A stretch of 63,209 nucleotides of DNA from Pseudomonadota bacterium (GTDB lineage Bacteria > Myxococcota_A > Polyangia > Polyangiales > JAFGIB01). Positions 1 through 63,209 of the stretch are shown here, piece by piece. The position numbers and the translations under genes were made by a program. The first letter of the stretch is position 1. Every line of letters starts with the position of its first letter. The stretch is taken from NCBI GenBank assembly GCA_017881185.1, contig JADGRE010000005.1, positions 1-63,209 of the forward strand, read 5' to 3'. The notes under the pieces were generated by a model, which was not told the DNA's origin, did not search any database, and was given only the letters and a program-made list of their open reading frames with translations.

Positions 1-90
1 CTGAGCGTGATGCTCACGCACGCGCACAGCGACGCCGTTGGCGATCGGCTGTCATTGCTGGCGTTCTTGCATTTAGGGGCATGGCGATGA
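1..90 (+). CDS. C-terminal fragment of an upstream protein (truncated by the window edge)
   Basis: Frame 1 is open from base 1 to TGA at 88-90 (LSVMLTHAHSDAVGDRLSLLAFLHLGAWR*). The stop overlaps a possible ATG at 87 (ATGA) of the next gene. Confidence 0.3.
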   Translation: MSVMLTHAHSDAVGDRLSLLAFLHLGAWR

Positions 91-1232
91 CCAGACATCA
101 CGCGCTGCTTGCAGTGCTGCTGATGGCGGCGGCCACGGGCGTCGCAACTGGCGTGCGCGCTGACGCCAACGCGAATTCGAGCCGGGTGTCAGCCTTGGTC
201 TACCCGCCTCGGGGCGGTGCGCTACGCATCAGCCATACGACGCCGGCACACGCACAGCTCCCGTGCGTCAGCTGCCACGCGAACGCATCACACAGCACGC
301 AGGCCGCAGACGATCTCTCGCCGCCCGAGACCGCGTGCCAGTCGTGTCACGCACAGCGAATGGACCGCAGCCACCCGCAGGGCCAGACCTGCGGCTACTG
401 CCACGCCGATTTCGACGCCACTCGGCCGCTCGCGCTCGGCGCACGAGGCGCCCCGCGGGCGCGTATCGCGTTCTCGCACGCACGTCACACGGCTGCGACC
501 TGCGAGCTTTGCCACGTTGCCGATGCGGCCGGTCAGCGCGCTTTGCCGAGCATGAGCGAATGCATGGCGTGTCACACCGGCAAGCAGACCCTCGGCTGCA
601 CGGGCTGTCACGCGACCGCACCTGGTGGGCTCGTCCAAACTCGCTTCCCCGAGGGCAAGCTCGTGCCGCGTTCGGCGTTTCTCGGCATGGCGCACGGCGG
701 CGACTTCCTCGTACGGCACCGCTGGCTTGCGGCCGACGAGGGCAACGCCTGCTCCAGCTGCCACACGGAGAAGGATTGCAGCGACTGCCACATGGGCGAT
801 CGCCGGCCGGCGCGGATCCACCCCAACGATTACCTCGCGCTCCATGCCCAGGACTCGCGGCGCAACCAAACCCGCTGCACCAGCTGCCACACCACCCAGA
901 GCTTCTGCTTGCCCTGCCACGCGCGCCTGGGCGTGTCGGACGTGGCCGCGCCCGATCTGCTGTCGCCGAGGCGCTTTCACCCGCCCACCAGCGTGTGGGC
1001 GCGCGGGCCCGTGCAGCACGCGCGCGAAGCACAGCGTTCGCTGGGCAGTTGCACGAGCTGTCACGTCGAGCGCGATTGCGTGCAATGCCATGGGGGCAAG
1101 GGCATCGGCGCAGGTCTGTCCCCGCACCCGCCAGGCTTCAATGCCGAGTGCGGTCGCCGTTTGGCGCAGAACGCGCGCCCCTGCGTGGTCTGCCACGGGT
1201 CCCTCGAACAGTTGCGTTCACGGTGTCGCTAG
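81..1232 (+). CDS. Multiheme c-type cytochrome (13 CXXCH motifs), exported
   Basis: N-terminal signal-peptide-like segment, then 13 CXXCH motifs counted in the translation (CVSCH, CQSCH, CGYCH, CELCH, CMACH, CTGCH, CSSCH, CSDCH, CTSCH, CLPCH, CTSCH, CVQCH, CVVCH). Start could be 81 or 87. Confidence 0.92.
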   Translation: MAMTRHHALLAVLLMAAATGVATGVRADANANSSRVSALVYPPRGGALRISHTTPAHAQLPCVSCHANASHSTQAADDLSPPETACQSCHAQRMDRSHPQGQTCGYCHADFDATRPLALGARGAPRARIAFSHARHTAATCELCHVADAAGQRALPSMSECMACHTGKQTLGCTGCHATAPGGLVQTRFPEGKLVPRSAFLGMAHGGDFLVRHRWLAADEGNACSSCHTEKDCSDCHMGDRRPARIHPNDYLALHAQDSRRNQTRCTSCHTTQSFCLPCHARLGVSDVAAPDLLSPRRFHPPTSVWARGPVQHAREAQRSLGSCTSCHVERDCVQCHGGKGIGAGLSPHPPGFNAECGRRLAQNARPCVVCHGSLEQLRSRCR

Positions 1233-1369
1233 CTCGGCACACTGGAATTCGGGCAGCACATCCCGACCGATTCGCCGCGGACCGCCACTTTCGTGCTTTG
1301 AACTTGCGCCCCCTTGTTGCGGGGGTCTACAAGAACGTGTTGCGCGGCACTTAACCATGGAGGTTCCTC

Positions 1370-1624
1370 GTGAGGGAGCTTGTTCGCTACTTGCTGGAAA
1401 ACGCCTATATCGACTTTGGTGGCGATCTCTCCATGGAAAAGGTCCGTGAGTTCCTGCGTGACGACGACACGCGCGAAGCCCGTGCGCTGCTCGCCAAGCT
1501 CATCGACGACAAGGGCGTCGACGACTTGATGATCACGATTGCGGATTGCTTGAAGGACCACATCCGCGCCGGCATCACCGAGGACACGATTCGCGAGCAA
1601 CTCAGCACGTACAGCGAATCCTGA
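1370..1624 (+). CDS. Small acidic helical protein of unknown function (84 aa)
   Basis: GTG start at 1370 preceded by GGAGG at 1359-1363; compact ORF between two same-strand genes. Confidence 0.65.
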   Translation: MRELVRYLLENAYIDFGGDLSMEKVREFLRDDDTREARALLAKLIDDKGVDDLMITIADCLKDHIRAGITEDTIREQLSTYSES

Positions 1625-1631
1625 TCGGGTT

Positions 1632-2447
1632 TTGATTGGCAAGCGCATCGGCATCGGCCTCGCATGCTGCCTCGTGTGGTGCGGGGCGGGGGCCTGTGAC
1701 GTCGCTGTCCCGGCCCGCGGCGCCACGGCCTGGAAGATCACTTCTTCCCCTGTAGACGGCGCGGTTGGTGTGGCGCGTGCCGACCGGCTGGTGGTGCGCT
1801 TCGATCGGCTGATCGTGCCGCAGACCATCGACGCCTACAGCGCCTCGCTGCATTCGGGCAACGTGCGGATCGACCCGGTGCTGCGTTGGCAGCCGGTCCA
1901 GCGCGAGCTGTGGCTGGACCTCGACGCACAGCACCCGCTCGACGCAGGCGTGGCCTACGTCCTCCAGGTCGATGGATTGGTAGACCTCGACGGCGCGGAC
2001 CAACCCGAGCCGTACCGCGTCCACTTCACCACGGGGGACGCGGTGGGCGGGCCGCCAGCGCAGCCACAGCTGGAGGTCAGCGCGGTGCGCAGCCTGCTTG
2101 AGCAGCGCTGCGGGCAGTCCAGCTGTCATGACGGGAACGCGCCAGCCGTCGGGCTCGATCTCGTGACTGCCCAGGGCATTCTCACCACGGCCATCGGAGC
2201 CCGCTCGCATTCGCCCGCCGGGACCACCGGCGAGGAGGGCGTCCGGGGGGCGTCCTGGCTGACGGGGCTGCGGATCATCGATGTGGTGGAGGGCCAGGGG
2301 CAGCCGGCCACCAGCGAGCTGCTCTACAAAGTGCTCGGCGACCCGCATGTCGGCGGCGATCCCATGCCGCCCGAGGGCCCGCCGCTCAGCGAAACGCAGC
2401 TCGCTCAGATCTCCGCGTGGATCGCCGCCGGTGCGCCGCTGCAGTGA
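1632..2447 (+). CDS. Exported Ig-like (SbsA-type) protein with C-terminal cytochrome c-like segment
   Basis: Signal-like N-terminus, Ig-like 'SSPVDGAVGVARADRLVVRFDRLI' segment, then CGQSSCH (CX4CH) and 'GGDPMPPEGPPLSETQLAQISAWIAAGA', typical of cytochrome c-like domains. Confidence 0.7.
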   Translation: MIGKRIGIGLACCLVWCGAGACDVAVPARGATAWKITSSPVDGAVGVARADRLVVRFDRLIVPQTIDAYSASLHSGNVRIDPVLRWQPVQRELWLDLDAQHPLDAGVAYVLQVDGLVDLDGADQPEPYRVHFTTGDAVGGPPAQPQLEVSAVRSLLEQRCGQSSCHDGNAPAVGLDLVTAQGILTTAIGARSHSPAGTTGEEGVRGASWLTGLRIIDVVEGQGQPATSELLYKVLGDPHVGGDPMPPEGPPLSETQLAQISAWIAAGAPLQ

Positions 2448-2511
2448 CACGGCCGCCCGCGTGCAGCTGCGAGTTTCCTTCCGGCATCTGGGCTGCTAGC
2501 ATGCGCCCGCG

Positions 2512-3405
2512 ATGCGGCGGTCGCGTTCCAAAGGCTCTCTCGGCGTGATCTGTCGCGTCAGTGTCCTGCTAGTGCTGTCGGCGTGCGCCAGCAGCACCCA
2601 GGGCGCGTCGACTCCGGCCGACCGCAGCGCCAAGCCCGGTGGCACGCGGATCGAGAGCTTGGAGCACGTCGACACGGCCGAGCTCACCGACGCCGAGAAG
2701 GCGCAGTGGGTCGACCTCGTCAACGACCAGCTGTCGCCTTGCGGCGATCCGATCAGCGTCGCGAAGTGCGTCGCTACGCACAACAAGTGCGGTGCCTGCG
2801 TAACTGCCGCGCGCTATCTCGTTCGCCTCGTCACCGAGGGCTACGACCGCCAGACCATCGTCGATCAGTACCAGAGCCGCTTCGCGAAGGAGCGTGCGCT
2901 CGCGGTGCCGGTCGATGACGCACCTTCACGCGGTGCACCCATGGCGAAGGTCACGATCGTGGAGTTCAGCGACTTCCAGTGCCCGCATTGCGGTGCAGCG
3001 CATCCAGAGCTGGTGCAGCTGCTGCGCACCTTCGATGGCAGCGTGCGCCTCGTCTACAAGTACTTCCCATTGAGTGGCCACGATCGAGCCATGCCGGCGG
3101 CGCGCGCAGCCGAAGCCGCACGCATGCAAGGCAAGTTCTGGGAGATGCACGACCTCTTGTTCGAGCACCAGCGCAGCCTGACCGACGAAGACATCACGAA
3201 GTACGCCCAGCAGCTGGGCTTGGACACAGCGCGCTTTGCGGCGGACTCGAGCGCCGAGGCCGTGCAGAAGCGCATCGACGCCAGCAAGGCCGAAGGCCAG
3301 AAGCTCGGGGTCGAAGCCACGCCCTCGTTCTACGTGAATGGGCGCCAGTTCAAGGAAGCGCCACGAGCTTTGGCGGCCTACGTGCGTGAAGAGCTGGAGC
3401 TGTAG
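2512..3405 (+). CDS. DsbA-like thioredoxin-fold oxidoreductase with Cys-rich CcmH-like N-terminal region
   Basis: 'AKVTIVEFSDFQCPHCGAAHPEL' = DsbA/Thioredoxin_4 active site CPHC; lipoprotein-like N-terminus (LLVLSACASS); Cys-rich region before the Trx fold. Confidence 0.85.
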   Translation: MRRSRSKGSLGVICRVSVLLVLSACASSTQGASTPADRSAKPGGTRIESLEHVDTAELTDAEKAQWVDLVNDQLSPCGDPISVAKCVATHNKCGACVTAARYLVRLVTEGYDRQTIVDQYQSRFAKERALAVPVDDAPSRGAPMAKVTIVEFSDFQCPHCGAAHPELVQLLRTFDGSVRLVYKYFPLSGHDRAMPAARAAEAARMQGKFWEMHDLLFEHQRSLTDEDITKYAQQLGLDTARFAADSSAEAVQKRIDASKAEGQKLGVEATPSFYVNGRQFKEAPRALAAYVREELEL

Positions 3406-3494
3406 GCAACCGCCGCACTGTAGCCACGCGCGCTGCGAGTGAATAACGCGTCCCCATATCGGCGTCTGGCCGGTACCACTGAACCCGAGGGAAC

Positions 3495-4013
3495 ATGCCG
3501 CGCCGTCGAAACCAGCTGTTCTCTTGGCTCGCCGCGTTCTGCTTGTGTGCCGGCATTGTGCTGTGCGCTGCGCCAAGCCGGGCGCTGGATGCCGGTGCGA
3601 AGCTGCCCGAGATCGGTCTGAATGACCTTTCCGGGAACCCGGTCAGCGCAGCCAGCCTGGTCGGCAAGGTCGTGGTCGTCGATTTCTGGGCCACTTGGTG
3701 CGCGCCGTGCCGGGAAGAGCTGCCGATGCTCGACAAGCTCTACCAGAAGTACCGTGCGCAGGGGCTCGTGGTGGTGGGCGTCAGCGTCGACAAAGACGTC
3801 GACAACGTCCGTAAGTTCCTCGGCAAGTTGCCGCTGTCGTTCCCCATCACGCACGACGCCCAGCATCAGGTGTCGGGACGCTACCAGCCGCCGCGCATGC
3901 CTTCGTCGTACATCGTCGACAAGAAAGGCATCGTGCGCTTCGTACACGGCGGCTACCGCGCGCAAGATGCGCACGAGTTCGAAGCACAGATCCAGTCGCT
4001 CTTGGCCAAGTGA
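3495..4013 (+). CDS. TlpA/ResA-like thioredoxin family protein
   Basis: Signal peptide plus 'VVVDFWATWCAPCREELPMLDKLY' (WCAPC active site). Confidence 0.9.
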   Translation: MPRRRNQLFSWLAAFCLCAGIVLCAAPSRALDAGAKLPEIGLNDLSGNPVSAASLVGKVVVVDFWATWCAPCREELPMLDKLYQKYRAQGLVVVGVSVDKDVDNVRKFLGKLPLSFPITHDAQHQVSGRYQPPRMPSSYIVDKKGIVRFVHGGYRAQDAHEFEAQIQSLLAK

Positions 4014-4043
4014 GCGCTGCCCGCAGCCAACAGCTGCAGCGCG

Positions 4044-5651
4044 CTAGCTCGGCCGCACCCGCACGCTGTGCAGGAACTCCGCCAGTTGTTCGGCGACGTA
4101 GTTGACGACCGCGACGTCGTTGCTGGAGAACGCGCCGGTCTGCCGGTTGACGAGCTGCAGTAGGCCCAGCAGGTGCCCCTCGCGCACTACGGCGCGCAGC
4201 AACATGTCGCTGACTTCGAGCCCCTCGCGCGCATCGCTCGCTGCGTTGTAGTTGGGATGCGCGCGCACGTCGGAGACGACCAGTGGCCGGCCTTCGATAT
4301 GGCACGCATGCCCGAGCAGCCCCAAGCTGCGGCTGATCGCCGTGCCGCGCAGCGCATCGGCCCCGGGGCCAGTCGCAGCCACGAAGCGCAGCTCGTCGGT
4401 ATTGATGTCGTACAGGCACGCGGTCGCTGCAGCAGTTGGAACGGTCTGCGCGAGCAGGCGGATCACGAAATCGAGGCCTTCGGCCGCGGTGCGCAGGTGC
4501 GGGAGCTCGTGCAGCTCTTCGAACACCAACGCCAGGCGGTCGTCGTGGTCGCCGTCGTCGCGCGCTGCGGCGGGATAATCGACGGCGGGCTCACCGCGCC
4601 AGTCGCGCCATTCGAGCACAATCAGGGGAGGGCGTTCCGGCCCATTGCTCCAGCGGTGATCGAACGCAGCGAGGTTCACGAACTTCCCGCGCGCGGCGCC
4701 CTCGATCTGCCGTTGCAGGTCTGCCAGGACGAAGCGCAGCGCTGCCTCTGCTTCCGTCACCGTCATGCCACGCGGGATGAGGTACGCGCGTTCGCGGTAG
4801 GTCAGCGGATTTTGAGCGCCCGGGTCTTCGTCGCGCGTGAAGAGCAGCTCGAGCGGTGCCGCCGTCGGCGGCGAAGGCTGGCTGCTTCGCAAGCTGGGTT
4901 GTGAAACCGGTCGTGACACCGCACGCGCCGGGGCGGCTGCCGCGGCAGGCTCTTGCCCGCCGACATTGATCGAAGCCATCACTTTGCGGGTCTCGTCCGG
5001 CGAAAACGCCACCGTCTCGAACTTCTTCTTCTTCTTCTTCCCCGGCGGCTCCGCCCCTTGCGCCGGCGCTGCTGCCTGCGCGGCGGCTGGCTGGGCCAGC
5101 GCCGCACTGACCGCCGCCGCAGGCTGCGTGACGGCCGGTTGCGCGACCACGGCGACAGGCTGCTGGGCAACCACGGAGGCGCTCGGCTGAACCGCAGCCA
5201 CTGGCGTTCCAGGCAACGGCATACCCGGCGTGTACGCGACGGTCTGGAACTTGGCCTTTTTCGCAGGCTTGCTCGGCGCAGGCGCATCGGCGCCGGGTGT
5301 TGCAGCGACCGGCGCGGCCGCCGCGATCGCGACCGGTTGCGCTGATGGCACCGGCTGCAGCACGATCGCGTTTGCGGCTTGGGCGGCAGGCGGATTGCTT
5401 GGTGGTGGCAACGAGCTGGTGAGAGGCGTCAGCAGGAATTTCCGGCGCGACGCGGAATCCAAGATCGTCACCGTGCCGTCAGGTGCCACGGCGCAGCTGG
5501 CTCCCGGCGGAACCCCGCCTTCCTCGCCAAGCTCTTGGCGCGCGGTGCGCAGCGCACCCATCCAATTGCTCGCGTCGACCTCCAGCTGGTGCAGAGGTGT
5601 GGCGCCACTCAGTGGGTTGACGATCAGCCGCCAGCGTTTCGTGGTCACCAC
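4044..5651 (-). CDS. GAF domain-containing protein with Ala/Pro-rich linker
   Basis: C-terminal GAF-type sequence 'AAATACLYDINTDELRFVAATGPGADALRGTAISRSLGLLGHACHIEGRPLVVSDVRAHPNYN...'; low-complexity A/P/Q linker in the middle. Confidence 0.75.
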   Translation of the reverse strand: MVTTKRWRLIVNPLSGATPLHQLEVDASNWMGALRTARQELGEEGGVPPGASCAVAPDGTVTILDSASRRKFLLTPLTSSLPPPSNPPAAQAANAIVLQPVPSAQPVAIAAAAPVAATPGADAPAPSKPAKKAKFQTVAYTPGMPLPGTPVAAVQPSASVVAQQPVAVVAQPAVTQPAAAVSAALAQPAAAQAAAPAQGAEPPGKKKKKKFETVAFSPDETRKVMASINVGGQEPAAAAAPARAVSRPVSQPSLRSSQPSPPTAAPLELLFTRDEDPGAQNPLTYRERAYLIPRGMTVTEAEAALRFVLADLQRQIEGAARGKFVNLAAFDHRWSNGPERPPLIVLEWRDWRGEPAVDYPAAARDDGDHDDRLALVFEELHELPHLRTAAEGLDFVIRLLAQTVPTAAATACLYDINTDELRFVAATGPGADALRGTAISRSLGLLGHACHIEGRPLVVSDVRAHPNYNAASDAREGLEVSDMLLRAVVREGHLLGLLQLVNRQTGAFSSNDVAVVNYVAEQLAEFLHSVRVRPS

Positions 5652-5695
5652 AGCTGCACCGGCCTGCTCGAGAATCTCACGGGGAACTCAGGAAG

Positions 5696-5725
5696 TTTTT
5701 AGCAACCGCGACTTTGAACGGTCAA
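5696..5725 (-). promoter_or_regulatory. Candidate sigma70-like promoter for the GAF-domain gene
   Basis: Minus strand TTGACC (5720-5725), 18-nt spacer, TAAAAA (5696-5701), upstream of the start at 5651. Confidence 0.35.
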
Positions 5726-5858
5726 GGAAAGCAAGTTGTAACCGACCAGAAACATTCACACTCTAGGATCATCCAATAACGCTTTGCGTGGTCGGCATCC
5801 TAGGCTACGACGCCAGAAGGTAACAGCCGAGCGCACGGCCAGGTGAGAGCATAGAGAC

Positions 5859-6536
5859 ATGTGGGTCCTAGTCATTGGTTCAAGCGCGATTTTGCAGCGC
5901 GACGACGGGGGGCTTGCGGTGCTCAAGGAGCTCGGCTGCCGGGTGCAGGCCCACGACCTCTGGGACGACCTCGACGAGCCGGCGTTCTTGGAGGACCCCC
6001 CAGCGGCGATTCTGGTGGAGGCACTCGACCAGTTCGATGCGGGCAGGGCCGCGCTGATGCGTATCCGTGCCGTCGCCGCGCTGGCTGAAGTGCCATGCCT
6101 GGTTGCCGTGTCGGTTGGCCAGGCACAACGCCTCGACGGCAACGACGGCTTCGACGACTTCGTCCTGGTGCCGTACGTGCCCGCGGAGCTCTACATGCGG
6201 ATTCGCCGCGCCGAGTGGCGGCGCAGCGAATTCGCCGGCAAGGAGCGCATCAAGATCGGCCCGATGTGCCTCGACCTGGCCGGTCACGAGGTCACGGTCG
6301 ACGGCCGTGTGATCGATCTGACCCACCAGGAATTCGCGCTGCTCAAGTTCCTGAGCCAGAACCGCGGGCGCGTGTTCAGTCGCGAACAGCTGCTCAACCG
6401 GGTCTGGGGCGTGAACTATTACGGGGGCAGTCGCACCGTCGACATCCACGTGCGCCGGCTGCGCATGAAGCTGGGTCCTGTGGCCGATCCCATCGAGACG
6501 GTACGCGGCGTCGGGTACAAGATGAAGGCACCGTGA
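5859..6536 (+). CDS. OmpR/PhoB-type winged-helix response regulator with degenerate receiver domain
   Basis: C-terminal 'DLTHQEFALLKFLSQNRGRVFSREQLLNRVWGVNYYGGSRTVDIHVRRLRMKLG...VRGVGYKM' is the Trans_reg_C winged helix; the N-terminal half is receiver-like but lacks the acidic pocket. Confidence 0.85.
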   Translation: MWVLVIGSSAILQRDDGGLAVLKELGCRVQAHDLWDDLDEPAFLEDPPAAILVEALDQFDAGRAALMRIRAVAALAEVPCLVAVSVGQAQRLDGNDGFDDFVLVPYVPAELYMRIRRAEWRRSEFAGKERIKIGPMCLDLAGHEVTVDGRVIDLTHQEFALLKFLSQNRGRVFSREQLLNRVWGVNYYGGSRTVDIHVRRLRMKLGPVADPIETVRGVGYKMKAP

Positions 6537-7564
6537 CGGCCTGCGCGCTGGCGATCTCCACCGGCGATCCGGGAGGTGTCGGCCCGGAGATTTCGTTGCG
6601 CGTGGCCCTGGATGCGCGCGCGAGCGACCCGGTCGTGGTGTTCGGCGACGCCAGCTGGCTGTCGGCGCGCGCGCTGCAGCTGGGTGCCACGGGCGCTGAG
6701 ATCGTCAGGCTCGCTCCCGACGCTCGCTACGTGCTGCAGCCTGGGCAGCTCGGCATCGTAGACGTCGGTGTCAGCTGGAACGAAGAGGCACTCGCGCACC
6801 GGGCGACGGCCCGCGGTGGACTGGCACAGCTGCGTGCGCTCGATTTCGCCATGACTGCAGCACGGGCAGGGCGCGCCCGGGGCCTGGTGACCGCTCCGAT
6901 GAGCAAGGCAGCTGTGAATCTCGCCGGTCACGACTTCGTGGGGCACACCGAGCACCTCGCACGCGCCGCCGGCTTGGCGGACGACGCCGTCACCATGATG
7001 TTCCTCGGCCCCAAGCTGCGCGTCGCGCTGGTCACGACGCACGTTGCCATCGCGAAGTTGCCGGCGGAGATCACGCACGCGCGCGTGCTGCGCACCATCA
7101 CTCATCTGGCGCAGGCGCTGGTGCGTGAAGCGGGCGCTGCAACGGGCGCACGCCCGATCGACATGGTAGTGACGGGCTTGAACCCACACGCCGGTGAATC
7201 AGGGTTGTTCGGTGATGAAGAGCCGCGCGTGATCGAGCCGGCAATGCGCGCAGCGCGGGCGACTCCGCTGTTCGCAAGTGGCCGTGTCGTGCTGCGCGGG
7301 CCCATGCCCGCAGAGACGGCATTCCGTCAAGCTTCCACCGGCGGCATGGACGGCATCGTCGCGATGATGCACGACCAGGCGACCATCGCCTCGAAATTGC
7401 TCGACTGGGGGCAGGCGGTGAACGTCACCTGGGGCCTGCCATTCGTGCGCACCAGCGTCGACCACGGAGTTGCGTACGACGCGGCGCAGAGCGGTCGCGC
7501 CGAGGTCGAAGGCATGGCTTCCGCGTTGCGGCTCGCGCAGCGCTTGACTGCCTACGCTGGATGA
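6533..7564 (+). CDS. pdxA: 4-hydroxythreonine-4-phosphate dehydrogenase (PdxA)
   Basis: 'ISTGDPGGVGPEI', 'GLVTAPMSKAAVNLAGHDFVGHTEHLA', 'TGLNPHAGESGLFGDEE', 'MMHDQATIASKLLDWGQAVNVTWGLPFVRTSVDHGVAYD'; GTG start overlaps the previous stop (GTGA). Confidence 0.95.
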   Translation: MTACALAISTGDPGGVGPEISLRVALDARASDPVVVFGDASWLSARALQLGATGAEIVRLAPDARYVLQPGQLGIVDVGVSWNEEALAHRATARGGLAQLRALDFAMTAARAGRARGLVTAPMSKAAVNLAGHDFVGHTEHLARAAGLADDAVTMMFLGPKLRVALVTTHVAIAKLPAEITHARVLRTITHLAQALVREAGAATGARPIDMVVTGLNPHAGESGLFGDEEPRVIEPAMRAARATPLFASGRVVLRGPMPAETAFRQASTGGMDGIVAMMHDQATIASKLLDWGQAVNVTWGLPFVRTSVDHGVAYDAAQSGRAEVEGMASALRLAQRLTAYAG

Positions 7565-7671
7565 CAGTGTGGTCGTTGCGCACCCGCGCCGATCGCAACT
7601 CCTGTCGCGTGTTGCGTTGACGCGCGCATTCGCCGGCCAGTAACCTTGAGACAAAGGCGAGGTAAAAGCGC

Positions 7672-7818
7672 ATGCCATCTTGGGAAGAGCTCAGTCCCTC
7701 TGTACGTCGCTCGGTCTTCATTGGTGCCGCTCTGCTGCTCCTGTTGCTCGGGCTGCGCTTCTACGCGAGCAGTCCGGTGGGCAAGACCACGCCGCAGCGT
7801 GGGATCGCCGCGCAGTGA
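7672..7818 (+). CDS. Small single-TM protein (48 aa)
   Basis: ATG at 7672: MPSWEELSPSVRRSVFIGAALLLLLLGLRFYASSPVGKTTPQRGIAAQ*; one hydrophobic helix. Below the ORF-track length cutoff. Confidence 0.4.
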   Translation: MPSWEELSPSVRRSVFIGAALLLLLLGLRFYASSPVGKTTPQRGIAAQ

Positions 7819-7824
7819 GCCTCC

Positions 7825-9207
7825 TTAGCCTGCGGAAGCGGCCGTCGGCGGGCTTGCGAGCGTGCGCTCGAAGTGATCACTTACACTGACGCAAGCCTCG
7901 CGTACCTCGACAGAGCCATCGAGCAAGAGGGCCAGCGGCCGCAGCTCGACGCCTTCGATCTCCACGCTGTGCTCGTGAACGAACGCAGCCAGCCGCAAGA
8001 GCACGTCACACACGCCATCCAGTTGCGCGCGGCGCTGCGCGGGTGCCGCGACGAACAACAAGTCGGCGCCCCGTAGTCGGCGCAGGGCACGCTCCAGCGT
8101 CTCGACCGTGGCGGGCAAGATCGCGATGGTGCGATCGCTCGACGCGCGTCCGTGCGGGTCGGCGAAGCTCACCTCCATGGCGACGCGTCCCTTGGGCAGA
8201 GGCGTGGCGCGCACGCCGAGCAGCGCGGCTGCGTCGCTCGTCGCGGTGACCATCACACCGAGCAAGCGCTCCTCGGCGCGTCGCTGCGGCGTCGCCAGCG
8301 CCGACAAGCGATCGTGCGCTGCAGCCATCAGCTGATGAAAGGTGTCGCGTACGCGCGCGGCGTTGTCGACCATGTCGACGCTCAGATCGGGATGATCCCA
8401 CACGCGCAGATCCGGCGAAGCGAGCGAGATCCGCACGGGATAGCCGATGCGTGAGGCTTCGGCCGCCGCGCGAGACGGACTGCTGCACAGCTCCTCCACC
8501 GGCACCGGGATCCCGTAGGGCGCCAACGCAGCCTTGCTCGCAGGATCCGACAGTGCGCGGCGCGGTCCGAAGATCACATCCAGCACGGCCCGCGCGTCCA
8601 CCCCATCGACACTCGAGGACAGCGCGCGCGCCTGACGCTCGGTACGCCGCAGTGCATCGAGTGCTTCGGCCACATCGCGCGGCTCGCCGAGGATCGCCGG
8701 TGGTTCGCCAGCTTGTGCGTACCACCCGATGCGCGTGCCGTCCACCGCGACGAGCGCGCCTGCTCCCTTGGCGGGCGACGACAAGCTCGGCTTGAGGCGT
8801 GCGCGATCCGCCGGCGACAACGCGCGCGCCGAAGCGCAAAATGCGTCGTTGGCTCCGCGCGACAGCAGGGCGAGCGCCGCCATGAGCGGCCTGATTTCAG
8901 CGAGCGCGACGACGCCGAGATCCGCCGCGGCATCGAGCACTAGGCGTCGTTCGGCGTCAGGTCCAACGACGCAGAGCACGAGCGGTTGCGCTTTGCCGTG
9001 GGCATGTTCTGCCAGCTCCACGAGTGTAGCGAGCGTCGGCGCTGCGATCAGCACGACCGCGGTCGGCTGCCCTGCAGCGCGCGAGCTGCGTGCAGCGCGC
9101 AGCCAGTCGGGCTCCATCCCCGGCTGCACATCGAGATCGATCTGCTGGGCAGCGTGCAAGCACTGCACCGCGAGCTCGGCGCTGTCGCATACGATTGCCC
9201 AACTCAT
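7825..9207 (-). CDS. Acyl-CoA synthetase (NDP-forming)/ATP-grasp-like protein, probably degenerate
   Basis: 'SDPASKAALAPYGIPVPVEELCSSPSRAAAEASRIGYPVRISLASPDL' and 'LLGVMVTATSDAAALLGVRATPLPKGRVAMEVSFADPHG' resemble the ATP-grasp half of ADP-forming acyl-CoA synthetases. Confidence 0.6.
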   Translation of the reverse strand: MSWAIVCDSAELAVQCLHAAQQIDLDVQPGMEPDWLRAARSSRAAGQPTAVVLIAAPTLATLVELAEHAHGKAQPLVLCVVGPDAERRLVLDAAADLGVVALAEIRPLMAALALLSRGANDAFCASARALSPADRARLKPSLSSPAKGAGALVAVDGTRIGWYAQAGEPPAILGEPRDVAEALDALRRTERQARALSSSVDGVDARAVLDVIFGPRRALSDPASKAALAPYGIPVPVEELCSSPSRAAAEASRIGYPVRISLASPDLRVWDHPDLSVDMVDNAARVRDTFHQLMAAAHDRLSALATPQRRAEERLLGVMVTATSDAAALLGVRATPLPKGRVAMEVSFADPHGRASSDRTIAILPATVETLERALRRLRGADLLFVAAPAQRRAQLDGVCDVLLRLAAFVHEHSVEIEGVELRPLALLLDGSVEVREACVSVSDHFERTLASPPTAASAG

Positions 9208-9663
9208 GATGGTGCGTTCGATCGTTCCACGCGCATGGGTGAATGACCCCTACTTGCAAAGAATTGTAGCCTGCGCTCAGGGTCACTGCGAATTCCCGTC
9301 CGGATCGCGTCTCAGTGCGTGTACGATCCGTCGTTCATGCGCGCCACGCTGCCACCGACGAGGAACGTGCTGCAAACACGACGCGCGGCCTTCGCGCAGC
9401 GCACTCCCGAAGTCCCGCGTTCCGGTCGCCGCGGGTGGTGTAGGCGCTGTGCCACGATTGTCTACGTGGCGCATCACCGAGTGCCGGATCTGCGCCCGGC
9501 GGAACTTGACCCCCTGCACGTGCCGCGAGATATTGCACGCCGCACGGAAGTATCTTCAGCAGGTCGGTCGCGCACGCGCGCACGCGCGCACGCCAGCGCT
9601 GACACAGCATTGGCCCGGGGTTTTGTGTGACATGACCTGTCGACGTCCAATAGGAGACGCCCA

Positions 9664-11169
9664 ATGCGGCTGAAGATTATCGCTGGAAATCTAGGGGTAG
9701 TTGTACTGCTTGGTTTGGTCGCCTACTTCACGGTGACGAGCCAGCTGCGGACGCAGCTCAGCAACGAGCTCGAAGCGGACATCGACAACCAACGGGTGCT
9801 GTTCGACCGTTCGTTCCGCTTGTCTGCGCTGGAGTTCCTCGATCTGGTGAGAGATCGCGCCGCAACGCGCCAGTTGCGCGACATCTTCGGCGGACTGGAT
9901 CTCGACAGTCGCCGGACGCGCGCGTTCGAGGCCGCCGAGGCGACCCACGCCTGGTTCGGCGATCCGGCGCGCGGTGGCCGCGGTGCGCCAGACATCGTGG
10001 CGGTTGTCGACGACACCGGCAAAATCATCGCCCGTGACGGCGCTCGCAACGTGATGTTTGGCAAGGCGCTCGGCGGTTCGTTGCCAGCGCTCGCACAGGC
10101 TCTGAAGACTGGTGATCCCGCACACGACGTCTGGCTCGAGGACGAGCAGAAGAAGGTGCTCCAGACGGCGATCGCACCGATCCGCTCCGAGACGGGCACC
10201 ATTCTGGGCGCGTTGGTGGTCGGCTACGATCTGTCCAACGGCCTGGCCTCGAGCGAAGCCAAGGTGCTCAAGCGCGACATCGCGTTCGTCATCGACGGCA
10301 ACGTCTACAGCTCGTCGCTCGATGGCTCGCGCAGCAAAGACCTGAAGGAGTTCTTGTTCGGTGGCGCCAAGGCCACGACGCAATCTGTGCTCGGCGGGCA
10401 GATGGCTGCGTCGCAGGCGTGGCGAGTCACGCTCGGTGGCGACGAGTACACGGGTGTCACCTCGCGCCTGCCGCTGGCGCCGTCACTTCCCGTCGGCTTC
10501 ACGGTGCTCGGCGATCGCACCGTGCGCATGCAACTGGCGTCGACCGCCAACGTGATCCTCATCATGTTGGTGCTCGGTGCACTGCTCGTCATCGGCTACG
10601 GCTTCGCCATCGGCACCTCGATCATGCGCCCCATCGAGGAGATCGAAGAGGGCATCCTCGCGGTCATCAACGGCAAGACCGATCTGCGTCTAGAGACCGA
10701 TAGCGCAGAGCTCGGCGGCCTAGCGTTCCGCATCAACCAGCTCCTGAACGTGTTCACCGGCACCGAAGAGGCCAGTGAAGACGCCGAGGGCAAGACCTCC
10801 GTTCCCCCTGCAGCCAGCCACTGGAAAGACGCCGAGTTCGCGGATGCACCCGGCGCGGGAGCCGCGGCTCCGGCAGCTGGCGGAGCCGCAGCAGCCGCGC
10901 CTGCCGAAGAAGTCATCGACGACCCAGCGCTTGCCGCCAAGCTCGGTGCCGAGAGCGAAGCCGCCTACAACGACCGCGTCTACAGGGAGTACGCAGCGGC
11001 CAAGCAAGCGCTGGGCGAGAACGTCTCCAACATCCCCCAGGACCGTTTCGCGCAGCGCCTCAAGGGTCGCGCAGACGCCTTGGTCCAGAAGCACGGTTGC
11101 CGTATGGTGCGCTTCCAAGTACACACGCAAAACAATCAGGTCGTGCTCAGGCCGGTGTTGATCCGCTAG
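9664..11169 (+). CDS. Membrane sensor: periplasmic Cache-like domain, TM, HAMP, C-terminal MXAN_5187-type domain
   Basis: Two TM segments flanking ~280 aa extracytoplasmic region, HAMP-like 'SIMRPIEEIEEGILAVINGKTDLRLETDSAELGGLAFRINQLL', A/P-rich linker, conserved-looking C-terminus. No HK or MCP output domain. Confidence 0.65.
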   Translation: MRLKIIAGNLGVVVLLGLVAYFTVTSQLRTQLSNELEADIDNQRVLFDRSFRLSALEFLDLVRDRAATRQLRDIFGGLDLDSRRTRAFEAAEATHAWFGDPARGGRGAPDIVAVVDDTGKIIARDGARNVMFGKALGGSLPALAQALKTGDPAHDVWLEDEQKKVLQTAIAPIRSETGTILGALVVGYDLSNGLASSEAKVLKRDIAFVIDGNVYSSSLDGSRSKDLKEFLFGGAKATTQSVLGGQMAASQAWRVTLGGDEYTGVTSRLPLAPSLPVGFTVLGDRTVRMQLASTANVILIMLVLGALLVIGYGFAIGTSIMRPIEEIEEGILAVINGKTDLRLETDSAELGGLAFRINQLLNVFTGTEEASEDAEGKTSVPPAASHWKDAEFADAPGAGAAAPAAGGAAAAAPAEEVIDDPALAAKLGAESEAAYNDRVYREYAAAKQALGENVSNIPQDRFAQRLKGRADALVQKHGCRMVRFQVHTQNNQVVLRPVLIR

Positions 11170-11264
11170 AGATGTCGCTCACGTAGTTTCGCGCGTGACG
11201 AGTCTGCTGGGTCCTGAGGTCGCTGTCGTGGTGCAACTGCCGCTGCGACCAAGGGTGCAGTGGG

Positions 11265-11993
11265 ATGGCGTTTCTAGGGATCTTTGGCAAGAAGTCGTCG
11301 GACGCTGGACCGCTGCGCAAGCATGCGGAGCGCGTGGCCAACAAGCGCGCGCAGGCCTACGACCGCTGGGACTCGATTCAGTCTCTGGCGCACATGCACA
11401 CGAAGGAGTCGGTGGAGGCGCTCTTGCCCCGCTTCACCTTCTACGTCGAGCCAAGCATCACCGACCAGGAAGAGAAGGACGCGGCGTTTGCTGGCGTCGT
11501 GGACGCCGGTGTCGTCGCGCTCGAGCCGGTCTGTGCCTTCTTGCGCAAGGCCGAGTCCATCTCGTGGCCTATCAAGATGCTGGACAAGATCGTCCCCAGC
11601 GAGGTCGTGATCGCCAACTTGATCGACTTGCTCTCAAGCATGCAGACGGACTACGAGCGCGACCCGGAACGCAAGATCCAGATCTTGACCACGTTGGCAG
11701 AGCGCAAAGACTCCCGCGTGGCCGGCGCAGCCGTCCGCTTCCTCGACGACGCCAACGAGACGGTCCGGTTCACTGCCGTGGCTGCAGTCCTGTCGCAGGA
11801 CGACTCGTCTCAGCACACCCCCGCCCTCATCGAGTGTCTGTGCCTCGACGAGAGCGTGCGGGTTCGCAATCGCATTCTCGAGGCGCTGGCAGCTGCCAGC
11901 ATCAGCACAACGCCGCACGAGGAGCGTGTGAAGCCGCGGCTCACGGCCGGCTACAGCCTCGACAAGAGCGGCGTGCCTCGCAAGAAGGCGTGA
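11265..11993 (+). CDS. HEAT-repeat-like protein
   Basis: Helical repeats 'RKIQILTTLAERKDSRVAGAAVRFLDDANETVRFTAVAAVLSQ...RVRNRILEALAAA'. Confidence 0.6.
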   Translation: MAFLGIFGKKSSDAGPLRKHAERVANKRAQAYDRWDSIQSLAHMHTKESVEALLPRFTFYVEPSITDQEEKDAAFAGVVDAGVVALEPVCAFLRKAESISWPIKMLDKIVPSEVVIANLIDLLSSMQTDYERDPERKIQILTTLAERKDSRVAGAAVRFLDDANETVRFTAVAAVLSQDDSSQHTPALIECLCLDESVRVRNRILEALAAASISTTPHEERVKPRLTAGYSLDKSGVPRKKA

Positions 11994-12031
11994 GTCGCGC
12001 GCGACATCGCCTGCCGTGCAGGGCAAACGCA

Positions 12032-12060
12032 AAAGCCCGTGCGCTAGGCGCACGGGCTTT
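12032..12060. terminator. Bidirectional intrinsic terminator between convergent genes
   Basis: Perfect 13-bp stem AAAGCCCGTGCGC (12032-12044) / GCGCACGGGCTTT (12048-12060), 3-nt loop TAG, A-tract on one side and T-tract on the other. Confidence 0.9.
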
Positions 12061-12089
12061 GTGTGGGCCCCTGTAACTCGCCGGAGCGC

Positions 12090-12983
12090 TTACTCGTTGC
12101 CTGCAGTGCTGAGCTTGGGCTTGGTCGGCAGATAGAACGCCAGACCGAAGGTTATCATGTGGTTGAAGTGCGCGAGTCGATCCGACTCGTTGATCTTGCC
12201 GTCGGGATAGTCGCCGCGCGGGTGACCGGACTCGTCCGTGCCCGAGGTGTTCCAGGAGAAGGGCAGGGCGCGCCACTCCATGGTGAACGCCATGAAGTCC
12301 GCGAAGAACATCGACAAGCCGATGCCGAAAGTCGGCGCCACGGCTGTGCGATCGGCCGTCGCGCTCTGCGTGGGCGCGTAGCATGCGATCGCGTCTGAAA
12401 GCCCGTTGGCCGCAAAGCGCGCCTTACATGCCGACACCTGCTTGTCGTCCACGTTCGCGCGCTCCGTGATGCCCACGAACGCCACGCCACCGAACGCGTA
12501 CAAGTCGGCGTCGACGAAGAGCTTCTCGAAGATGCCGAGCTTGCCTCGCAGGGGGATGAACGCGACCTGCGGTGCGATCACCGAGTTGATGCGGCCGATC
12601 TGCTGAGTGAAGTTCGCTGGGTTCGGCAAGCTGAGCACGTTCACGCCAGCAGTCTGGCCCTTGGAGCTGACTTGATCGGTGAGCGAGGTGTCCACCTTGG
12701 CCACCGCAAACGCGGTCCACACGCCCAGGCCCAGCCAGTCGGTCGGGTGGAACATCAGCTGCCCGCCCACCATCATGGAGCGCGAGAACTGGTCCTGCAG
12801 GGTCATCGCGAAGTGACCCTGAATCTGGAAGCGCATCTGGCGATAGATGCGCATGTTGATGACGGCTGGCGCTCCCGCCAGGGGGCCTTGCACGTTCACG
12901 TCTTGCGCGTGAGCTGTCTGCGCCGGCCCGGACAGTGCCAGGACGGCCGCGATCGTCGTCAACGCGATTGCCAAACGCTTCAT
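12090..12983 (-). CDS. Outer-membrane beta-barrel protein (possible GltA/GltB- or NfsA/NfsB-like)
   Basis: Signal peptide MKRLAIALTTIAAVLALSGPAQTAHA|QD; alternating amphipathic strands, C-terminal 'HMITFGLAFYLP'. Start set at 12983 rather than the 13067 ORF start. Confidence 0.6.
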   Translation of the reverse strand: MKRLAIALTTIAAVLALSGPAQTAHAQDVNVQGPLAGAPAVINMRIYRQMRFQIQGHFAMTLQDQFSRSMMVGGQLMFHPTDWLGLGVWTAFAVAKVDTSLTDQVSSKGQTAGVNVLSLPNPANFTQQIGRINSVIAPQVAFIPLRGKLGIFEKLFVDADLYAFGGVAFVGITERANVDDKQVSACKARFAANGLSDAIACYAPTQSATADRTAVAPTFGIGLSMFFADFMAFTMEWRALPFSWNTSGTDESGHPRGDYPDGKINESDRLAHFNHMITFGLAFYLPTKPKLSTAGNE

Positions 12984-13079
12984 GGTGCTCATCACTTTTG
13001 CGTCCATCGTTCTATGTTTCGCGCAGCGCCCGCGTGGAGCGTGAGAAATGGGGCGACCCGTCGCCAACTGGACCAGACG

Positions 13080-14099
13080 TCACTTCGGGTAGCGGTACTC
13101 GAAGGTGAAGGGGAAGAACATGGTGAAGCCCACGTGCATCATGACGTTGTTCGTCACGGTGGAGTTGGCATCGATCCAGGTGGTGGGCTCGCCGCGTTGC
13201 GCCAGCGAGACGGTCAGGCTCTCGAGCTTTTCCATGTAGATGTAGTCGCGTAACTCGCCGAACACCGTCAGCCACTTCGTCAAGAACACGCGGATGCCGA
13301 CGCCGACGTTGAACGCCACGCGCCAGTCGAAATCGAAGGTACGGACTGCCGGGTCGATGACCGCGACGGGCCGAGTGCGCAGCACGCCGACGCCGCCGAC
13401 CAAGTAGGTGTCCCACTGGAAGATCGAGTCGTTGAACATCTCGAACTTGCCGTAGATGGGCACGTACGTGAAGTTCAAGTTACCGCCGAGTTGGTATTGC
13501 GTGACGGGCACGGCCAAGCGAGCGGAACGGCGTACTGCGAAATTCAGCGCCGACTCGGACTCGATGCCCTGGTACCAGAGGAAGTTCACGCCCACTGCGA
13601 GCACGTTCGAGACCCAGTAGTTCAAACCGGCCGCGAGCGCGTTGTGCGAGACGTACTGATCGTTGACCGTGAAGGCCATCGACGGCGCGAGCTCGAAACG
13701 GCCGCTGCGCAAGACGTACATGCGCTGCACCGCGTAGATCTTCTCGGCGACTTCCTTCTCGCGCGGCAGACCGCCCTCGTCGGTTTCGTTTTCCTTCTTG
13801 CCCTTGCCAGCTGACAGCTCGGACAAGACGTCGCCGCCGCCAGCTTCGGCGCTGGCTTCGCCACCGCCTTCCGCTTCCGCCGGCTCTTCCTTAGTCTCTT
13901 TCGCCTCTTTGGCTGGCGCAGCCTTGCCTTTCGCCTTGCCCTTCGGAGCTGAGCTCTCGGTCTCGTTGATGTCGAAGGACATGTCCTGCGCGCGTACCGC
14001 GTGCGGGAGGAGGCCCAGCGAGATCACTGCCAGCAGCCCGAAGGCCAACGGCCCCATCCACTTCAGCGTCTGCACGTCGTGCCGGAAACCCAGGTTCAT
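13080..14099 (-). CDS. Outer-membrane beta-barrel protein (myxobacterial OMP type; possible GltB/NfsB-like)
   Basis: Signal peptide ending VRA|QDMSFDINETESS, K/E/A-rich linker, then 'IYAVQRMYVLRSGRFELAPSMAFTVNDQYVSHNALAAGLNYWVSNVLAVGVNF...' barrel with aromatic strand ends. Confidence 0.65.
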   Translation of the reverse strand: MNLGFRHDVQTLKWMGPLAFGLLAVISLGLLPHAVRAQDMSFDINETESSAPKGKAKGKAAPAKEAKETKEEPAEAEGGGEASAEAGGGDVLSELSAGKGKKENETDEGGLPREKEVAEKIYAVQRMYVLRSGRFELAPSMAFTVNDQYVSHNALAAGLNYWVSNVLAVGVNFLWYQGIESESALNFAVRRSARLAVPVTQYQLGGNLNFTYVPIYGKFEMFNDSIFQWDTYLVGGVGVLRTRPVAVIDPAVRTFDFDWRVAFNVGVGIRVFLTKWLTVFGELRDYIYMEKLESLTVSLAQRGEPTTWIDANSTVTNNVMMHVGFTMFFPFTFEYRYPK

Positions 14100-14203
14100 C
14101 GCTGCACCTAATCGTTGGCTTCGCCCGTTAGAATCGTTCTCGCGAAAGCTCGTAAGTTATTGAAAGTAATGGTGAAAACGAACAATACCCGGAGCGGGGT
14201 GGG

Positions 14204-14233
14204 ACTATATCATGCGCCCTCGCACATAGGCAA
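14204..14233 (-). promoter_or_regulatory. Candidate sigma70-like promoter for the two OM beta-barrel genes
   Basis: Minus strand TTGCCT (14228-14233), 18-nt spacer, TATAGT (14204-14209). Confidence 0.4.
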
Positions 14234-14255
14234 TCTGCACGCTCTTTCAGCGTCC

Positions 14256-15533
14256 TCATGCCGCCAGCGTCTCCCCATCGGGCTTGGCGAAGAGTGCTTC
14301 CACGAAGCTTGCGGAGTCGAACTCGCGCAGATCTTCGACGCGTTCGCCCAATCCGATGAAGCGCACCGGGACCTTGTGCTCGTCGACGATGCCCAAGATC
14401 ATTCCGCCCTTTGCGGTGCCGTCGAGTTTGGTCAGCACAACGCCGGAAACCTGCAACGCTTCGCGGAACATGTGCATTTGTTGCACAGCGTTCTGCCCTG
14501 TTGTCGCGTCCAGCACAAGCAAAATCTCATCCGCCGCGCGGCCGCCAAGAGCCTTTTGAATCGTGCGATCGACCTTCTTCAGCTCCTCCATGAGAGGTGC
14601 TTTGGTGTGCAGTCGACCGGCCGTGTCGGCAATGACGAGATCATAGCCTTCGTCTTGCGCCTTCTTGACGGCTTCGAAGATCACGGCGCCCGGATCGGAG
14701 CCTTCTTTGCCCTTGATGACAGGGCAGTCGACCCGCTTGCCCCAGACTTCGAGCTGGAGCACGGCGGCGGCGCGATAGGTATCGCCCGCTGCCAGCAACA
14801 CTTTCTTGCCTTGGCCAACGTAGCGCGACGCGAGCTTGCCGATCGTGGTCGTCTTGCCCGCGCCGTTCACGCCGACGATGAGGATCAGCGCCGGCTTGTT
14901 GCTCAGCGCGATGGGCTTGTTCGGAACGGCCAGCACGTCGCTCGCCATCGCACGCAGCGAGCGCCAGACGCTCTCCTCGTCGGCGAGTTGCCCGCTCTGC
15001 ATCTGCTCGCCCAGGCGCTCCAGGATGCGGCCGCTGGTCTTCACGCCGATGTCGGCGGTGATCAGCACCTCTTCGATTTCCTCCAAGAGGGAGCTGTCGA
15101 TGCTGGTGCGTCCGCCGAATAGCTTCGCAAGGCGCGCGATGAAACCGCCTCGCGTGCTCGCGAGACCCTTCTTTATCGCAGCGATGTCGCGCTCGCGAAC
15201 TTCCGCGGTGGCCGCAGCGGCTGCGGCGACCGCTGCTGTTGGCGGCGGCGGCGGCGGCGGCGGCGTACCGACCGTCGCCACTTCGACTTCGACGGTCTCT
15301 TCTACAGGGCGTGGCGCGGCAGCAGGGGCAGCAGGTGCAGCCGCCTTGGCTGTGGGCTTGGGCGCTTCTGGCTTTGCCGCCGAGGGCACGGCTGGGGCGG
15401 GCGCCGCAGGCTTGCGTGCAGCTGGGGTTGGCTCGTGCTTCGCCGGCAACGTCGGCTTGCTGCGCCTCGCGAAAAACGCGATGGCCGCCCCGACGAGGAC
15501 GAGCACGATGATGAGCGAGATGACGATGTCCAT
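14256..15533 (-). CDS. ftsY: Signal recognition particle receptor FtsY, N-terminally membrane-anchored
   Basis: 'ILIVGVNGAGKTTTIGKLASRYVGQGKKVLLAAGDTYRAAAVLQLEVW', 'DLVIADTAGRLHTKAPLMEELKKV', 'LTKLDGTAKGGMILGI'; N-terminal TM helix MDIVISLIIVLVLVGAAIAFF. Confidence 0.95.
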   Translation of the reverse strand: MDIVISLIIVLVLVGAAIAFFARRSKPTLPAKHEPTPAARKPAAPAPAVPSAAKPEAPKPTAKAAAPAAPAAAPRPVEETVEVEVATVGTPPPPPPPPTAAVAAAAAATAEVRERDIAAIKKGLASTRGGFIARLAKLFGGRTSIDSSLLEEIEEVLITADIGVKTSGRILERLGEQMQSGQLADEESVWRSLRAMASDVLAVPNKPIALSNKPALILIVGVNGAGKTTTIGKLASRYVGQGKKVLLAAGDTYRAAAVLQLEVWGKRVDCPVIKGKEGSDPGAVIFEAVKKAQDEGYDLVIADTAGRLHTKAPLMEELKKVDRTIQKALGGRAADEILLVLDATTGQNAVQQMHMFREALQVSGVVLTKLDGTAKGGMILGIVDEHKVPVRFIGLGERVEDLREFDSASFVEALFAKPDGETLAA

Positions 15534-15648
15534 GGCTGGGGTCGTCAGGCGCAAGGCAGCACGCGCGACGCTGAGGGCGCCCACTATAGAAATGGCTAGC
15601 GTCCCGCGTCAACGACGATGTGGGAATCTTGCGCGCGCCGACCTACCG

Positions 15649-17340
15649 CTACCGTTTGGGGATGTGGCTCGCGCTGGGCTCTGGCCCCAGCGTCTGCAGC
15701 GCGACCCTCGCAGCTTCGCGGATCGCGGATATCTCTTCCGGCGTCGGTTCACGCTGGGCGTAGGCCGCGCGCTCAACCAAGCCCGTGAGCGTCTGGAGCT
15801 CGTCGGTGAGGTACGCGCGCTCGCGCGCGAGCGCGAGAACGTCGCGCGGCGTGCGCATGCTACACAGCCCTGGCTCGTGCAGGATGCGCACGGCTATCGG
15901 TCGATAGGTCTGCAGCGCCAGCGATCGCAGCGTCGTGAGGCGCACTCGCAACCGTGATCCGTCGCCAGCGTGCGGCACAACCACCGCAACGCGTTCAGCT
16001 GCGTAGCCTGCGGCACTGACGACGATCTGGTAGGTGCCGCTTGCGATCTCACGTGTGTCGAAGGCGCCTTCTGCGCTCACTGCCACGTTGCGTTGCAGTC
16101 GTATGCCGTCGTGCAGCTCCACCCGTGCGCTCGGCAGCGGCGTGGCGCGCTCGGCATCCTCCACCGTGCCGGCGATTCGCGGCGTAGATACGCGGCGCCG
16201 CGGCATCGCGCGTCGGGCCGATGCCGCGGCACCAACCGCGCCGTCAGGCTGCGTACCGAGGCTCGCGGCTCTGGCGCGCCACGCCAGCACCAGCGAAGCG
16301 GCGCATGCGAAGAGCAGCCACGCGCGACTCGGCAACGGTGCATTTGGCGCTGTCAGCGCGACCCGTGCGGAGCGACTCGAGCCAATCCCCGGAGAATCCG
16401 ACTCGAACACTGCGCTCACGACGTGGCTCGGGAGCTCTGCCACGCCCAGCTCACTCCAGTCGAGCGCACGCCTGAGCTCGCCGCGCGCGTCGGTGAGCAA
16501 GGTTGCGACAGGCGTTTCGTCGACGAGCACGGCCACCGCCCGCTGCGGCAGCCCACCGCGTGCGTGAGCGAGTCGCCCTGAGATCAGCAGCTGTGGCGGC
16601 GTCGCGCGCGTGCTCGCCTGCAACGTCAAGCGTGTGTGCAGCTGTCGCAAGACGGTGGCACGCGCAGTCCCCGCGGCGTGTTCCGGATCCGCCAGCGAGC
16701 TGACCACGAGGGTGCCGACCCCTGGCTCGCCAAGCAGCGTGCTCGCCAGCTCGGTCTGCCACAGACCGTCCTCGTCCGTACGACCGCTCGCAAGCTCGCG
16801 CCCCAGCTCGTCGTGCAGACTCAGGCGCAGCGCTGCGACGCTCGCCGTGGAGCTCGCCTGTGTCGCGATGTGAACGGTGGGCGCGTCCAAGTGCAAGACA
16901 CGATCGGGGGGCAGTGCGAGAACCAGTTGCACCCCCGCGGCGCTGCGGTCGAGGCGCTGCGTGGTCTCGCTTCGCTCGTAGAACGTGTCGCCCTCGTAGC
17001 TTGCGCGGGCGCGATAGGTGGATGCGCTCGTGGTGAACGTGCAGCTGAAGCGGCCATCGGCACCGGTCTGAACCAGCTGCGCTTCGCCCTGAGTGGAGAC
17101 CTCGCTAGGAGCCACGGCGACGCGCACTTCTCGATCCGCGACGGGCGTGTCCATGTCGTCGCGCAGCACGCCACTCACGCGCACACCGGTCGGCAGTGCA
17201 GCCAGCATCAGCTCGACGTGTGTTGCGGCGCGCACACGCAACGCGGGCTGCGCCGCCATCGGCGTCGACCACGACACCGCGAGCACGAGCAACGCAGCCC
17301 ATACCAAGCGCAGCAGCCGCAGGTGGGCGTGAGGGCGCAC
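15649..17340 (-). CDS. Exported/membrane protein with Ig-like and carboxypeptidase-regulatory-like domains and DUF4129-like tail
   Basis: GTG at 17340 preceded by GGAGG; signal peptide; Ig-like segments; TM 'AWLLFACAASLVLAW'; 'GTYQIVVSAAGYAAERVAVVV'; C-terminal 'TPRDVLALARERAYLTDELQTLTGLVERAAYAQREPTPEEISAIREAA'. Confidence 0.6.
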   Translation of the reverse strand: MRPHAHLRLLRLVWAALLVLAVSWSTPMAAQPALRVRAATHVELMLAALPTGVRVSGVLRDDMDTPVADREVRVAVAPSEVSTQGEAQLVQTGADGRFSCTFTTSASTYRARASYEGDTFYERSETTQRLDRSAAGVQLVLALPPDRVLHLDAPTVHIATQASSTASVAALRLSLHDELGRELASGRTDEDGLWQTELASTLLGEPGVGTLVVSSLADPEHAAGTARATVLRQLHTRLTLQASTRATPPQLLISGRLAHARGGLPQRAVAVLVDETPVATLLTDARGELRRALDWSELGVAELPSHVVSAVFESDSPGIGSSRSARVALTAPNAPLPSRAWLLFACAASLVLAWRARAASLGTQPDGAVGAAASARRAMPRRRVSTPRIAGTVEDAERATPLPSARVELHDGIRLQRNVAVSAEGAFDTREIASGTYQIVVSAAGYAAERVAVVVPHAGDGSRLRVRLTTLRSLALQTYRPIAVRILHEPGLCSMRTPRDVLALARERAYLTDELQTLTGLVERAAYAQREPTPEEISAIREAARVALQTLGPEPSASHIPKR

Positions 17341-17503
17341 GCACTTACGTTTCCTCCATTGCGGGGGTTCCTGCAAGTCTGCGATATACTGACCGCCTCT
17401 CGCGTGCTGCTGGCGCTGCACCGCTGTCTGAAGGAAATTGCGAGACTGCACGTCCGACGAGCCGGTACCATCCGGTCCTGCGCTGCGAGAAGAGGTCGTT
17501 TTG

Positions 17504-18346
17504 ATGCTTGGCATGGGCGACGGGCTGCGAGCCCGCAGGTGCGCGGTGATGGTGGCGGTGTCACTGACCTTCGCGTTGGTGAGTAGCGCTCGTGCGGACG
17601 ATCCGCGCAGCAGCTATCTCATCAAGCTGCTCGAGAGCTCGTCTCAGTTCCGTGTGCGCGCACAGGCCGCGATCTCCCTGGGCGGGGTCGACGGATCGCC
17701 TGCCGTCGTGAATGCGCTCGGCGAAGCGCTGCGCGATCAGCACCCCGCCGTGCGCGCAGCCGCAGCGAACTCGCTCGGTCGCGTCGGCGACAAGACTGTG
17801 GCCGCGCGGTTGCGCGCGCTCGACAAGGATCCCGAGGAGCCCGTCCGAAGTGCCGCGAAGATGGCGTTGGCGAAGATCGACTCCAGCGCCAGCTCCGTCG
17901 CGACCACCCAGGCGCCGGCTCCGACCCCCAGTGGCCCGCCCCAGTACTACGTTTCGGTTGCAGAACCCGCCAGCCGGGTTGCCAGCGTCGACCACAAAGC
18001 CCTGGCTCAGGCCCGCGACTACATCAAGCAGCGCGTGCTGGAGATGCAGGGCGTAGTGCTCGCGCCCGACGCCGAGGGCTCCGCCGAGGCCGAGAAAGTG
18101 CTCAAGCACAAGCGTCTCAAGGGCTACTTCCTCGACAGCGCGATCACCAGCGTCGAGAAGAAGCCGGATGGCGCGACGCGTGTCGCGGTCTCAGTCATCG
18201 TGGCCACGTACCCCGGTCGCGACATGCGTGCCATCATGCAGGGTGCTGCGACCGTCAGTGGGGGGGGCAGCCAAGACTACGGACAGGCACTCCAAGGCGC
18301 CTTCAGCGGAGCGCTGAGGCAGCTGCCACAGGCCATGAACCGATGA
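17504..18346 (+). CDS. Exported HEAT-repeat protein
   Basis: Signal peptide (ending SSARADDP) then HEAT repeats 'FRVRAQAAISLGGVDGSPAVVNALGEALRDQHPAVRAAAANSLGRVGDKTVAARL'. Confidence 0.75.
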   Translation: MLGMGDGLRARRCAVMVAVSLTFALVSSARADDPRSSYLIKLLESSSQFRVRAQAAISLGGVDGSPAVVNALGEALRDQHPAVRAAAANSLGRVGDKTVAARLRALDKDPEEPVRSAAKMALAKIDSSASSVATTQAPAPTPSGPPQYYVSVAEPASRVASVDHKALAQARDYIKQRVLEMQGVVLAPDAEGSAEAEKVLKHKRLKGYFLDSAITSVEKKPDGATRVAVSVIVATYPGRDMRAIMQGAATVSGGGSQDYGQALQGAFSGALRQLPQAMNR

Positions 18347-18439
18347 CTCGCCACTGGCTCCAACCGCGCAGCACAAATTGAGTCGCCGCAGGCCCGATAT
18401 GACACACTGCACAAGCGCCAGGTTCGATGGGAGCTCCAG

Positions 18440-19066
18440 ATGACCGCGACCACCCAACGTCTGTCACAGTCGGCCGGTCCCCCGGTCAAGCGCCGCTTGC
18501 GGAACTACCTGCTCGTCCCGCGCTTCCAGTTCAAATACACGGCCATGGTCGTCGGGGTCACCGTCGTCGTCGCCAGCGTGCTTGGTGTGCAGGCCTACAC
18601 CTACTCCAAGGGCCAAACCGAGATGCTCACCATCAACAAGATGGAGGCCAAGGGCGACGCCATCAGCGAACAGTTCGTGAAGGACATGGAGCGCTACAGC
18701 CAGGCCGAAGATCGCAAGGTGCTCATGGGCATCCTCGGCGGCATCCTGCTCCTGGCCTTCGCGCTCGGCTGCACGGGGATCGTGGTCACGCACAAGCTGG
18801 TGGGCCCCGCCTATCGCATGAAGCAGCTGCTGCGCGAGGTGCGTGACGGCCACCTCAAGGTGCAAGGCCGTCTGCGCAAGGGCGACGAGCTACAAGACAT
18901 CTTCGAGGCGTTCTCCGAGATGATCGTGAGCCTGCGCGCCGCGCAGGAGCAGGAGATCGCATTGCTCGATGCAGCGATCGCGCGCGCCAAGGAAGCGGGC
19001 GTCCCGAGCGAGGCCATCGCCGACGTCCAGCGCGTGCGCGAGCGCATGAAGGCCGCGCTCGACTGA
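18440..19066 (+). CDS. Membrane protein with two TM segments and HAMP-like region, no output domain
   Basis: TM1 'YTAMVVGVTVVVASVLGVQAYTYS', TM2 'VLMGILGGILLLAFALGCTGIVVTH' then 'LVGPAYRMKQLLREVRDGHLKVQGRLRKGDELQDIFEAFSEMIVSL'. Confidence 0.65.
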   Translation: MTATTQRLSQSAGPPVKRRLRNYLLVPRFQFKYTAMVVGVTVVVASVLGVQAYTYSKGQTEMLTINKMEAKGDAISEQFVKDMERYSQAEDRKVLMGILGGILLLAFALGCTGIVVTHKLVGPAYRMKQLLREVRDGHLKVQGRLRKGDELQDIFEAFSEMIVSLRAAQEQEIALLDAAIARAKEAGVPSEAIADVQRVRERMKAALD

Positions 19067-19091
19067 GCACGCACTCCTGCAGGGTCGCTGC

Positions 19092-19484
19092 TCAGAAGGC
19101 CCCTTCGTAGTATGTGAGACGAGGCTCTGGCTGGTCGAACACCACAGCCGCCGCGTCGAAGCGCACCTCGCTGGTGGCGGGCTTGGTCTCGCGTAGCCAC
19201 TGGGCAGCTGCGCGCCGGACGCGCGCCACTTTGCCCGGGTCGATCGACTGTGCGGGTGCCATGAAGCGATCGTGGCTGCGCGCACGCACCTCGCAGAACA
19301 CCATGAGTTGGTGCTTGCGCGCGACGATATCGAGCTCCAGTCGACCGACCCGCACATTGCGGGCGACGATCGCGAAGCCCTGGCGTTCCAGATGCTCGGC
19401 CACCAGCGCTTCCGCGCGTTGACCGAGCGCTGCACGCGCATCGTTGCTACGCTGCGTCACGCTTCGTGGGTTACGCGTGCCCAT
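19092..19484 (-). CDS. YraN family (UPF0102) endonuclease-fold protein
   Basis: 'GQRAEALVAEHLERQGFAIVARNVRVGRLELDIVARKHQLMVFCEVRAR...DAAAVVFD' matches UPF0102 pattern. Confidence 0.85.
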   Translation of the reverse strand: MGTRNPRSVTQRSNDARAALGQRAEALVAEHLERQGFAIVARNVRVGRLELDIVARKHQLMVFCEVRARSHDRFMAPAQSIDPGKVARVRRAAAQWLRETKPATSEVRFDAAAVVFDQPEPRLTYYEGAF

Positions 19485-19516
19485 GTGCGGGCGGGCGCTG
19501 TCGCCTGCAGTTGCCT

Positions 19517-19990
19517 TCAGCTACCCGAGGTGAATGTGCCGTTGCGCACGCAGTAGCTGCCGCGAACGCCAGGACCACCTTGCTCGAGCACGGGCTGGCA
19601 GCTGAAGCCGTCCGGGCACTTGCAGGTGGCGAATGCGCTGTTGCCTGCGTCGCAGCGGCAGGTGCAGTAGACGCGATCGTCACGCATCTTCTGATCCGAG
19701 CAGGTCGGCGGGCACGGCACCTTCGAGGTGGCCGGATCGCAGACGCCGGTGGGCGGCATACAGCCTTCCCGCGGATCGCCCTGCAGGTGGTACACCATAC
19801 AAACGCGAGTCGCGCACTGCACCGAGCTCGACTCGATGTAGGCCTCACTCATTTGAAAGCCATCGGAGGGAACTTGCTCGGGCAAGCAAGGCGCACCCAC
19901 GTCAGGAGTGTTGCAGCCTGCAAGACCAGCGGCGAGCCAGCTCACTGCAACAAGACACAACGACTTTGCATCCAGCCTGGGAAGTCTCAC
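19517..19990 (-). CDS. Cys-rich lipoprotein
   Basis: Lipobox 'LAAGLAGCN' and many cysteines (CTCRCDAGNSAFATCKCPDGFSC). Confidence 0.65.
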   Translation of the reverse strand: MRLPRLDAKSLCLVAVSWLAAGLAGCNTPDVGAPCLPEQVPSDGFQMSEAYIESSSVQCATRVCMVYHLQGDPREGCMPPTGVCDPATSKVPCPPTCSDQKMRDDRVYCTCRCDAGNSAFATCKCPDGFSCQPVLEQGGPGVRGSYCVRNGTFTSGS

Positions 19991-20172
19991 GCTAACCCTC
20001 GCGTTTCAGTGTTTCTGAAAAAATGCAGATTTCCAGGCTTCCGAGAATCCCCATGCATGTGTGGGCGGGGAAGCCTGGGACAGCTGCGCAGCGCAGGCTA
20101 CGTTGGGCACGAAGTGAGTGTCAAGGCGTTGTGTGAGGGCTGGTCGATCCTTGCACAGGGCGGCGTTTTCCC

Positions 20173-20202
20173 TTGACAAGCCGATTTTTTGCTTTCTATG
20201 AT
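20173..20202 (+). promoter_or_regulatory. Strong sigma70-like promoter upstream of the Glt/Nfs-like cluster
   Basis: TTGACA (20173-20178), 18-nt spacer, TATGAT (20197-20202), in an A/T-richer intergenic region. Confidence 0.6.
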
Positions 20203-20358
20203 GGCGCGCGCTGCCGCTTGTAACTCATCGAATTTGCAGCTCTTTTTAGCAAGTGTTGGAACGAGGCGGCGGTTGACACGCGGTGCTGATACGGGCTGGC
20301 TTCGGGAAGACTGACTTCATCACTCACGAGTCGTCGCGCAGACGATGGAGATACGCGG

Positions 20359-22029
20359 ATGTGCAGAAACCGAACACTCTGGTCGACTGTCTTCGGGGCG
20401 CTCGCATGCATGGCTGTGGCAGGCCATCCGGCGCTCTCTCGTGCGCAGGACATGCAGTTTGGCGTAGAGGAAACGGGAAACGCCGGGCCAGCCACGCCGC
20501 CAGCCGAGGGGCCGCCATCAGAGGCGCTCGGTAACGCACTGCGTTTGTACACGCAGGAGCGCTATCAAGAAGGCGCTGTGCAGTTCCAGCGTGTGGTCGA
20601 AGGCGAAACGCCCGACGCGCCTGCGAACGTGCAGAAGGCGCAGTTCTTTCTCGGCAAGTGTCTCTATCACTTGCACTACTACCAATCCGCGCTCGCGCTG
20701 TTCGACGAGATCTCGGAGCAAGGTCGCAAGCACTTGTTCTTCGATCAGACTTTGCAGTGGCTCGCGCAGCTCGCGTCGCAGCTGCCGGAGCCCGCAGGCA
20801 TCATCGACAAGATCGGTCGCTTCGGTGTCGATCAGCTCGAGCAGTTCAACAACGCCGACAACGCCGACCTGTACAACCAGCTGCTCTATTTGATGGGCCG
20901 TTCGAAGTACAACCAGGGCGAGTTCGACAAGGCGATCGCTCTGTTCGAGAAGGTCGACAAGCGCAACAAGTGGTACATCAAGGCGCGCTTCTTCGAGGGC
21001 ATCTCGTACATCCGCATGCGCAAGGCGCAGCCGGCCGCCACGGCGTTCCGGTCGATCATCAGCGCGATCGACGACGGTGAAGTCGAGGGCGTCGACGACC
21101 CGGAGCGCATGCGCGACCTCGGGTGGATCTCGCTGGCGCGCGTCTACTACACCGCTGCCAACCGCACGATGCCGGACGGCGAGCGCAAGGTCGACGGCGT
21201 GCTGCTCGGCAACGCGGTCGAAGCCTGGACCAAGATCGATCCCGAGAGCGAATACTGGCTCGACTCGCTGTTTGAAGCGTCGTGGGCCTTCTTCCTCGCG
21301 GATCAGTACTCGCGTGCGCTCGGCAACGTGCACACCTTGAACTCGCCGTACTTCAGGGAGTCGTTCTATCCGGAAGCGCTCGTGCTCAAGGCGGTGGTGT
21401 TCTTCTCCAACTGCCAGATGTCGAACGCGACCGCGGTGGTGCAGCAGTTCCACGAGCGTTACGATCCGGTGAAGACGAAGCTCGACGAGATGCTCGAGAA
21501 GTACAAGGACAACGCCCAGTTCTTCGAGTTCTTGAAGAAGATCCGCGCGGGCGAAGCGAACCTGCCCAAGGAAGTGCGCGGTATCATCACCTCGGCGCTG
21601 TCCGATCGTTCGGTGCTCGCGAATCTCGAGTACGTGAGCTTGCTCGAGCAGGAAGAGAAGGCGCTGAGCAAGTCTCCGTCGCAGTTCTCGAGCTCGTCGC
21701 TCGGTGCGCGCATCTTGCAGGACATCCTGGTCGCGAAGTCGTTCGCGGTGGATCAGGCCGGTGACATCGCCAAGGCCCGCTACAACCGTCTGATCGACGA
21801 GATGCAGGACCTCTCCAATCAGATCGACACCGTCGAGATCGAAACCCTGAACTTCCAGCGCGGTCAGCTCTCGCAGGCGTTGCAGGCGCAGCAGACCGCG
21901 GCCGGTGAATCCACCGGTGGTCAGGTCTTCGTGTCATCGGAGCACAACGTGTGGCCGTTCAACGGCGAGTACTGGCGTGACGAGCTCGGCTACTATCGCC
22001 AAGAAGTCACTTACAAGTGTGGAAGGTAA
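20359..22029 (+). CDS. Exported TPR protein, GltC/NfsC-like
   Basis: Signal peptide ending SRA|QDMQFGVEETG; TPR-like helices; located directly upstream of the GltD-like gene. ATG at 20359 with GGAG at 20347-20350. Confidence 0.65.
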   Translation: MCRNRTLWSTVFGALACMAVAGHPALSRAQDMQFGVEETGNAGPATPPAEGPPSEALGNALRLYTQERYQEGAVQFQRVVEGETPDAPANVQKAQFFLGKCLYHLHYYQSALALFDEISEQGRKHLFFDQTLQWLAQLASQLPEPAGIIDKIGRFGVDQLEQFNNADNADLYNQLLYLMGRSKYNQGEFDKAIALFEKVDKRNKWYIKARFFEGISYIRMRKAQPAATAFRSIISAIDDGEVEGVDDPERMRDLGWISLARVYYTAANRTMPDGERKVDGVLLGNAVEAWTKIDPESEYWLDSLFEASWAFFLADQYSRALGNVHTLNSPYFRESFYPEALVLKAVVFFSNCQMSNATAVVQQFHERYDPVKTKLDEMLEKYKDNAQFFEFLKKIRAGEANLPKEVRGIITSALSDRSVLANLEYVSLLEQEEKALSKSPSQFSSSSLGARILQDILVAKSFAVDQAGDIAKARYNRLIDEMQDLSNQIDTVEIETLNFQRGQLSQALQAQQTAAGESTGGQVFVSSEHNVWPFNGEYWRDELGYYRQEVTYKCGR

Positions 22030-22034
22030 CTGAC

Positions 22035-25000
22035 ATGCGACGAACGCCACTTTCGATCTCGCTCGTTACCGCCCGGGTCATCTCGGTCTGGGCCGTCATA
22101 GGTCTGTGCGTGCTCGGTGTTTCGGCCAGCGCGTCAGCTGCACCCAAGAAGGGCGCCAGCAAGCCCAGTAAGGCGGCGAGTAGCAGCAGCTCGCGCTCGT
22201 CTTCGTCGACCGCCGCTCCAGGCGAAGACGAAGGTGACAAGGACGAAGGCAAGAACGTCAACGCTAGCTTGGGCGCGAAAGCGGCCGGCCAGTGGTGCGT
22301 CTCGCCGGATGCGCCCAAGCGCGTCTCCGAGTGTCCGAAGAACACGCCGAAGCAGAACAAGGGCAAGGGCGGTGCGCCCAGCTCCAAGCTGCAAGAGGCC
22401 AAGCGCAAGGTCGAGCAGCCGAAGGGCTTCAAGGCTGGCGGACCGTCGATCGAGCTCGACGTGGCCACGCTGCGCAACAAAGAGAAGACCGAGAAGAAGG
22501 CCAAGGATCTGCTGCTGCGCGAGATCCAGGTCACCAAGCGCCTGATCAAGAACACGCGCATCCAGGACAACCGTCGCCCGGACTTCTTGCTGCGCTTGGC
22601 TGAAGGCTATTTCGAGCTCGTGCAGGTCGCGACCAGCGACGTGCGCAAGCTCGACGAGCCGATCCACCAGGCGTGCCAGGTCAAGAAGGACCGCGGTCAG
22701 TGCACTGCACTGATGAAGAAGCAGAAGGACTCGGAGGGCGATCTCGCGCAGACGCGCGAAGACAACATCACGACGTTGGCGATGTTGGTCAAGGACCACC
22801 CCAACTTCAAGAAGATGGACGAAGTGCTGTTCTCGCTCGGCTTCTCGCTCGACGAGATGAAGCAGTTCGATCGCGCGCGGCAGGTCTACCACCGCCTGAT
22901 CAAGAGCTACCCGCAGAGCGATTACATCCCGAACGCGTACCTGTCGTTCGCGGAGTATTACTTCCAGCAGGGCGACATGAAGGCCGCCCAGCAGTTCTAC
23001 CAGAAGGTCACGGAGATCCCGCCGGAGAAGAACAAGGTCTACGGCTACGCGATCTACAAGCAGGCGTGGTGCTACTACAACCTCGAGGACTTCAAGGCCT
23101 CGTTGCAGAGCTTCATCGAGACCATCCAGTTCGGAACGCAGAATCCAGAAGCGCCGAACGTCGAAAACCTGGTTCGCCAGTCACGCAAAGAGCTCGTGAT
23201 GCCGTACGCGCAGGTCGGCAGCCCGGAGCGCGCGCTCGAGTTCTTCAAGCGCTACGCGAAGGACGACGACCAGGCCTACACGATGTTCGAGAGCCTGGGC
23301 GAGCTGTACTTCGACACCGGCAAGTGGCCTGAAGTCATCGCCGTCTACCACGGCCTGATGGCAGCGCGTTCGAGCGACGACAAGGTCTGCTACTGGCAGA
23401 CGCGCGTCACCAACGCCATCGTCTCGTCCAAGCCAAAGGCGCAGCAGGTCACCGAGGTCGAGCGCATGATCGACCTGTACGACACGTACCAGCAGGGTAC
23501 GCACAAGGAAGACGCCAAGAAGACCTGCAAGCAGGCGGCGGCTTCGGTGCTCATCGACCTCGCCACTGCCTGGCACCGTGAAGCGATCGGTACCGATACC
23601 CAGCCGGGTACCAACGATCGCAACACGATGGAGTTCGCATCCAAGCTCTACCGGCTGCTCCTGAAGGAGTTCCCGGAGATGGAGTCGATGGAGTTCCCCG
23701 ACATCGACAAGCGCGATTGGCCGACGCAGTACAAGGTCGCGTACTTCTACGCCGAGTTGCTCTGGAAGATGGAGAACTGGGGCGAGTGTGGCCCCGCGTT
23801 CGACAAGGTGCTCGAGGTCAACCCGGCAGGCGAGTTCACGGCCGACGCCGCGTACGCTGCCGTGCTTTGCTACAACAAGCAGTACCAAAGCTCGTTCGCC
23901 CAGAACGAGAAGTCGGTGCGTGGCAAGGACGACAAGGGCAAGGGCAAAGGCAAGGGCAAGAAGGACCAGAGCAAGGAAGATAAGAGTGCCGAGTACAAGG
24001 CGAAGGAATTCTCGCCAACGGAACAAGGCATGCTCAACGCCTTCCAGCGCTACATCTGTTTCGTGCCCGACAGCGAAGATCTCCCTCAGATCAAGTATCG
24101 GCGCGCGCGCATCTACTACGAGACGAATCACTTCGAGGAAGCCTCGATCCTCTTCAAGGACATCGCGTTCAACAACAAAGACACCGATCTGGGCGTCTAC
24201 GCGGCGAACTTGTATCTCGACTCGCTCAACGTGCTCGGTACCTACAGCGATCCGGCACGTCCGGCTTGCTACGACGACATGAACGAGAGCATCGAGCCTC
24301 TGTTCGGCCTGTACTGCGGAACACCGGAGAAGCACGAGACGAATGCAGAGCTCTGCAACGTGCTCGAGCAGCTGCGCTGCGACTTGCTGCGTAAGAAGGC
24401 AGAAGCCTTGCAGAGCAACAAGGAGTACAAGGCGTCCGCGACCGTGTACGTGTCGATCTTCCGCAAGTTCCGTGAGTGCGGAAAGCTCGACGAAGTTCTG
24501 TACAACGCCTCGATCAACTTCGAAGCAGCACGCCTCTTGGGCCGCGCGATCAAGGTCCGTAAGGTCTTGATCGACAAGTACCCCGACAGCGAGTGGTCCA
24601 AGCGCGCGCTGTACCTCATCGGCGCCAACTTCCACGCGCTCGCCATCTACGACACTGCGGCTGACTACTACGAGCAGTTCGCGGTGAAGTATCCGGGCGA
24701 AGACGGCAAGGCATGTACGGATGCCGACAAGACCGCGGGCACATGTGCCATCGCACACGAAGCTTTGCAGAACGCCATCTTCTTCCGCCTGGGCCTCGGC
24801 GACGAGGAGAAGGGTGTGGAGGACGGGAAGACGTACGAGAAGAACTACTCGCACAAGTTCCCGCGTGAGACTTCGCGCGTGAAGTACTCGCTGGGCTCGA
24901 TCTACGAGCGCCAGCAAGACTGGAACAAGGTCATCGCGCACTACACATCGTTCATCAACGCGTACAAGAAGACGGCCATGCCGGACGAGTTGATCCAGGC

Positions 25001-25859
25001 CAACGTCACGGTGGGTCGTGCCTACCTGGCGATTGCCGACGCAGCCAACGCCGACAAGCTCAAGAAGATCAAGGACACCGACAAGGACAAGTTCAAGCCT
25101 GCCTTGAGTAACACCAAGGCCGAGCCGTACTTCAAGGCGGCCGCGAAGATCTGGTCAGAGGGCGCGCCCGAAGCCATCGCGAAGAGCGAGCTGCCCGACG
25201 ACCAGAAGGCACGCTCGCTGGCCTACGCCAAGATCGCTGTTGCAGAAGCGCTCTTCAATCTCGCGAACGAGGACTTCGACAAGTTCGCGACCATCAAGTT
25301 CCCTGTCTTCAAGGCGACCGTGGGCGCCAAGGACAGCCTGGACAAGAAGAAGAAGGTCCAGGAACAGTTCCAGAAATGGATGGGCGAAGACTTCGTGAAG
25401 TGGATGGGCGAGAAGGCCAAGGCCCTCGATGCCGCCCAGAAGTCCTACGAGAAGATCTCGGAGCTCAAGGTGCCGCAGTGGGACATCGCCTCGGCGACCC
25501 GCATCGGCGACATGTACCTGTCCTTCGTCGACGACTTCCGTGACGCGCCGGTCCCGCCGACGCTGCAGGGCGACGACGAGCTGGTCGATATCTACTACCA
25601 AGGTCTCGACGAAGCGTCGAAGCCGTGGGTGGAGAAGGCCAAAGGCGCGTACGAGTTCTGCCTCATCACGGCCACCAAGGTGCGTTGGTTCAACGCGTTC
25701 ATGACGCGCTGCGAACAAGAGCTGTTCAAGCTCGATCCGCGCGCCTACCCACGTGCCGCGGAGCTACGCGGCAGCGATACCTATACCTACAGTGCAGAAG
25801 CCAAGCCCGGCATGATCGAGCTCGGCGGTACCGGCGACGAAGACCTGGAGGGCAAGTGA
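22035..25859 (+). CDS. Large exported TPR protein, GltD/AgmU (NfsD)-like
   Basis: Signal peptide (SVWAVIGLCVLGVSASASA), TPR/HAT-like repeats across ~1270 aa; ATG at 22035 preceded by GGAAGG (the 22017 GTG is less likely). Confidence 0.65.
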   Translation: MRRTPLSISLVTARVISVWAVIGLCVLGVSASASAAPKKGASKPSKAASSSSSRSSSSTAAPGEDEGDKDEGKNVNASLGAKAAGQWCVSPDAPKRVSECPKNTPKQNKGKGGAPSSKLQEAKRKVEQPKGFKAGGPSIELDVATLRNKEKTEKKAKDLLLREIQVTKRLIKNTRIQDNRRPDFLLRLAEGYFELVQVATSDVRKLDEPIHQACQVKKDRGQCTALMKKQKDSEGDLAQTREDNITTLAMLVKDHPNFKKMDEVLFSLGFSLDEMKQFDRARQVYHRLIKSYPQSDYIPNAYLSFAEYYFQQGDMKAAQQFYQKVTEIPPEKNKVYGYAIYKQAWCYYNLEDFKASLQSFIETIQFGTQNPEAPNVENLVRQSRKELVMPYAQVGSPERALEFFKRYAKDDDQAYTMFESLGELYFDTGKWPEVIAVYHGLMAARSSDDKVCYWQTRVTNAIVSSKPKAQQVTEVERMIDLYDTYQQGTHKEDAKKTCKQAAASVLIDLATAWHREAIGTDTQPGTNDRNTMEFASKLYRLLLKEFPEMESMEFPDIDKRDWPTQYKVAYFYAELLWKMENWGECGPAFDKVLEVNPAGEFTADAAYAAVLCYNKQYQSSFAQNEKSVRGKDDKGKGKGKGKKDQSKEDKSAEYKAKEFSPTEQGMLNAFQRYICFVPDSEDLPQIKYRRARIYYETNHFEEASILFKDIAFNNKDTDLGVYAANLYLDSLNVLGTYSDPARPACYDDMNESIEPLFGLYCGTPEKHETNAELCNVLEQLRCDLLRKKAEALQSNKEYKASATVYVSIFRKFRECGKLDEVLYNASINFEAARLLGRAIKVRKVLIDKYPDSEWSKRALYLIGANFHALAIYDTAADYYEQFAVKYPGEDGKACTDADKTAGTCAIAHEALQNAIFFRLGLGDEEKGVEDGKTYEKNYSHKFPRETSRVKYSLGSIYERQQDWNKVIAHYTSFINAYKKTAMPDELIQANVTVGRAYLAIADAANADKLKKIKDTDKDKFKPALSNTKAEPYFKAAAKIWSEGAPEAIAKSELPDDQKARSLAYAKIAVAEALFNLANEDFDKFATIKFPVFKATVGAKDSLDKKKKVQEQFQKWMGEDFVKWMGEKAKALDAAQKSYEKISELKVPQWDIASATRIGDMYLSFVDDFRDAPVPPTLQGDDELVDIYYQGLDEASKPWVEKAKGAYEFCLITATKVRWFNAFMTRCEQELFKLDPRAYPRAAELRGSDTYTYSAEAKPGMIELGGTGDEDLEGK

Positions 25860-27439
25860 TGTCCATGCAGCCTCAACATGCACGTGGTCATTCACGTGCT
25901 TCTTTCGTGGTCTTGGTCGCGGGCCTGCTGCTCGCTGCGTGTGGCGGTTTGCTCCTCGCCGCCTGTGGCGGCGGGGGTGGCGGCGCGAGCGGTGGTGGTT
26001 CGAGCGCTGGTACGGCGACCGTCGGCGGCAAGGTCGTAAAGACCGCCGGCGGTCAGTCCGTGACCCAGGAGGCCCACAACCGTTGGACCGAAGGTCTGAA
26101 GATCTTCAAGATGTACGAGAAGAGCGGCTGGAACAGCGCGCACTGCGGCGAGGCAGCTGACAAATTCGAAGGCGCAGCGGGGGCCCAGTCCAAGTTTGCC
26201 GAAGCGCTGTACATGGCGGGCTTGTCACACGATCGCTGCGGCGAGCGTGACAAGGCGCAGAAATTCTACGGTGACGCGATCCGTGCGAACCCCAAGTTCT
26301 GCAAGGCGCGCGTAGCCATTGCGCTCGAACATCTACGCACGGGTGGCGCCAGCCAGGCCGAGCGCGAGTTCGCGCAGTCCGTGCAGGACGACCCGCAGTG
26401 TACCGAGGGCTACGTGAACCTCGCCATCCTCCAGCGCAAGCGCGGCATCGAGGGCAATAAGGAAGCGCTCTCGAACCTGCGCCGTGCGCTCGCCATCGAC
26501 GCGCAGTACCTGCCTGCGTTCAACGAGATGGCGCTGCTCTACTTGAGCGAGGCCGCAGACAACAAGAAGAAGCTCGATCTCGCGGAGGTCGTGTGCAGCC
26601 AGGCGCAGAAGATCAACGGTAACTACGCCGCGGTCTACAACACCTGGGGTCTCATCGATCTGCAGCGCGACAAGATCATCGACGCTGCCGCCAAGTTCCA
26701 GAAAGCCATGGAGCTCGACGACAAGATGTTCGAGGCCTACATGAACTTCGCGCGCATCACGATCGGCTTCCGCGGCTATCAAGACGCGAAGACCGCGTAC
26801 GAGAAGGCGCTCGCACTGCAGCCGAAGAACTTCGAGGCGCAGATCGGCATCGGTGTGGCGCAGCGTGGCTTGGCGGACAACACCGGCGCGCAGGCGTCGT
26901 ACGAGAAGGCCATGAAGCTCGAGCCGAGCCGCGCCGAGCCGTACTACAACATGGGCTTGCTCTACCAAGACTTCATGAACGGCACTGCCGACGAGATGAA
27001 GAAGGCGCGCTCGTACTACCAGGACTTCCTGAGCAAGGCGGGCTCGGACAAGCGCTACTCGACCGCGATCGACGACGTGACCCGCAAGTGCAAGGTCGAG
27101 GGCGGAAAGAAGCGCGGCAGCGGTCGCAACAAGTGCATCTCCGGCCGCTTGCAGAACATCGATCTCTACCTCGACACCATGAAACAGATGGCCGAGATGG
27201 AGAAGCTGCAGAAGGTGCAGGAGAAGCAGGCTGCGGATCTCGAGGCCCAGGAGAAGGCCGAGAAGGCTGCAGCGGACAAGGCTGCTGCGGAGAAACCACC
27301 AGCAGCGGCACCTGCTCCTGATGCCAACAAGCCCGCGGGTGGTGCAGCCCCGGCTGCCGGCGCGGACAAGGGTGCGGACAAGGGTGCGGACAAGGGTGCC
27401 GACAAGGGCGCAGCCCCAGCCAAGGGAAAAGGTAAGTGA
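25859..27439 (+). CDS. TPR lipoprotein, GltE/AglT (NfsE)-like
   Basis: Lipobox 'LLLAACGGLLLAACGG'; TPR repeats; start ATG overlaps previous TGA (TGATG). C-terminal (GADK)4 repeat. Confidence 0.65.
   Translation: MSMQPQHARGHSRASFVVLVAGLLLAACGGLLLAACGGGGGGASGGGSSAGTATVGGKVVKTAGGQSVTQEAHNRWTEGLKIFKMYEKSGWNSAHCGEAADKFEGAAGAQSKFAEALYMAGLSHDRCGERDKAQKFYGDAIRANPKFCKARVAIALEHLRTGGASQAEREFAQSVQDDPQCTEGYVNLAILQRKRGIEGNKEALSNLRRALAIDAQYLPAFNEMALLYLSEAADNKKKLDLAEVVCSQAQKINGNYAAVYNTWGLIDLQRDKIIDAAAKFQKAMELDDKMFEAYMNFARITIGFRGYQDAKTAYEKALALQPKNFEAQIGIGVAQRGLADNTGAQASYEKAMKLEPSRAEPYYNMGLLYQDFMNGTADEMKKARSYYQDFLSKAGSDKRYSTAIDDVTRKCKVEGGKKRGSGRNKCISGRLQNIDLYLDTMKQMAEMEKLQKVQEKQAADLEAQEKAEKAAADKAAAEKPPAAAPAPDANKPAGGAAPAAGADKGADKGADKGADKGAAPAKGKGK
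27359..27406 (+). repeat. Tandem 12-bp coding repeat (GADK x4)
   Basis: GGCGCGGACAAG GGTGCGGACAAG GGTGCGGACAAG GGTGCCGACAAG. Confidence 0.95.
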
Positions 27440-27616
27440 AGGTCTCCCGACTGGGAACCTTTACGGCGCCTCGTTGTCTGACTAGGGTGTGTAGGATCCG
27501 TACATAAAAATCGGAAATTCGAGGAAAAGCTCACCTCGAGCGGTTGCGTGATGTGGGTACGCGTAGATAGGCTGCCCACGGTAGTTTCGAAGAGAATGGT
27601 TACTGGAGAAGAAGTC

Positions 27617-27904
27617 ATGACAAAGCTCACGGTGCTCACGCTGTTAGTGCTTGGAATGATTGGGGTTGCACCGGCACTGGTCGGCCCGTTGGCCAGCCAT
27701 GCGTTGGCTGAGGACGACAAGGGCGGCGCTGCGGCTGGCGGTAACGCCACGTCGTACGACTTCGAAGACGACTTGGTGCAGGGCGACCTGGTGCGGCCCG
27801 ACGGCGAGAACCTGATGGTGCGTCGGCGCGGTGCGCGCGAGTCGCTCATCAAGATCCGGGAGCACTTCGTTCCGGAGCTGCTGAAGTCAGTCGAGAATCT
27901 GTAG
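27617..27904 (+). CDS. Small exported protein (95 aa) in the Glt/Nfs-like cluster (positionally GltF-like)
   Basis: ATG at 27617 (MTKLTVLTLLVLGMIGVAPALVGPLASHALAEDD...) with GGAGAAG upstream; conserved-looking 'FEDDLVQGDLVRPDGE...RRRGARESLIKIREHFVPELLKSVENL'. Confidence 0.65.
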   Translation: MTKLTVLTLLVLGMIGVAPALVGPLASHALAEDDKGGAAAGGNATSYDFEDDLVQGDLVRPDGENLMVRRRGARESLIKIREHFVPELLKSVENL

Positions 27905-28027
27905 TCGCGCTTTTTTCTTGAACTGACACGCGTGAATCCGGGGTAGTTGTCTGCCCCGCGAGGACACTGCTCACTTCTCTGTCAGCGCATTCGCGTTGTA
28001 GGCCCGTTGCACGTTCTGGAGGCTGTG

Positions 28028-30109
28028 GTGGCGATTCCCATTACGTTTCACATCTTTGATGGCGACCAAATCGTTCAGAGCGAGACGCTCACTCAGGACG
28101 TCATCAAGATTGGCAAGCTCGACTCGAGCCACCTGAAGATCGACGACGAGGGCGTGTCGCGCATGCACTCGGTGATCGAGGTGTCTGGGCCGGGCGAGGT
28201 CTACATCATCGATCTCGGGTCGGCGACGGGCACGATCGTCAACGGCCAGCGCGTGAACAAGTCGCGCTTGGAGTCCGGCGATCAGCTGCAGTTCGGCGGC
28301 ACACGGGTCGCTATCGAGCTCGGTGAGGCCGTGCAAGACGAGGCGCCGCAGCGGCCGATGGCGGCGGCTCCGGTGTCGCGTCCGCCGGCTCAACAGGCGA
28401 TGCCCAATCCGTTCGGTGCGCTTGCACAGGCACCTGCAGGTTTCGGTGCGCCCGCGCCGTTGCCCAATCCATTCCAGACGCAGCCGGGTTACTCGGCTCC
28501 GGGCCAACCGCAGCAAGCCTACGCCCAGCCGCAACAGCAGTATGCGGAGCAAGAGTACGCGCAAGACGAGCACGGGCACTACCACGGTCACTACGACGAC
28601 GAGGGCTCGGACGACAACGTGGTCTACCAGTTGGTTCCGCAGACGCCGCCCGTGAATCCGGGCGACATCGACAGCGGCGAGTCCGCGGTCGAGGTCGTCA
28701 TCTTGTGGGGCGAGCTGAGCATCCTGCACGTCGAGCACATGGCGCCGCCGCGTTCGTTCTACGTCGGTGAGTCGACCGACGCCAAGGGCAAGCCGACGAC
28801 CGATTTCCTGATCGGCAGCGAGAGCCTCGGCACCGAGCGCATGCCCGTTGCGATCGAGTCGGGTTCGACGGTGGCCGTGGTGATCCCGCAGGGCGCAACC
28901 GGCGACATCACCGTGAACAACCAGACCATCAGCGTCGAAGAGCTCGCCGCGCAGGGTCAGCTGCAAACCTGCGGCGAGATGGCTGGTGCACGTCAGTACC
29001 CACTGCCGCCAGGCGCGACGGCGCGCATCATGTACCGTGGGTTCACCTTCGTGGTGAAGCCGCTGTCGGCGGCACGCCGCGTCGGTATCGGCGACGGTCC
29101 GAGGGTCGACTGGAAGGGCTACATCTGGACGATCGCCTCGATGGCGTTCCACGCCGGCTTGCTCTTGCTGTTCTACTTCCTGCCTCCGCGTTCTTCGTCT
29201 CTTTCGCTCGACCTGCTCAATGCGGACTCGCGCTTGGTCAAGTACTTGATCGAGCCGCCCGAGGTGGCGGAAGAGGAGACGCCCGAGTGGCTGCAGGAGA
29301 ACAAGGACGACGACGAGGGCGGCAAGGGCAAGCGTCACAAAGACGAAGAAGGCCAGATGGGCAAGAAGGACGAGAAGAAGACCAAAAATAAGTTTGGTAT
29401 CGAAGGTCCTCAGAACAACGAAGATCCCCACATGGCCCGCGACGAGGCCAAAGAGCAGGCGGCGAACGCCGGCATCATCGGCATCTTGAAGGCCAGCGTC
29501 GGTTCGTGGAACTCGCCGACCTCGCCCTACGGTCGTGACACGGCGCTCGGCGGCGACCCGATGAGCGCGCTCGGTGCCCTGATGGGTGACCAAATCGGTG
29601 GCAACTTCGGCTTCGGCGGTCTCGGCCTGCGCGGCACCGGTCGCGGCGGCGGTGGTACCGGCGAAGGCACCATCGGTCTCGGCAACATCGGCACCATCGG
29701 CCATGGCGCCGGCGGTGGCAGCGGTTCGGGCTACGGTAGCGGCGCTGGCGGCTTCCATGGTCGCGAGGCCAAGGTGCCCCGCATCCGCAGCGGTCAGGCC
29801 GACGTCCACGGCTCGCTCTCGAAAGAGGTCATTCGCCGTATCATTGGCCGCCATATCAACGAGGTGCGCTTCTGCTACGAACAAGAGCTGAACACGCGTC
29901 CTGACCTCCAGGGCCGCATCTCGATCAAGTTCATCATCTCGCCGACGGGCGCCGTGCAGACGGCCGCCGTCGACAACTCCGACATGGGCAATGCCAAGGT
30001 CGAGCAGTGCATCGCGCAGGCGGTGCGTCGTTGGACCTTCCCGGCGCCAGAGGGCGGCGGCATCGTCGTGGTCAGCTATCCGTTCGTGCTCCAGCAGACG
30101 GGTGGTTGA
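28028..30109 (+). CDS. FHA domain + TM + AgmX/PglI-type C-terminal (TonB-like) protein, GltG/PglI-like
   Basis: FHA 'IKIGKLDSSHLKIDDEGVSRMHSVIEVSGPGEVYIIDLGSATGTIVNGQRV'; TM ~'IWTIASMAFHAGLLLLFYF'; Gly-rich 'GTGEGTIGLGNIGTIG'; tail 'SKEVIRRIIGRHINEVRFCYEQELNTRPDLQGRISIKFIISPTGAV...RRWTFPAPEGGGIVVVSYPF'. GTG 28028 preceded by GGAGG. Confidence 0.82.
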   Translation: MAIPITFHIFDGDQIVQSETLTQDVIKIGKLDSSHLKIDDEGVSRMHSVIEVSGPGEVYIIDLGSATGTIVNGQRVNKSRLESGDQLQFGGTRVAIELGEAVQDEAPQRPMAAAPVSRPPAQQAMPNPFGALAQAPAGFGAPAPLPNPFQTQPGYSAPGQPQQAYAQPQQQYAEQEYAQDEHGHYHGHYDDEGSDDNVVYQLVPQTPPVNPGDIDSGESAVEVVILWGELSILHVEHMAPPRSFYVGESTDAKGKPTTDFLIGSESLGTERMPVAIESGSTVAVVIPQGATGDITVNNQTISVEELAAQGQLQTCGEMAGARQYPLPPGATARIMYRGFTFVVKPLSAARRVGIGDGPRVDWKGYIWTIASMAFHAGLLLLFYFLPPRSSSLSLDLLNADSRLVKYLIEPPEVAEEETPEWLQENKDDDEGGKGKRHKDEEGQMGKKDEKKTKNKFGIEGPQNNEDPHMARDEAKEQAANAGIIGILKASVGSWNSPTSPYGRDTALGGDPMSALGALMGDQIGGNFGFGGLGLRGTGRGGGGTGEGTIGLGNIGTIGHGAGGGSGSGYGSGAGGFHGREAKVPRIRSGQADVHGSLSKEVIRRIIGRHINEVRFCYEQELNTRPDLQGRISIKFIISPTGAVQTAAVDNSDMGNAKVEQCIAQAVRRWTFPAPEGGGIVVVSYPFVLQQTGG

Positions 30110-30154
30110 TAACCGACACGGTCGAGTCCGTAACTGGACTTGAGTTTTGAACAT

Positions 30155-30195
30155 CGGGCGGATCCTGCAGCTGGGGGGTCCGCTCGATTTGTTTT
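30155..30195 (+). terminator. Intrinsic terminator-like hairpin after the GltG-like gene
   Basis: CGGGCGGATCC (30155-30165) pairs with GGGTCCGCTCG (30176-30186): 11 bp with 2 G-U, 10-nt loop, then ATTTGTTTT. Confidence 0.65.
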
Positions 30196-30289
30196 GGCAG
30201 TCCACGATGGTTGGTCGGTATGGTCCCCGACCAGGCGTCGCACGGGGGCTCGGGCAGGAAATTCAGGCTGCAACTTCGCTAATTTGCGA

Positions 30290-30319
30290 TTGAGCTTGGC
30301 CCCCCGTTTCTCGTAACAT
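30290..30319 (+). promoter_or_regulatory. Weak candidate promoter upstream of the 30352 TPR gene
   Basis: TTGAGC (30290-30295), 18-nt spacer, TAACAT (30314-30319). Confidence 0.3.
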
Positions 30320-30351
30320 CCCAGGGCCACTGTTCCTAAGGAGCCATTCCC

Positions 30352-31245
30352 ATGAAGCGGTTCAAATTGCTGGTGTCGGGTCTGGTCACGGTCTTCGTGT
30401 GCATGGCTGGTGATTGCTCGCGCGCCCGCGTCGAGTCGGTCAACAAGATGAACGAGGGCGTGACGGCTGCAGTGCAGAAGCGCTACGTCGATGCGACCAA
30501 GCTGCTCGAGAGCGCCGCGGCCATCGACCCCGAGAACGACCAGGTGTTCTGGAACATGGCGCTGGTCCACATGGAGCTGCGCAAGTACGACCGCGCGCGC
30601 GAGGATCTGCAGAAGGCGATCGCGCTGAACGCGAAGTCGGGTGGCTATCAGGAGAAGCTCGGTACGATTCTGATCGAGCTGAAAGACTGGCCGGCGGCCA
30701 AGACGGCGTTCGAGAAGGCCATCGAGCTCGAGCCCGATCTCTTCAAGGCGCACTACAAGCTTGCGCAGGTCAACGAGCAGCTCGATGACCAGCAGAGCGC
30801 GCTCAAGAACTACACGGCGGCGATCGACAAGGGTCCGCGTTTCCTCGAAGCGTACAACGCGCTCGGCCGCCTCTACGCCGACCTCGGCTACATGGACAAT
30901 TCCGTGCAGGTGCTGCAGGAGGCGCTGAAGGTTGCGTTGCCGGGCACCGAGGAAGAGGCGCAAGCGCATCACTTGCTCGGCACTGTGTATCAGCAGCAGA
31001 AGAAGTACGCGGATGCAGTGCGCGAGTTCAAGGCCGCGCTCGATGTGGTTCCAGGCATGCGCGACGCGCTCTTTTCGCTCGGCTGGACGTACCAGCTGCA
31101 GGGCAACAAAGACGAAGCGAAGCGCTACCTGCAGAAGTTCGTGGATGTCGCAGGGGCGGAAGCGCCTGCGCATTATGTGAAGGCGGCACGCGACAAGATT
31201 GCTGAGATGGCGGAAGGCTTTGCTACTTCCGCAGCGAACGAATAG
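30352..31245 (+). CDS. TPR lipoprotein/periplasmic TPR protein
   Basis: N-terminal hydrophobic segment with Cys (VTVFVCMAGDCS), then 6-7 canonical TPRs ('DNSVQVLQEALKV', 'YADAVREFKAALDVVPGMRDALFSLGWTYQLQGNKDEAKRYL'). Confidence 0.8.
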   Translation: MKRFKLLVSGLVTVFVCMAGDCSRARVESVNKMNEGVTAAVQKRYVDATKLLESAAAIDPENDQVFWNMALVHMELRKYDRAREDLQKAIALNAKSGGYQEKLGTILIELKDWPAAKTAFEKAIELEPDLFKAHYKLAQVNEQLDDQQSALKNYTAAIDKGPRFLEAYNALGRLYADLGYMDNSVQVLQEALKVALPGTEEEAQAHHLLGTVYQQQKKYADAVREFKAALDVVPGMRDALFSLGWTYQLQGNKDEAKRYLQKFVDVAGAEAPAHYVKAARDKIAEMAEGFATSAANE

Positions 31246-31361
31246 CGCGTCGCACGAACACAGGGCACGCATCGCGTGCGCTGGTTTTTGCCGCGAGGGG
31301 TGCAGCGGGCAACTCGGCACGCACCCACAGGCTCTCATTAGGTGGATCGCAGGAGGCTTCG

Positions 31362-34300
31362 GTGTCGGATAACGACGTTTCCGTTTCCAGTCAGGCCGAG
31401 GAGGAAGTTCAAGAAGCGGGGGCCGAGCAAGCGAGCGCGAGCGGGGAGGCCAGCCCCGCGCCACGCGAGCTGACTGACGCCGATCGAGCCAAGCTCGCCG
31501 AGCTGTCGGAGGCCGTCGAGAAATTCACGGCGGCCAAGCGCTGGTCGGACGTGATCAAGGCGATCCTGCAGAAGGCCGACATCGTCGTCGACGTCGCCGA
31601 AAAGGCCGCGTTGCTCAGCGAAGCCGGGCGCATGTACATCGAGCGTTCGTCGAACCAGGCCGAAGCCATCAAGTGCTTCCAGCGCGTGCTGGACGCTGAC
31701 CGCGGCAACGTCGAAGCCATCGGGCATCTCAAGGAGATGTACGAGAAGCGCCGTGACTGGGAGCGTTTGGTCGATGTGATGCGGGCCGAATGCGAGCTCC
31801 TCGACGCAAGCGACCAGCCGATGCGCCGGCTCGAGATCGCCCAGATGGCGAACGAGAAGCTGCGCAAGCCGAACGTGTGCATCGATCTGTGGCGTGAGGT
31901 GCTCGCGGTGGACGGCGACAATGCCGAGGCGCTCACTGCGCTTTCCGGGTTGTACGAGCGTGCGCGCGAGTGGGCGCCCCTGGCCGAGGTGCTCGATCGC
32001 CAGAGTCAGCTCGCCAAAGACAACGCCGAGGTGATCGCGCTCTTGCAGAAGCTCGGCAACGTGTACGCCGAGAAGCTGCAGGACGACAACGGTGCGTTGC
32101 AGGCCTACCGGCACTTGTTGGAGCTCGACCCGAACGATCGCCGCGCTCAGGAGCAGCTGAAGAAGCGCTGGGTGGCGACCGGCGCGTGGGACGAGCTCGA
32201 AGAGTTCTATGCTTCGACCGACAAGATCGACGAGCTGATTCGTACGCTCGAGCGTGCGGCAGACGCGACCACCAGCGAGCTCGCCGAGCGCATCTCGCTC
32301 TTGTTCCGCATCGCGCGCATCTGGCAGGACAAGAAGGGCGCCGCGGATCGCGCAGCTCGCTCGTACGAGAAGGTGCTGGCGCTCGACGCGAACAACCAGG
32401 AAGCGGCCGAAGCGCTGTCGCCCATCTACGAGCAGGCGGGCGACGCGAAGAAGCTTGCCAGCGTGTACGAGGTGCGTCTCAAGCACCTGCAGGAGCCAGA
32501 ACCGCGCGTGGTGCTGCTGCGCGAGACCGGCTTGCTCTACGAAGAGAAGCTACGCAACCCGCAGCTGGCGTTCGATCGCTTCCTCGAGGCCTTCGTGCTC
32601 GACCCGAAGCAGAGCGTGCTGCGTGAGGATCTCGACCGTCTTGCCGGTAAGGTGAACGGCTGGGAGAAGATCTTCGCGGCGTATGGCACTGCCATCGAAG
32701 CGGCGACGCATCCCGACGACGCCAACGACCTGCGCCTCTTCTACGGCAACGCCCTGGCCGGTCAGGGCAAGACCAAGGAAGCGATAGCGCAGTTCCGTGC
32801 GGTCTACGAGGATCGCGGCGACGACCAGACGGCCATCGCGGCGCTCGAGAAGCTGTACCGTGAGACGAGCGACTTCCAGGCACTGCTCGGCGTGTTGTCG
32901 CGCCGCTCGGAGCTGGAGAGCGACGTCGAGGTGCGCAAGCAACTCGCGTACGCCATCGCGCAGCTCTGGCACGAGCACCTCGACAACGCTGACCAAGCTA
33001 TCGAGGCGTACAAGAACATCCCCGTCGAGTTCGGCGAGGGCGAGACCGAGGCGTATCGCGCCCTCGACGCGCTGTACGAGCAGCAAGAGCGCTGGGACGA
33101 CCTCGCGCAGACCCTCGAGCACCGCATCGACATGGGCCCGGCAGGGCACGAAGAGCTGGCTGCGCTGAAGTTCAGGCTGGCTGGCGTGCTCCACCAGCAT
33201 CTCAAGGGCAAAGCGCGCGCGGTGGAGCTGTACCGCGAAGTGCTCACCTTGATGCCGGAGCACGAGGGCGCGCTCGCGGCGCTCGAGAGCTTGCTGTCGG
33301 ACGAGGAGCTCGGTGGGCAGGCTGCTGCGATCGCGATCGAACTCTACGAGTCTCACGCCAACTTCGCCAAGCTCGTGCCTGCTCTAGAGGTGCTGCTGAA
33401 GTTCACCACGGAACAGGAACGGCGCATCGATCTCATCACCAAGATCGGCGAAGTGCGCGCTGATCAGCTGCACGACGGCGCGGGTGCGTTCGCGGCGTAC
33501 GCGATAGCGTTCGAGGAAGCGCCCGAGAACCCGGGCATCGTGGCTCGCTTGCTCGGCCTGGCGAAGGAACAAAAGCGCCTGGGCGACATGGTGCGCCTGC
33601 TGGAAGCGCGCGCGCAGAAGTTGGACGACGTGGCGCTCATGCGCCAGCTGCTCATCATGGCAGCGGAGCTGCATGACAACGAGCTGGGCGATGTGGACGC
33701 TGCCGTTGCAGCTTACATGAAGGCGCTGGAGCGCGACGAGGCCGACGAGGAAATCCTGGCGGCCCTTGAGGCGCTGTATCGGCGCACCGAGCGCTGGCGC
33801 GACCTGCTCGACGTGTTGCGTCGGCGTGTGACCATCAGCTCGGATCCGGCCGCGCAAGAGCAGTTGCTCGCGCAAATGGCGTTCATTCACGACGAGATGC
33901 TGACGGAGCCTGAGGCGGCCATCCGCATCTATGCGGAGATCCTCACGCTCGACCCAACGAGCCAGGCCGCCCTCAGTGCGCTCGACGGGCTCTACGAGCG
34001 CAAGGGTATGTGGAGCGATCTCGCCGACAATGTCGGCCGTCAGCTGTCGCTGGCCGAAGACGACCAGCAGCAGATCGCGTTGATGTTGAAGCTCGGCCTG
34101 CTGCGCGAGACGCGCATGAATGCGCCCGAGGCCGCGATCGAGATCTACCGCGAGGTGCTGGAACGCGACCCGGCGAACGCGCCGGCGATCGAAGCGCTCG
34201 AGCGCTTGCTGGCGCTGCCGGAATACCAGCTGCAGATCGCGGAGATTCTGGAGCCGCTGTACCGTGACGCCAACCAGTATCAGAAGCTCGTCGGCATCCA

Positions 34301-37300
34301 CGACATTCAGGTGAAGAACAGCAGCTCCGCGGATCAGCGCGTGGAGCTCTTGCATCGGATGGCCGAGCTCCACGAGGTCGCGCTCGCGGACCTCGGCAGC
34401 GCGTTCAAGACCTTTGCTCGCGCGCTCGGGGAAGACCCGGGTAACTTGGCGACACGCGATCAACTCGACCGCATCGCGGCGAGCGCGGGTTCGTTCCAGG
34501 CGCTCGCCGAGGTGTACGAGGGCCTGGTGCAAGGCACGACCGACCCGGCGACTCTCGTGTCGCTCCACACCAAGGCTGCACAGATCCGCGAAGAACACGT
34601 CGCGGATACAACGGCCGCGATCGAGCACTACAAGCGTGTGCTCGAGATCGACGAAACGAACCTCGATGCGGCTACGGCGCTCGAGCGTTTGTATCAGGTT
34701 GCAGAGCGCTACGAAGAGCTCGCGCAGATCTTCCTGACGAAGGCCGCACTGCTCTCGGATCCGGAGGAACAGAAGGGCTATCTGTTCCGTGCGGGCGCTA
34801 TCTACGAAGAGGTGCTGGAGCAACCGCAGGCCGCGATCGAAGTGTACGGTCGCGTGCTGCAGATCGACGCCGAGGACGTCGGCGCGCTCGATAAGTTGAT
34901 CCGCCTGCATCTGCAGCTCAAGCAGTGGGAGAAGCTGCTCGCAGTGTACGGACAGAAGGCGGATGTCGTCGCCGACGCCGACGAGAAGAAGGGCTTGTAC
35001 ATACAGATCGGCGCCGTGTACGAGCGCGAGCTGGGTCAGCCGGAGAAGGCGATCGAGACCTACCAGCGCGTGCTGGAGCTCGACCCGGACGACGTGCAAG
35101 CGCTGTCGCGGCTCGATGCGCTGTACCAGACGGCGGGCAAGGCCGACGAGCTCTTGTCGGTGCTCGAGCGCGAAGCAGAGCTCGCGTCGGACCCGGCGCA
35201 AGCCATCGATCACCGCTATCGCATCGGCGAGCTGTACGAGCAGAAGCTGAACGACGCGTTCCGCGCGGTCGAAGTGTATCGCGAGATCCTGGACGTCATC
35301 CCGGATCACGCCCCCACTCTGGTGGCGCTGGAGCGCATGATCGACGCAGGTCGCGAGCCCATGGCCGCGGCGGCCGTGCTGGAGCCGATCTACCGGGCCG
35401 CGGTGGATTCTGCGCGCCTGGCGCGCGTGCTCGAAGTGCTGATCACGCACGAGGAAGATCCGATCCGCAAGGTCGAGCTCTTGCATCAAGTTGCGGAGAT
35501 CTACGAAGTGCACCTCGAACAGCCGCGTCAGGCGTTCGATGCTTTTGCACGCGCGTTCCCGATCGACTGCCAGAACGAGAGCACGATTGCAGCGCTGGAT
35601 CGCTTGGCCGAGCGCCTGGCGTGCTGGAACGACCTGGCTGCGCTGTACGACCGCGAGATTGCGCGGCTCCGCGAGGAGACACCGGACGCGGCAATCGCGC
35701 TGGCACTGCGTTTAGCGCAGGTCTTCGAGGTGCAGCTCGGTGACGTGCATTCTGCCGTCGCGCGTTACCGCATCGTGTTCGACACGGATCCGGCGCACGT
35801 GCAGGCCATCGAGGCCCTCGATCGCCTGTACGAGGGCACAGAGCAGTGGGCGCAGCTGGCCGAGATCTTGGAACGCAAGGTCGAGGTGGCGAGCAGTCCG
35901 GACGAGATTCTGGGCATTCACTACCGCCTCGGTCAGCTGCAACAGAACCGTCTGGGCAGTGTGGCGCGCGCAGTGGAGCGTTACCGCGAGATTCTTGCCG
36001 CAGCACCCGAGCACGAAGAGGCGCTGCGTGCGCTCGAGGGCTTGTTCGCGCAGGGCATCCTGACGGGGCCCATCGGGGAGATCCTCGAGCCGCTGTATCG
36101 CATGCAGGAGGCTTGGGACCGTCTGATCGGCGTGCACGAGGCCGAGCTGCGGCTTCAAGCCGATGTGCAGGAGCGTGTGTTGGCGATGCACCGCATCGCG
36201 GAGATCGCCGAAGAGCGTGCTGGCGACCAGATCAGTGCCTTCACCTGGATGCAGCGCGCGTTGATGGAGGACCCGGGCAACGAACAGTCGAGCTCGGAGG
36301 TGGAGCGGCTTGCACAGCTCGTCGACGGTTGGGCGATTCTCGCGAGCACCTACGCCGGCATTGCGGCTTCGACTGGGTCGCGCGTGTCGACCGGGATCCG
36401 CGTCGCGACGGGCAAGCGTCTGGCGCGCGTGTACGAAGACGAGCTCGGTGACCTTGCACGTGCCGAGGAGAGCTACCGCTACATCGTGGCGCTCGATGGG
36501 CGTGACGAAGACGTGCTGGTGGCGCTCGATCGCATCTACACCGACAACGGCGCCGGCGAGGCGCTCGCCGAGGTACTGAAGAAACGTGTTGCGGCGACGA
36601 GCGATGATCGCGAGAAGGTCGAGCTCTCGCACCGCCTGGGCAACGTGCTGTGGAACGAGTGCCGCCGCACGGACGAAGCGATCGCGGTGTACCGGCACTT
36701 GCTCGACAAGCTCGATGCGCAGCACGAGGACACGCTGCACGCACTGCAGAATGTCTACACGTGCATCCAGAGCTGGCCGCAGCTCTTCGAGATGTACGAG
36801 AAGGAGCTCGATGTCGTGGTCGGGGACTCGGCGCAGGCGGAGATTCTCGGGCGCATGGCGATGCTCGCGGCCACGCGGCTGGGCAACTACGAGCGCGCTG
36901 TGGAGCTCTTGCGCAAGGTGCTCGATCTCCTCGGGGAAGATCCCGAGGCGCTCAACACTTTGGGCAACATCTACGCGCTCCAGGAGAACTGGACGGATCT
37001 CGTCGACGTGCTCGAGCGCGAAGTCGCGGTGAGCGACGACGATCAGATGCGCATGAAGATCTACGGCGATCTCGGCCGCATCTGGTACGAGAAGCTGCAT
37101 CGTGATCGCAACGCGCTCGAGAGCTGGGAGCGCGTGCTCGATCTCGACTCGAGCAACACCGAGGCGCTGTTCGCGATTGCCTCGATTCACCGCGCCGCGG
37201 CTTCGTACAACGATCTCGTGGACACGCTGCATCGCGTGATCGACGTGGGCACGGCGACGCTGGCCGACACGGAGGTCGAGAACGTCTACATGGAGCTTGG

Positions 37301-40300
37301 TGCGCTGTACAACCAGCAGCTCAAGCAGCCGTCGGACGCGGTCGACTCCTACAACAAGGCGTTGGAAGTGAACATGCGCAACTTCGGCGCGCTCGACGCG
37401 CTCGAAGCCATCCACTCTGGGCAAGACCAGTGGGAGGAGTGCATCGAGGCCAAGCAGCGCCGCGTGCAGGCGCTGGATGACGCGCGCGAGAAGATCGCGG
37501 TGCTGCTCGACGTCGCGCGCATGTGGGACGAGAAGCTGAGCGAGCCTGACAAGGCAGTCGATCCGTTCAATCAGATTCTCGAGGTCGATCCGCTGCACAA
37601 CCTGGCGTTCGAACGCCTGGAAGCGCTTCACCGCGAGCACGCGCGCTTCGACGACTTGATCTCGTTGTACTTGTCGCGCGTGGAAGCGGCGTCCGAGCCG
37701 GCGATGCGTATCCAGCTGCTGCGCAGCGTGGCGCGCGTGTACGAGAAGGATCTGGACGACAAGGCGCAGGCGTTCGACGCCTTGCTCATCGCCTGGACGC
37801 AGGACTTCACCGACGAAGACAGCGCACGCGAAGTGGAGCGGCTGGCGGGGCTCACGCAGCGCTGGAACGAGCTGCTCACCACCGCCAATCAGTCGCTCAC
37901 CGAGGTGGGCGACAGTGACTTGCAGGTCAAGAACGCGATCTGTCTCAAGTGCGCGCGTTGGTACGGCAAGGAAGGCCACCCGGAGTACGCCATCCCGTAC
38001 CTGCAGCAGGTGCTGGCGAACGATCCCGTCAATCGCCCGGCGATGCGTCAGATGGCCGAGCTGTATCGGCAGACGCAGCAGTGGCAGATTTACTCGCAGG
38101 TGCTCGGCAAGCTCGTCGAGATGACGGAAGACCCGGCAGAGAAGGCCGAGGCGTACGTCAACATGGGTGAGCTGCAAGAGAACTTCAACCTGCCAGAGCA
38201 AGCGATCAAGCACTACCGCGAGGCACTCGAAGCGGTGCCGTCGCAGCTGGCTGCGATCAAGGCGCTCGACCGCATGTTCCGTGCGCGCGAGCAGTGGTTC
38301 GACCTGGTCGACATCCTGCGTCGCAAGGTGGACGCGGTCACCGACCCGGAGCAGGTGTTGGCGGCCAAGCTGGAGCTCGCCGAAGCCTACGAAGATCGCG
38401 TCGCCGACAAGAGCAAGGCCATCGAGCACTACCGTCGCGTGCTCGAAGACGACGTGCGCAATCTGCAAGCCCTCAAGGGCCTGGAGCGGCTCTACGCGCA
38501 GCAAGAGCTGTGGCAGGACCTGCTCGACGTGCTCGAGAAGCAGCTCGACATCGTGGTCAACGACCGCGATCAGGTGCAGCTGCTCATGCGCATCGCTGGC
38601 ATGTGGGAGGAAGAGTTCCTCAAGCCGGAGAAGGCTGCCGAGCGTTTGGAGCGCGCGGTCGACATCGACCCCACGCAAACCGAAGCGCTCACCAGCCTGG
38701 CGCGCATCTATCGTCAGCAGCGCAAGTGGGCCGAGCTGGTGACCGCCCTCGAGCGTCACATCGATGCGACGCCCGACAAGAGCGACAAGGCGGCGCTCTA
38801 CCAGCAGATCGGTGCGGTCTACCGCGACGAGCTGAACGACACCGACCGCGCGGTCGAGAATTTCCTGAACGTGACCTCGCTCGACCCCAAGAGCGCGGCG
38901 GCGCTGCGGGCGTTGTCGCAGCTCTACGAGAAGCGCGAAGAGCACAGTAGTGCGCTCGACGCCATGGAGAAGCTGGCCGAGGTCAGCGACGACGCCGCGG
39001 AGCGCGTGGCGTTGTACTTCCGCATGGGCAAGCTCCTCGACAAGGAGCTCGGGGATCGCGTCAGCGCGCTGGATCACTTTCAGAAGGCCATCGAGATCGA
39101 CGACAAGCATCTGCCGTCGCTCGACGCCACGCGCACGATCCACGTCGAGGAGAGCGACTTCAGCTCGGCCGCTCGAACGCTCGTGCGCATGTGCGAGGTC
39201 GAGGAAAACCCGCGGAGAAGTGCCGAGCTCCGGGTGGAGCTCGGTCGCATCTACGAGGACAAGCTCGAGGAGCACGAGCTTGCGATCGAGAGCTTCCAGG
39301 AAGCCTACAAGCTCGATCCCGACAATGCGGCAGCAGCGCTACCGCTGGTGGCGGAGTACACCGGGTCGGCGCGCTGGAAGGAAGCCGAGCCGCTGTTGCA
39401 GATGCTCGTGCGCACCTCGGGCAATCGCGAGGTCGAAGAGCAACACCGGCTGTGGTTCCTCTACGGTCAGTGTGCTGAGCAACTGGGCGACGACGAGACG
39501 GCGGTTAAGGCCTACGGCAAGGCCTTCGAGCTCGACGCGCACGACCTGCGCGCTTTGAACGGGCTTGCAGCTGCGCACTACCGCCGCAAGGAGTGGGACA
39601 ACGCGTTCAAGTTCTACCAGATGGTGCTCGTGCACCATCGCGACGAGCTCGGCTCGTCGGAGACGACCGAGACCTTCTATCGCTTGGGTGTCATCAAGCG
39701 CGAGCAGGGCGAGCGCAAGAAGGCGCTCAACATGTTCGACAAGGCGCTCGAGGAAGACGCGATCCACCGGCCCACGTTGGAAGCCTTGGTCTCGCTCTAC
39801 GCCGAGGACAAGGACTTCGAGCAGGTCATTCATTACAAGAAGCGCGTGCTCGACTGCTCGGACGATGCCGCCGAGCGCTTCCAGCTGATCGAAGAGATCG
39901 GTGATCTCTGGAACGACCAGCTCAAGAATCCGGCGAAGGCGATCGAGTCGTACGTGGAAGCTGCGGAGCTGCAGCCAAAGAACCACAAGATCCTGCACAA
40001 GTTGCTCGTGCTGTATCAGTCGACGGGTCAGTGGGAGCCGGCGATCGCCATCATCGAGCGCGTCTCGGAGCTCGATCCGCGCAACGAAGCCAAGTCGAAG
40101 TACGCGTACACCGTCGGTGTGATTCTGCGCGACGAGCTCAAAGACGCCGAGCGTGCGCTCGAGCGCTTCAACATGGCACTCGACCTCGATCCCGAGGGCA
40201 TGCTGAAGTCGTTCGAAGCCATCAACAAGCTGCTCACCCAGCAGAAAGACTGGAAGCAGCTGGAACGCGCGTTCCGCAAGATGTTGCACCGCGTGTCCGG

Positions 40301-41501
40301 CAAGGGCGACACGGCGCTGGAGTTCAACCTCTGGCACAACTTGGGCGTCATCTACCGCGACCGTCAGAAGAACGTGGAAGCGTCGGCCGAGGCGTTTGCC
40401 ATGGCCTCGCGCTTGCAGCCCGACAACATGCAGGAGCACCAGATCCTGGCCGAGGTGTACGGGGTGCTGCCCAACCGCATCAACGATGCGGTGGCGGAGC
40501 AGCAGGTCTTGCTGAAGAACGACCCGTTCCGCGTGGACTCGTACCGTGCGCTCTACAAGCTCTACTTCGACGCGCGGCAGTACGACAAAGCTTGGTGTGT
40601 GGCTGCGACGCTGGCGTTCTTGAAGAAGGCCGACGCGGAGCAACGACAGTTCCACGAGCAGTATCGTCCGGAAGGACCGATTCGCCCGCGTTCGCGCTTG
40701 AACAACGAGCGCTGGGTGAAAGACCTTCTGCACCCCGACGAGGACTTCCTCGCGGGCAAGGTGTTCGAGGCCATCACGCCTGCCGTGCTGCGCATCCGCG
40801 CGCAGCCCGACAAGAAGTGGCAGCTGAACAAGAAGGATCTGATCCCCGACGTGATGAACACGACGGTGTCGTTCGCGCGCACCTTCGGCTTCGTCACGCA
40901 GGTGCTGAGCTTGCCTCTGGTGCCGCGCTTGTTCGTGTGCCCCGATCGCCAGGGTGGCTTGGCCTTCGCGACCACGCTGCCGCCTGCTTCGGTGTGCGGT
41001 AGCGCGTTGCTCAGCGGTCAGAATCCGCTCGACGTGATCTTCATCGTCGCCAAGCACCTGAGCTACTACCGCGGCGAGCACTTCATCCGGACCATGTTCC
41101 AGACGAAGGACGAGCTGAAGTTGGTGCTGGTCGCTGCGATGCACGTCGCGGGCGTGGAGATCAGCGACCCGAACGTGGTGGAGTGGGCGCGTCAGATTCG
41201 CGCGCAGATGCAACCGGCAGATGTGGAGCTGCTCAACAGCATCACCAAGCGCTTCGTCGATGCGGGTGCCCGCACCGACGTGAAGAAATGGATGCAATCG
41301 GTGGAGCTCACGGCGTGCCGTGCGGGCTTCCTCCTGTGCAACGATCTCGACATCGCTGCACGCATGGTGCAAGCCGAGCCACCGATGGGTGCGGTCGACC
41401 TGACACCCAAAGAGAAGGTGCAGGAGCTGGTGCTGTTCAGCGTGTCGGAGCCGTACTTCCGGTTGCGCGAGGCGCTCGGTATCCAGATCCAAGTTGGCTA
41501 G
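31362..41501 (+). CDS. Giant cytoplasmic TPR protein (3379 aa), GltI/AgmK-like
   Basis: Single uninterrupted 10.1-kb ORF; no signal peptide; ~72-aa supra-repeats 'A.E.YR.VLE.DP..AL.AL..LY.....W..L..VL'; non-TPR C-terminal ~290 aa. Confidence 0.75.
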   Translation: MSDNDVSVSSQAEEEVQEAGAEQASASGEASPAPRELTDADRAKLAELSEAVEKFTAAKRWSDVIKAILQKADIVVDVAEKAALLSEAGRMYIERSSNQAEAIKCFQRVLDADRGNVEAIGHLKEMYEKRRDWERLVDVMRAECELLDASDQPMRRLEIAQMANEKLRKPNVCIDLWREVLAVDGDNAEALTALSGLYERAREWAPLAEVLDRQSQLAKDNAEVIALLQKLGNVYAEKLQDDNGALQAYRHLLELDPNDRRAQEQLKKRWVATGAWDELEEFYASTDKIDELIRTLERAADATTSELAERISLLFRIARIWQDKKGAADRAARSYEKVLALDANNQEAAEALSPIYEQAGDAKKLASVYEVRLKHLQEPEPRVVLLRETGLLYEEKLRNPQLAFDRFLEAFVLDPKQSVLREDLDRLAGKVNGWEKIFAAYGTAIEAATHPDDANDLRLFYGNALAGQGKTKEAIAQFRAVYEDRGDDQTAIAALEKLYRETSDFQALLGVLSRRSELESDVEVRKQLAYAIAQLWHEHLDNADQAIEAYKNIPVEFGEGETEAYRALDALYEQQERWDDLAQTLEHRIDMGPAGHEELAALKFRLAGVLHQHLKGKARAVELYREVLTLMPEHEGALAALESLLSDEELGGQAAAIAIELYESHANFAKLVPALEVLLKFTTEQERRIDLITKIGEVRADQLHDGAGAFAAYAIAFEEAPENPGIVARLLGLAKEQKRLGDMVRLLEARAQKLDDVALMRQLLIMAAELHDNELGDVDAAVAAYMKALERDEADEEILAALEALYRRTERWRDLLDVLRRRVTISSDPAAQEQLLAQMAFIHDEMLTEPEAAIRIYAEILTLDPTSQAALSALDGLYERKGMWSDLADNVGRQLSLAEDDQQQIALMLKLGLLRETRMNAPEAAIEIYREVLERDPANAPAIEALERLLALPEYQLQIAEILEPLYRDANQYQKLVGIHDIQVKNSSSADQRVELLHRMAELHEVALADLGSAFKTFARALGEDPGNLATRDQLDRIAASAGSFQALAEVYEGLVQGTTDPATLVSLHTKAAQIREEHVADTTAAIEHYKRVLEIDETNLDAATALERLYQVAERYEELAQIFLTKAALLSDPEEQKGYLFRAGAIYEEVLEQPQAAIEVYGRVLQIDAEDVGALDKLIRLHLQLKQWEKLLAVYGQKADVVADADEKKGLYIQIGAVYERELGQPEKAIETYQRVLELDPDDVQALSRLDALYQTAGKADELLSVLEREAELASDPAQAIDHRYRIGELYEQKLNDAFRAVEVYREILDVIPDHAPTLVALERMIDAGREPMAAAAVLEPIYRAAVDSARLARVLEVLITHEEDPIRKVELLHQVAEIYEVHLEQPRQAFDAFARAFPIDCQNESTIAALDRLAERLACWNDLAALYDREIARLREETPDAAIALALRLAQVFEVQLGDVHSAVARYRIVFDTDPAHVQAIEALDRLYEGTEQWAQLAEILERKVEVASSPDEILGIHYRLGQLQQNRLGSVARAVERYREILAAAPEHEEALRALEGLFAQGILTGPIGEILEPLYRMQEAWDRLIGVHEAELRLQADVQERVLAMHRIAEIAEERAGDQISAFTWMQRALMEDPGNEQSSSEVERLAQLVDGWAILASTYAGIAASTGSRVSTGIRVATGKRLARVYEDELGDLARAEESYRYIVALDGRDEDVLVALDRIYTDNGAGEALAEVLKKRVAATSDDREKVELSHRLGNVLWNECRRTDEAIAVYRHLLDKLDAQHEDTLHALQNVYTCIQSWPQLFEMYEKELDVVVGDSAQAEILGRMAMLAATRLGNYERAVELLRKVLDLLGEDPEALNTLGNIYALQENWTDLVDVLEREVAVSDDDQMRMKIYGDLGRIWYEKLHRDRNALESWERVLDLDSSNTEALFAIASIHRAAASYNDLVDTLHRVIDVGTATLADTEVENVYMELGALYNQQLKQPSDAVDSYNKALEVNMRNFGALDALEAIHSGQDQWEECIEAKQRRVQALDDAREKIAVLLDVARMWDEKLSEPDKAVDPFNQILEVDPLHNLAFERLEALHREHARFDDLISLYLSRVEAASEPAMRIQLLRSVARVYEKDLDDKAQAFDALLIAWTQDFTDEDSAREVERLAGLTQRWNELLTTANQSLTEVGDSDLQVKNAICLKCARWYGKEGHPEYAIPYLQQVLANDPVNRPAMRQMAELYRQTQQWQIYSQVLGKLVEMTEDPAEKAEAYVNMGELQENFNLPEQAIKHYREALEAVPSQLAAIKALDRMFRAREQWFDLVDILRRKVDAVTDPEQVLAAKLELAEAYEDRVADKSKAIEHYRRVLEDDVRNLQALKGLERLYAQQELWQDLLDVLEKQLDIVVNDRDQVQLLMRIAGMWEEEFLKPEKAAERLERAVDIDPTQTEALTSLARIYRQQRKWAELVTALERHIDATPDKSDKAALYQQIGAVYRDELNDTDRAVENFLNVTSLDPKSAAALRALSQLYEKREEHSSALDAMEKLAEVSDDAAERVALYFRMGKLLDKELGDRVSALDHFQKAIEIDDKHLPSLDATRTIHVEESDFSSAARTLVRMCEVEENPRRSAELRVELGRIYEDKLEEHELAIESFQEAYKLDPDNAAAALPLVAEYTGSARWKEAEPLLQMLVRTSGNREVEEQHRLWFLYGQCAEQLGDDETAVKAYGKAFELDAHDLRALNGLAAAHYRRKEWDNAFKFYQMVLVHHRDELGSSETTETFYRLGVIKREQGERKKALNMFDKALEEDAIHRPTLEALVSLYAEDKDFEQVIHYKKRVLDCSDDAAERFQLIEEIGDLWNDQLKNPAKAIESYVEAAELQPKNHKILHKLLVLYQSTGQWEPAIAIIERVSELDPRNEAKSKYAYTVGVILRDELKDAERALERFNMALDLDPEGMLKSFEAINKLLTQQKDWKQLERAFRKMLHRVSGKGDTALEFNLWHNLGVIYRDRQKNVEASAEAFAMASRLQPDNMQEHQILAEVYGVLPNRINDAVAEQQVLLKNDPFRVDSYRALYKLYFDARQYDKAWCVAATLAFLKKADAEQRQFHEQYRPEGPIRPRSRLNNERWVKDLLHPDEDFLAGKVFEAITPAVLRIRAQPDKKWQLNKKDLIPDVMNTTVSFARTFGFVTQVLSLPLVPRLFVCPDRQGGLAFATTLPPASVCGSALLSGQNPLDVIFIVAKHLSYYRGEHFIRTMFQTKDELKLVLVAAMHVAGVEISDPNVVEWARQIRAQMQPADVELLNSITKRFVDAGARTDVKKWMQSVELTACRAGFLLCNDLDIAARMVQAEPPMGAVDLTPKEKVQELVLFSVSEPYFRLREALGIQIQVG

Positions 41502-42289
41502 CGTGACAGGCGTGCGACGAGCGACGCGAGCCAGCGCCCACGCAGCAGCGTGACAGCGAGGGCCGTGAGCTGCCCATAGAGCAGCACGGCCGTGCTGTCA
41601 TCGTGGCCGTGCGCGTGGAGCAGTGCGCGCGGCAGCAGCAGGCCCGCGAGGCCGAGCGCGGCGCCAGCCGCGGACCACAGGGTGCTCTGCACGACGATGC
41701 GAAGCGAAGTGGCGTGCGCAGCGGCGCGCAGTGCGCTGCGCCAGTCGACGCGGAGCACGAGCTGGGTGCTGGCGACATCGTGTAGCGCGCAGGCATGCAG
41801 CCATGCACAGCCCAATGGCAGGCATGCAGCGAGCGCGGCAAGGTCGCGCAGGCGCTCGTCGTGAGTGAATGCGAGCGCGGTTTCGACGCCGATGCCGGTC
41901 GCGCAGATGGCCGCGATGCACGTGGCCGCGTACGCGATACAGAGCAGCGAGACCCGCAGCGCGCCGAGATAGTGCGTGGCCGCCACCGCGACGTGCTTGC
42001 GCAGCGGTGCACGCTGCACCATGGACGACAAGCAGGTCAGGCGCAGCAACGGCGCGAGTGCGAGCATCGCCACGCCAGCCACGAGGCCGCTGTCGCGCGC
42101 AGCGGAGGGCTGCAACACGGGCAGCATCACGAGCCAAGTGAGCAGGTCGACGCTCGGCGCGATCGAGGGCGCAGCGTGATGCGCGTGCGAGAGTTGGTAC
42201 GCCGGCACGAGCGCCAGCGTGAGTTTGGTCAGGTAGGTCAGCAGCAGCGCAGGCCCGGCCTGCGTGAAGCGAGCGTGTGCCGAGCTCAT
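41498..42289 (-). CDS. Polytopic membrane protein of unknown function
   Basis: Multiple hydrophobic stretches; start overlaps the stop of the minus-strand peptidase gene (ATGA), implying co-transcription. Confidence 0.6.
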   Translation of the reverse strand: MSSAHARFTQAGPALLLTYLTKLTLALVPAYQLSHAHHAAPSIAPSVDLLTWLVMLPVLQPSAARDSGLVAGVAMLALAPLLRLTCLSSMVQRAPLRKHVAVAATHYLGALRVSLLCIAYAATCIAAICATGIGVETALAFTHDERLRDLAALAACLPLGCAWLHACALHDVASTQLVLRVDWRSALRAAAHATSLRIVVQSTLWSAAGAALGLAGLLLPRALLHAHGHDDSTAVLLYGQLTALAVTLLRGRWLASLVARLSR

Positions 42290-43893
42290 GGGCCGAGGCC
42301 TTGCAATAAGGTTTGCGCGAGCAACAGCGCTTCGGCGAAGAACGAGCGTTCGGTGGGCGCATGCGCGGCGGCGGCGCGGGTGGGTTCGAGCGTGGCTGTA
42401 GGCGTGCCGCTCAGCGCCGGACGCAACTGCTGTTCGCTGTAACCTGGGCCGTAGACATCGTCGAATGATGCGAACAGGTCGACGGGGGTGGGGTGGCGGA
42501 AGCGTTGCGCGTGGGCGTAGTTGGAGAGCGCACGCTGCACGCGTTCTTCGCCGTGGATCGTCGCCAGTGCGTCGAGCACCAGCGCCGGACGCAAGTACAC
42601 CGCGCGCGCCAGCGTCTCGAAGCGGTACGCGTCCACCGCCAAGAGCGAAGACGGCACCGGGTCTGCGCGTCGCAAGTACACGGCACGCGTCACGTCGAAC
42701 GGATCAATCGGAAGCGCGCGGCCCGCAAACAGGCTCGGCGGAGAGCCGTAGAGCTCGCGCAGCTGCAGCAACGTGGCCCACTGCGCGAGGCCTTCGTCCA
42801 GCATCGGGTACGCGACCTCGTTGCTGGCGATCATGCCGCAGAACCATTGGTGTGCGAGCTCGTGTGCCGTGACGAAGTCTTGTGCCGGGTCGGGTAGCGC
42901 TGCGGGTAACGCCCACCACGGCCCGCCCGACACGAACAGCGTCGGATACTCCATGCCCGCGGCAGCGTCTGCGTCGCGTGGCGGGATGATGACGGTCAGC
43001 GTGGCGTACGGGTAGCGCCCGAAGCGTGCGCCAAGGCTCAACAACCCTGCGCGAACCACGCGCAGCTGGCGTTGGGCTGCGGCAGCGTAGCCGCGTGGTG
43101 CGAGCACGCGAACCTGTACGCCTTGCACGCGTTGCTCGACGCGTTCGAAGTACGGGTAAGCGGCGAACGCAAAGTCGTGTACGGCGGAGGCAGAGAGCTC
43201 GTCGGTGCGCAGCGTGCCGTGTACCTCCGTGTTCGTGAGCGCACCGCTGCTGCCGACCACGAAGCGCGCAGGCAAGGTGATGCGCACGCGGTAGTCGGCG
43301 AAGTCGGCGTAGAACTCGCCCAGGCCGTGGTACGGGAAGCTGGTCCAGCCGCTGGTTTCGTCGAGGCGCGCCAGCTTGGGGAACCACTGTGCGACCATGT
43401 GGAATTCGCCCGCGTAGCCGCTGCGCGCCAAGAGCGCCGGCAGCTGCGCGCGAAACGCGACTTGCACCACCAAGGTCGCACGCGGCGACAGTGGCGCGGG
43501 CAGCGGCACGCGCAGTTGCGTGCGGTCGCCAGGCACGAGCTCGGCCTGTGCGCTAGGGAGCAGGTCTGCACCTGCCTGCGTGTGCAGCGCGGTGATCTCG
43601 ATGTGGCCCGGCTGCTGCAGGCGGGCGTCGCGCAGCTGGGTGCCGCCCTCACGCATGAATACGCTGTGGTGGTCGCGAAATGCGTTCAGGTACAGATGGA
43701 AGTACAGCTCGCGCAACGGCCGCTGGCTGTGGTTCACGAAGCTGATCCGCTCGCTGCCGACCAGCGTGTGCGACGCAGGGTCCAGCGTGACGTCGATCTC
43801 GTAGCGTTGGTCGGTGCGGGGCAGGGCGCGATCGTCGGCGTGCGCAGTGAGCGCGAGCAGCCAGAACACGAGCGCGAGCCGGGTCTGCGACAT
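42286..43893 (-). CDS. M1-family (gluzincin) metallopeptidase
   Basis: Signal peptide; 'DFVTAHELAHQWFCGMIASNEVAYPMLDEGLAQWATLL' = HEXXH + downstream E of M1 peptidases; N-terminal M1-like beta domain 'YEIDVTLDPASHTLVGSERISFVNHS'. Confidence 0.88.
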   Translation of the reverse strand: MSQTRLALVFWLLALTAHADDRALPRTDQRYEIDVTLDPASHTLVGSERISFVNHSQRPLRELYFHLYLNAFRDHHSVFMREGGTQLRDARLQQPGHIEITALHTQAGADLLPSAQAELVPGDRTQLRVPLPAPLSPRATLVVQVAFRAQLPALLARSGYAGEFHMVAQWFPKLARLDETSGWTSFPYHGLGEFYADFADYRVRITLPARFVVGSSGALTNTEVHGTLRTDELSASAVHDFAFAAYPYFERVEQRVQGVQVRVLAPRGYAAAAQRQLRVVRAGLLSLGARFGRYPYATLTVIIPPRDADAAAGMEYPTLFVSGGPWWALPAALPDPAQDFVTAHELAHQWFCGMIASNEVAYPMLDEGLAQWATLLQLRELYGSPPSLFAGRALPIDPFDVTRAVYLRRADPVPSSLLAVDAYRFETLARAVYLRPALVLDALATIHGEERVQRALSNYAHAQRFRHPTPVDLFASFDDVYGPGYSEQQLRPALSGTPTATLEPTRAAAAHAPTERSFFAEALLLAQTLLQGLGP

Positions 43894-43972
43894 GGTCGGG
43901 CGCTAGCCTACCCAACCCGGTCGCTCCGGCACACGCCTTGTGCTGTGCCCCGTGCTATCAGTTGCGAAAGCG

Positions 43973-44497
43973 ATGTCGGTGCTGCGCCATCAGCAGGTAG
44001 GAGACGGCGTGCAGATCTGCCTGCGCACGCGCAGCGACACGCGCGCGTTCGGGAAGCTTCTGGCCAGCTGTCTGTGGCCCGGCGACCTCGTGGTGCTCGA
44101 AGGTGATCTCGGCGCGGGCAAGACCTTTCTCGTGCGCGTCATCGCCCGAGCGCTGGGGGTGCCGGCGAGCACGCCCGTGACCAGCCCGACCTTCGAGCTC
44201 GTGCATGAGCTGCAGGGCCGCGTGCCCATCGTGCACGCCGACCTTTATCGTTTGGGCGACGGCGACGCGCTCGACGAGCTGGGCCTCGCCGAGCGCATCG
44301 GCGGCGATGCGGTGGTACTGGTGGAGTGGGGCGCACGCTTCGCGGCGCAGCTCGGCCAACAGGGGCTGTGGCTCGCGCTCGCGCTGCAGGACGCGACCAG
44401 CCGTGTCTGCACGCTCGTGCCCCACGGGCCCGCCGGTCGTGCGCTCGTGGGTCGGGTCCAGGCGCAGCTTTCGGCGCAAACTCGCGTGCCCAGTTGA
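43973..44497 (+). CDS. tsaE: tRNA threonylcarbamoyladenosine biosynthesis ATPase TsaE
   Basis: '[21 protein letters not shown]...[25 protein letters not shown]...[19 protein letters not shown]'. Confidence 0.93.
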
Positions 44498-44576
44498 GGT
44501 CAGCGGCGCTGCCGGCGCCTCGCTTCGCCCTTCGGCTTGCTCCTTTCGGCGGGCTCTGGTAGCACCACGCCGCCCC

Positions 44577-47942
<3,366 letters not shown>

Positions 47943-47980
47943 GTGCCTCCGTTTAGCCACGAACCACGGGAGAGCCGTCG

Positions 47981-48454
47981 ATGGACCGTTATCCGATGAC
48001 GCCCGAAGGGCACGAAGCGTTGAGCCAAGAGCTCAAGCAGCTGACCAGCGTCGAACGACCACGCATCTCGAAGGAGATCGGCGTGGCACGCGATCACGGC
48101 GACCTGAAAGAGAACGCCGAGTACCACGCGGCGAAAGAGCGTCAGGGCCACATCGAAGCGCGCATCGCCCACCTCGAGGGCATGCTCTCGCGCGCCGAGG
48201 TCATCCACCCCAGTCAGCTCTCGGGGAGCAAGGTGAAGTTCGGCGCCTACGTCACGCTGGAAGATATCCAGAGCGGCGAGATGAAGCGCTATCGCATCGT
48301 CGGCGCCGAGGAAGCCGATGTCTCGAACGGGAAGATATCTGTCACCTCGCCTGTATCGCGCGCCCTGATCAACCATGAGGTCGGCGACGAAGTGAAAGTC
48401 ACGGCGCCCGGCGGCACGCGGGTGTACGAGATCGCAGAAATCACCTGGGAATGA
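47981..48454 (+). CDS. greA: Transcription elongation factor GreA
   Basis: 'MTPEGHEALSQELKQL...RPRISKEIGVARDHGDLKENAEYHAAKERQGHIEARIAHLEGMLSRAEVI'. Confidence 0.95.
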   Translation: MDRYPMTPEGHEALSQELKQLTSVERPRISKEIGVARDHGDLKENAEYHAAKERQGHIEARIAHLEGMLSRAEVIHPSQLSGSKVKFGAYVTLEDIQSGEMKRYRIVGAEEADVSNGKISVTSPVSRALINHEVGDEVKVTAPGGTRVYEIAEITWE

Positions 48455-49431
48455 GCTGGGGGGCACGCATGAGCTTCACCACCACTCGCCTGCCCATGGC
48501 CGATGGGTTGCAGCTTACGGTCTACGTGTGGAGCGCTGCCGCACCGCCCAAGGCTGTCATTCAGCTCGTCCATGGCATGTCCGAGCATGCCCGGCGCTAC
48601 GACCACGTGGCGCAGGCACTGGTGGAAGCCGGCTACACTGTGTTCGCTGACGATCACCGCGGTCATGGCCAGACGGCGCAGGCCCCCGAAGAGCTTGGCT
48701 TCTTCGCCGAACAAGCTGGCTGGGCCAAGGTCGTCGACGATCTGTACCGCGTCAATCGGCACATCGCGCAGACGCATCCGGGCGTGCCGATCGTGCTTTT
48801 CGGCCACAGCATGGGCTCGTTCCTGGCGCAGGAGTACCTGTTCACCCACGGCGACACGATCGCAGCTGCGGTGCTCTCGGGCAGCAACAGCGGGGGCGGC
48901 AAGCTGGCGGCGCTGGGGCTGAACGTCGCGCGCTTCGAGCGCTGGCGCATCGGCGCACACGGGCGCAGCAAGCTGCTCGACACCATGTCGACCGGCGACT
49001 TCAACCGGCGTTTCAAGCCGACGCGCACGCGCTCCGACTGGCTCTCGCGCGACCCGGCGGAGGTCGACAAGTATCTCGCCGACCCGCTGTGCGGCTTCAT
49101 GTTCACGACGCAGGCCTGGATCGACTTCCTTGGGGGCCTCGTTCGTATCGACGACCCACACAACCAGGCGCGCGTGCCCAAGCAGTTGCCGATCTACGTG
49201 TTCAGCGGTGCACAAGACCCGGTCGGTGGCGCGGGCAAGGGCGTGGTGACGCTGGTCAAGGCGTACCAGCGCGCGGGCTTGTCGCGCGTGTCGTACAAGC
49301 TGTATCCGGGCGGCCGGCACGAGATGGTGAACGAGACCAACAAGGCCGAGGTCCTCGCCGATCTGCTGAGTTGGCTCTCGAGCAACGTCACCAGCATGGG
49401 TGGCGCGGCCGACACGGCTCGCGCGAGCTGA
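48451..49431 (+). CDS. Alpha/beta hydrolase (monoglyceride lipase/lysophospholipase-like)
   Basis: 'AVIQLVHGMSEHARRYDHVAQALVEAGYTVFADDHRGHGQT', nucleophile elbow 'LFGHSMGS', terminal 'GGRHEMVNE'. Start at 48451 (ATGA overlap) or 48469. Confidence 0.9.
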   Translation: MSWGARMSFTTTRLPMADGLQLTVYVWSAAAPPKAVIQLVHGMSEHARRYDHVAQALVEAGYTVFADDHRGHGQTAQAPEELGFFAEQAGWAKVVDDLYRVNRHIAQTHPGVPIVLFGHSMGSFLAQEYLFTHGDTIAAAVLSGSNSGGGKLAALGLNVARFERWRIGAHGRSKLLDTMSTGDFNRRFKPTRTRSDWLSRDPAEVDKYLADPLCGFMFTTQAWIDFLGGLVRIDDPHNQARVPKQLPIYVFSGAQDPVGGAGKGVVTLVKAYQRAGLSRVSYKLYPGGRHEMVNETNKAEVLADLLSWLSSNVTSMGGAADTARAS

Positions 49432-49461
49432 GGGCGTAACGCGTAGTCGCGCGAGTCACGC

Positions 49462-51957
49462 ATGTCGCAGTCGCCCCCACCGCTCTTGCCGCTGCTGCAG
49501 CAGTGTCTGCAGGCGGCGGATCCGCTGGCGCTGCGCTCCGAGCTGTTGGCTGGGCTGCGCGCGGCGGCGGAAGGGTCGCCGGAGGGCAGCGCCGCATTGC
49601 AACGTAACGTTGCAGTTCTGGAAGCGGCAGTAGACGCCGCTGCCGTGAAGTTGCTCGCAGCACGCCTGCTGCGTGAGCACGTGCAACGGCGGGCCGTGGC
49701 GACCAGCGCGGAGGCAGACGCCGCTGCCGACGCGGACACGCGCTCTGCGGCTGAGGCCAAGGTCGACCGTCGACGCGTGCGCGCTGCTCGCAGCCAGAGC
49801 AAGGCGCTGGCCGAGCATCGCGCGGCGCCTGCGAGAGCCGCCGAGCAACCGGTCGAGACGCTTGGTGGTGTGGGTCCGAGTCTCGGGCAGAGCCTGCGCG
49901 CACGGGGGCTGCACACGCTCTCGGATCTGGTGTGGCTCTTGCCAGTTGCCTACGACGACGAGCGCGTAGTCACGCCGCTGTCACAGCTCGTGGTGGGCGT
50001 GCGGCAAGTGACTGAAGGCATTGTGTTCGGCGCGCGCGGCGGTGCGCGCGGTCGCGGTCCGCGCATGGCCGATGTCGTGCTCGAAGCGCCGCGCGAGGCC
50101 GGCGCAGAGGTCGCGACGCTGCACCTGGTGTGGTTTCGCGCGCCGCCAGGTCTGCTGGCACGCTTCACGCCAGGCGCGCGCTATCGCGTATCGGGCGTGG
50201 TCGAAGAGTTCCGCGGTCGCAAACAGATCACGCACCCGCAGACGCAGCGCCTCGAGGCTGGCGAGGCGGCGCAGGCGCGCGGCGTGGTGCCACGCTATCC
50301 GAGCATCCCAGGCGTGCCCCCCGCGCGTCTTGCCGGCTTCGTGCGTGCTGCGTTCGGGCGTGTGCTGCCAACGCTCGATGAGGCCATTCCGGCGGCCATG
50401 CAGGCGCAGCTCGGGCTCGGAACGCTCGCCGCCGCCCTGCGTGCGCTGCATGAGCCTCCGCGCGGGCTCGACGATGAAGAGTTGCACGCGTGGAACGAGG
50501 CCCGCACGCCACACCATGCGCGGCTCGCCTTCGAAGAGTTCTTCCTGCTCGAGCTGGCACTGTTCCGCCGCCGGGTCGAAGACCAAGGCGTGCGTGCCGA
50601 GGCGCTGGCACCGAAGGCCCAGCCGATCGCCCGCGTGCAACAAGCCCTTGGTTTCGAGCTGACCGCAGCGCAACGGCGGGTGGTGGCGGAGATCAGCGGC
50701 GACCTGCAGCGCGACAGCCCCATGCGACGGCTTTTGCAAGGCGACGTGGGCAGCGGCAAGACGGCGGTGGCGCTGCTGGCAGCCGCACACTGCGTCGCCG
50801 CGGGCGCGCAGGTGGCGTTCATGGCGCCCACTGAAGTGTTGGCCGAGCAGCACTTTCGCTCCATCGCGAAGGTCGCGCAGGCGCTCGGCATGCGTGCTGC
50901 GCTCGTGCTCGGTGCCGAGCGCGCTTCGCACCGGCGCAAGACGCGCAAGGCGCTCGAGGCAGGCAGCATCGATCTGGCCGTGGGCACCCACGCGTTGCTC
51001 TCGGAGGGCCTGCGCTTTGCGCGCTTGCGCCTGGTGATCGTCGACGAGCAGCATCGCTTCGGCGTGGGTCAGCGCTTGCGCTTGGTCGACAAGGGGGAGG
51101 GCAAGCTCGCTCCGCACTTGCTCGTGATGACGGCCACGCCGATCCCACGCACGCTCACGCTCGCGCTGCACGGGGACCTCGAGAGCAGTGTGCTCGACGA
51201 GATGCCGGCAGGTCGCAGCGCACCGGTCACGCGCGCGTATGTGCAGGCCGAGCGTGAGCGCGCGCTTGCGCAGCTCGAGCGCGGCCTCGAGGCAGGTGGA
51301 CAAGCCTACGTGGTGTGTCCGTCCATCGAAGACTCCGAGGAGAATGAGCTGCGCTCCGCCGAGCAGACCTTCGCGGAGCTGAGCGAACGCTTCGCGAGCT
51401 ACGGCGTGGGTCTCTTGCATGGGCGGCTGTCCGCCGAGGCGAAGCAGGCTGCGATGGAGAGCTTCGTAGCGGGCACGACTCGCGTGCTGGTGTCGACCAC
51501 CATCATCGAAGTGGGCATCGACGTGCCGCGCGCCAATGTGATCTTGATCGAGCATGCCGAGCGCTTCGGCTTGGCGCAGCTGCACCAGTTGCGTGGTCGC
51601 GTGGGGCGCGGTGGCCAGCTCAGCGCGTGCTTGCTGGTGCACGAGGCGGCGAGCGAGGAATCGCGCGCTCGCATCCGGGTGATGTGCGAGACCACGGATG
51701 GCTTTCGCATCGCCGAAGAAGACCTGCGTCTGCGTGGGCCCGGCGAGCTCTTTGGTCATCGGCAATCGGGGCTGCCCGGCTTTCGCTTTGGTGACCTGCG
51801 GCGCGACGCGCCGCTCTTGGCACGCGCGCGGGAGGCCGCGCAGCAGGTCATCGCGATCGACCCGGACCTGCAGCTGCCCGAGCATCAAGCCGCGCGACAC
51901 ACGCTGCAGCAAGCGCACACCGGCAGCCGGCGCGTGGTGAAAGAAGAAGCGGGTTGA
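49462..51957 (+). CDS. recG: ATP-dependent DNA helicase RecG
   Basis: 'LLQGDVGSGKTAVALLAA', 'MAPTEVLAEQHF', 'VIVDEQHRFGVGQR', 'HLLVMTATPIPRTLTLALHGDLESSVLDEMPAGR', 'QLRGRVGRGGQLSACLL'. Confidence 0.95.
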   Translation: MSQSPPPLLPLLQQCLQAADPLALRSELLAGLRAAAEGSPEGSAALQRNVAVLEAAVDAAAVKLLAARLLREHVQRRAVATSAEADAAADADTRSAAEAKVDRRRVRAARSQSKALAEHRAAPARAAEQPVETLGGVGPSLGQSLRARGLHTLSDLVWLLPVAYDDERVVTPLSQLVVGVRQVTEGIVFGARGGARGRGPRMADVVLEAPREAGAEVATLHLVWFRAPPGLLARFTPGARYRVSGVVEEFRGRKQITHPQTQRLEAGEAAQARGVVPRYPSIPGVPPARLAGFVRAAFGRVLPTLDEAIPAAMQAQLGLGTLAAALRALHEPPRGLDDEELHAWNEARTPHHARLAFEEFFLLELALFRRRVEDQGVRAEALAPKAQPIARVQQALGFELTAAQRRVVAEISGDLQRDSPMRRLLQGDVGSGKTAVALLAAAHCVAAGAQVAFMAPTEVLAEQHFRSIAKVAQALGMRAALVLGAERASHRRKTRKALEAGSIDLAVGTHALLSEGLRFARLRLVIVDEQHRFGVGQRLRLVDKGEGKLAPHLLVMTATPIPRTLTLALHGDLESSVLDEMPAGRSAPVTRAYVQAERERALAQLERGLEAGGQAYVVCPSIEDSEENELRSAEQTFAELSERFASYGVGLLHGRLSAEAKQAAMESFVAGTTRVLVSTTIIEVGIDVPRANVILIEHAERFGLAQLHQLRGRVGRGGQLSACLLVHEAASEESRARIRVMCETTDGFRIAEEDLRLRGPGELFGHRQSGLPGFRFGDLRRDAPLLARAREAAQQVIAIDPDLQLPEHQAARHTLQQAHTGSRRVVKEEAG

Positions 51958-54900
51958 TGGCGCACGTGTCGCCAGCCTGGTCGCCGATGGTCGTGCGTGC
52001 TGGCGTGTTCGGCGCGGCGCTGGGCGTGTTCGAAGCGCTTTGCGTCGCGCTCATCGACCACGCGCTCTTTCTCTCCCCCGTGGAGTTTCTGCGTTTCGCC
52101 TTGATCGCGCTGCTCGTGAACGCCTCGATTGGCGTCGTGTTGGGTAGCTCAGTGCAAGCCACGCTCGCCGTGCTGCAGCGTGCGCAGCTGTTGGCTGCGT
52201 CCGGCTTGGGCCGCGGAGTGGTGCTTGTGCTGACCCTTGTCGCGTGGCCTCCTGCGGCGGCCGTGCTGTGGTCGCTCAGCGCGGGACGTCGCGTCCGCGA
52301 GCTGCCTGGGCGCCTCTGGTGGGTTGCGGCCCTCGCCGTGTGCTCCGCATGGGGACTCGCGCAGCTGGCGGGCCGCTTCGCGCGCTGTGCCGCGACGGGC
52401 GATGCGCGGGCACGCTGGCGCTGGGTCTGGGGGCTGTGCGCATCTGCAGCGTGCGCCTTGGTGGTCGACACCACGGTCCTGCGCCGCCTCTACCCGGTGT
52501 TCCACCTGAGCCTCAGCGTATGGGCGTGGTTGGCCGTTGCTGCAGCGAGCGCGCTCAGCTCGTGGCCACCTGCAAGTCTGCGGCACGCGTACAAGCTCGC
52601 ATTGCTGGTGGTGGCTTGCGCGCTGGTTGCGCCCTTCGCTCTGCGCGAGCTCGGCGCGGCTCCCAATGCGCGCTTTGCGGTGGAGCTTGCCGCACCGCTC
52701 ACCGGCAAGTTGCTGCGGCGCGTGTCCGCACCGGCAGCTGCACCTGCGCGTACGGCGCTTGCGACACGCGCCAGTCCAGCTGCGCAGGCAACAGCGACGG
52801 GGCCAACGGTCGACCTGCACGGCCAGGACATCCTGCTCATCACCATCGACGCGCTACGCGCCGATCGCCTGGAAGCGTACGGTGGCCACGGCGTCACGCC
52901 CGAGCTCGACAAGCTCGCGCGACAGTCGGTGGTTTTTCGGCACGCCTACACCTCCACGCCGCACACTTCGTACGCGCTCGGCTCGTTGCTCACCGGCAAG
53001 TACTTGCGGCCGGTGTTGTCATTGCCTAACGCGGCGAGCCAGCACGCGACGCTGCCACGTCTGCTGCGCCGCTACGGCTACCGCACGGCGGGCTTTTACC
53101 CGCCGGCGATCTTCTTCGTCGACCAGGAGCGCTTCAAGAGCTTGCATGACGATCGCTTCGGCTTCGAGTACGTGCGCGAGATGTTCGCGCCGGCCGATGC
53201 GCGTGTGGCGCAACTGGCGCGCTACCTCGATCAAGCCCCGGCAGATCACCCGGTGTTCGCGTGGGTGCACCTCTTCGAGCCGCACGAACCCTACGAGCCG
53301 CCGGCTGCGTTTCGTCGCGGCAACGAGCTGGTCGAGCTCTACGATGGGGAAGTCGCTGCGGCCGATGCCGCGGTGGGCAAGCTCGTGGCGCTGTTCCAGA
53401 AGCGTAGACCCAACTCCACGATCATCATCACTGCCGATCATGGCGAGGAGTTCGGCGATCACGGCGGCTACCACCACGGCACCACGCTCTTCGAAGAGCA
53501 GACGCGGGTGCCCTTGCTTTGGCTCTCGCCGGGCAAGGTCCGGCCGGCACGGCTCGACGCGCCGGTAGAGCATGTCGACATCGCCACCACCTTGTTGCGC
53601 GCACTGGGCATGCCGCGCGACGCGCGCATGCGTGGCGACGACCTAACGCCGTTGCTCGCAGGTGCGGCTGCCGATCCACATGCGCGCGCGTTCGCGTCGA
53701 TCGACGAGCTGCAGATGTGGACCGATGGGCGTTTCAAGCTGTTGTGCGACCAGCGCCCGCGCGGTTGCCGCTTGTTCGATCTTCAGGTCGATCCCTTGGA
53801 GCAGCGCGACGTCGGCAGCACGCAGCCCGCGGAGCTCACGACCTTGCACGACGAGCTGAGCGACTTCATGGCGTCATTGCCGCAAATCGAGGCCGCAGCC
53901 ATGGAAGGCGGCGGTGGCTGGCCCAAGGCGTTGGCCCGCGCGCGCCTGGGCGACCCCAGCGTGGGGCCCGAGCTCATCGGCTTGTTGGGTTCGGAGCGCG
54001 CGCAGGTGCGCGCCGAAGCGTTGCGCGCCATCGCGCGTCAGGGCACTGTGGTCGATCGCGGCCTGCTCGCGACCATGCGCTCCGGCGATCCCGACGCGGC
54101 GGTGCGTGCCGAGGCCGCGTTGACGGCGCTGACGCTCGGCGACCACGCCGCGCTGGCGCAGGTGCTTGCGGTGGTGCAACACAGCGTTGCCGATGGCACG
54201 CAGGACAACGATCTCGCCCGCCGTGCCGCGTTGCTCTGCGACCCTGCCACGGAGCCTGCGGTGCTGCGCGTGCTCGCGGCGCTCGCCCAAGACGATCGAG
54301 CCGACGAGGCGCTGCGCACTGCTGCGCTCACGCGTCTTGGCGACAGCCATGCGGCGCAAGCCGTCGGCCCCCTGATCGCCGTGTTGCCCAACGTGCGTTT
54401 GCGCTCGGTTGTAGTGCGCGCCTTGGCGAGCGTCGGCGGGCGTGCGGCCGCGGATGCGCTGGCGAGCACGTTCGAACAGGAACGCTACGCGCAGGCGCGC
54501 ACCGATGAAGCGCAGGCATTGTTTCGTCTGCACGATCCGCGCGCCGGCAAGCTGCTCTTACGCTTCCTCGGTACCGAGACGGGTGTGCCCGATGGTCTGT
54601 CGGTGCTGCTCGAGCACGGGCAAGCCCTGCCCCGCGCGCAAGGTGTCATGCTCGACTTGCGCGGCGGCACATCCGGCGTCGCCGGCGACGGCGGTGTTGC
54701 TTTCGAACGCCCCTCGGGTCTAGTCGGGGCGTGGGCGTGCGTGCGCGGTCGTGGCTGCGCGCCCACGGGCGACACGGCTGCGCTCGCGATCCCGCGCAAC
54801 CTGGCAGTCGGCGAGCCCGCGCGCGTGGTGTTGCAGCTCGACGCGGCGCGCTCGGGCCAATGGCTCGAGGTGGCAGGCAGGCGGCAGGCGCTCGCAGCCG

Positions 54901-55070
54901 GCGAGAGCTCCGCCAGTCTGCTCATCCCGGTGCCGCCTGCTGCGACGACGCTGCCGCTGCGGGCCAGCCCCGGCACTCATCTTCGGGCCCTGGCGCTCTT
55001 GCACCGCAGCGCCGACATCCCACCGCCCAAGCCGCAGGCCTACGATGCTGGCACAGATGCCGCGCCCTGA
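51954..55070 (+). CDS. Membrane-anchored alkaline phosphatase/sulfatase-superfamily protein with C-terminal HEAT-like repeats
   Basis: N-terminal TM helices; 'DILLITIDALRADRLEAYGGHGVTPELDKLARQSVVFRHAYTSTPHTSYALGSLLTGKYL', 'TIIITADHGEEFGDHGGYHHGTTLFEEQTRVPLLW'; HEAT-like repeats after ~res 650; ATGA overlap with recG. Confidence 0.85.
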   Translation: MMAHVSPAWSPMVVRAGVFGAALGVFEALCVALIDHALFLSPVEFLRFALIALLVNASIGVVLGSSVQATLAVLQRAQLLAASGLGRGVVLVLTLVAWPPAAAVLWSLSAGRRVRELPGRLWWVAALAVCSAWGLAQLAGRFARCAATGDARARWRWVWGLCASAACALVVDTTVLRRLYPVFHLSLSVWAWLAVAAASALSSWPPASLRHAYKLALLVVACALVAPFALRELGAAPNARFAVELAAPLTGKLLRRVSAPAAAPARTALATRASPAAQATATGPTVDLHGQDILLITIDALRADRLEAYGGHGVTPELDKLARQSVVFRHAYTSTPHTSYALGSLLTGKYLRPVLSLPNAASQHATLPRLLRRYGYRTAGFYPPAIFFVDQERFKSLHDDRFGFEYVREMFAPADARVAQLARYLDQAPADHPVFAWVHLFEPHEPYEPPAAFRRGNELVELYDGEVAAADAAVGKLVALFQKRRPNSTIIITADHGEEFGDHGGYHHGTTLFEEQTRVPLLWLSPGKVRPARLDAPVEHVDIATTLLRALGMPRDARMRGDDLTPLLAGAAADPHARAFASIDELQMWTDGRFKLLCDQRPRGCRLFDLQVDPLEQRDVGSTQPAELTTLHDELSDFMASLPQIEAAAMEGGGGWPKALARARLGDPSVGPELIGLLGSERAQVRAEALRAIARQGTVVDRGLLATMRSGDPDAAVRAEAALTALTLGDHAALAQVLAVVQHSVADGTQDNDLARRAALLCDPATEPAVLRVLAALAQDDRADEALRTAALTRLGDSHAAQAVGPLIAVLPNVRLRSVVVRALASVGGRAAADALASTFEQERYAQARTDEAQALFRLHDPRAGKLLLRFLGTETGVPDGLSVLLEHGQALPRAQGVMLDLRGGTSGVAGDGGVAFERPSGLVGAWACVRGRGCAPTGDTAALAIPRNLAVGEPARVVLQLDAARSGQWLEVAGRRQALAAGESSASLLIPVPPAATTLPLRASPGTHLRALALLHRSADIPPPKPQAYDAGTDAAP

Positions 55071-56230
55071 GCTGCCGCCGGGAGCAGCGCGCCCTTGCGG
55101 TAGCCTTCCGCCAGACCCACCAGCACCTCCGCAGGCACGGCGATGACCGCCTCGGCGATGCGGTTGTGCTCGCCATCCTGATGGCGAATGACAACCGTAC
55201 GTGACTCGTAAGCGCCCTGTAAGATCGACCAGGCGCCGCGCGTCTCGATGGCGAGTGCTTTGATTTCAGGCCAGCGCAGCCGCAAGATGCCGCGGCGGGT
55301 TCGCAAGAGCAGCTCCGCAGGCGTGAGCAAGAGGGCGAGCGGTCCGCCGCGTGCCATGCCCCGCCGGGTGAGCAACACCCAGATCACCGGCACGGCGACG
55401 GTTGCGACCAGCAGCCAGACTGCAGGCCCCGCCAGTAGCGCAGCGCGCAGGCTTGCTGGCAGACGCAAGAGCCCATCCAGCATCGCGATGCCCAGCAGCA
55501 AGCTCGTGTAGGGACCACGCCGCAGCCAAGCGCTGCTGCGCTCGACGACGGCCACGTCTGCTGGACGCTCGCCAGCCGCGACGCTCTCCCACAGCTTGCT
55601 CGCCAGCGCTGCGGGATCAGGGAAGCTCGCTGCGTCGCGCTCCGCAGGTGGTCCCAGCCAACGCATCAAGCGTTCGGCGAGCACGCCCGGCGTGCGTTCG
55701 AACACGGGCGGCAGCGTGAGGTACAAGCGCCCACTGCGCGGATGAGCGATCACGTAGACGTCGGCCCAGCGTCGGCCTGCGCGCTGGCGCCATTGGCCGT
55801 GCTCGCGCACCTCCACCACATCTTGTCGCGGCAGCACGACGTCGCCTTGCGGCGATCGGTAGAGCAACCCTGCCGGTGTGAGCACGAGGCCATAGCGAGG
55901 CAACGACATCCGCACGCGCAAACGCCGCAGCAGCGTCGCAGACAGCACCAACGCACGAACGGTCAGCGCCAGCGCGAGCAAGCGCAACAGCAGGCTGAGC
56001 GGGTCGAGTGGCGAGTGGGCTTGCGTGTCGCGCAGCACCACGGCCGACCACAAGAACGCCGCCAAGAGCGGCGCTGTCGCTGCGCGCACGCCGGTCGCAT
56101 CGAAGACGGGCGGCGTGAAACGCTCCACTACATCGACGTCGACATCGGCGGTCGCGGCGGCGGTCGTGGCGGCGGTCGTGGCGCTCTGCGCGGCGAGCGC
56201 GTTCTCGGCAGCTTGGATCCAGTGCGCCAT
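55040..56230 (-). CDS. Membrane protein with internally duplicated PH-like halves
   Basis: Several TM helices; two similar segments 'LPRYGLVLTPAGLLYRSPQGDVVLPRQDVVEVREHG' and 'GGPLALLLTPAELLLRTRRGILRLRWPEIKALAIETRG'. Confidence 0.55.
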   Translation of the reverse strand: MAHWIQAAENALAAQSATTAATTAAATADVDVDVVERFTPPVFDATGVRAATAPLLAAFLWSAVVLRDTQAHSPLDPLSLLLRLLALALTVRALVLSATLLRRLRVRMSLPRYGLVLTPAGLLYRSPQGDVVLPRQDVVEVREHGQWRQRAGRRWADVYVIAHPRSGRLYLTLPPVFERTPGVLAERLMRWLGPPAERDAASFPDPAALASKLWESVAAGERPADVAVVERSSAWLRRGPYTSLLLGIAMLDGLLRLPASLRAALLAGPAVWLLVATVAVPVIWVLLTRRGMARGGPLALLLTPAELLLRTRRGILRLRWPEIKALAIETRGAWSILQGAYESRTVVIRHQDGEHNRIAEAVIAVPAEVLVGLAEGYRKGALLPAAAQGAASVPAS

Positions 56231-56251
56231 GGGTCGTGGGCGCTGTGTAGC

Positions 56252-56632
56252 TCAGCGCTGGCTCGCTGCACAGCGGCAGTGTGTGGTCGTAGCACGCGCT
56301 TGCGCGCAACCGGTTGCGCCGCGCTCGCAGCGCGCAAGCCCATCGGAGTCAGCCAAAGGCTTTGCGGTGGCGCACAGCGTCGCGGCCGCCTCGCATGCTG
56401 TTGCACTGGCCGCGCACGCTTGCACACACGCGCGTGCACTTGCCTCTAGCTCGTGCACGGCCGCTGCGATCCTGGCTTCTTGCACTTGCATCGCCGCAAA
56501 CGCGTGACTGCGCTCGGCTTCCGTGGTCGGTGCAGGTGCGCGTGCGGCGCAGCCGGCCATGCAGCTCGCAGCCCACAGCAGCAGGCCCACGCGTGCGATC
56601 CACGTGGGTCCGCAGCCCCGGATTGCGAACAC
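56252..56632 (-). CDS. Cys-rich helical lipoprotein
   Basis: GTG at 56632; lipobox 'WAASCMAGC'; CX3CX6CX6C helix. The 56725 ORF start would overlap the divergent GTPase gene. Confidence 0.5.
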   Translation of the reverse strand: MFAIRGCGPTWIARVGLLLWAASCMAGCAARAPAPTTEAERSHAFAAMQVQEARIAAAVHELEASARACVQACAASATACEAAATLCATAKPLADSDGLARCERGATGCAQARATTTHCRCAASQR

Positions 56633-56684
56633 CTTGGGCTTGTACGGCTGCGGGGCCGTCGCTAGTGTGTAATCAGTCTCCGCC

Positions 56685-57413
56685 ATGCCGTACATCGACC
56701 ACGCGCGCAAAGAGCTTCGTCTCAAGATCGTGTACTACGGACCCGGGCTCGGCGGCAAAACCAGCAACCTCGAGTACATCCACAAGCACACCCGGCCCGA
56801 GCGCCGCGGCAAGCTGGTCGCGCTCAACACGGAAGCCGAGCGCACGCTGTTTTTCGATCTGCTGCCCGTCGAGATCGGCCGCTACAAGGACTACCAGGTG
56901 CGCGTGCACCTGTGCACGGTGCCCGGCCAGATCGCCTACGACCGCACGCGGCAGCTGGTGTTGCGTCACGTCGACGGCGTGGTGTTCGTGGTCGACAGCC
57001 AACCGGCTCGCCTGCGCGAGAACCACGAGAGCATGCGCAACCTCGAGGCGAACCTGCGCTTGCAGGGCGACGACCCCGCCAAGATGCCCTTGGTCGTGCA
57101 GTTCAACAAACGCGATCTGGCAGGCCCTGGTGGCATCGAGGCCTCGCGCGAGGCGCTGGGCATCCCGCCGGGCGTGCTGCAGATCATCGCGAGCGCCGGA
57201 CGCGGCGAAGGCGTGTTCGAGACACTCAAGGCCATCCTCAAGGAATGCCTCGCAGTGGTCGAGGAGCCGTCGCGAGCGCCGCCGGGGCACTCGCCGTCCA
57301 TCGTGCCCGGTCAGCGCGTGTCCATGTTCCCGGAGGCGACGGCAGGCACGCCGGGTTCCGAGAATTCGGGGATGCTCGTCATTGCCACACTGCCGAAGCT
57401 GCCGCGGTTGTAG
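56685..57413 (+). CDS. MglA-like Ras-family small GTPase with C-terminal extension
   Basis: 'ELRLKIVYYGPGLGGKTSNLEYIHKHT', 'NTEAERTLFFDLLPVEIG', 'VHLCTVPGQIAYDRTRQLVLRHVDGVVFVVDSQ', 'VVQFNKRDL' match MglA motifs (P-loop, PM3, NKxD). Confidence 0.9.
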   Translation: MPYIDHARKELRLKIVYYGPGLGGKTSNLEYIHKHTRPERRGKLVALNTEAERTLFFDLLPVEIGRYKDYQVRVHLCTVPGQIAYDRTRQLVLRHVDGVVFVVDSQPARLRENHESMRNLEANLRLQGDDPAKMPLVVQFNKRDLAGPGGIEASREALGIPPGVLQIIASAGRGEGVFETLKAILKECLAVVEEPSRAPPGHSPSIVPGQRVSMFPEATAGTPGSENSGMLVIATLPKLPRL

Positions 57414-57446
57414 CGCCAGGTTCGCGGGCGCCTTGGGGGCGCAGCA

Positions 57447-60380
57447 TCAAGGCGCGTAGCGCAGCCGCCGCAGCGTGCCCGTCCGCCGCACCTCCAGGCT
57501 GTGCGCGGTGCCGGCACCCAACTGCAACATGCCGCGCGCTTGCGCCGCCGAGCGCACCAGCTCGGCGTCCACGGTCAGCAGTAAGTCGCCTGCCTTCAGC
57601 CCGGCCCGCGCGGCCGGCGAACCGTCGACCACGGCGTCTACCACTACCGCTCCGGCGCGGTTGCGTACGCTCAGCGCTGGGCTTCTGCCATCTGCATTGG
57701 CGGGGCCGGTCGCGCTGTCGCGCTGTGCCTCGGGGGCGTCGACCAACTCGGGCAAGCGCAGCACCACCCCGGGGGTCTCCTGCCGCGTGAACACGCGCGT
57801 CGGCGCGCTCGCTGCAGTCTCGCCTGCTTGTGCATGCCGTGCGCGTAGGCTCGTGTCGCCGGGCGGCAAGTTGGTCAACACGAAGTGTCCCGCGTGATCG
57901 GTGCGCGTGGCGTGCGCCCAACCGGGCGGCTCGGTGGCTGCGACTTCCGCATTCCACACCGGTACGCCGCGGCGGTCGACCACGTCGCCGCTGACGCTGC
58001 CCGCCGGCACCAGCACGAACGCCTCGGGCGGTCGGTCTTCCGCGCGCGCGCCCCCGCTGACCAGCGCATTTCGGCTCTGCGAGATGAATCCCGAAGCATC
58101 CACACTAAGCGTGTAAGTCCCATCGCTTAGGTGCTGAAACTCGAACAAACCGTCGCTGTCGCTGCGGGCCGTGCGCGGCACGCTCAGCCAGCCGGCCGTG
58201 AGCGTGATGCGCGCGCCTTGCAGTGCGGCGTTGGCGTCGCCGTCGAGCACCGCGCCTTGCAGTGTTCCGCCCGCTTGCAGGCGGATCTCCAGCTCGTGCT
58301 CCACCGACGTGACACGCAGCGGCTTGCCGGCCGCGTATTGCGGTTGATCCACGCTGACGTTGTACGGTGGCGGTGGCAGCCCCGGCGCTTCGAAGGTGCC
58401 GTCGGGCGCCGACAACACCGTCAGCGCGAACGAGGTGCTGGCTGCCAACGCGCGCACGTTCACGCTGGCGCTCTCGATCGCTCGGCCTCTGTCATCGAGC
58501 ACGCGTCCGCGCAGCGTCTTGGTCTCGCTATCGAGCACGAGCACCACCTTGGCCGTGCCGCGCGCCTCGACCTGCGCCGCGCTGCGCACTGGCGGAAGCC
58601 CGTACGGGAACGCCGTCACCTGGACATTGCCGACCAGCGCATCGAAGCGGAATGAACCGTCGCGCGCGCTCAGTGCAGAACGCTGCGATCCGTCGCGGTC
58701 GACGAGCAGTTGCACCCGCACGTGAGGGATCGGTTGCCCGTTGGGATCCTGCAGCTCGCCTTCGAGCACACCGCCGCGCGTGAGCCGAAGCTCCACGCCC
58801 GAGCTCTGCTCGCCCGAGCCCAAGCGCACGGCGACCGGCGCGCTGGTCGCGAAGCCGGCATGGCTCGCGCACAAGCGCAATGCCCCTGGCGGCACGCCGT
58901 TGAGTTGAAACTGACCCTTGGCATCGCTGCGGAACGCTGCGGCCTGGGTGTCAGCTTCGGCGCTTGCCCGGGCGTCCGGTGTGACCGGTCCAGCCAGTGG
59001 AATGGCTGGGATGCCGCCATGCATCACGCCGAGGTTCTCGCCTCCGGTCGCCTGCTGACTGTTGCTCGCGTTGGCGTCGCGCGGTGCCCAGGCAGAGCTC
59101 GCGCTGAGATCCACGTTGGTGCCTGTGATGCTCGTGCCGCGCACCACGACGTTGGCGTCCGGCACGGGCTCGCCATCGTCGTCGAGCACTTGCCCGCTGA
59201 TCGAGCCGGCCCGAAGCAGCGCGAGCGGGAGCGCCTGGCCACCCGGTCGCACCCAGCCATCGAACGCCACGTAGCCTTGCGCGCGCGCAGCCACGCGTTG
59301 CGTCACAGCGCGCAACCCACCCAGGCTGAAGCCGCCGTCCGCCGCGGTCTGGGTCCCGCGCGTGGGGGCGCTCAGCGCCTCTTCTTGCAGTTGCACGCTG
59401 GCGCCGGCGATCGCTCCGCCGGTCTGCGCGTCGTACACGCGGCCGGTGAGCAGCACCCCCGGGGCCAGCTGCAGGTCGACCTGCACGAGCCCACCGGGGT
59501 CGACCGCCAACCCCTCGACCGGTGCGCTCACCTGGCCTGCGTGCTCAGCCCGGAGCTCGTACACGCCCTCCGGAATGGGCTCGAAGCGAAAACTGCCCAA
59601 GCTGTCCGACTGCACTTTCGCGTTCGGCCAGACGCCGCTGCCGGCCAGCGTGACGGTAGCACCCGCGATAGCAGCGCCAGCCTTGTCGAGGGTGCGTCCG
59701 GCAATTGCGGCCGTGCGAGGTAGCACGACGGTTACGGATTGTGTCGCGGGCGCTGCCACGTTGCGCACCACGCTGCGCTGATGAATCTCCAGCGAAACAT
59801 CCAGGTCGATCATCCCTGGCGGAAGAGTATCAAAGGCGAATGCACCCGTGTCGTTTGTGATCGTCTCCGATGCAATTGGGATCGTCTCTGCTCCTGCGGC
59901 ATTGCCGGGCGAGGCACGCACCCGCGCGCCGGGCAGTGCCTTGCCCGTCTCGTCTTGCACCGTGCCTGCGATGCGTGCACCTGGTGGCAGCACCACGCGA
60001 ACCGTGCGCGGACCCGGTTGAGCGCTCAGCACGGTGCGCACGAACCCCGCGTGGTCGATTGACACCTCGAGCGGGCTGTCTGGACAGTCCGTGAAGCGCA
60101 CATGGCCGGTCGGGTCGGCGGCGGCCTGTGCCCGAAAGGCATTGCCGGCGCTGGCGTTGACGAGCCCCCCGGCGACGGGGTGGCCATCACTATCCACCAG
60201 CAGTAGCAGCAGCAGCTGGCCGCTCCGCAAGCCCAGCCGGTGCGGACCCGCAACGGGCACTTCCGGCGCCTGCCGCAACCGCAGTCCCACGCCGATCGCC
60301 ACGACGGCGACGGTCGCGAGGGCTGCCAGCAGGCGCGCACGGGCGCGGCTGGGTCGGGGCGGCTGGGGCGTCTCGGACAT
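57447..60380 (-). CDS. Membrane-anchored protein with many carboxypeptidase-regulatory-like domains and C-terminal PDZ domain
   Basis: TM near N-terminus; repeated 'I.G.V.D..G.P...A.V........T..DG.F....L..G.Y.L......' units; C-terminal 'AGAVVVDAVVDGSPAARAGLKAGDLLLTVDAELVRSAAQARGML'. Confidence 0.8.
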   Translation of the reverse strand: MSETPQPPRPSRARARLLAALATVAVVAIGVGLRLRQAPEVPVAGPHRLGLRSGQLLLLLLVDSDGHPVAGGLVNASAGNAFRAQAAADPTGHVRFTDCPDSPLEVSIDHAGFVRTVLSAQPGPRTVRVVLPPGARIAGTVQDETGKALPGARVRASPGNAAGAETIPIASETITNDTGAFAFDTLPPGMIDLDVSLEIHQRSVVRNVAAPATQSVTVVLPRTAAIAGRTLDKAGAAIAGATVTLAGSGVWPNAKVQSDSLGSFRFEPIPEGVYELRAEHAGQVSAPVEGLAVDPGGLVQVDLQLAPGVLLTGRVYDAQTGGAIAGASVQLQEEALSAPTRGTQTAADGGFSLGGLRAVTQRVAARAQGYVAFDGWVRPGGQALPLALLRAGSISGQVLDDDGEPVPDANVVVRGTSITGTNVDLSASSAWAPRDANASNSQQATGGENLGVMHGGIPAIPLAGPVTPDARASAEADTQAAAFRSDAKGQFQLNGVPPGALRLCASHAGFATSAPVAVRLGSGEQSSGVELRLTRGGVLEGELQDPNGQPIPHVRVQLLVDRDGSQRSALSARDGSFRFDALVGNVQVTAFPYGLPPVRSAAQVEARGTAKVVLVLDSETKTLRGRVLDDRGRAIESASVNVRALAASTSFALTVLSAPDGTFEAPGLPPPPYNVSVDQPQYAAGKPLRVTSVEHELEIRLQAGGTLQGAVLDGDANAALQGARITLTAGWLSVPRTARSDSDGLFEFQHLSDGTYTLSVDASGFISQSRNALVSGGARAEDRPPEAFVLVPAGSVSGDVVDRRGVPVWNAEVAATEPPGWAHATRTDHAGHFVLTNLPPGDTSLRARHAQAGETAASAPTRVFTRQETPGVVLRLPELVDAPEAQRDSATGPANADGRSPALSVRNRAGAVVVDAVVDGSPAARAGLKAGDLLLTVDAELVRSAAQARGMLQLGAGTAHSLEVRRTGTLRRLRYAP

Positions 60381-60464
60381 GCGGGCAGAGCGTACGCTGC
60401 TGCGCGTCAAGGTTGCCACCCGCGTCGTGCAGTGCTACACGCTGCCCCCTGGTGAGGTAACAGC

Positions 60465-60656
60465 ATGTCTTTCGTCTGTGATTACTGTGGAAAGGGCCGC
60501 CAAAAGGCCCACAAGGTCAGCCACTCGAACATCAAGACGCGCAAGTGGCAGGAGCCCAATCTCCAGCCGGTGCGCGCGATGCGCGATGGCCAGGTGGTGC
60601 GGGTTCGCGCCTGCACGCGCTGCATCCGCACGGGCCGTGTGAGCAAGGCGGCTTGA
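60465..60656 (+). CDS. rpmB: 50S ribosomal protein L28 (zinc-ribbon C+ form)
   Basis: 'CDYCGKGRQKAHKVSHSNIKTRKWQEPNLQPVRAMRDGQVVRVRACTRCIRTGRVSKA'. Confidence 0.93.
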   Translation: MSFVCDYCGKGRQKAHKVSHSNIKTRKWQEPNLQPVRAMRDGQVVRVRACTRCIRTGRVSKAA

Positions 60657-60688
60657 GGCTAGCGAGCGGCCGCAGGCACGCTCGCCCA

Positions 60689-61771
60689 GTGCGTGTCGAC
60701 CCTCGCGTCAACAGCGAGGGGCTCGACATCGACGAGCCGCTGCCGCCACGGCCCGAGGGTAGTCCGCCCGACGCGGTCGTGCTCACCTTCAAGGTTCCGT
60801 CCGAGCTTGCGGGCTTGCGGCTGGATCGCTTCATCCAGCATCGCATCCCGCGGCTGTCGCGTACGCGTGCGCAGGCCATCATTCGTGGCTGTGCCGTGCG
60901 GCTCGATGGCGTGCGGCGTCGCCCTTCGGACATCGTGCACCAGGGCGAGACCGTGTACCTGGTGCGCGAGCGCTTCGTCGAGCCGACCACGCCGCTGCAC
61001 TACGGCGTCGTCTACGAAGACGAGTGCGTGTTGATCGTCGACAAGCCTGCGGGCTTGCCGATGCATCCGACTGCGACTTACCACAAGCACACGCTCAGCT
61101 ACTTGTTGCGCGAGAAGTACGCGGGCAGCTTCGCGCCGCGCATCGCGCATCGCCTCGATCGCGAGACCAGTGGTCTCGTGGTGTGTGGGCGCACGCGTGA
61201 AGCGGAGCGCGTGCTCAAGCGGCAGTTTGCCGAGCACGGCGTGCGCAAGACTTACCTCGCCATCGTGCGCGGCGAGCTGGCGCAAGACACCGGCGAGATC
61301 GCGGTGCCGATCGGGCCGGTGCGCGAGGGACTGCACGTGCGGATGGAGGTGCGCGAGGACGGCCTGCCTTCGCACACGCACTTTCGCGTGCACGCGCGTG
61401 TGGCCGGGCACACGTTGGTCGAGCTGTTTCCGCGCACGGGCCGCCAGCACCAGCTGCGCGTGCACCTGTCATCGATCGGTCATCCCATCGTGGGCGACAA
61501 GCTGTACGGCCCCGAGCGCGAGGCGCCGTTCCTCGAGCAGATCGAGACGGGCATGACGCCCGAGCTCGAAGCGCGGTTGGGTCATAGCCGGCAGGCGCTG
61601 CACGCGCATCGACTCATGTTCCAGCACCCGGGCACGGGGCAAGAGCACGTCGCAGTGGCGGAGCTGGCGCCGGACCTGCAAGCACTGTGGTCGCGTTTGG
61701 GCGGCACCTGGCACGCCGCTACGACGAGTGCTGTCGCGGCGGCGCAGACGCGCGCGCTGCTGCACGATTGA
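60689..61771 (+). CDS. RluA-family pseudouridine synthase with S4 domain
   Basis: S4-like 'LRLDRFIQHRIPRLSRTRAQAIIRGCAVRLDG'; 'VYEDECVLIVDKPAGLPMHPT'; catalytic 'RIAHRLDRETSGLVV'; 'TGRQHQLRVHLSSIGHPIVGDKLYG'. GTG 60689 is one start option; TTG 60653 is another. Confidence 0.9.
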   Translation: MRVDPRVNSEGLDIDEPLPPRPEGSPPDAVVLTFKVPSELAGLRLDRFIQHRIPRLSRTRAQAIIRGCAVRLDGVRRRPSDIVHQGETVYLVRERFVEPTTPLHYGVVYEDECVLIVDKPAGLPMHPTATYHKHTLSYLLREKYAGSFAPRIAHRLDRETSGLVVCGRTREAERVLKRQFAEHGVRKTYLAIVRGELAQDTGEIAVPIGPVREGLHVRMEVREDGLPSHTHFRVHARVAGHTLVELFPRTGRQHQLRVHLSSIGHPIVGDKLYGPEREAPFLEQIETGMTPELEARLGHSRQALHAHRLMFQHPGTGQEHVAVAELAPDLQALWSRLGGTWHAATTSAVAAAQTRALLHD

Positions 61772-61806
61772 CGCCCCGGACGGCTGTGGCAAAGTCCGAG
61801 ACCGAC

Positions 61807-62397
61807 ATGCGCTCCACACTCGCCATCTGTGCAACCGGGTTGCTGCTGCTGTCATTTGGCACCGCCTGCGGCAGCAGCACGGCGGCGGGTGGCGTGCACC
61901 CGACTTCACCGTTCACGGACGCCGACGCCAAGCTCTTCGAAGACGGCGTCGACTTCGTCTCCGATCCAGCAGCGCTCGGCGGTCGCTGGGCCGAAGAGGC
62001 CGAGCGCGAAGCCATTGGCCGCATCGACGCCGCCGATGCGATCACAGTCGTCACCGTGACCGCGCTGCGCACCGACATCGATCCGCAGCAGCGCACCACC
62101 TACGGCATCGCGACCACGACCGTCGAGAACATCAAGGGCACACTCGGCGGCGACCCCATCACGCTCTCGGTCAGCGGCGACGCGCCCGGCTACGCCACCA
62201 TCGATCGGGACCGCCAGCGCTTGCTCAACGAGCGCCTGGTCGCGTTCGTGAAGTGGTACGCCAAGCACGACGGCACGGTGGGCACCCACTTTCACCTGTC
62301 GATCGCATCGCCCGTCGTGTTGCAGCAGGTGCGCCAGCGGCTCGACAGGAACAAGCCGAGCAAGAGCATCATCATCGAGAAGAACGTGCAGGAGTAG
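61807..62397 (+). CDS. Lipoprotein of unknown function
   Basis: ATG 61807; lipobox 'LLSFGTACGSS'; soluble domain. Confidence 0.7.
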   Translation: MRSTLAICATGLLLLSFGTACGSSTAAGGVHPTSPFTDADAKLFEDGVDFVSDPAALGGRWAEEAEREAIGRIDAADAITVVTVTALRTDIDPQQRTTYGIATTTVENIKGTLGGDPITLSVSGDAPGYATIDRDRQRLLNERLVAFVKWYAKHDGTVGTHFHLSIASPVVLQQVRQRLDRNKPSKSIIIEKNVQE

Positions 62398-62465
62398 CCG
62401 CGTTCGCTGCGCATGTGCTTTGCACTTGGGTCATGTATGCTCTGCAGCTAGCAGGGAGACCCCAA

Positions 62466-63008
62466 ATGCGTTCCATCCGCTTCAACGTTCTGTGTGTCGC
62501 TGCAGGGCTGGCTGGTGTCATGTTCGCCGCAGGGTGCGGGTCCAAGTCGAGTCCCGAGACAGCGGCGCCCGCGCCCAGCCCGACCGCGGCCGCAGAGAAG
62601 CCCGCGCCGGCGGCGCCCGCGCCGTCAGCACCGGTCGCACAAGCCGCCACCAGCGCCATCGATGATCCCAGCTTCTCGTTGCATCTGGTGCCTGCCGGTC
62701 CGTACAAGGTCGGCGAGCTCGGCCGCGTGGTGGTGCAGCTCGAGCCGCACGGCGTGTTCCACGTGAACCAGGAATACCCGATCGAGATCGCGCTCAGCGG
62801 CGACGCCGATACCGCGTTCCCGAAGGCCAAGCTCGAACGCGCCGACGCCGCCGAATTCGGCGAGAAGAAAGCCAAGTTCGAGGCGCCGTTCACGGCGAAG
62901 GTCGCGGGCGAGCACAAGCTGCTGGCCAACGTGAAGTTCGCGGTGTGCACGCCCGAGAACTGCGTTCCGGACGAGCGCAACCTCGTGCTCGCCGTGGCCG
63001 TGAACTAG
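62466..63008 (+). CDS. Lipoprotein with DsbD-alpha-like domain
   Basis: ATG 62466; lipobox 'GVMFAAGCGSK'; A/P linker; 'ANVKFAVCTPENCVPDERNLVLAVAVN' resembles DsbD N-terminal (Cys pair) region. Confidence 0.65.
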   Translation: MRSIRFNVLCVAAGLAGVMFAAGCGSKSSPETAAPAPSPTAAAEKPAPAAPAPSAPVAQAATSAIDDPSFSLHLVPAGPYKVGELGRVVVQLEPHGVFHVNQEYPIEIALSGDADTAFPKAKLERADAAEFGEKKAKFEAPFTAKVAGEHKLLANVKFAVCTPENCVPDERNLVLAVAVN

Positions 63009-63012
63009 GCCC

Positions 63013-63209
63013 ATGCCGAGCCGATCCGGCAGCGAATTGGAAGCGCTCAGCGCTTCGATCAAAGAGCGCTTCCTGCTCGAGAAGCGCGTGCTCTCGTTCG
63101 ACGAGTACATCGAGGAGTTCCTGAAGCAGCCGCTGCGTCACTCGCGCGACGCTTCGCGCTACGTGCACGACTGCTTCGACTTCTACGGCAGCTACAAGCT
63201 GCAAACCCC
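63013..63209 (+). CDS. N-terminal fragment, possibly a PrkA-type serine protein kinase/AAA protein (truncated by window edge)
   Basis: ATG 63013, open to window end; 'LSFDEYIEEFLKQPLRHSRDASRYVHDCFDFYGSY' resembles N-termini of PrkA-like proteins. Confidence 0.45.
   Translation, partial: MPSRSGSELEALSASIKERFLLEKRVLSFDEYIEEFLKQPLRHSRDASRYVHDCFDFYGSYKLQT

Follow-up and report, generated by a model that had tools for sequence, protein, structure and literature searches.

The Agl-Glt machine of Myxococcus xanthus (GltA-K plus AglRQS) is described by an established model (PMC3169522, PMC3858216, PMC13104615), on which the mechanism considered below is based. Luciano et al. (PMC3169522) reported the Nfs proteins (NfsA-H) as the closest homologues of Glt, and the Nfs version of these parts works with AglRQS to move the glycan of the spore coat (PMC3858216). 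M. xanthus has several paralogous clusters, and G4 and G5 mutants move normally (PMC3169522). In 2011, homologues of G1 and G2 were described as grouped together in Anaeromyxobacter, and agmV (MXAN_4864/65), which lies between gltH and gltI in Myxococcaceae, was dismissed as "probably not actual genes."

Here we describe a locus that, judged by sequence, encodes a motor-coupled, envelope-spanning machine of the Glt/Nfs family, a predicted cousin of the Myxococcus gliding machine. The kind of machine is already known, and this work adds only modestly to it, with the clade and its layout, a small protein that we call TprL, and coding evidence for the agmV region.

Gene content of the cluster and its genome

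The window is the whole stretch of DNA analyzed (63,209 nucleotides), and the cluster lies in it on contig C217 of a 6.0-Mb draft genome (94% complete, 410 contigs). Gene calling used a simple script based on codon usage. Profile searches and direct alignment gave the order gltC-gltD-gltE-gltF-gltG-tprL-gltI, all on the + strand. These are the seven same-strand genes of an earlier note on this DNA; all of the ORFs were confirmed, and their descriptions were correct. The features are as follows.

12090..13007, - strand: second OMP_myx_plus-like β-barrel of a pair (TIGR04565, 46 bits, E 4e-12, under the cut-off of 60)
13080..14099, - strand: OMP_myx_plus β-barrel, GltA/GltB/NfsA/NfsB family (TIGR04565, 87 bits, cut-off 60)
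20359..22029, + strand: GltC homologue, exported TPR protein, 556 aa (NF033756, 287 bits, E 4e-85, equivalog cut-off 450)
22035..25859, + strand: GltD homologue, exported TPR protein, about 1274 aa from the start in the earlier note (direct alignment)
25859..27439, start approximate, + strand: GltE homologue, TPR lipoprotein with an LLAAC lipobox (NF033758, 110 bits, E 9e-32)
27617..27904, + strand: GltF/CglF homologue, exported, 95 aa (NF033764, 67 bits, E 1.5e-18, cut-off 90)
28028..30109, + strand: GltG homologue, FHA domain, transmembrane segment and AgmX/PglI tail (NF033760, 452 bits, E 3e-135, cut-off 650)
30352..31245, + strand: TprL, small conserved TPR protein, lipoprotein-like, 297 aa, without a named Glt counterpart
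31362..41501, + strand: GltI homologue, cytosolic TPR giant with a conserved non-TPR C-terminal domain, 3379 aa

The GltC homologue is 27% identical to Archangium GltC and 20% identical to NfsC, and the GltF homologue is 37% identical to Archangium GltF. The GltD ORF opens at 22017; its product aligned with Archangium GltD over 1206 positions (24% identity, E 4e-71) and with NfsD at E 3e-49, and GltD homologues were present in 57 of 57 genomes. The GltG homologue starts with GTG, at a position that aligns with the start of Myxococcus GltG (MAVPLTLKVFKGD), and its myxo_SS_tail and FHA profiles each scored above their own cut-offs. When the cluster was searched with NCBIfam profiles, no GltD or GltI model matched, and every full-length equivalog score was under its cut-off, as is expected outside Myxococcaceae.

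The giant was compared directly with true GltI. Its C-terminal 381 aa aligned with the C terminus of the 4.1k-residue GltI from four Myxococcaceae genomes (24-26% identity, E 4e-20 to 9e-16), which bears out its earlier description as GltI-like. The same region also matched a paralogue resembling GltI in Myxococcaceae, a second TPR protein (about 1670 aa) that has this C-terminal domain and is encoded away from the glt cluster (L239:8341-13356, L243:5454-10421, and L249:5997-11018). Beyond the flanking TPR repeats, no Pfam or solved-structure relative of the domain was found, and single-sequence folding gave no usable model (pLDDT 36.5). The idea that the domain is a degenerate metallopeptidase was abandoned because evidence for it was lacking.

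Based on these results, homologues of GltC, GltD, GltE, and GltG are clustered, as is the mark of the Glt/Nfs superfamily. The earlier assignment to this family was upheld for every gene open to testing, including the products encoded at 22035, 25859, 28028, and 31362, for which a lack of Glt/Nfs matches had been named as the refuting outcome. The NCBIfam E-values, the gene order kept in dozens of genomes, and the third-codon-position substitutions in the gene at 30352 together show that the seven ORFs are not due to chance.

A divergent barrel pair, overlooked in the earlier note, lies 6-8 kb upstream and belongs with the seven-gene cluster. True GltA/GltB, which adjoin gltC in Archangium (L238), and NfsA/NfsB (L235) are members of the same OMP_myx_plus family. 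The pair was kept in 12 of the 40 loci with enough upstream DNA, and sister genomes, a Sandaracinus-like genome (G017), and others have it about as far from the cluster. No GltH/CglE barrel was found in the window cluster, where TprL stands between gltG and gltI; within this genome a CglE-like protein was seen only in a second cluster, on contig C120.

The earlier note had proposed a search of the genome for AglRQS, and two AglRQS-like triads were found on contig C11, unlinked to the window. Each consists of one MotA/TolQ-like and two ExbD/TolR-like genes, and the two match different Archangium triads. They lie back to back and are divergently transcribed (L021:5688-11151), as are their counterparts in G017 and in the sister genome. 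An Anaeromyxobacter-like genome has a motor triad preceded by a small protein whose tail is GltF-like (SFIPELIKTVDE; L256:2346-2537, - strand). Contig C208 encodes MglA (81% identity), preceded by the end of MglB, and the window itself encodes a small GTPase resembling MglA at 56685-57413 (+ strand; 51% identical to Myxococcus MglA), 15 kb downstream of gltI. The search for GltJ returned a short protein on C356 with a Zn ribbon and an AgmX tail (82 bits, cut-off 450).

The second Glt-like cluster is divergent (L022, C120:10000-29000) and contains genes for a barrel, gltC, gltD, gltE, a gene in the GltF position, gltG, a 221-aa protein, and a CglE/GltH-like barrel. Solo GltG-like genes are present on C323 and C25. 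The one on C323 (L024:1183-2604) has an AgmX tail and no FHA domain, and it is near the window GltG (phmmer E 2e-111).

Layout in Myxococcota, TprL, and the agmV region

Regions around GltD/GltG from relatives and other families, plus 80 named GTDB loci, were compared. The order gltC-D-E-F-G-tprL-giant was found throughout, including in Anaeromyxobacter-like genomes (L111 and L112), a Bradymonadales genome (L150), and all order relatives with loci read, some of them with small genomes (about 4 Mb); the sister contig of the window (L194) carries the label Sandaracinaceae bacterium Chersky_700. Of the 70 loci with upstream DNA long enough to judge, 59 had gltC immediately before gltD. The other 11 include every named locus from Myxococcus, Pyxidicoccus, and Archangium, and the remainder of these 11 resemble the split Glt layout of Myxococcaceae. 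The adjacency of gltC and gltD, which had been likened to Nfs, is thus real, but it is a layout common in the phylum. In Myxococcota, the machine usually has the compact gltC-D-E-F-G-tprL-gltI run, which is widespread, and the split layout of Myxococcus is exceptional.

Outside Myxococcaceae, most loci have tprL between gltG and the gene for the giant. It was scored in 42 of the 54 loci with enough downstream DNA, a count from which two further carriers (L161 and L163) escaped owing to the distance rule of the script. Since TPR genes match one another, orthology of TprL was assigned by position and score together. Substitutions in its gene numbered 110 at the third codon position vs 28 and 11 at the others. 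The product had been described as a TPR lipoprotein; other families do have a canonical lipoprotein here, whereas in the window clade the lipobox (AGDC/GGNC) departs from the usual pattern. TprL is a candidate component of the machine that is worth testing.

The Myxococcaceae references were Archangium lansinium, A. violaceum, Myxococcus dinghuensis, and Pyxidicoccus caerfyrddinensis, a set that excludes the M. xanthus DK1622 locus. In Archangium, Myxococcus, and Pyxidicoccus, the glt cluster reads gltD-E-F-G-H-(553-647-aa ORF)-gltI, with gltJ downstream where the DNA covers it. These genera also have a separate GltA/GltB-family pair with gltC, an nfsA-H cluster, and an mglBA-adjacent cluster, and Pyxidicoccus has one further Glt-like cluster. 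We take the mglBA-adjacent cluster to be G4 of Luciano et al.; the mglA locus number would tie it to MXAN_1922. A. lansinium carries a second, solo GltG copy that scores above the GltG equivalog cut-off (L236:5479-7317, 823 bits joined).

The agmV region is an intact ORF of 553-647 aa (L198:18212-19873, L166:17991-19934, L179:18190-19890, and L173:18165-19871), in which substitutions fall mainly at the third codon position (e.g. 52/42/167). The intact frame and this substitution pattern suggest that in Myxococcaceae the region is a true protein-coding gene. TprL was also considered as the counterpart of agmV, and this was ruled out: the Myxococcaceae ORF at that place is 553-647 aa long, with repeats and without an evident signal sequence, and the TprL profile did not match it.

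Placement relative to Glt and Nfs

A maximum likelihood tree was built from concatenated GltC, GltD, GltE, and GltG under a mixture model. The window type formed its own clade (support 100/99, and 100/100 when a second tree was rooted with the mglBA-linked clusters). Its members come from Polyangia, from Anaeromyxobacter-like genomes, and from Bradymonadales, and the Glt and the Nfs of Myxococcaceae both fall outside it. The C120 cluster of the same genome grouped with the mglBA-linked Myxococcus cluster, on long branches. In the mglBA-rooted tree, Nfs branched before the split of Glt and the window type (support 97/98), and a clade of Glt plus Nfs was weakly rejected (p-AU 0.02, with the caveat of long branches). 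Because this rejection is weak and Luciano et al. report Nfs as closest to Glt, we regard the rooting as tentative.

The question raised earlier, whether the locus branches with Glt, with Nfs, or with neither, was thus answered in favor of neither. By the sequences compared, the window type is neither Glt nor Nfs proper, whichever root is taken. The suggestion that the locus is intermediate between the two was not sustained, since it belongs to a separate, fully supported lineage and the gltC-gltD-gltI layout is common in the phylum. The joining of gltC to gltD looks like the older arrangement rather than an intermediate one.

Function and comparison with known systems

We consider that the locus probably specifies that part of an Agl-Glt-type machine which spans the envelope, in a lineage apart from Myxococcaceae Glt and Nfs, and that its most likely use is gliding by focal-adhesion transport. 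By analogy with the Agl-Glt model, a proton-driven AglRQS-like motor (encoded on C11) would push on inner-membrane GltG, and the cytosolic giant GltI would link the motor to the cytoskeleton. The periplasmic tail of GltG, together with GltC/D/E, GltF, and TprL, would pass force to outer-membrane barrels of the GltA/B family, which in turn would move surface adhesins or polymer.

Gliding is suggested first by GltI, as in M. xanthus it is the motility system that has this protein. It is suggested also by a one-contig genome of the same order (G017; 10,327,335 bp), taken as Sandaracinus, in which the cluster is the only close Glt-like one and other GltD matches are distant. Sandaracinus amylolyticus is described as gliding and has a 10.33-Mb genome (PMC5010890). 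GltI alone is no proof of gliding, since a GltI-like protein with the same C terminus is encoded outside the Myxococcaceae glt cluster. Against a gliding machine stand the absence of gltH/CglE from the cluster, the shortness and low score of the GltJ-like protein, the unlinked motor genes, and profile scores under the equivalog cut-offs.

The main rival, which we regard as unlikely, is a surface-polymer transport machine that, like Nfs, moves glycan over the cell or spore surface and has no part in motility. The use of the same parts by Nfs, the presence of gltC within the same gene run as in Nfs (L235, L241, and L246), and the lack of GltH, full GltJ, and perhaps GltK are consistent with it, but Nfs has no GltI and the window cluster branches apart from Nfs. 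The layout is moreover present in all order relatives read, including the genomes of about 4 Mb, where a spore-coat role is less likely. Rather doubtful is the proposal that the window clade is a functionally distinct third Agl-Glt type, in which TprL, standing in for GltH, would connect the chain of periplasmic TPR proteins with the outer membrane, and the cargo would be neither gliding adhesin nor spore-coat glycan.

Orthology to Myxococcus G4 or G5, with a shared function, would accord with the several paralogous clusters of M. xanthus and the normal movement of the G4/G5 mutants, but is quite improbable: the mglBA-linked cluster, taken as G4, is far from the window in the tree, where the C120 cluster, on long branches, takes the place beside it, and in Archangium it scores lower (GltC, 97 vs 287 bits for the window; GltG, 172 vs 452). 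That the locus is an assembly chimera or a chance array of unrelated TPR genes is scarcely credible, since, for all the contigs of the draft and the weak matches of TPR proteins to each other, conserved synteny refutes a chimera, with specific profile matches and an identical order in independent assemblies, including a one-contig 10.3-Mb genome (L116). For the gliding machine that we favor, compact clusters in described gliders (Sandaracinus by inference) form a set for asking which parts gliding needs outside Myxococcus.

Like the M. xanthus Agl-Glt system, the window cluster has homologues of GltC, GltD, GltE, GltF, GltG, and GltI and nearby GltA/B-family barrels, and other contigs of its genome encode AglRQS-like motors, MglA, and a GltJ-like protein. 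It differs in its separate clade, in the joining of gltC to gltD, and in a cluster without gltH and gltJ; Myxococcaceae Glt has gltH and the agmV region where the window has TprL, and a GltI of about 4100 aa vs 3379. With Nfs the window shares the run of gltC-like to gltG-like genes, whereas it has GltI, divergent barrels 6-8 kb away, and no H gene, and is more distant from Nfs in GltC, GltD, and the tree. TprL is unnamed in the 2011 gene set of Luciano et al. The Anaeromyxobacter-like loci have the same gene order, belong to the same clade, and show species-level differences only.
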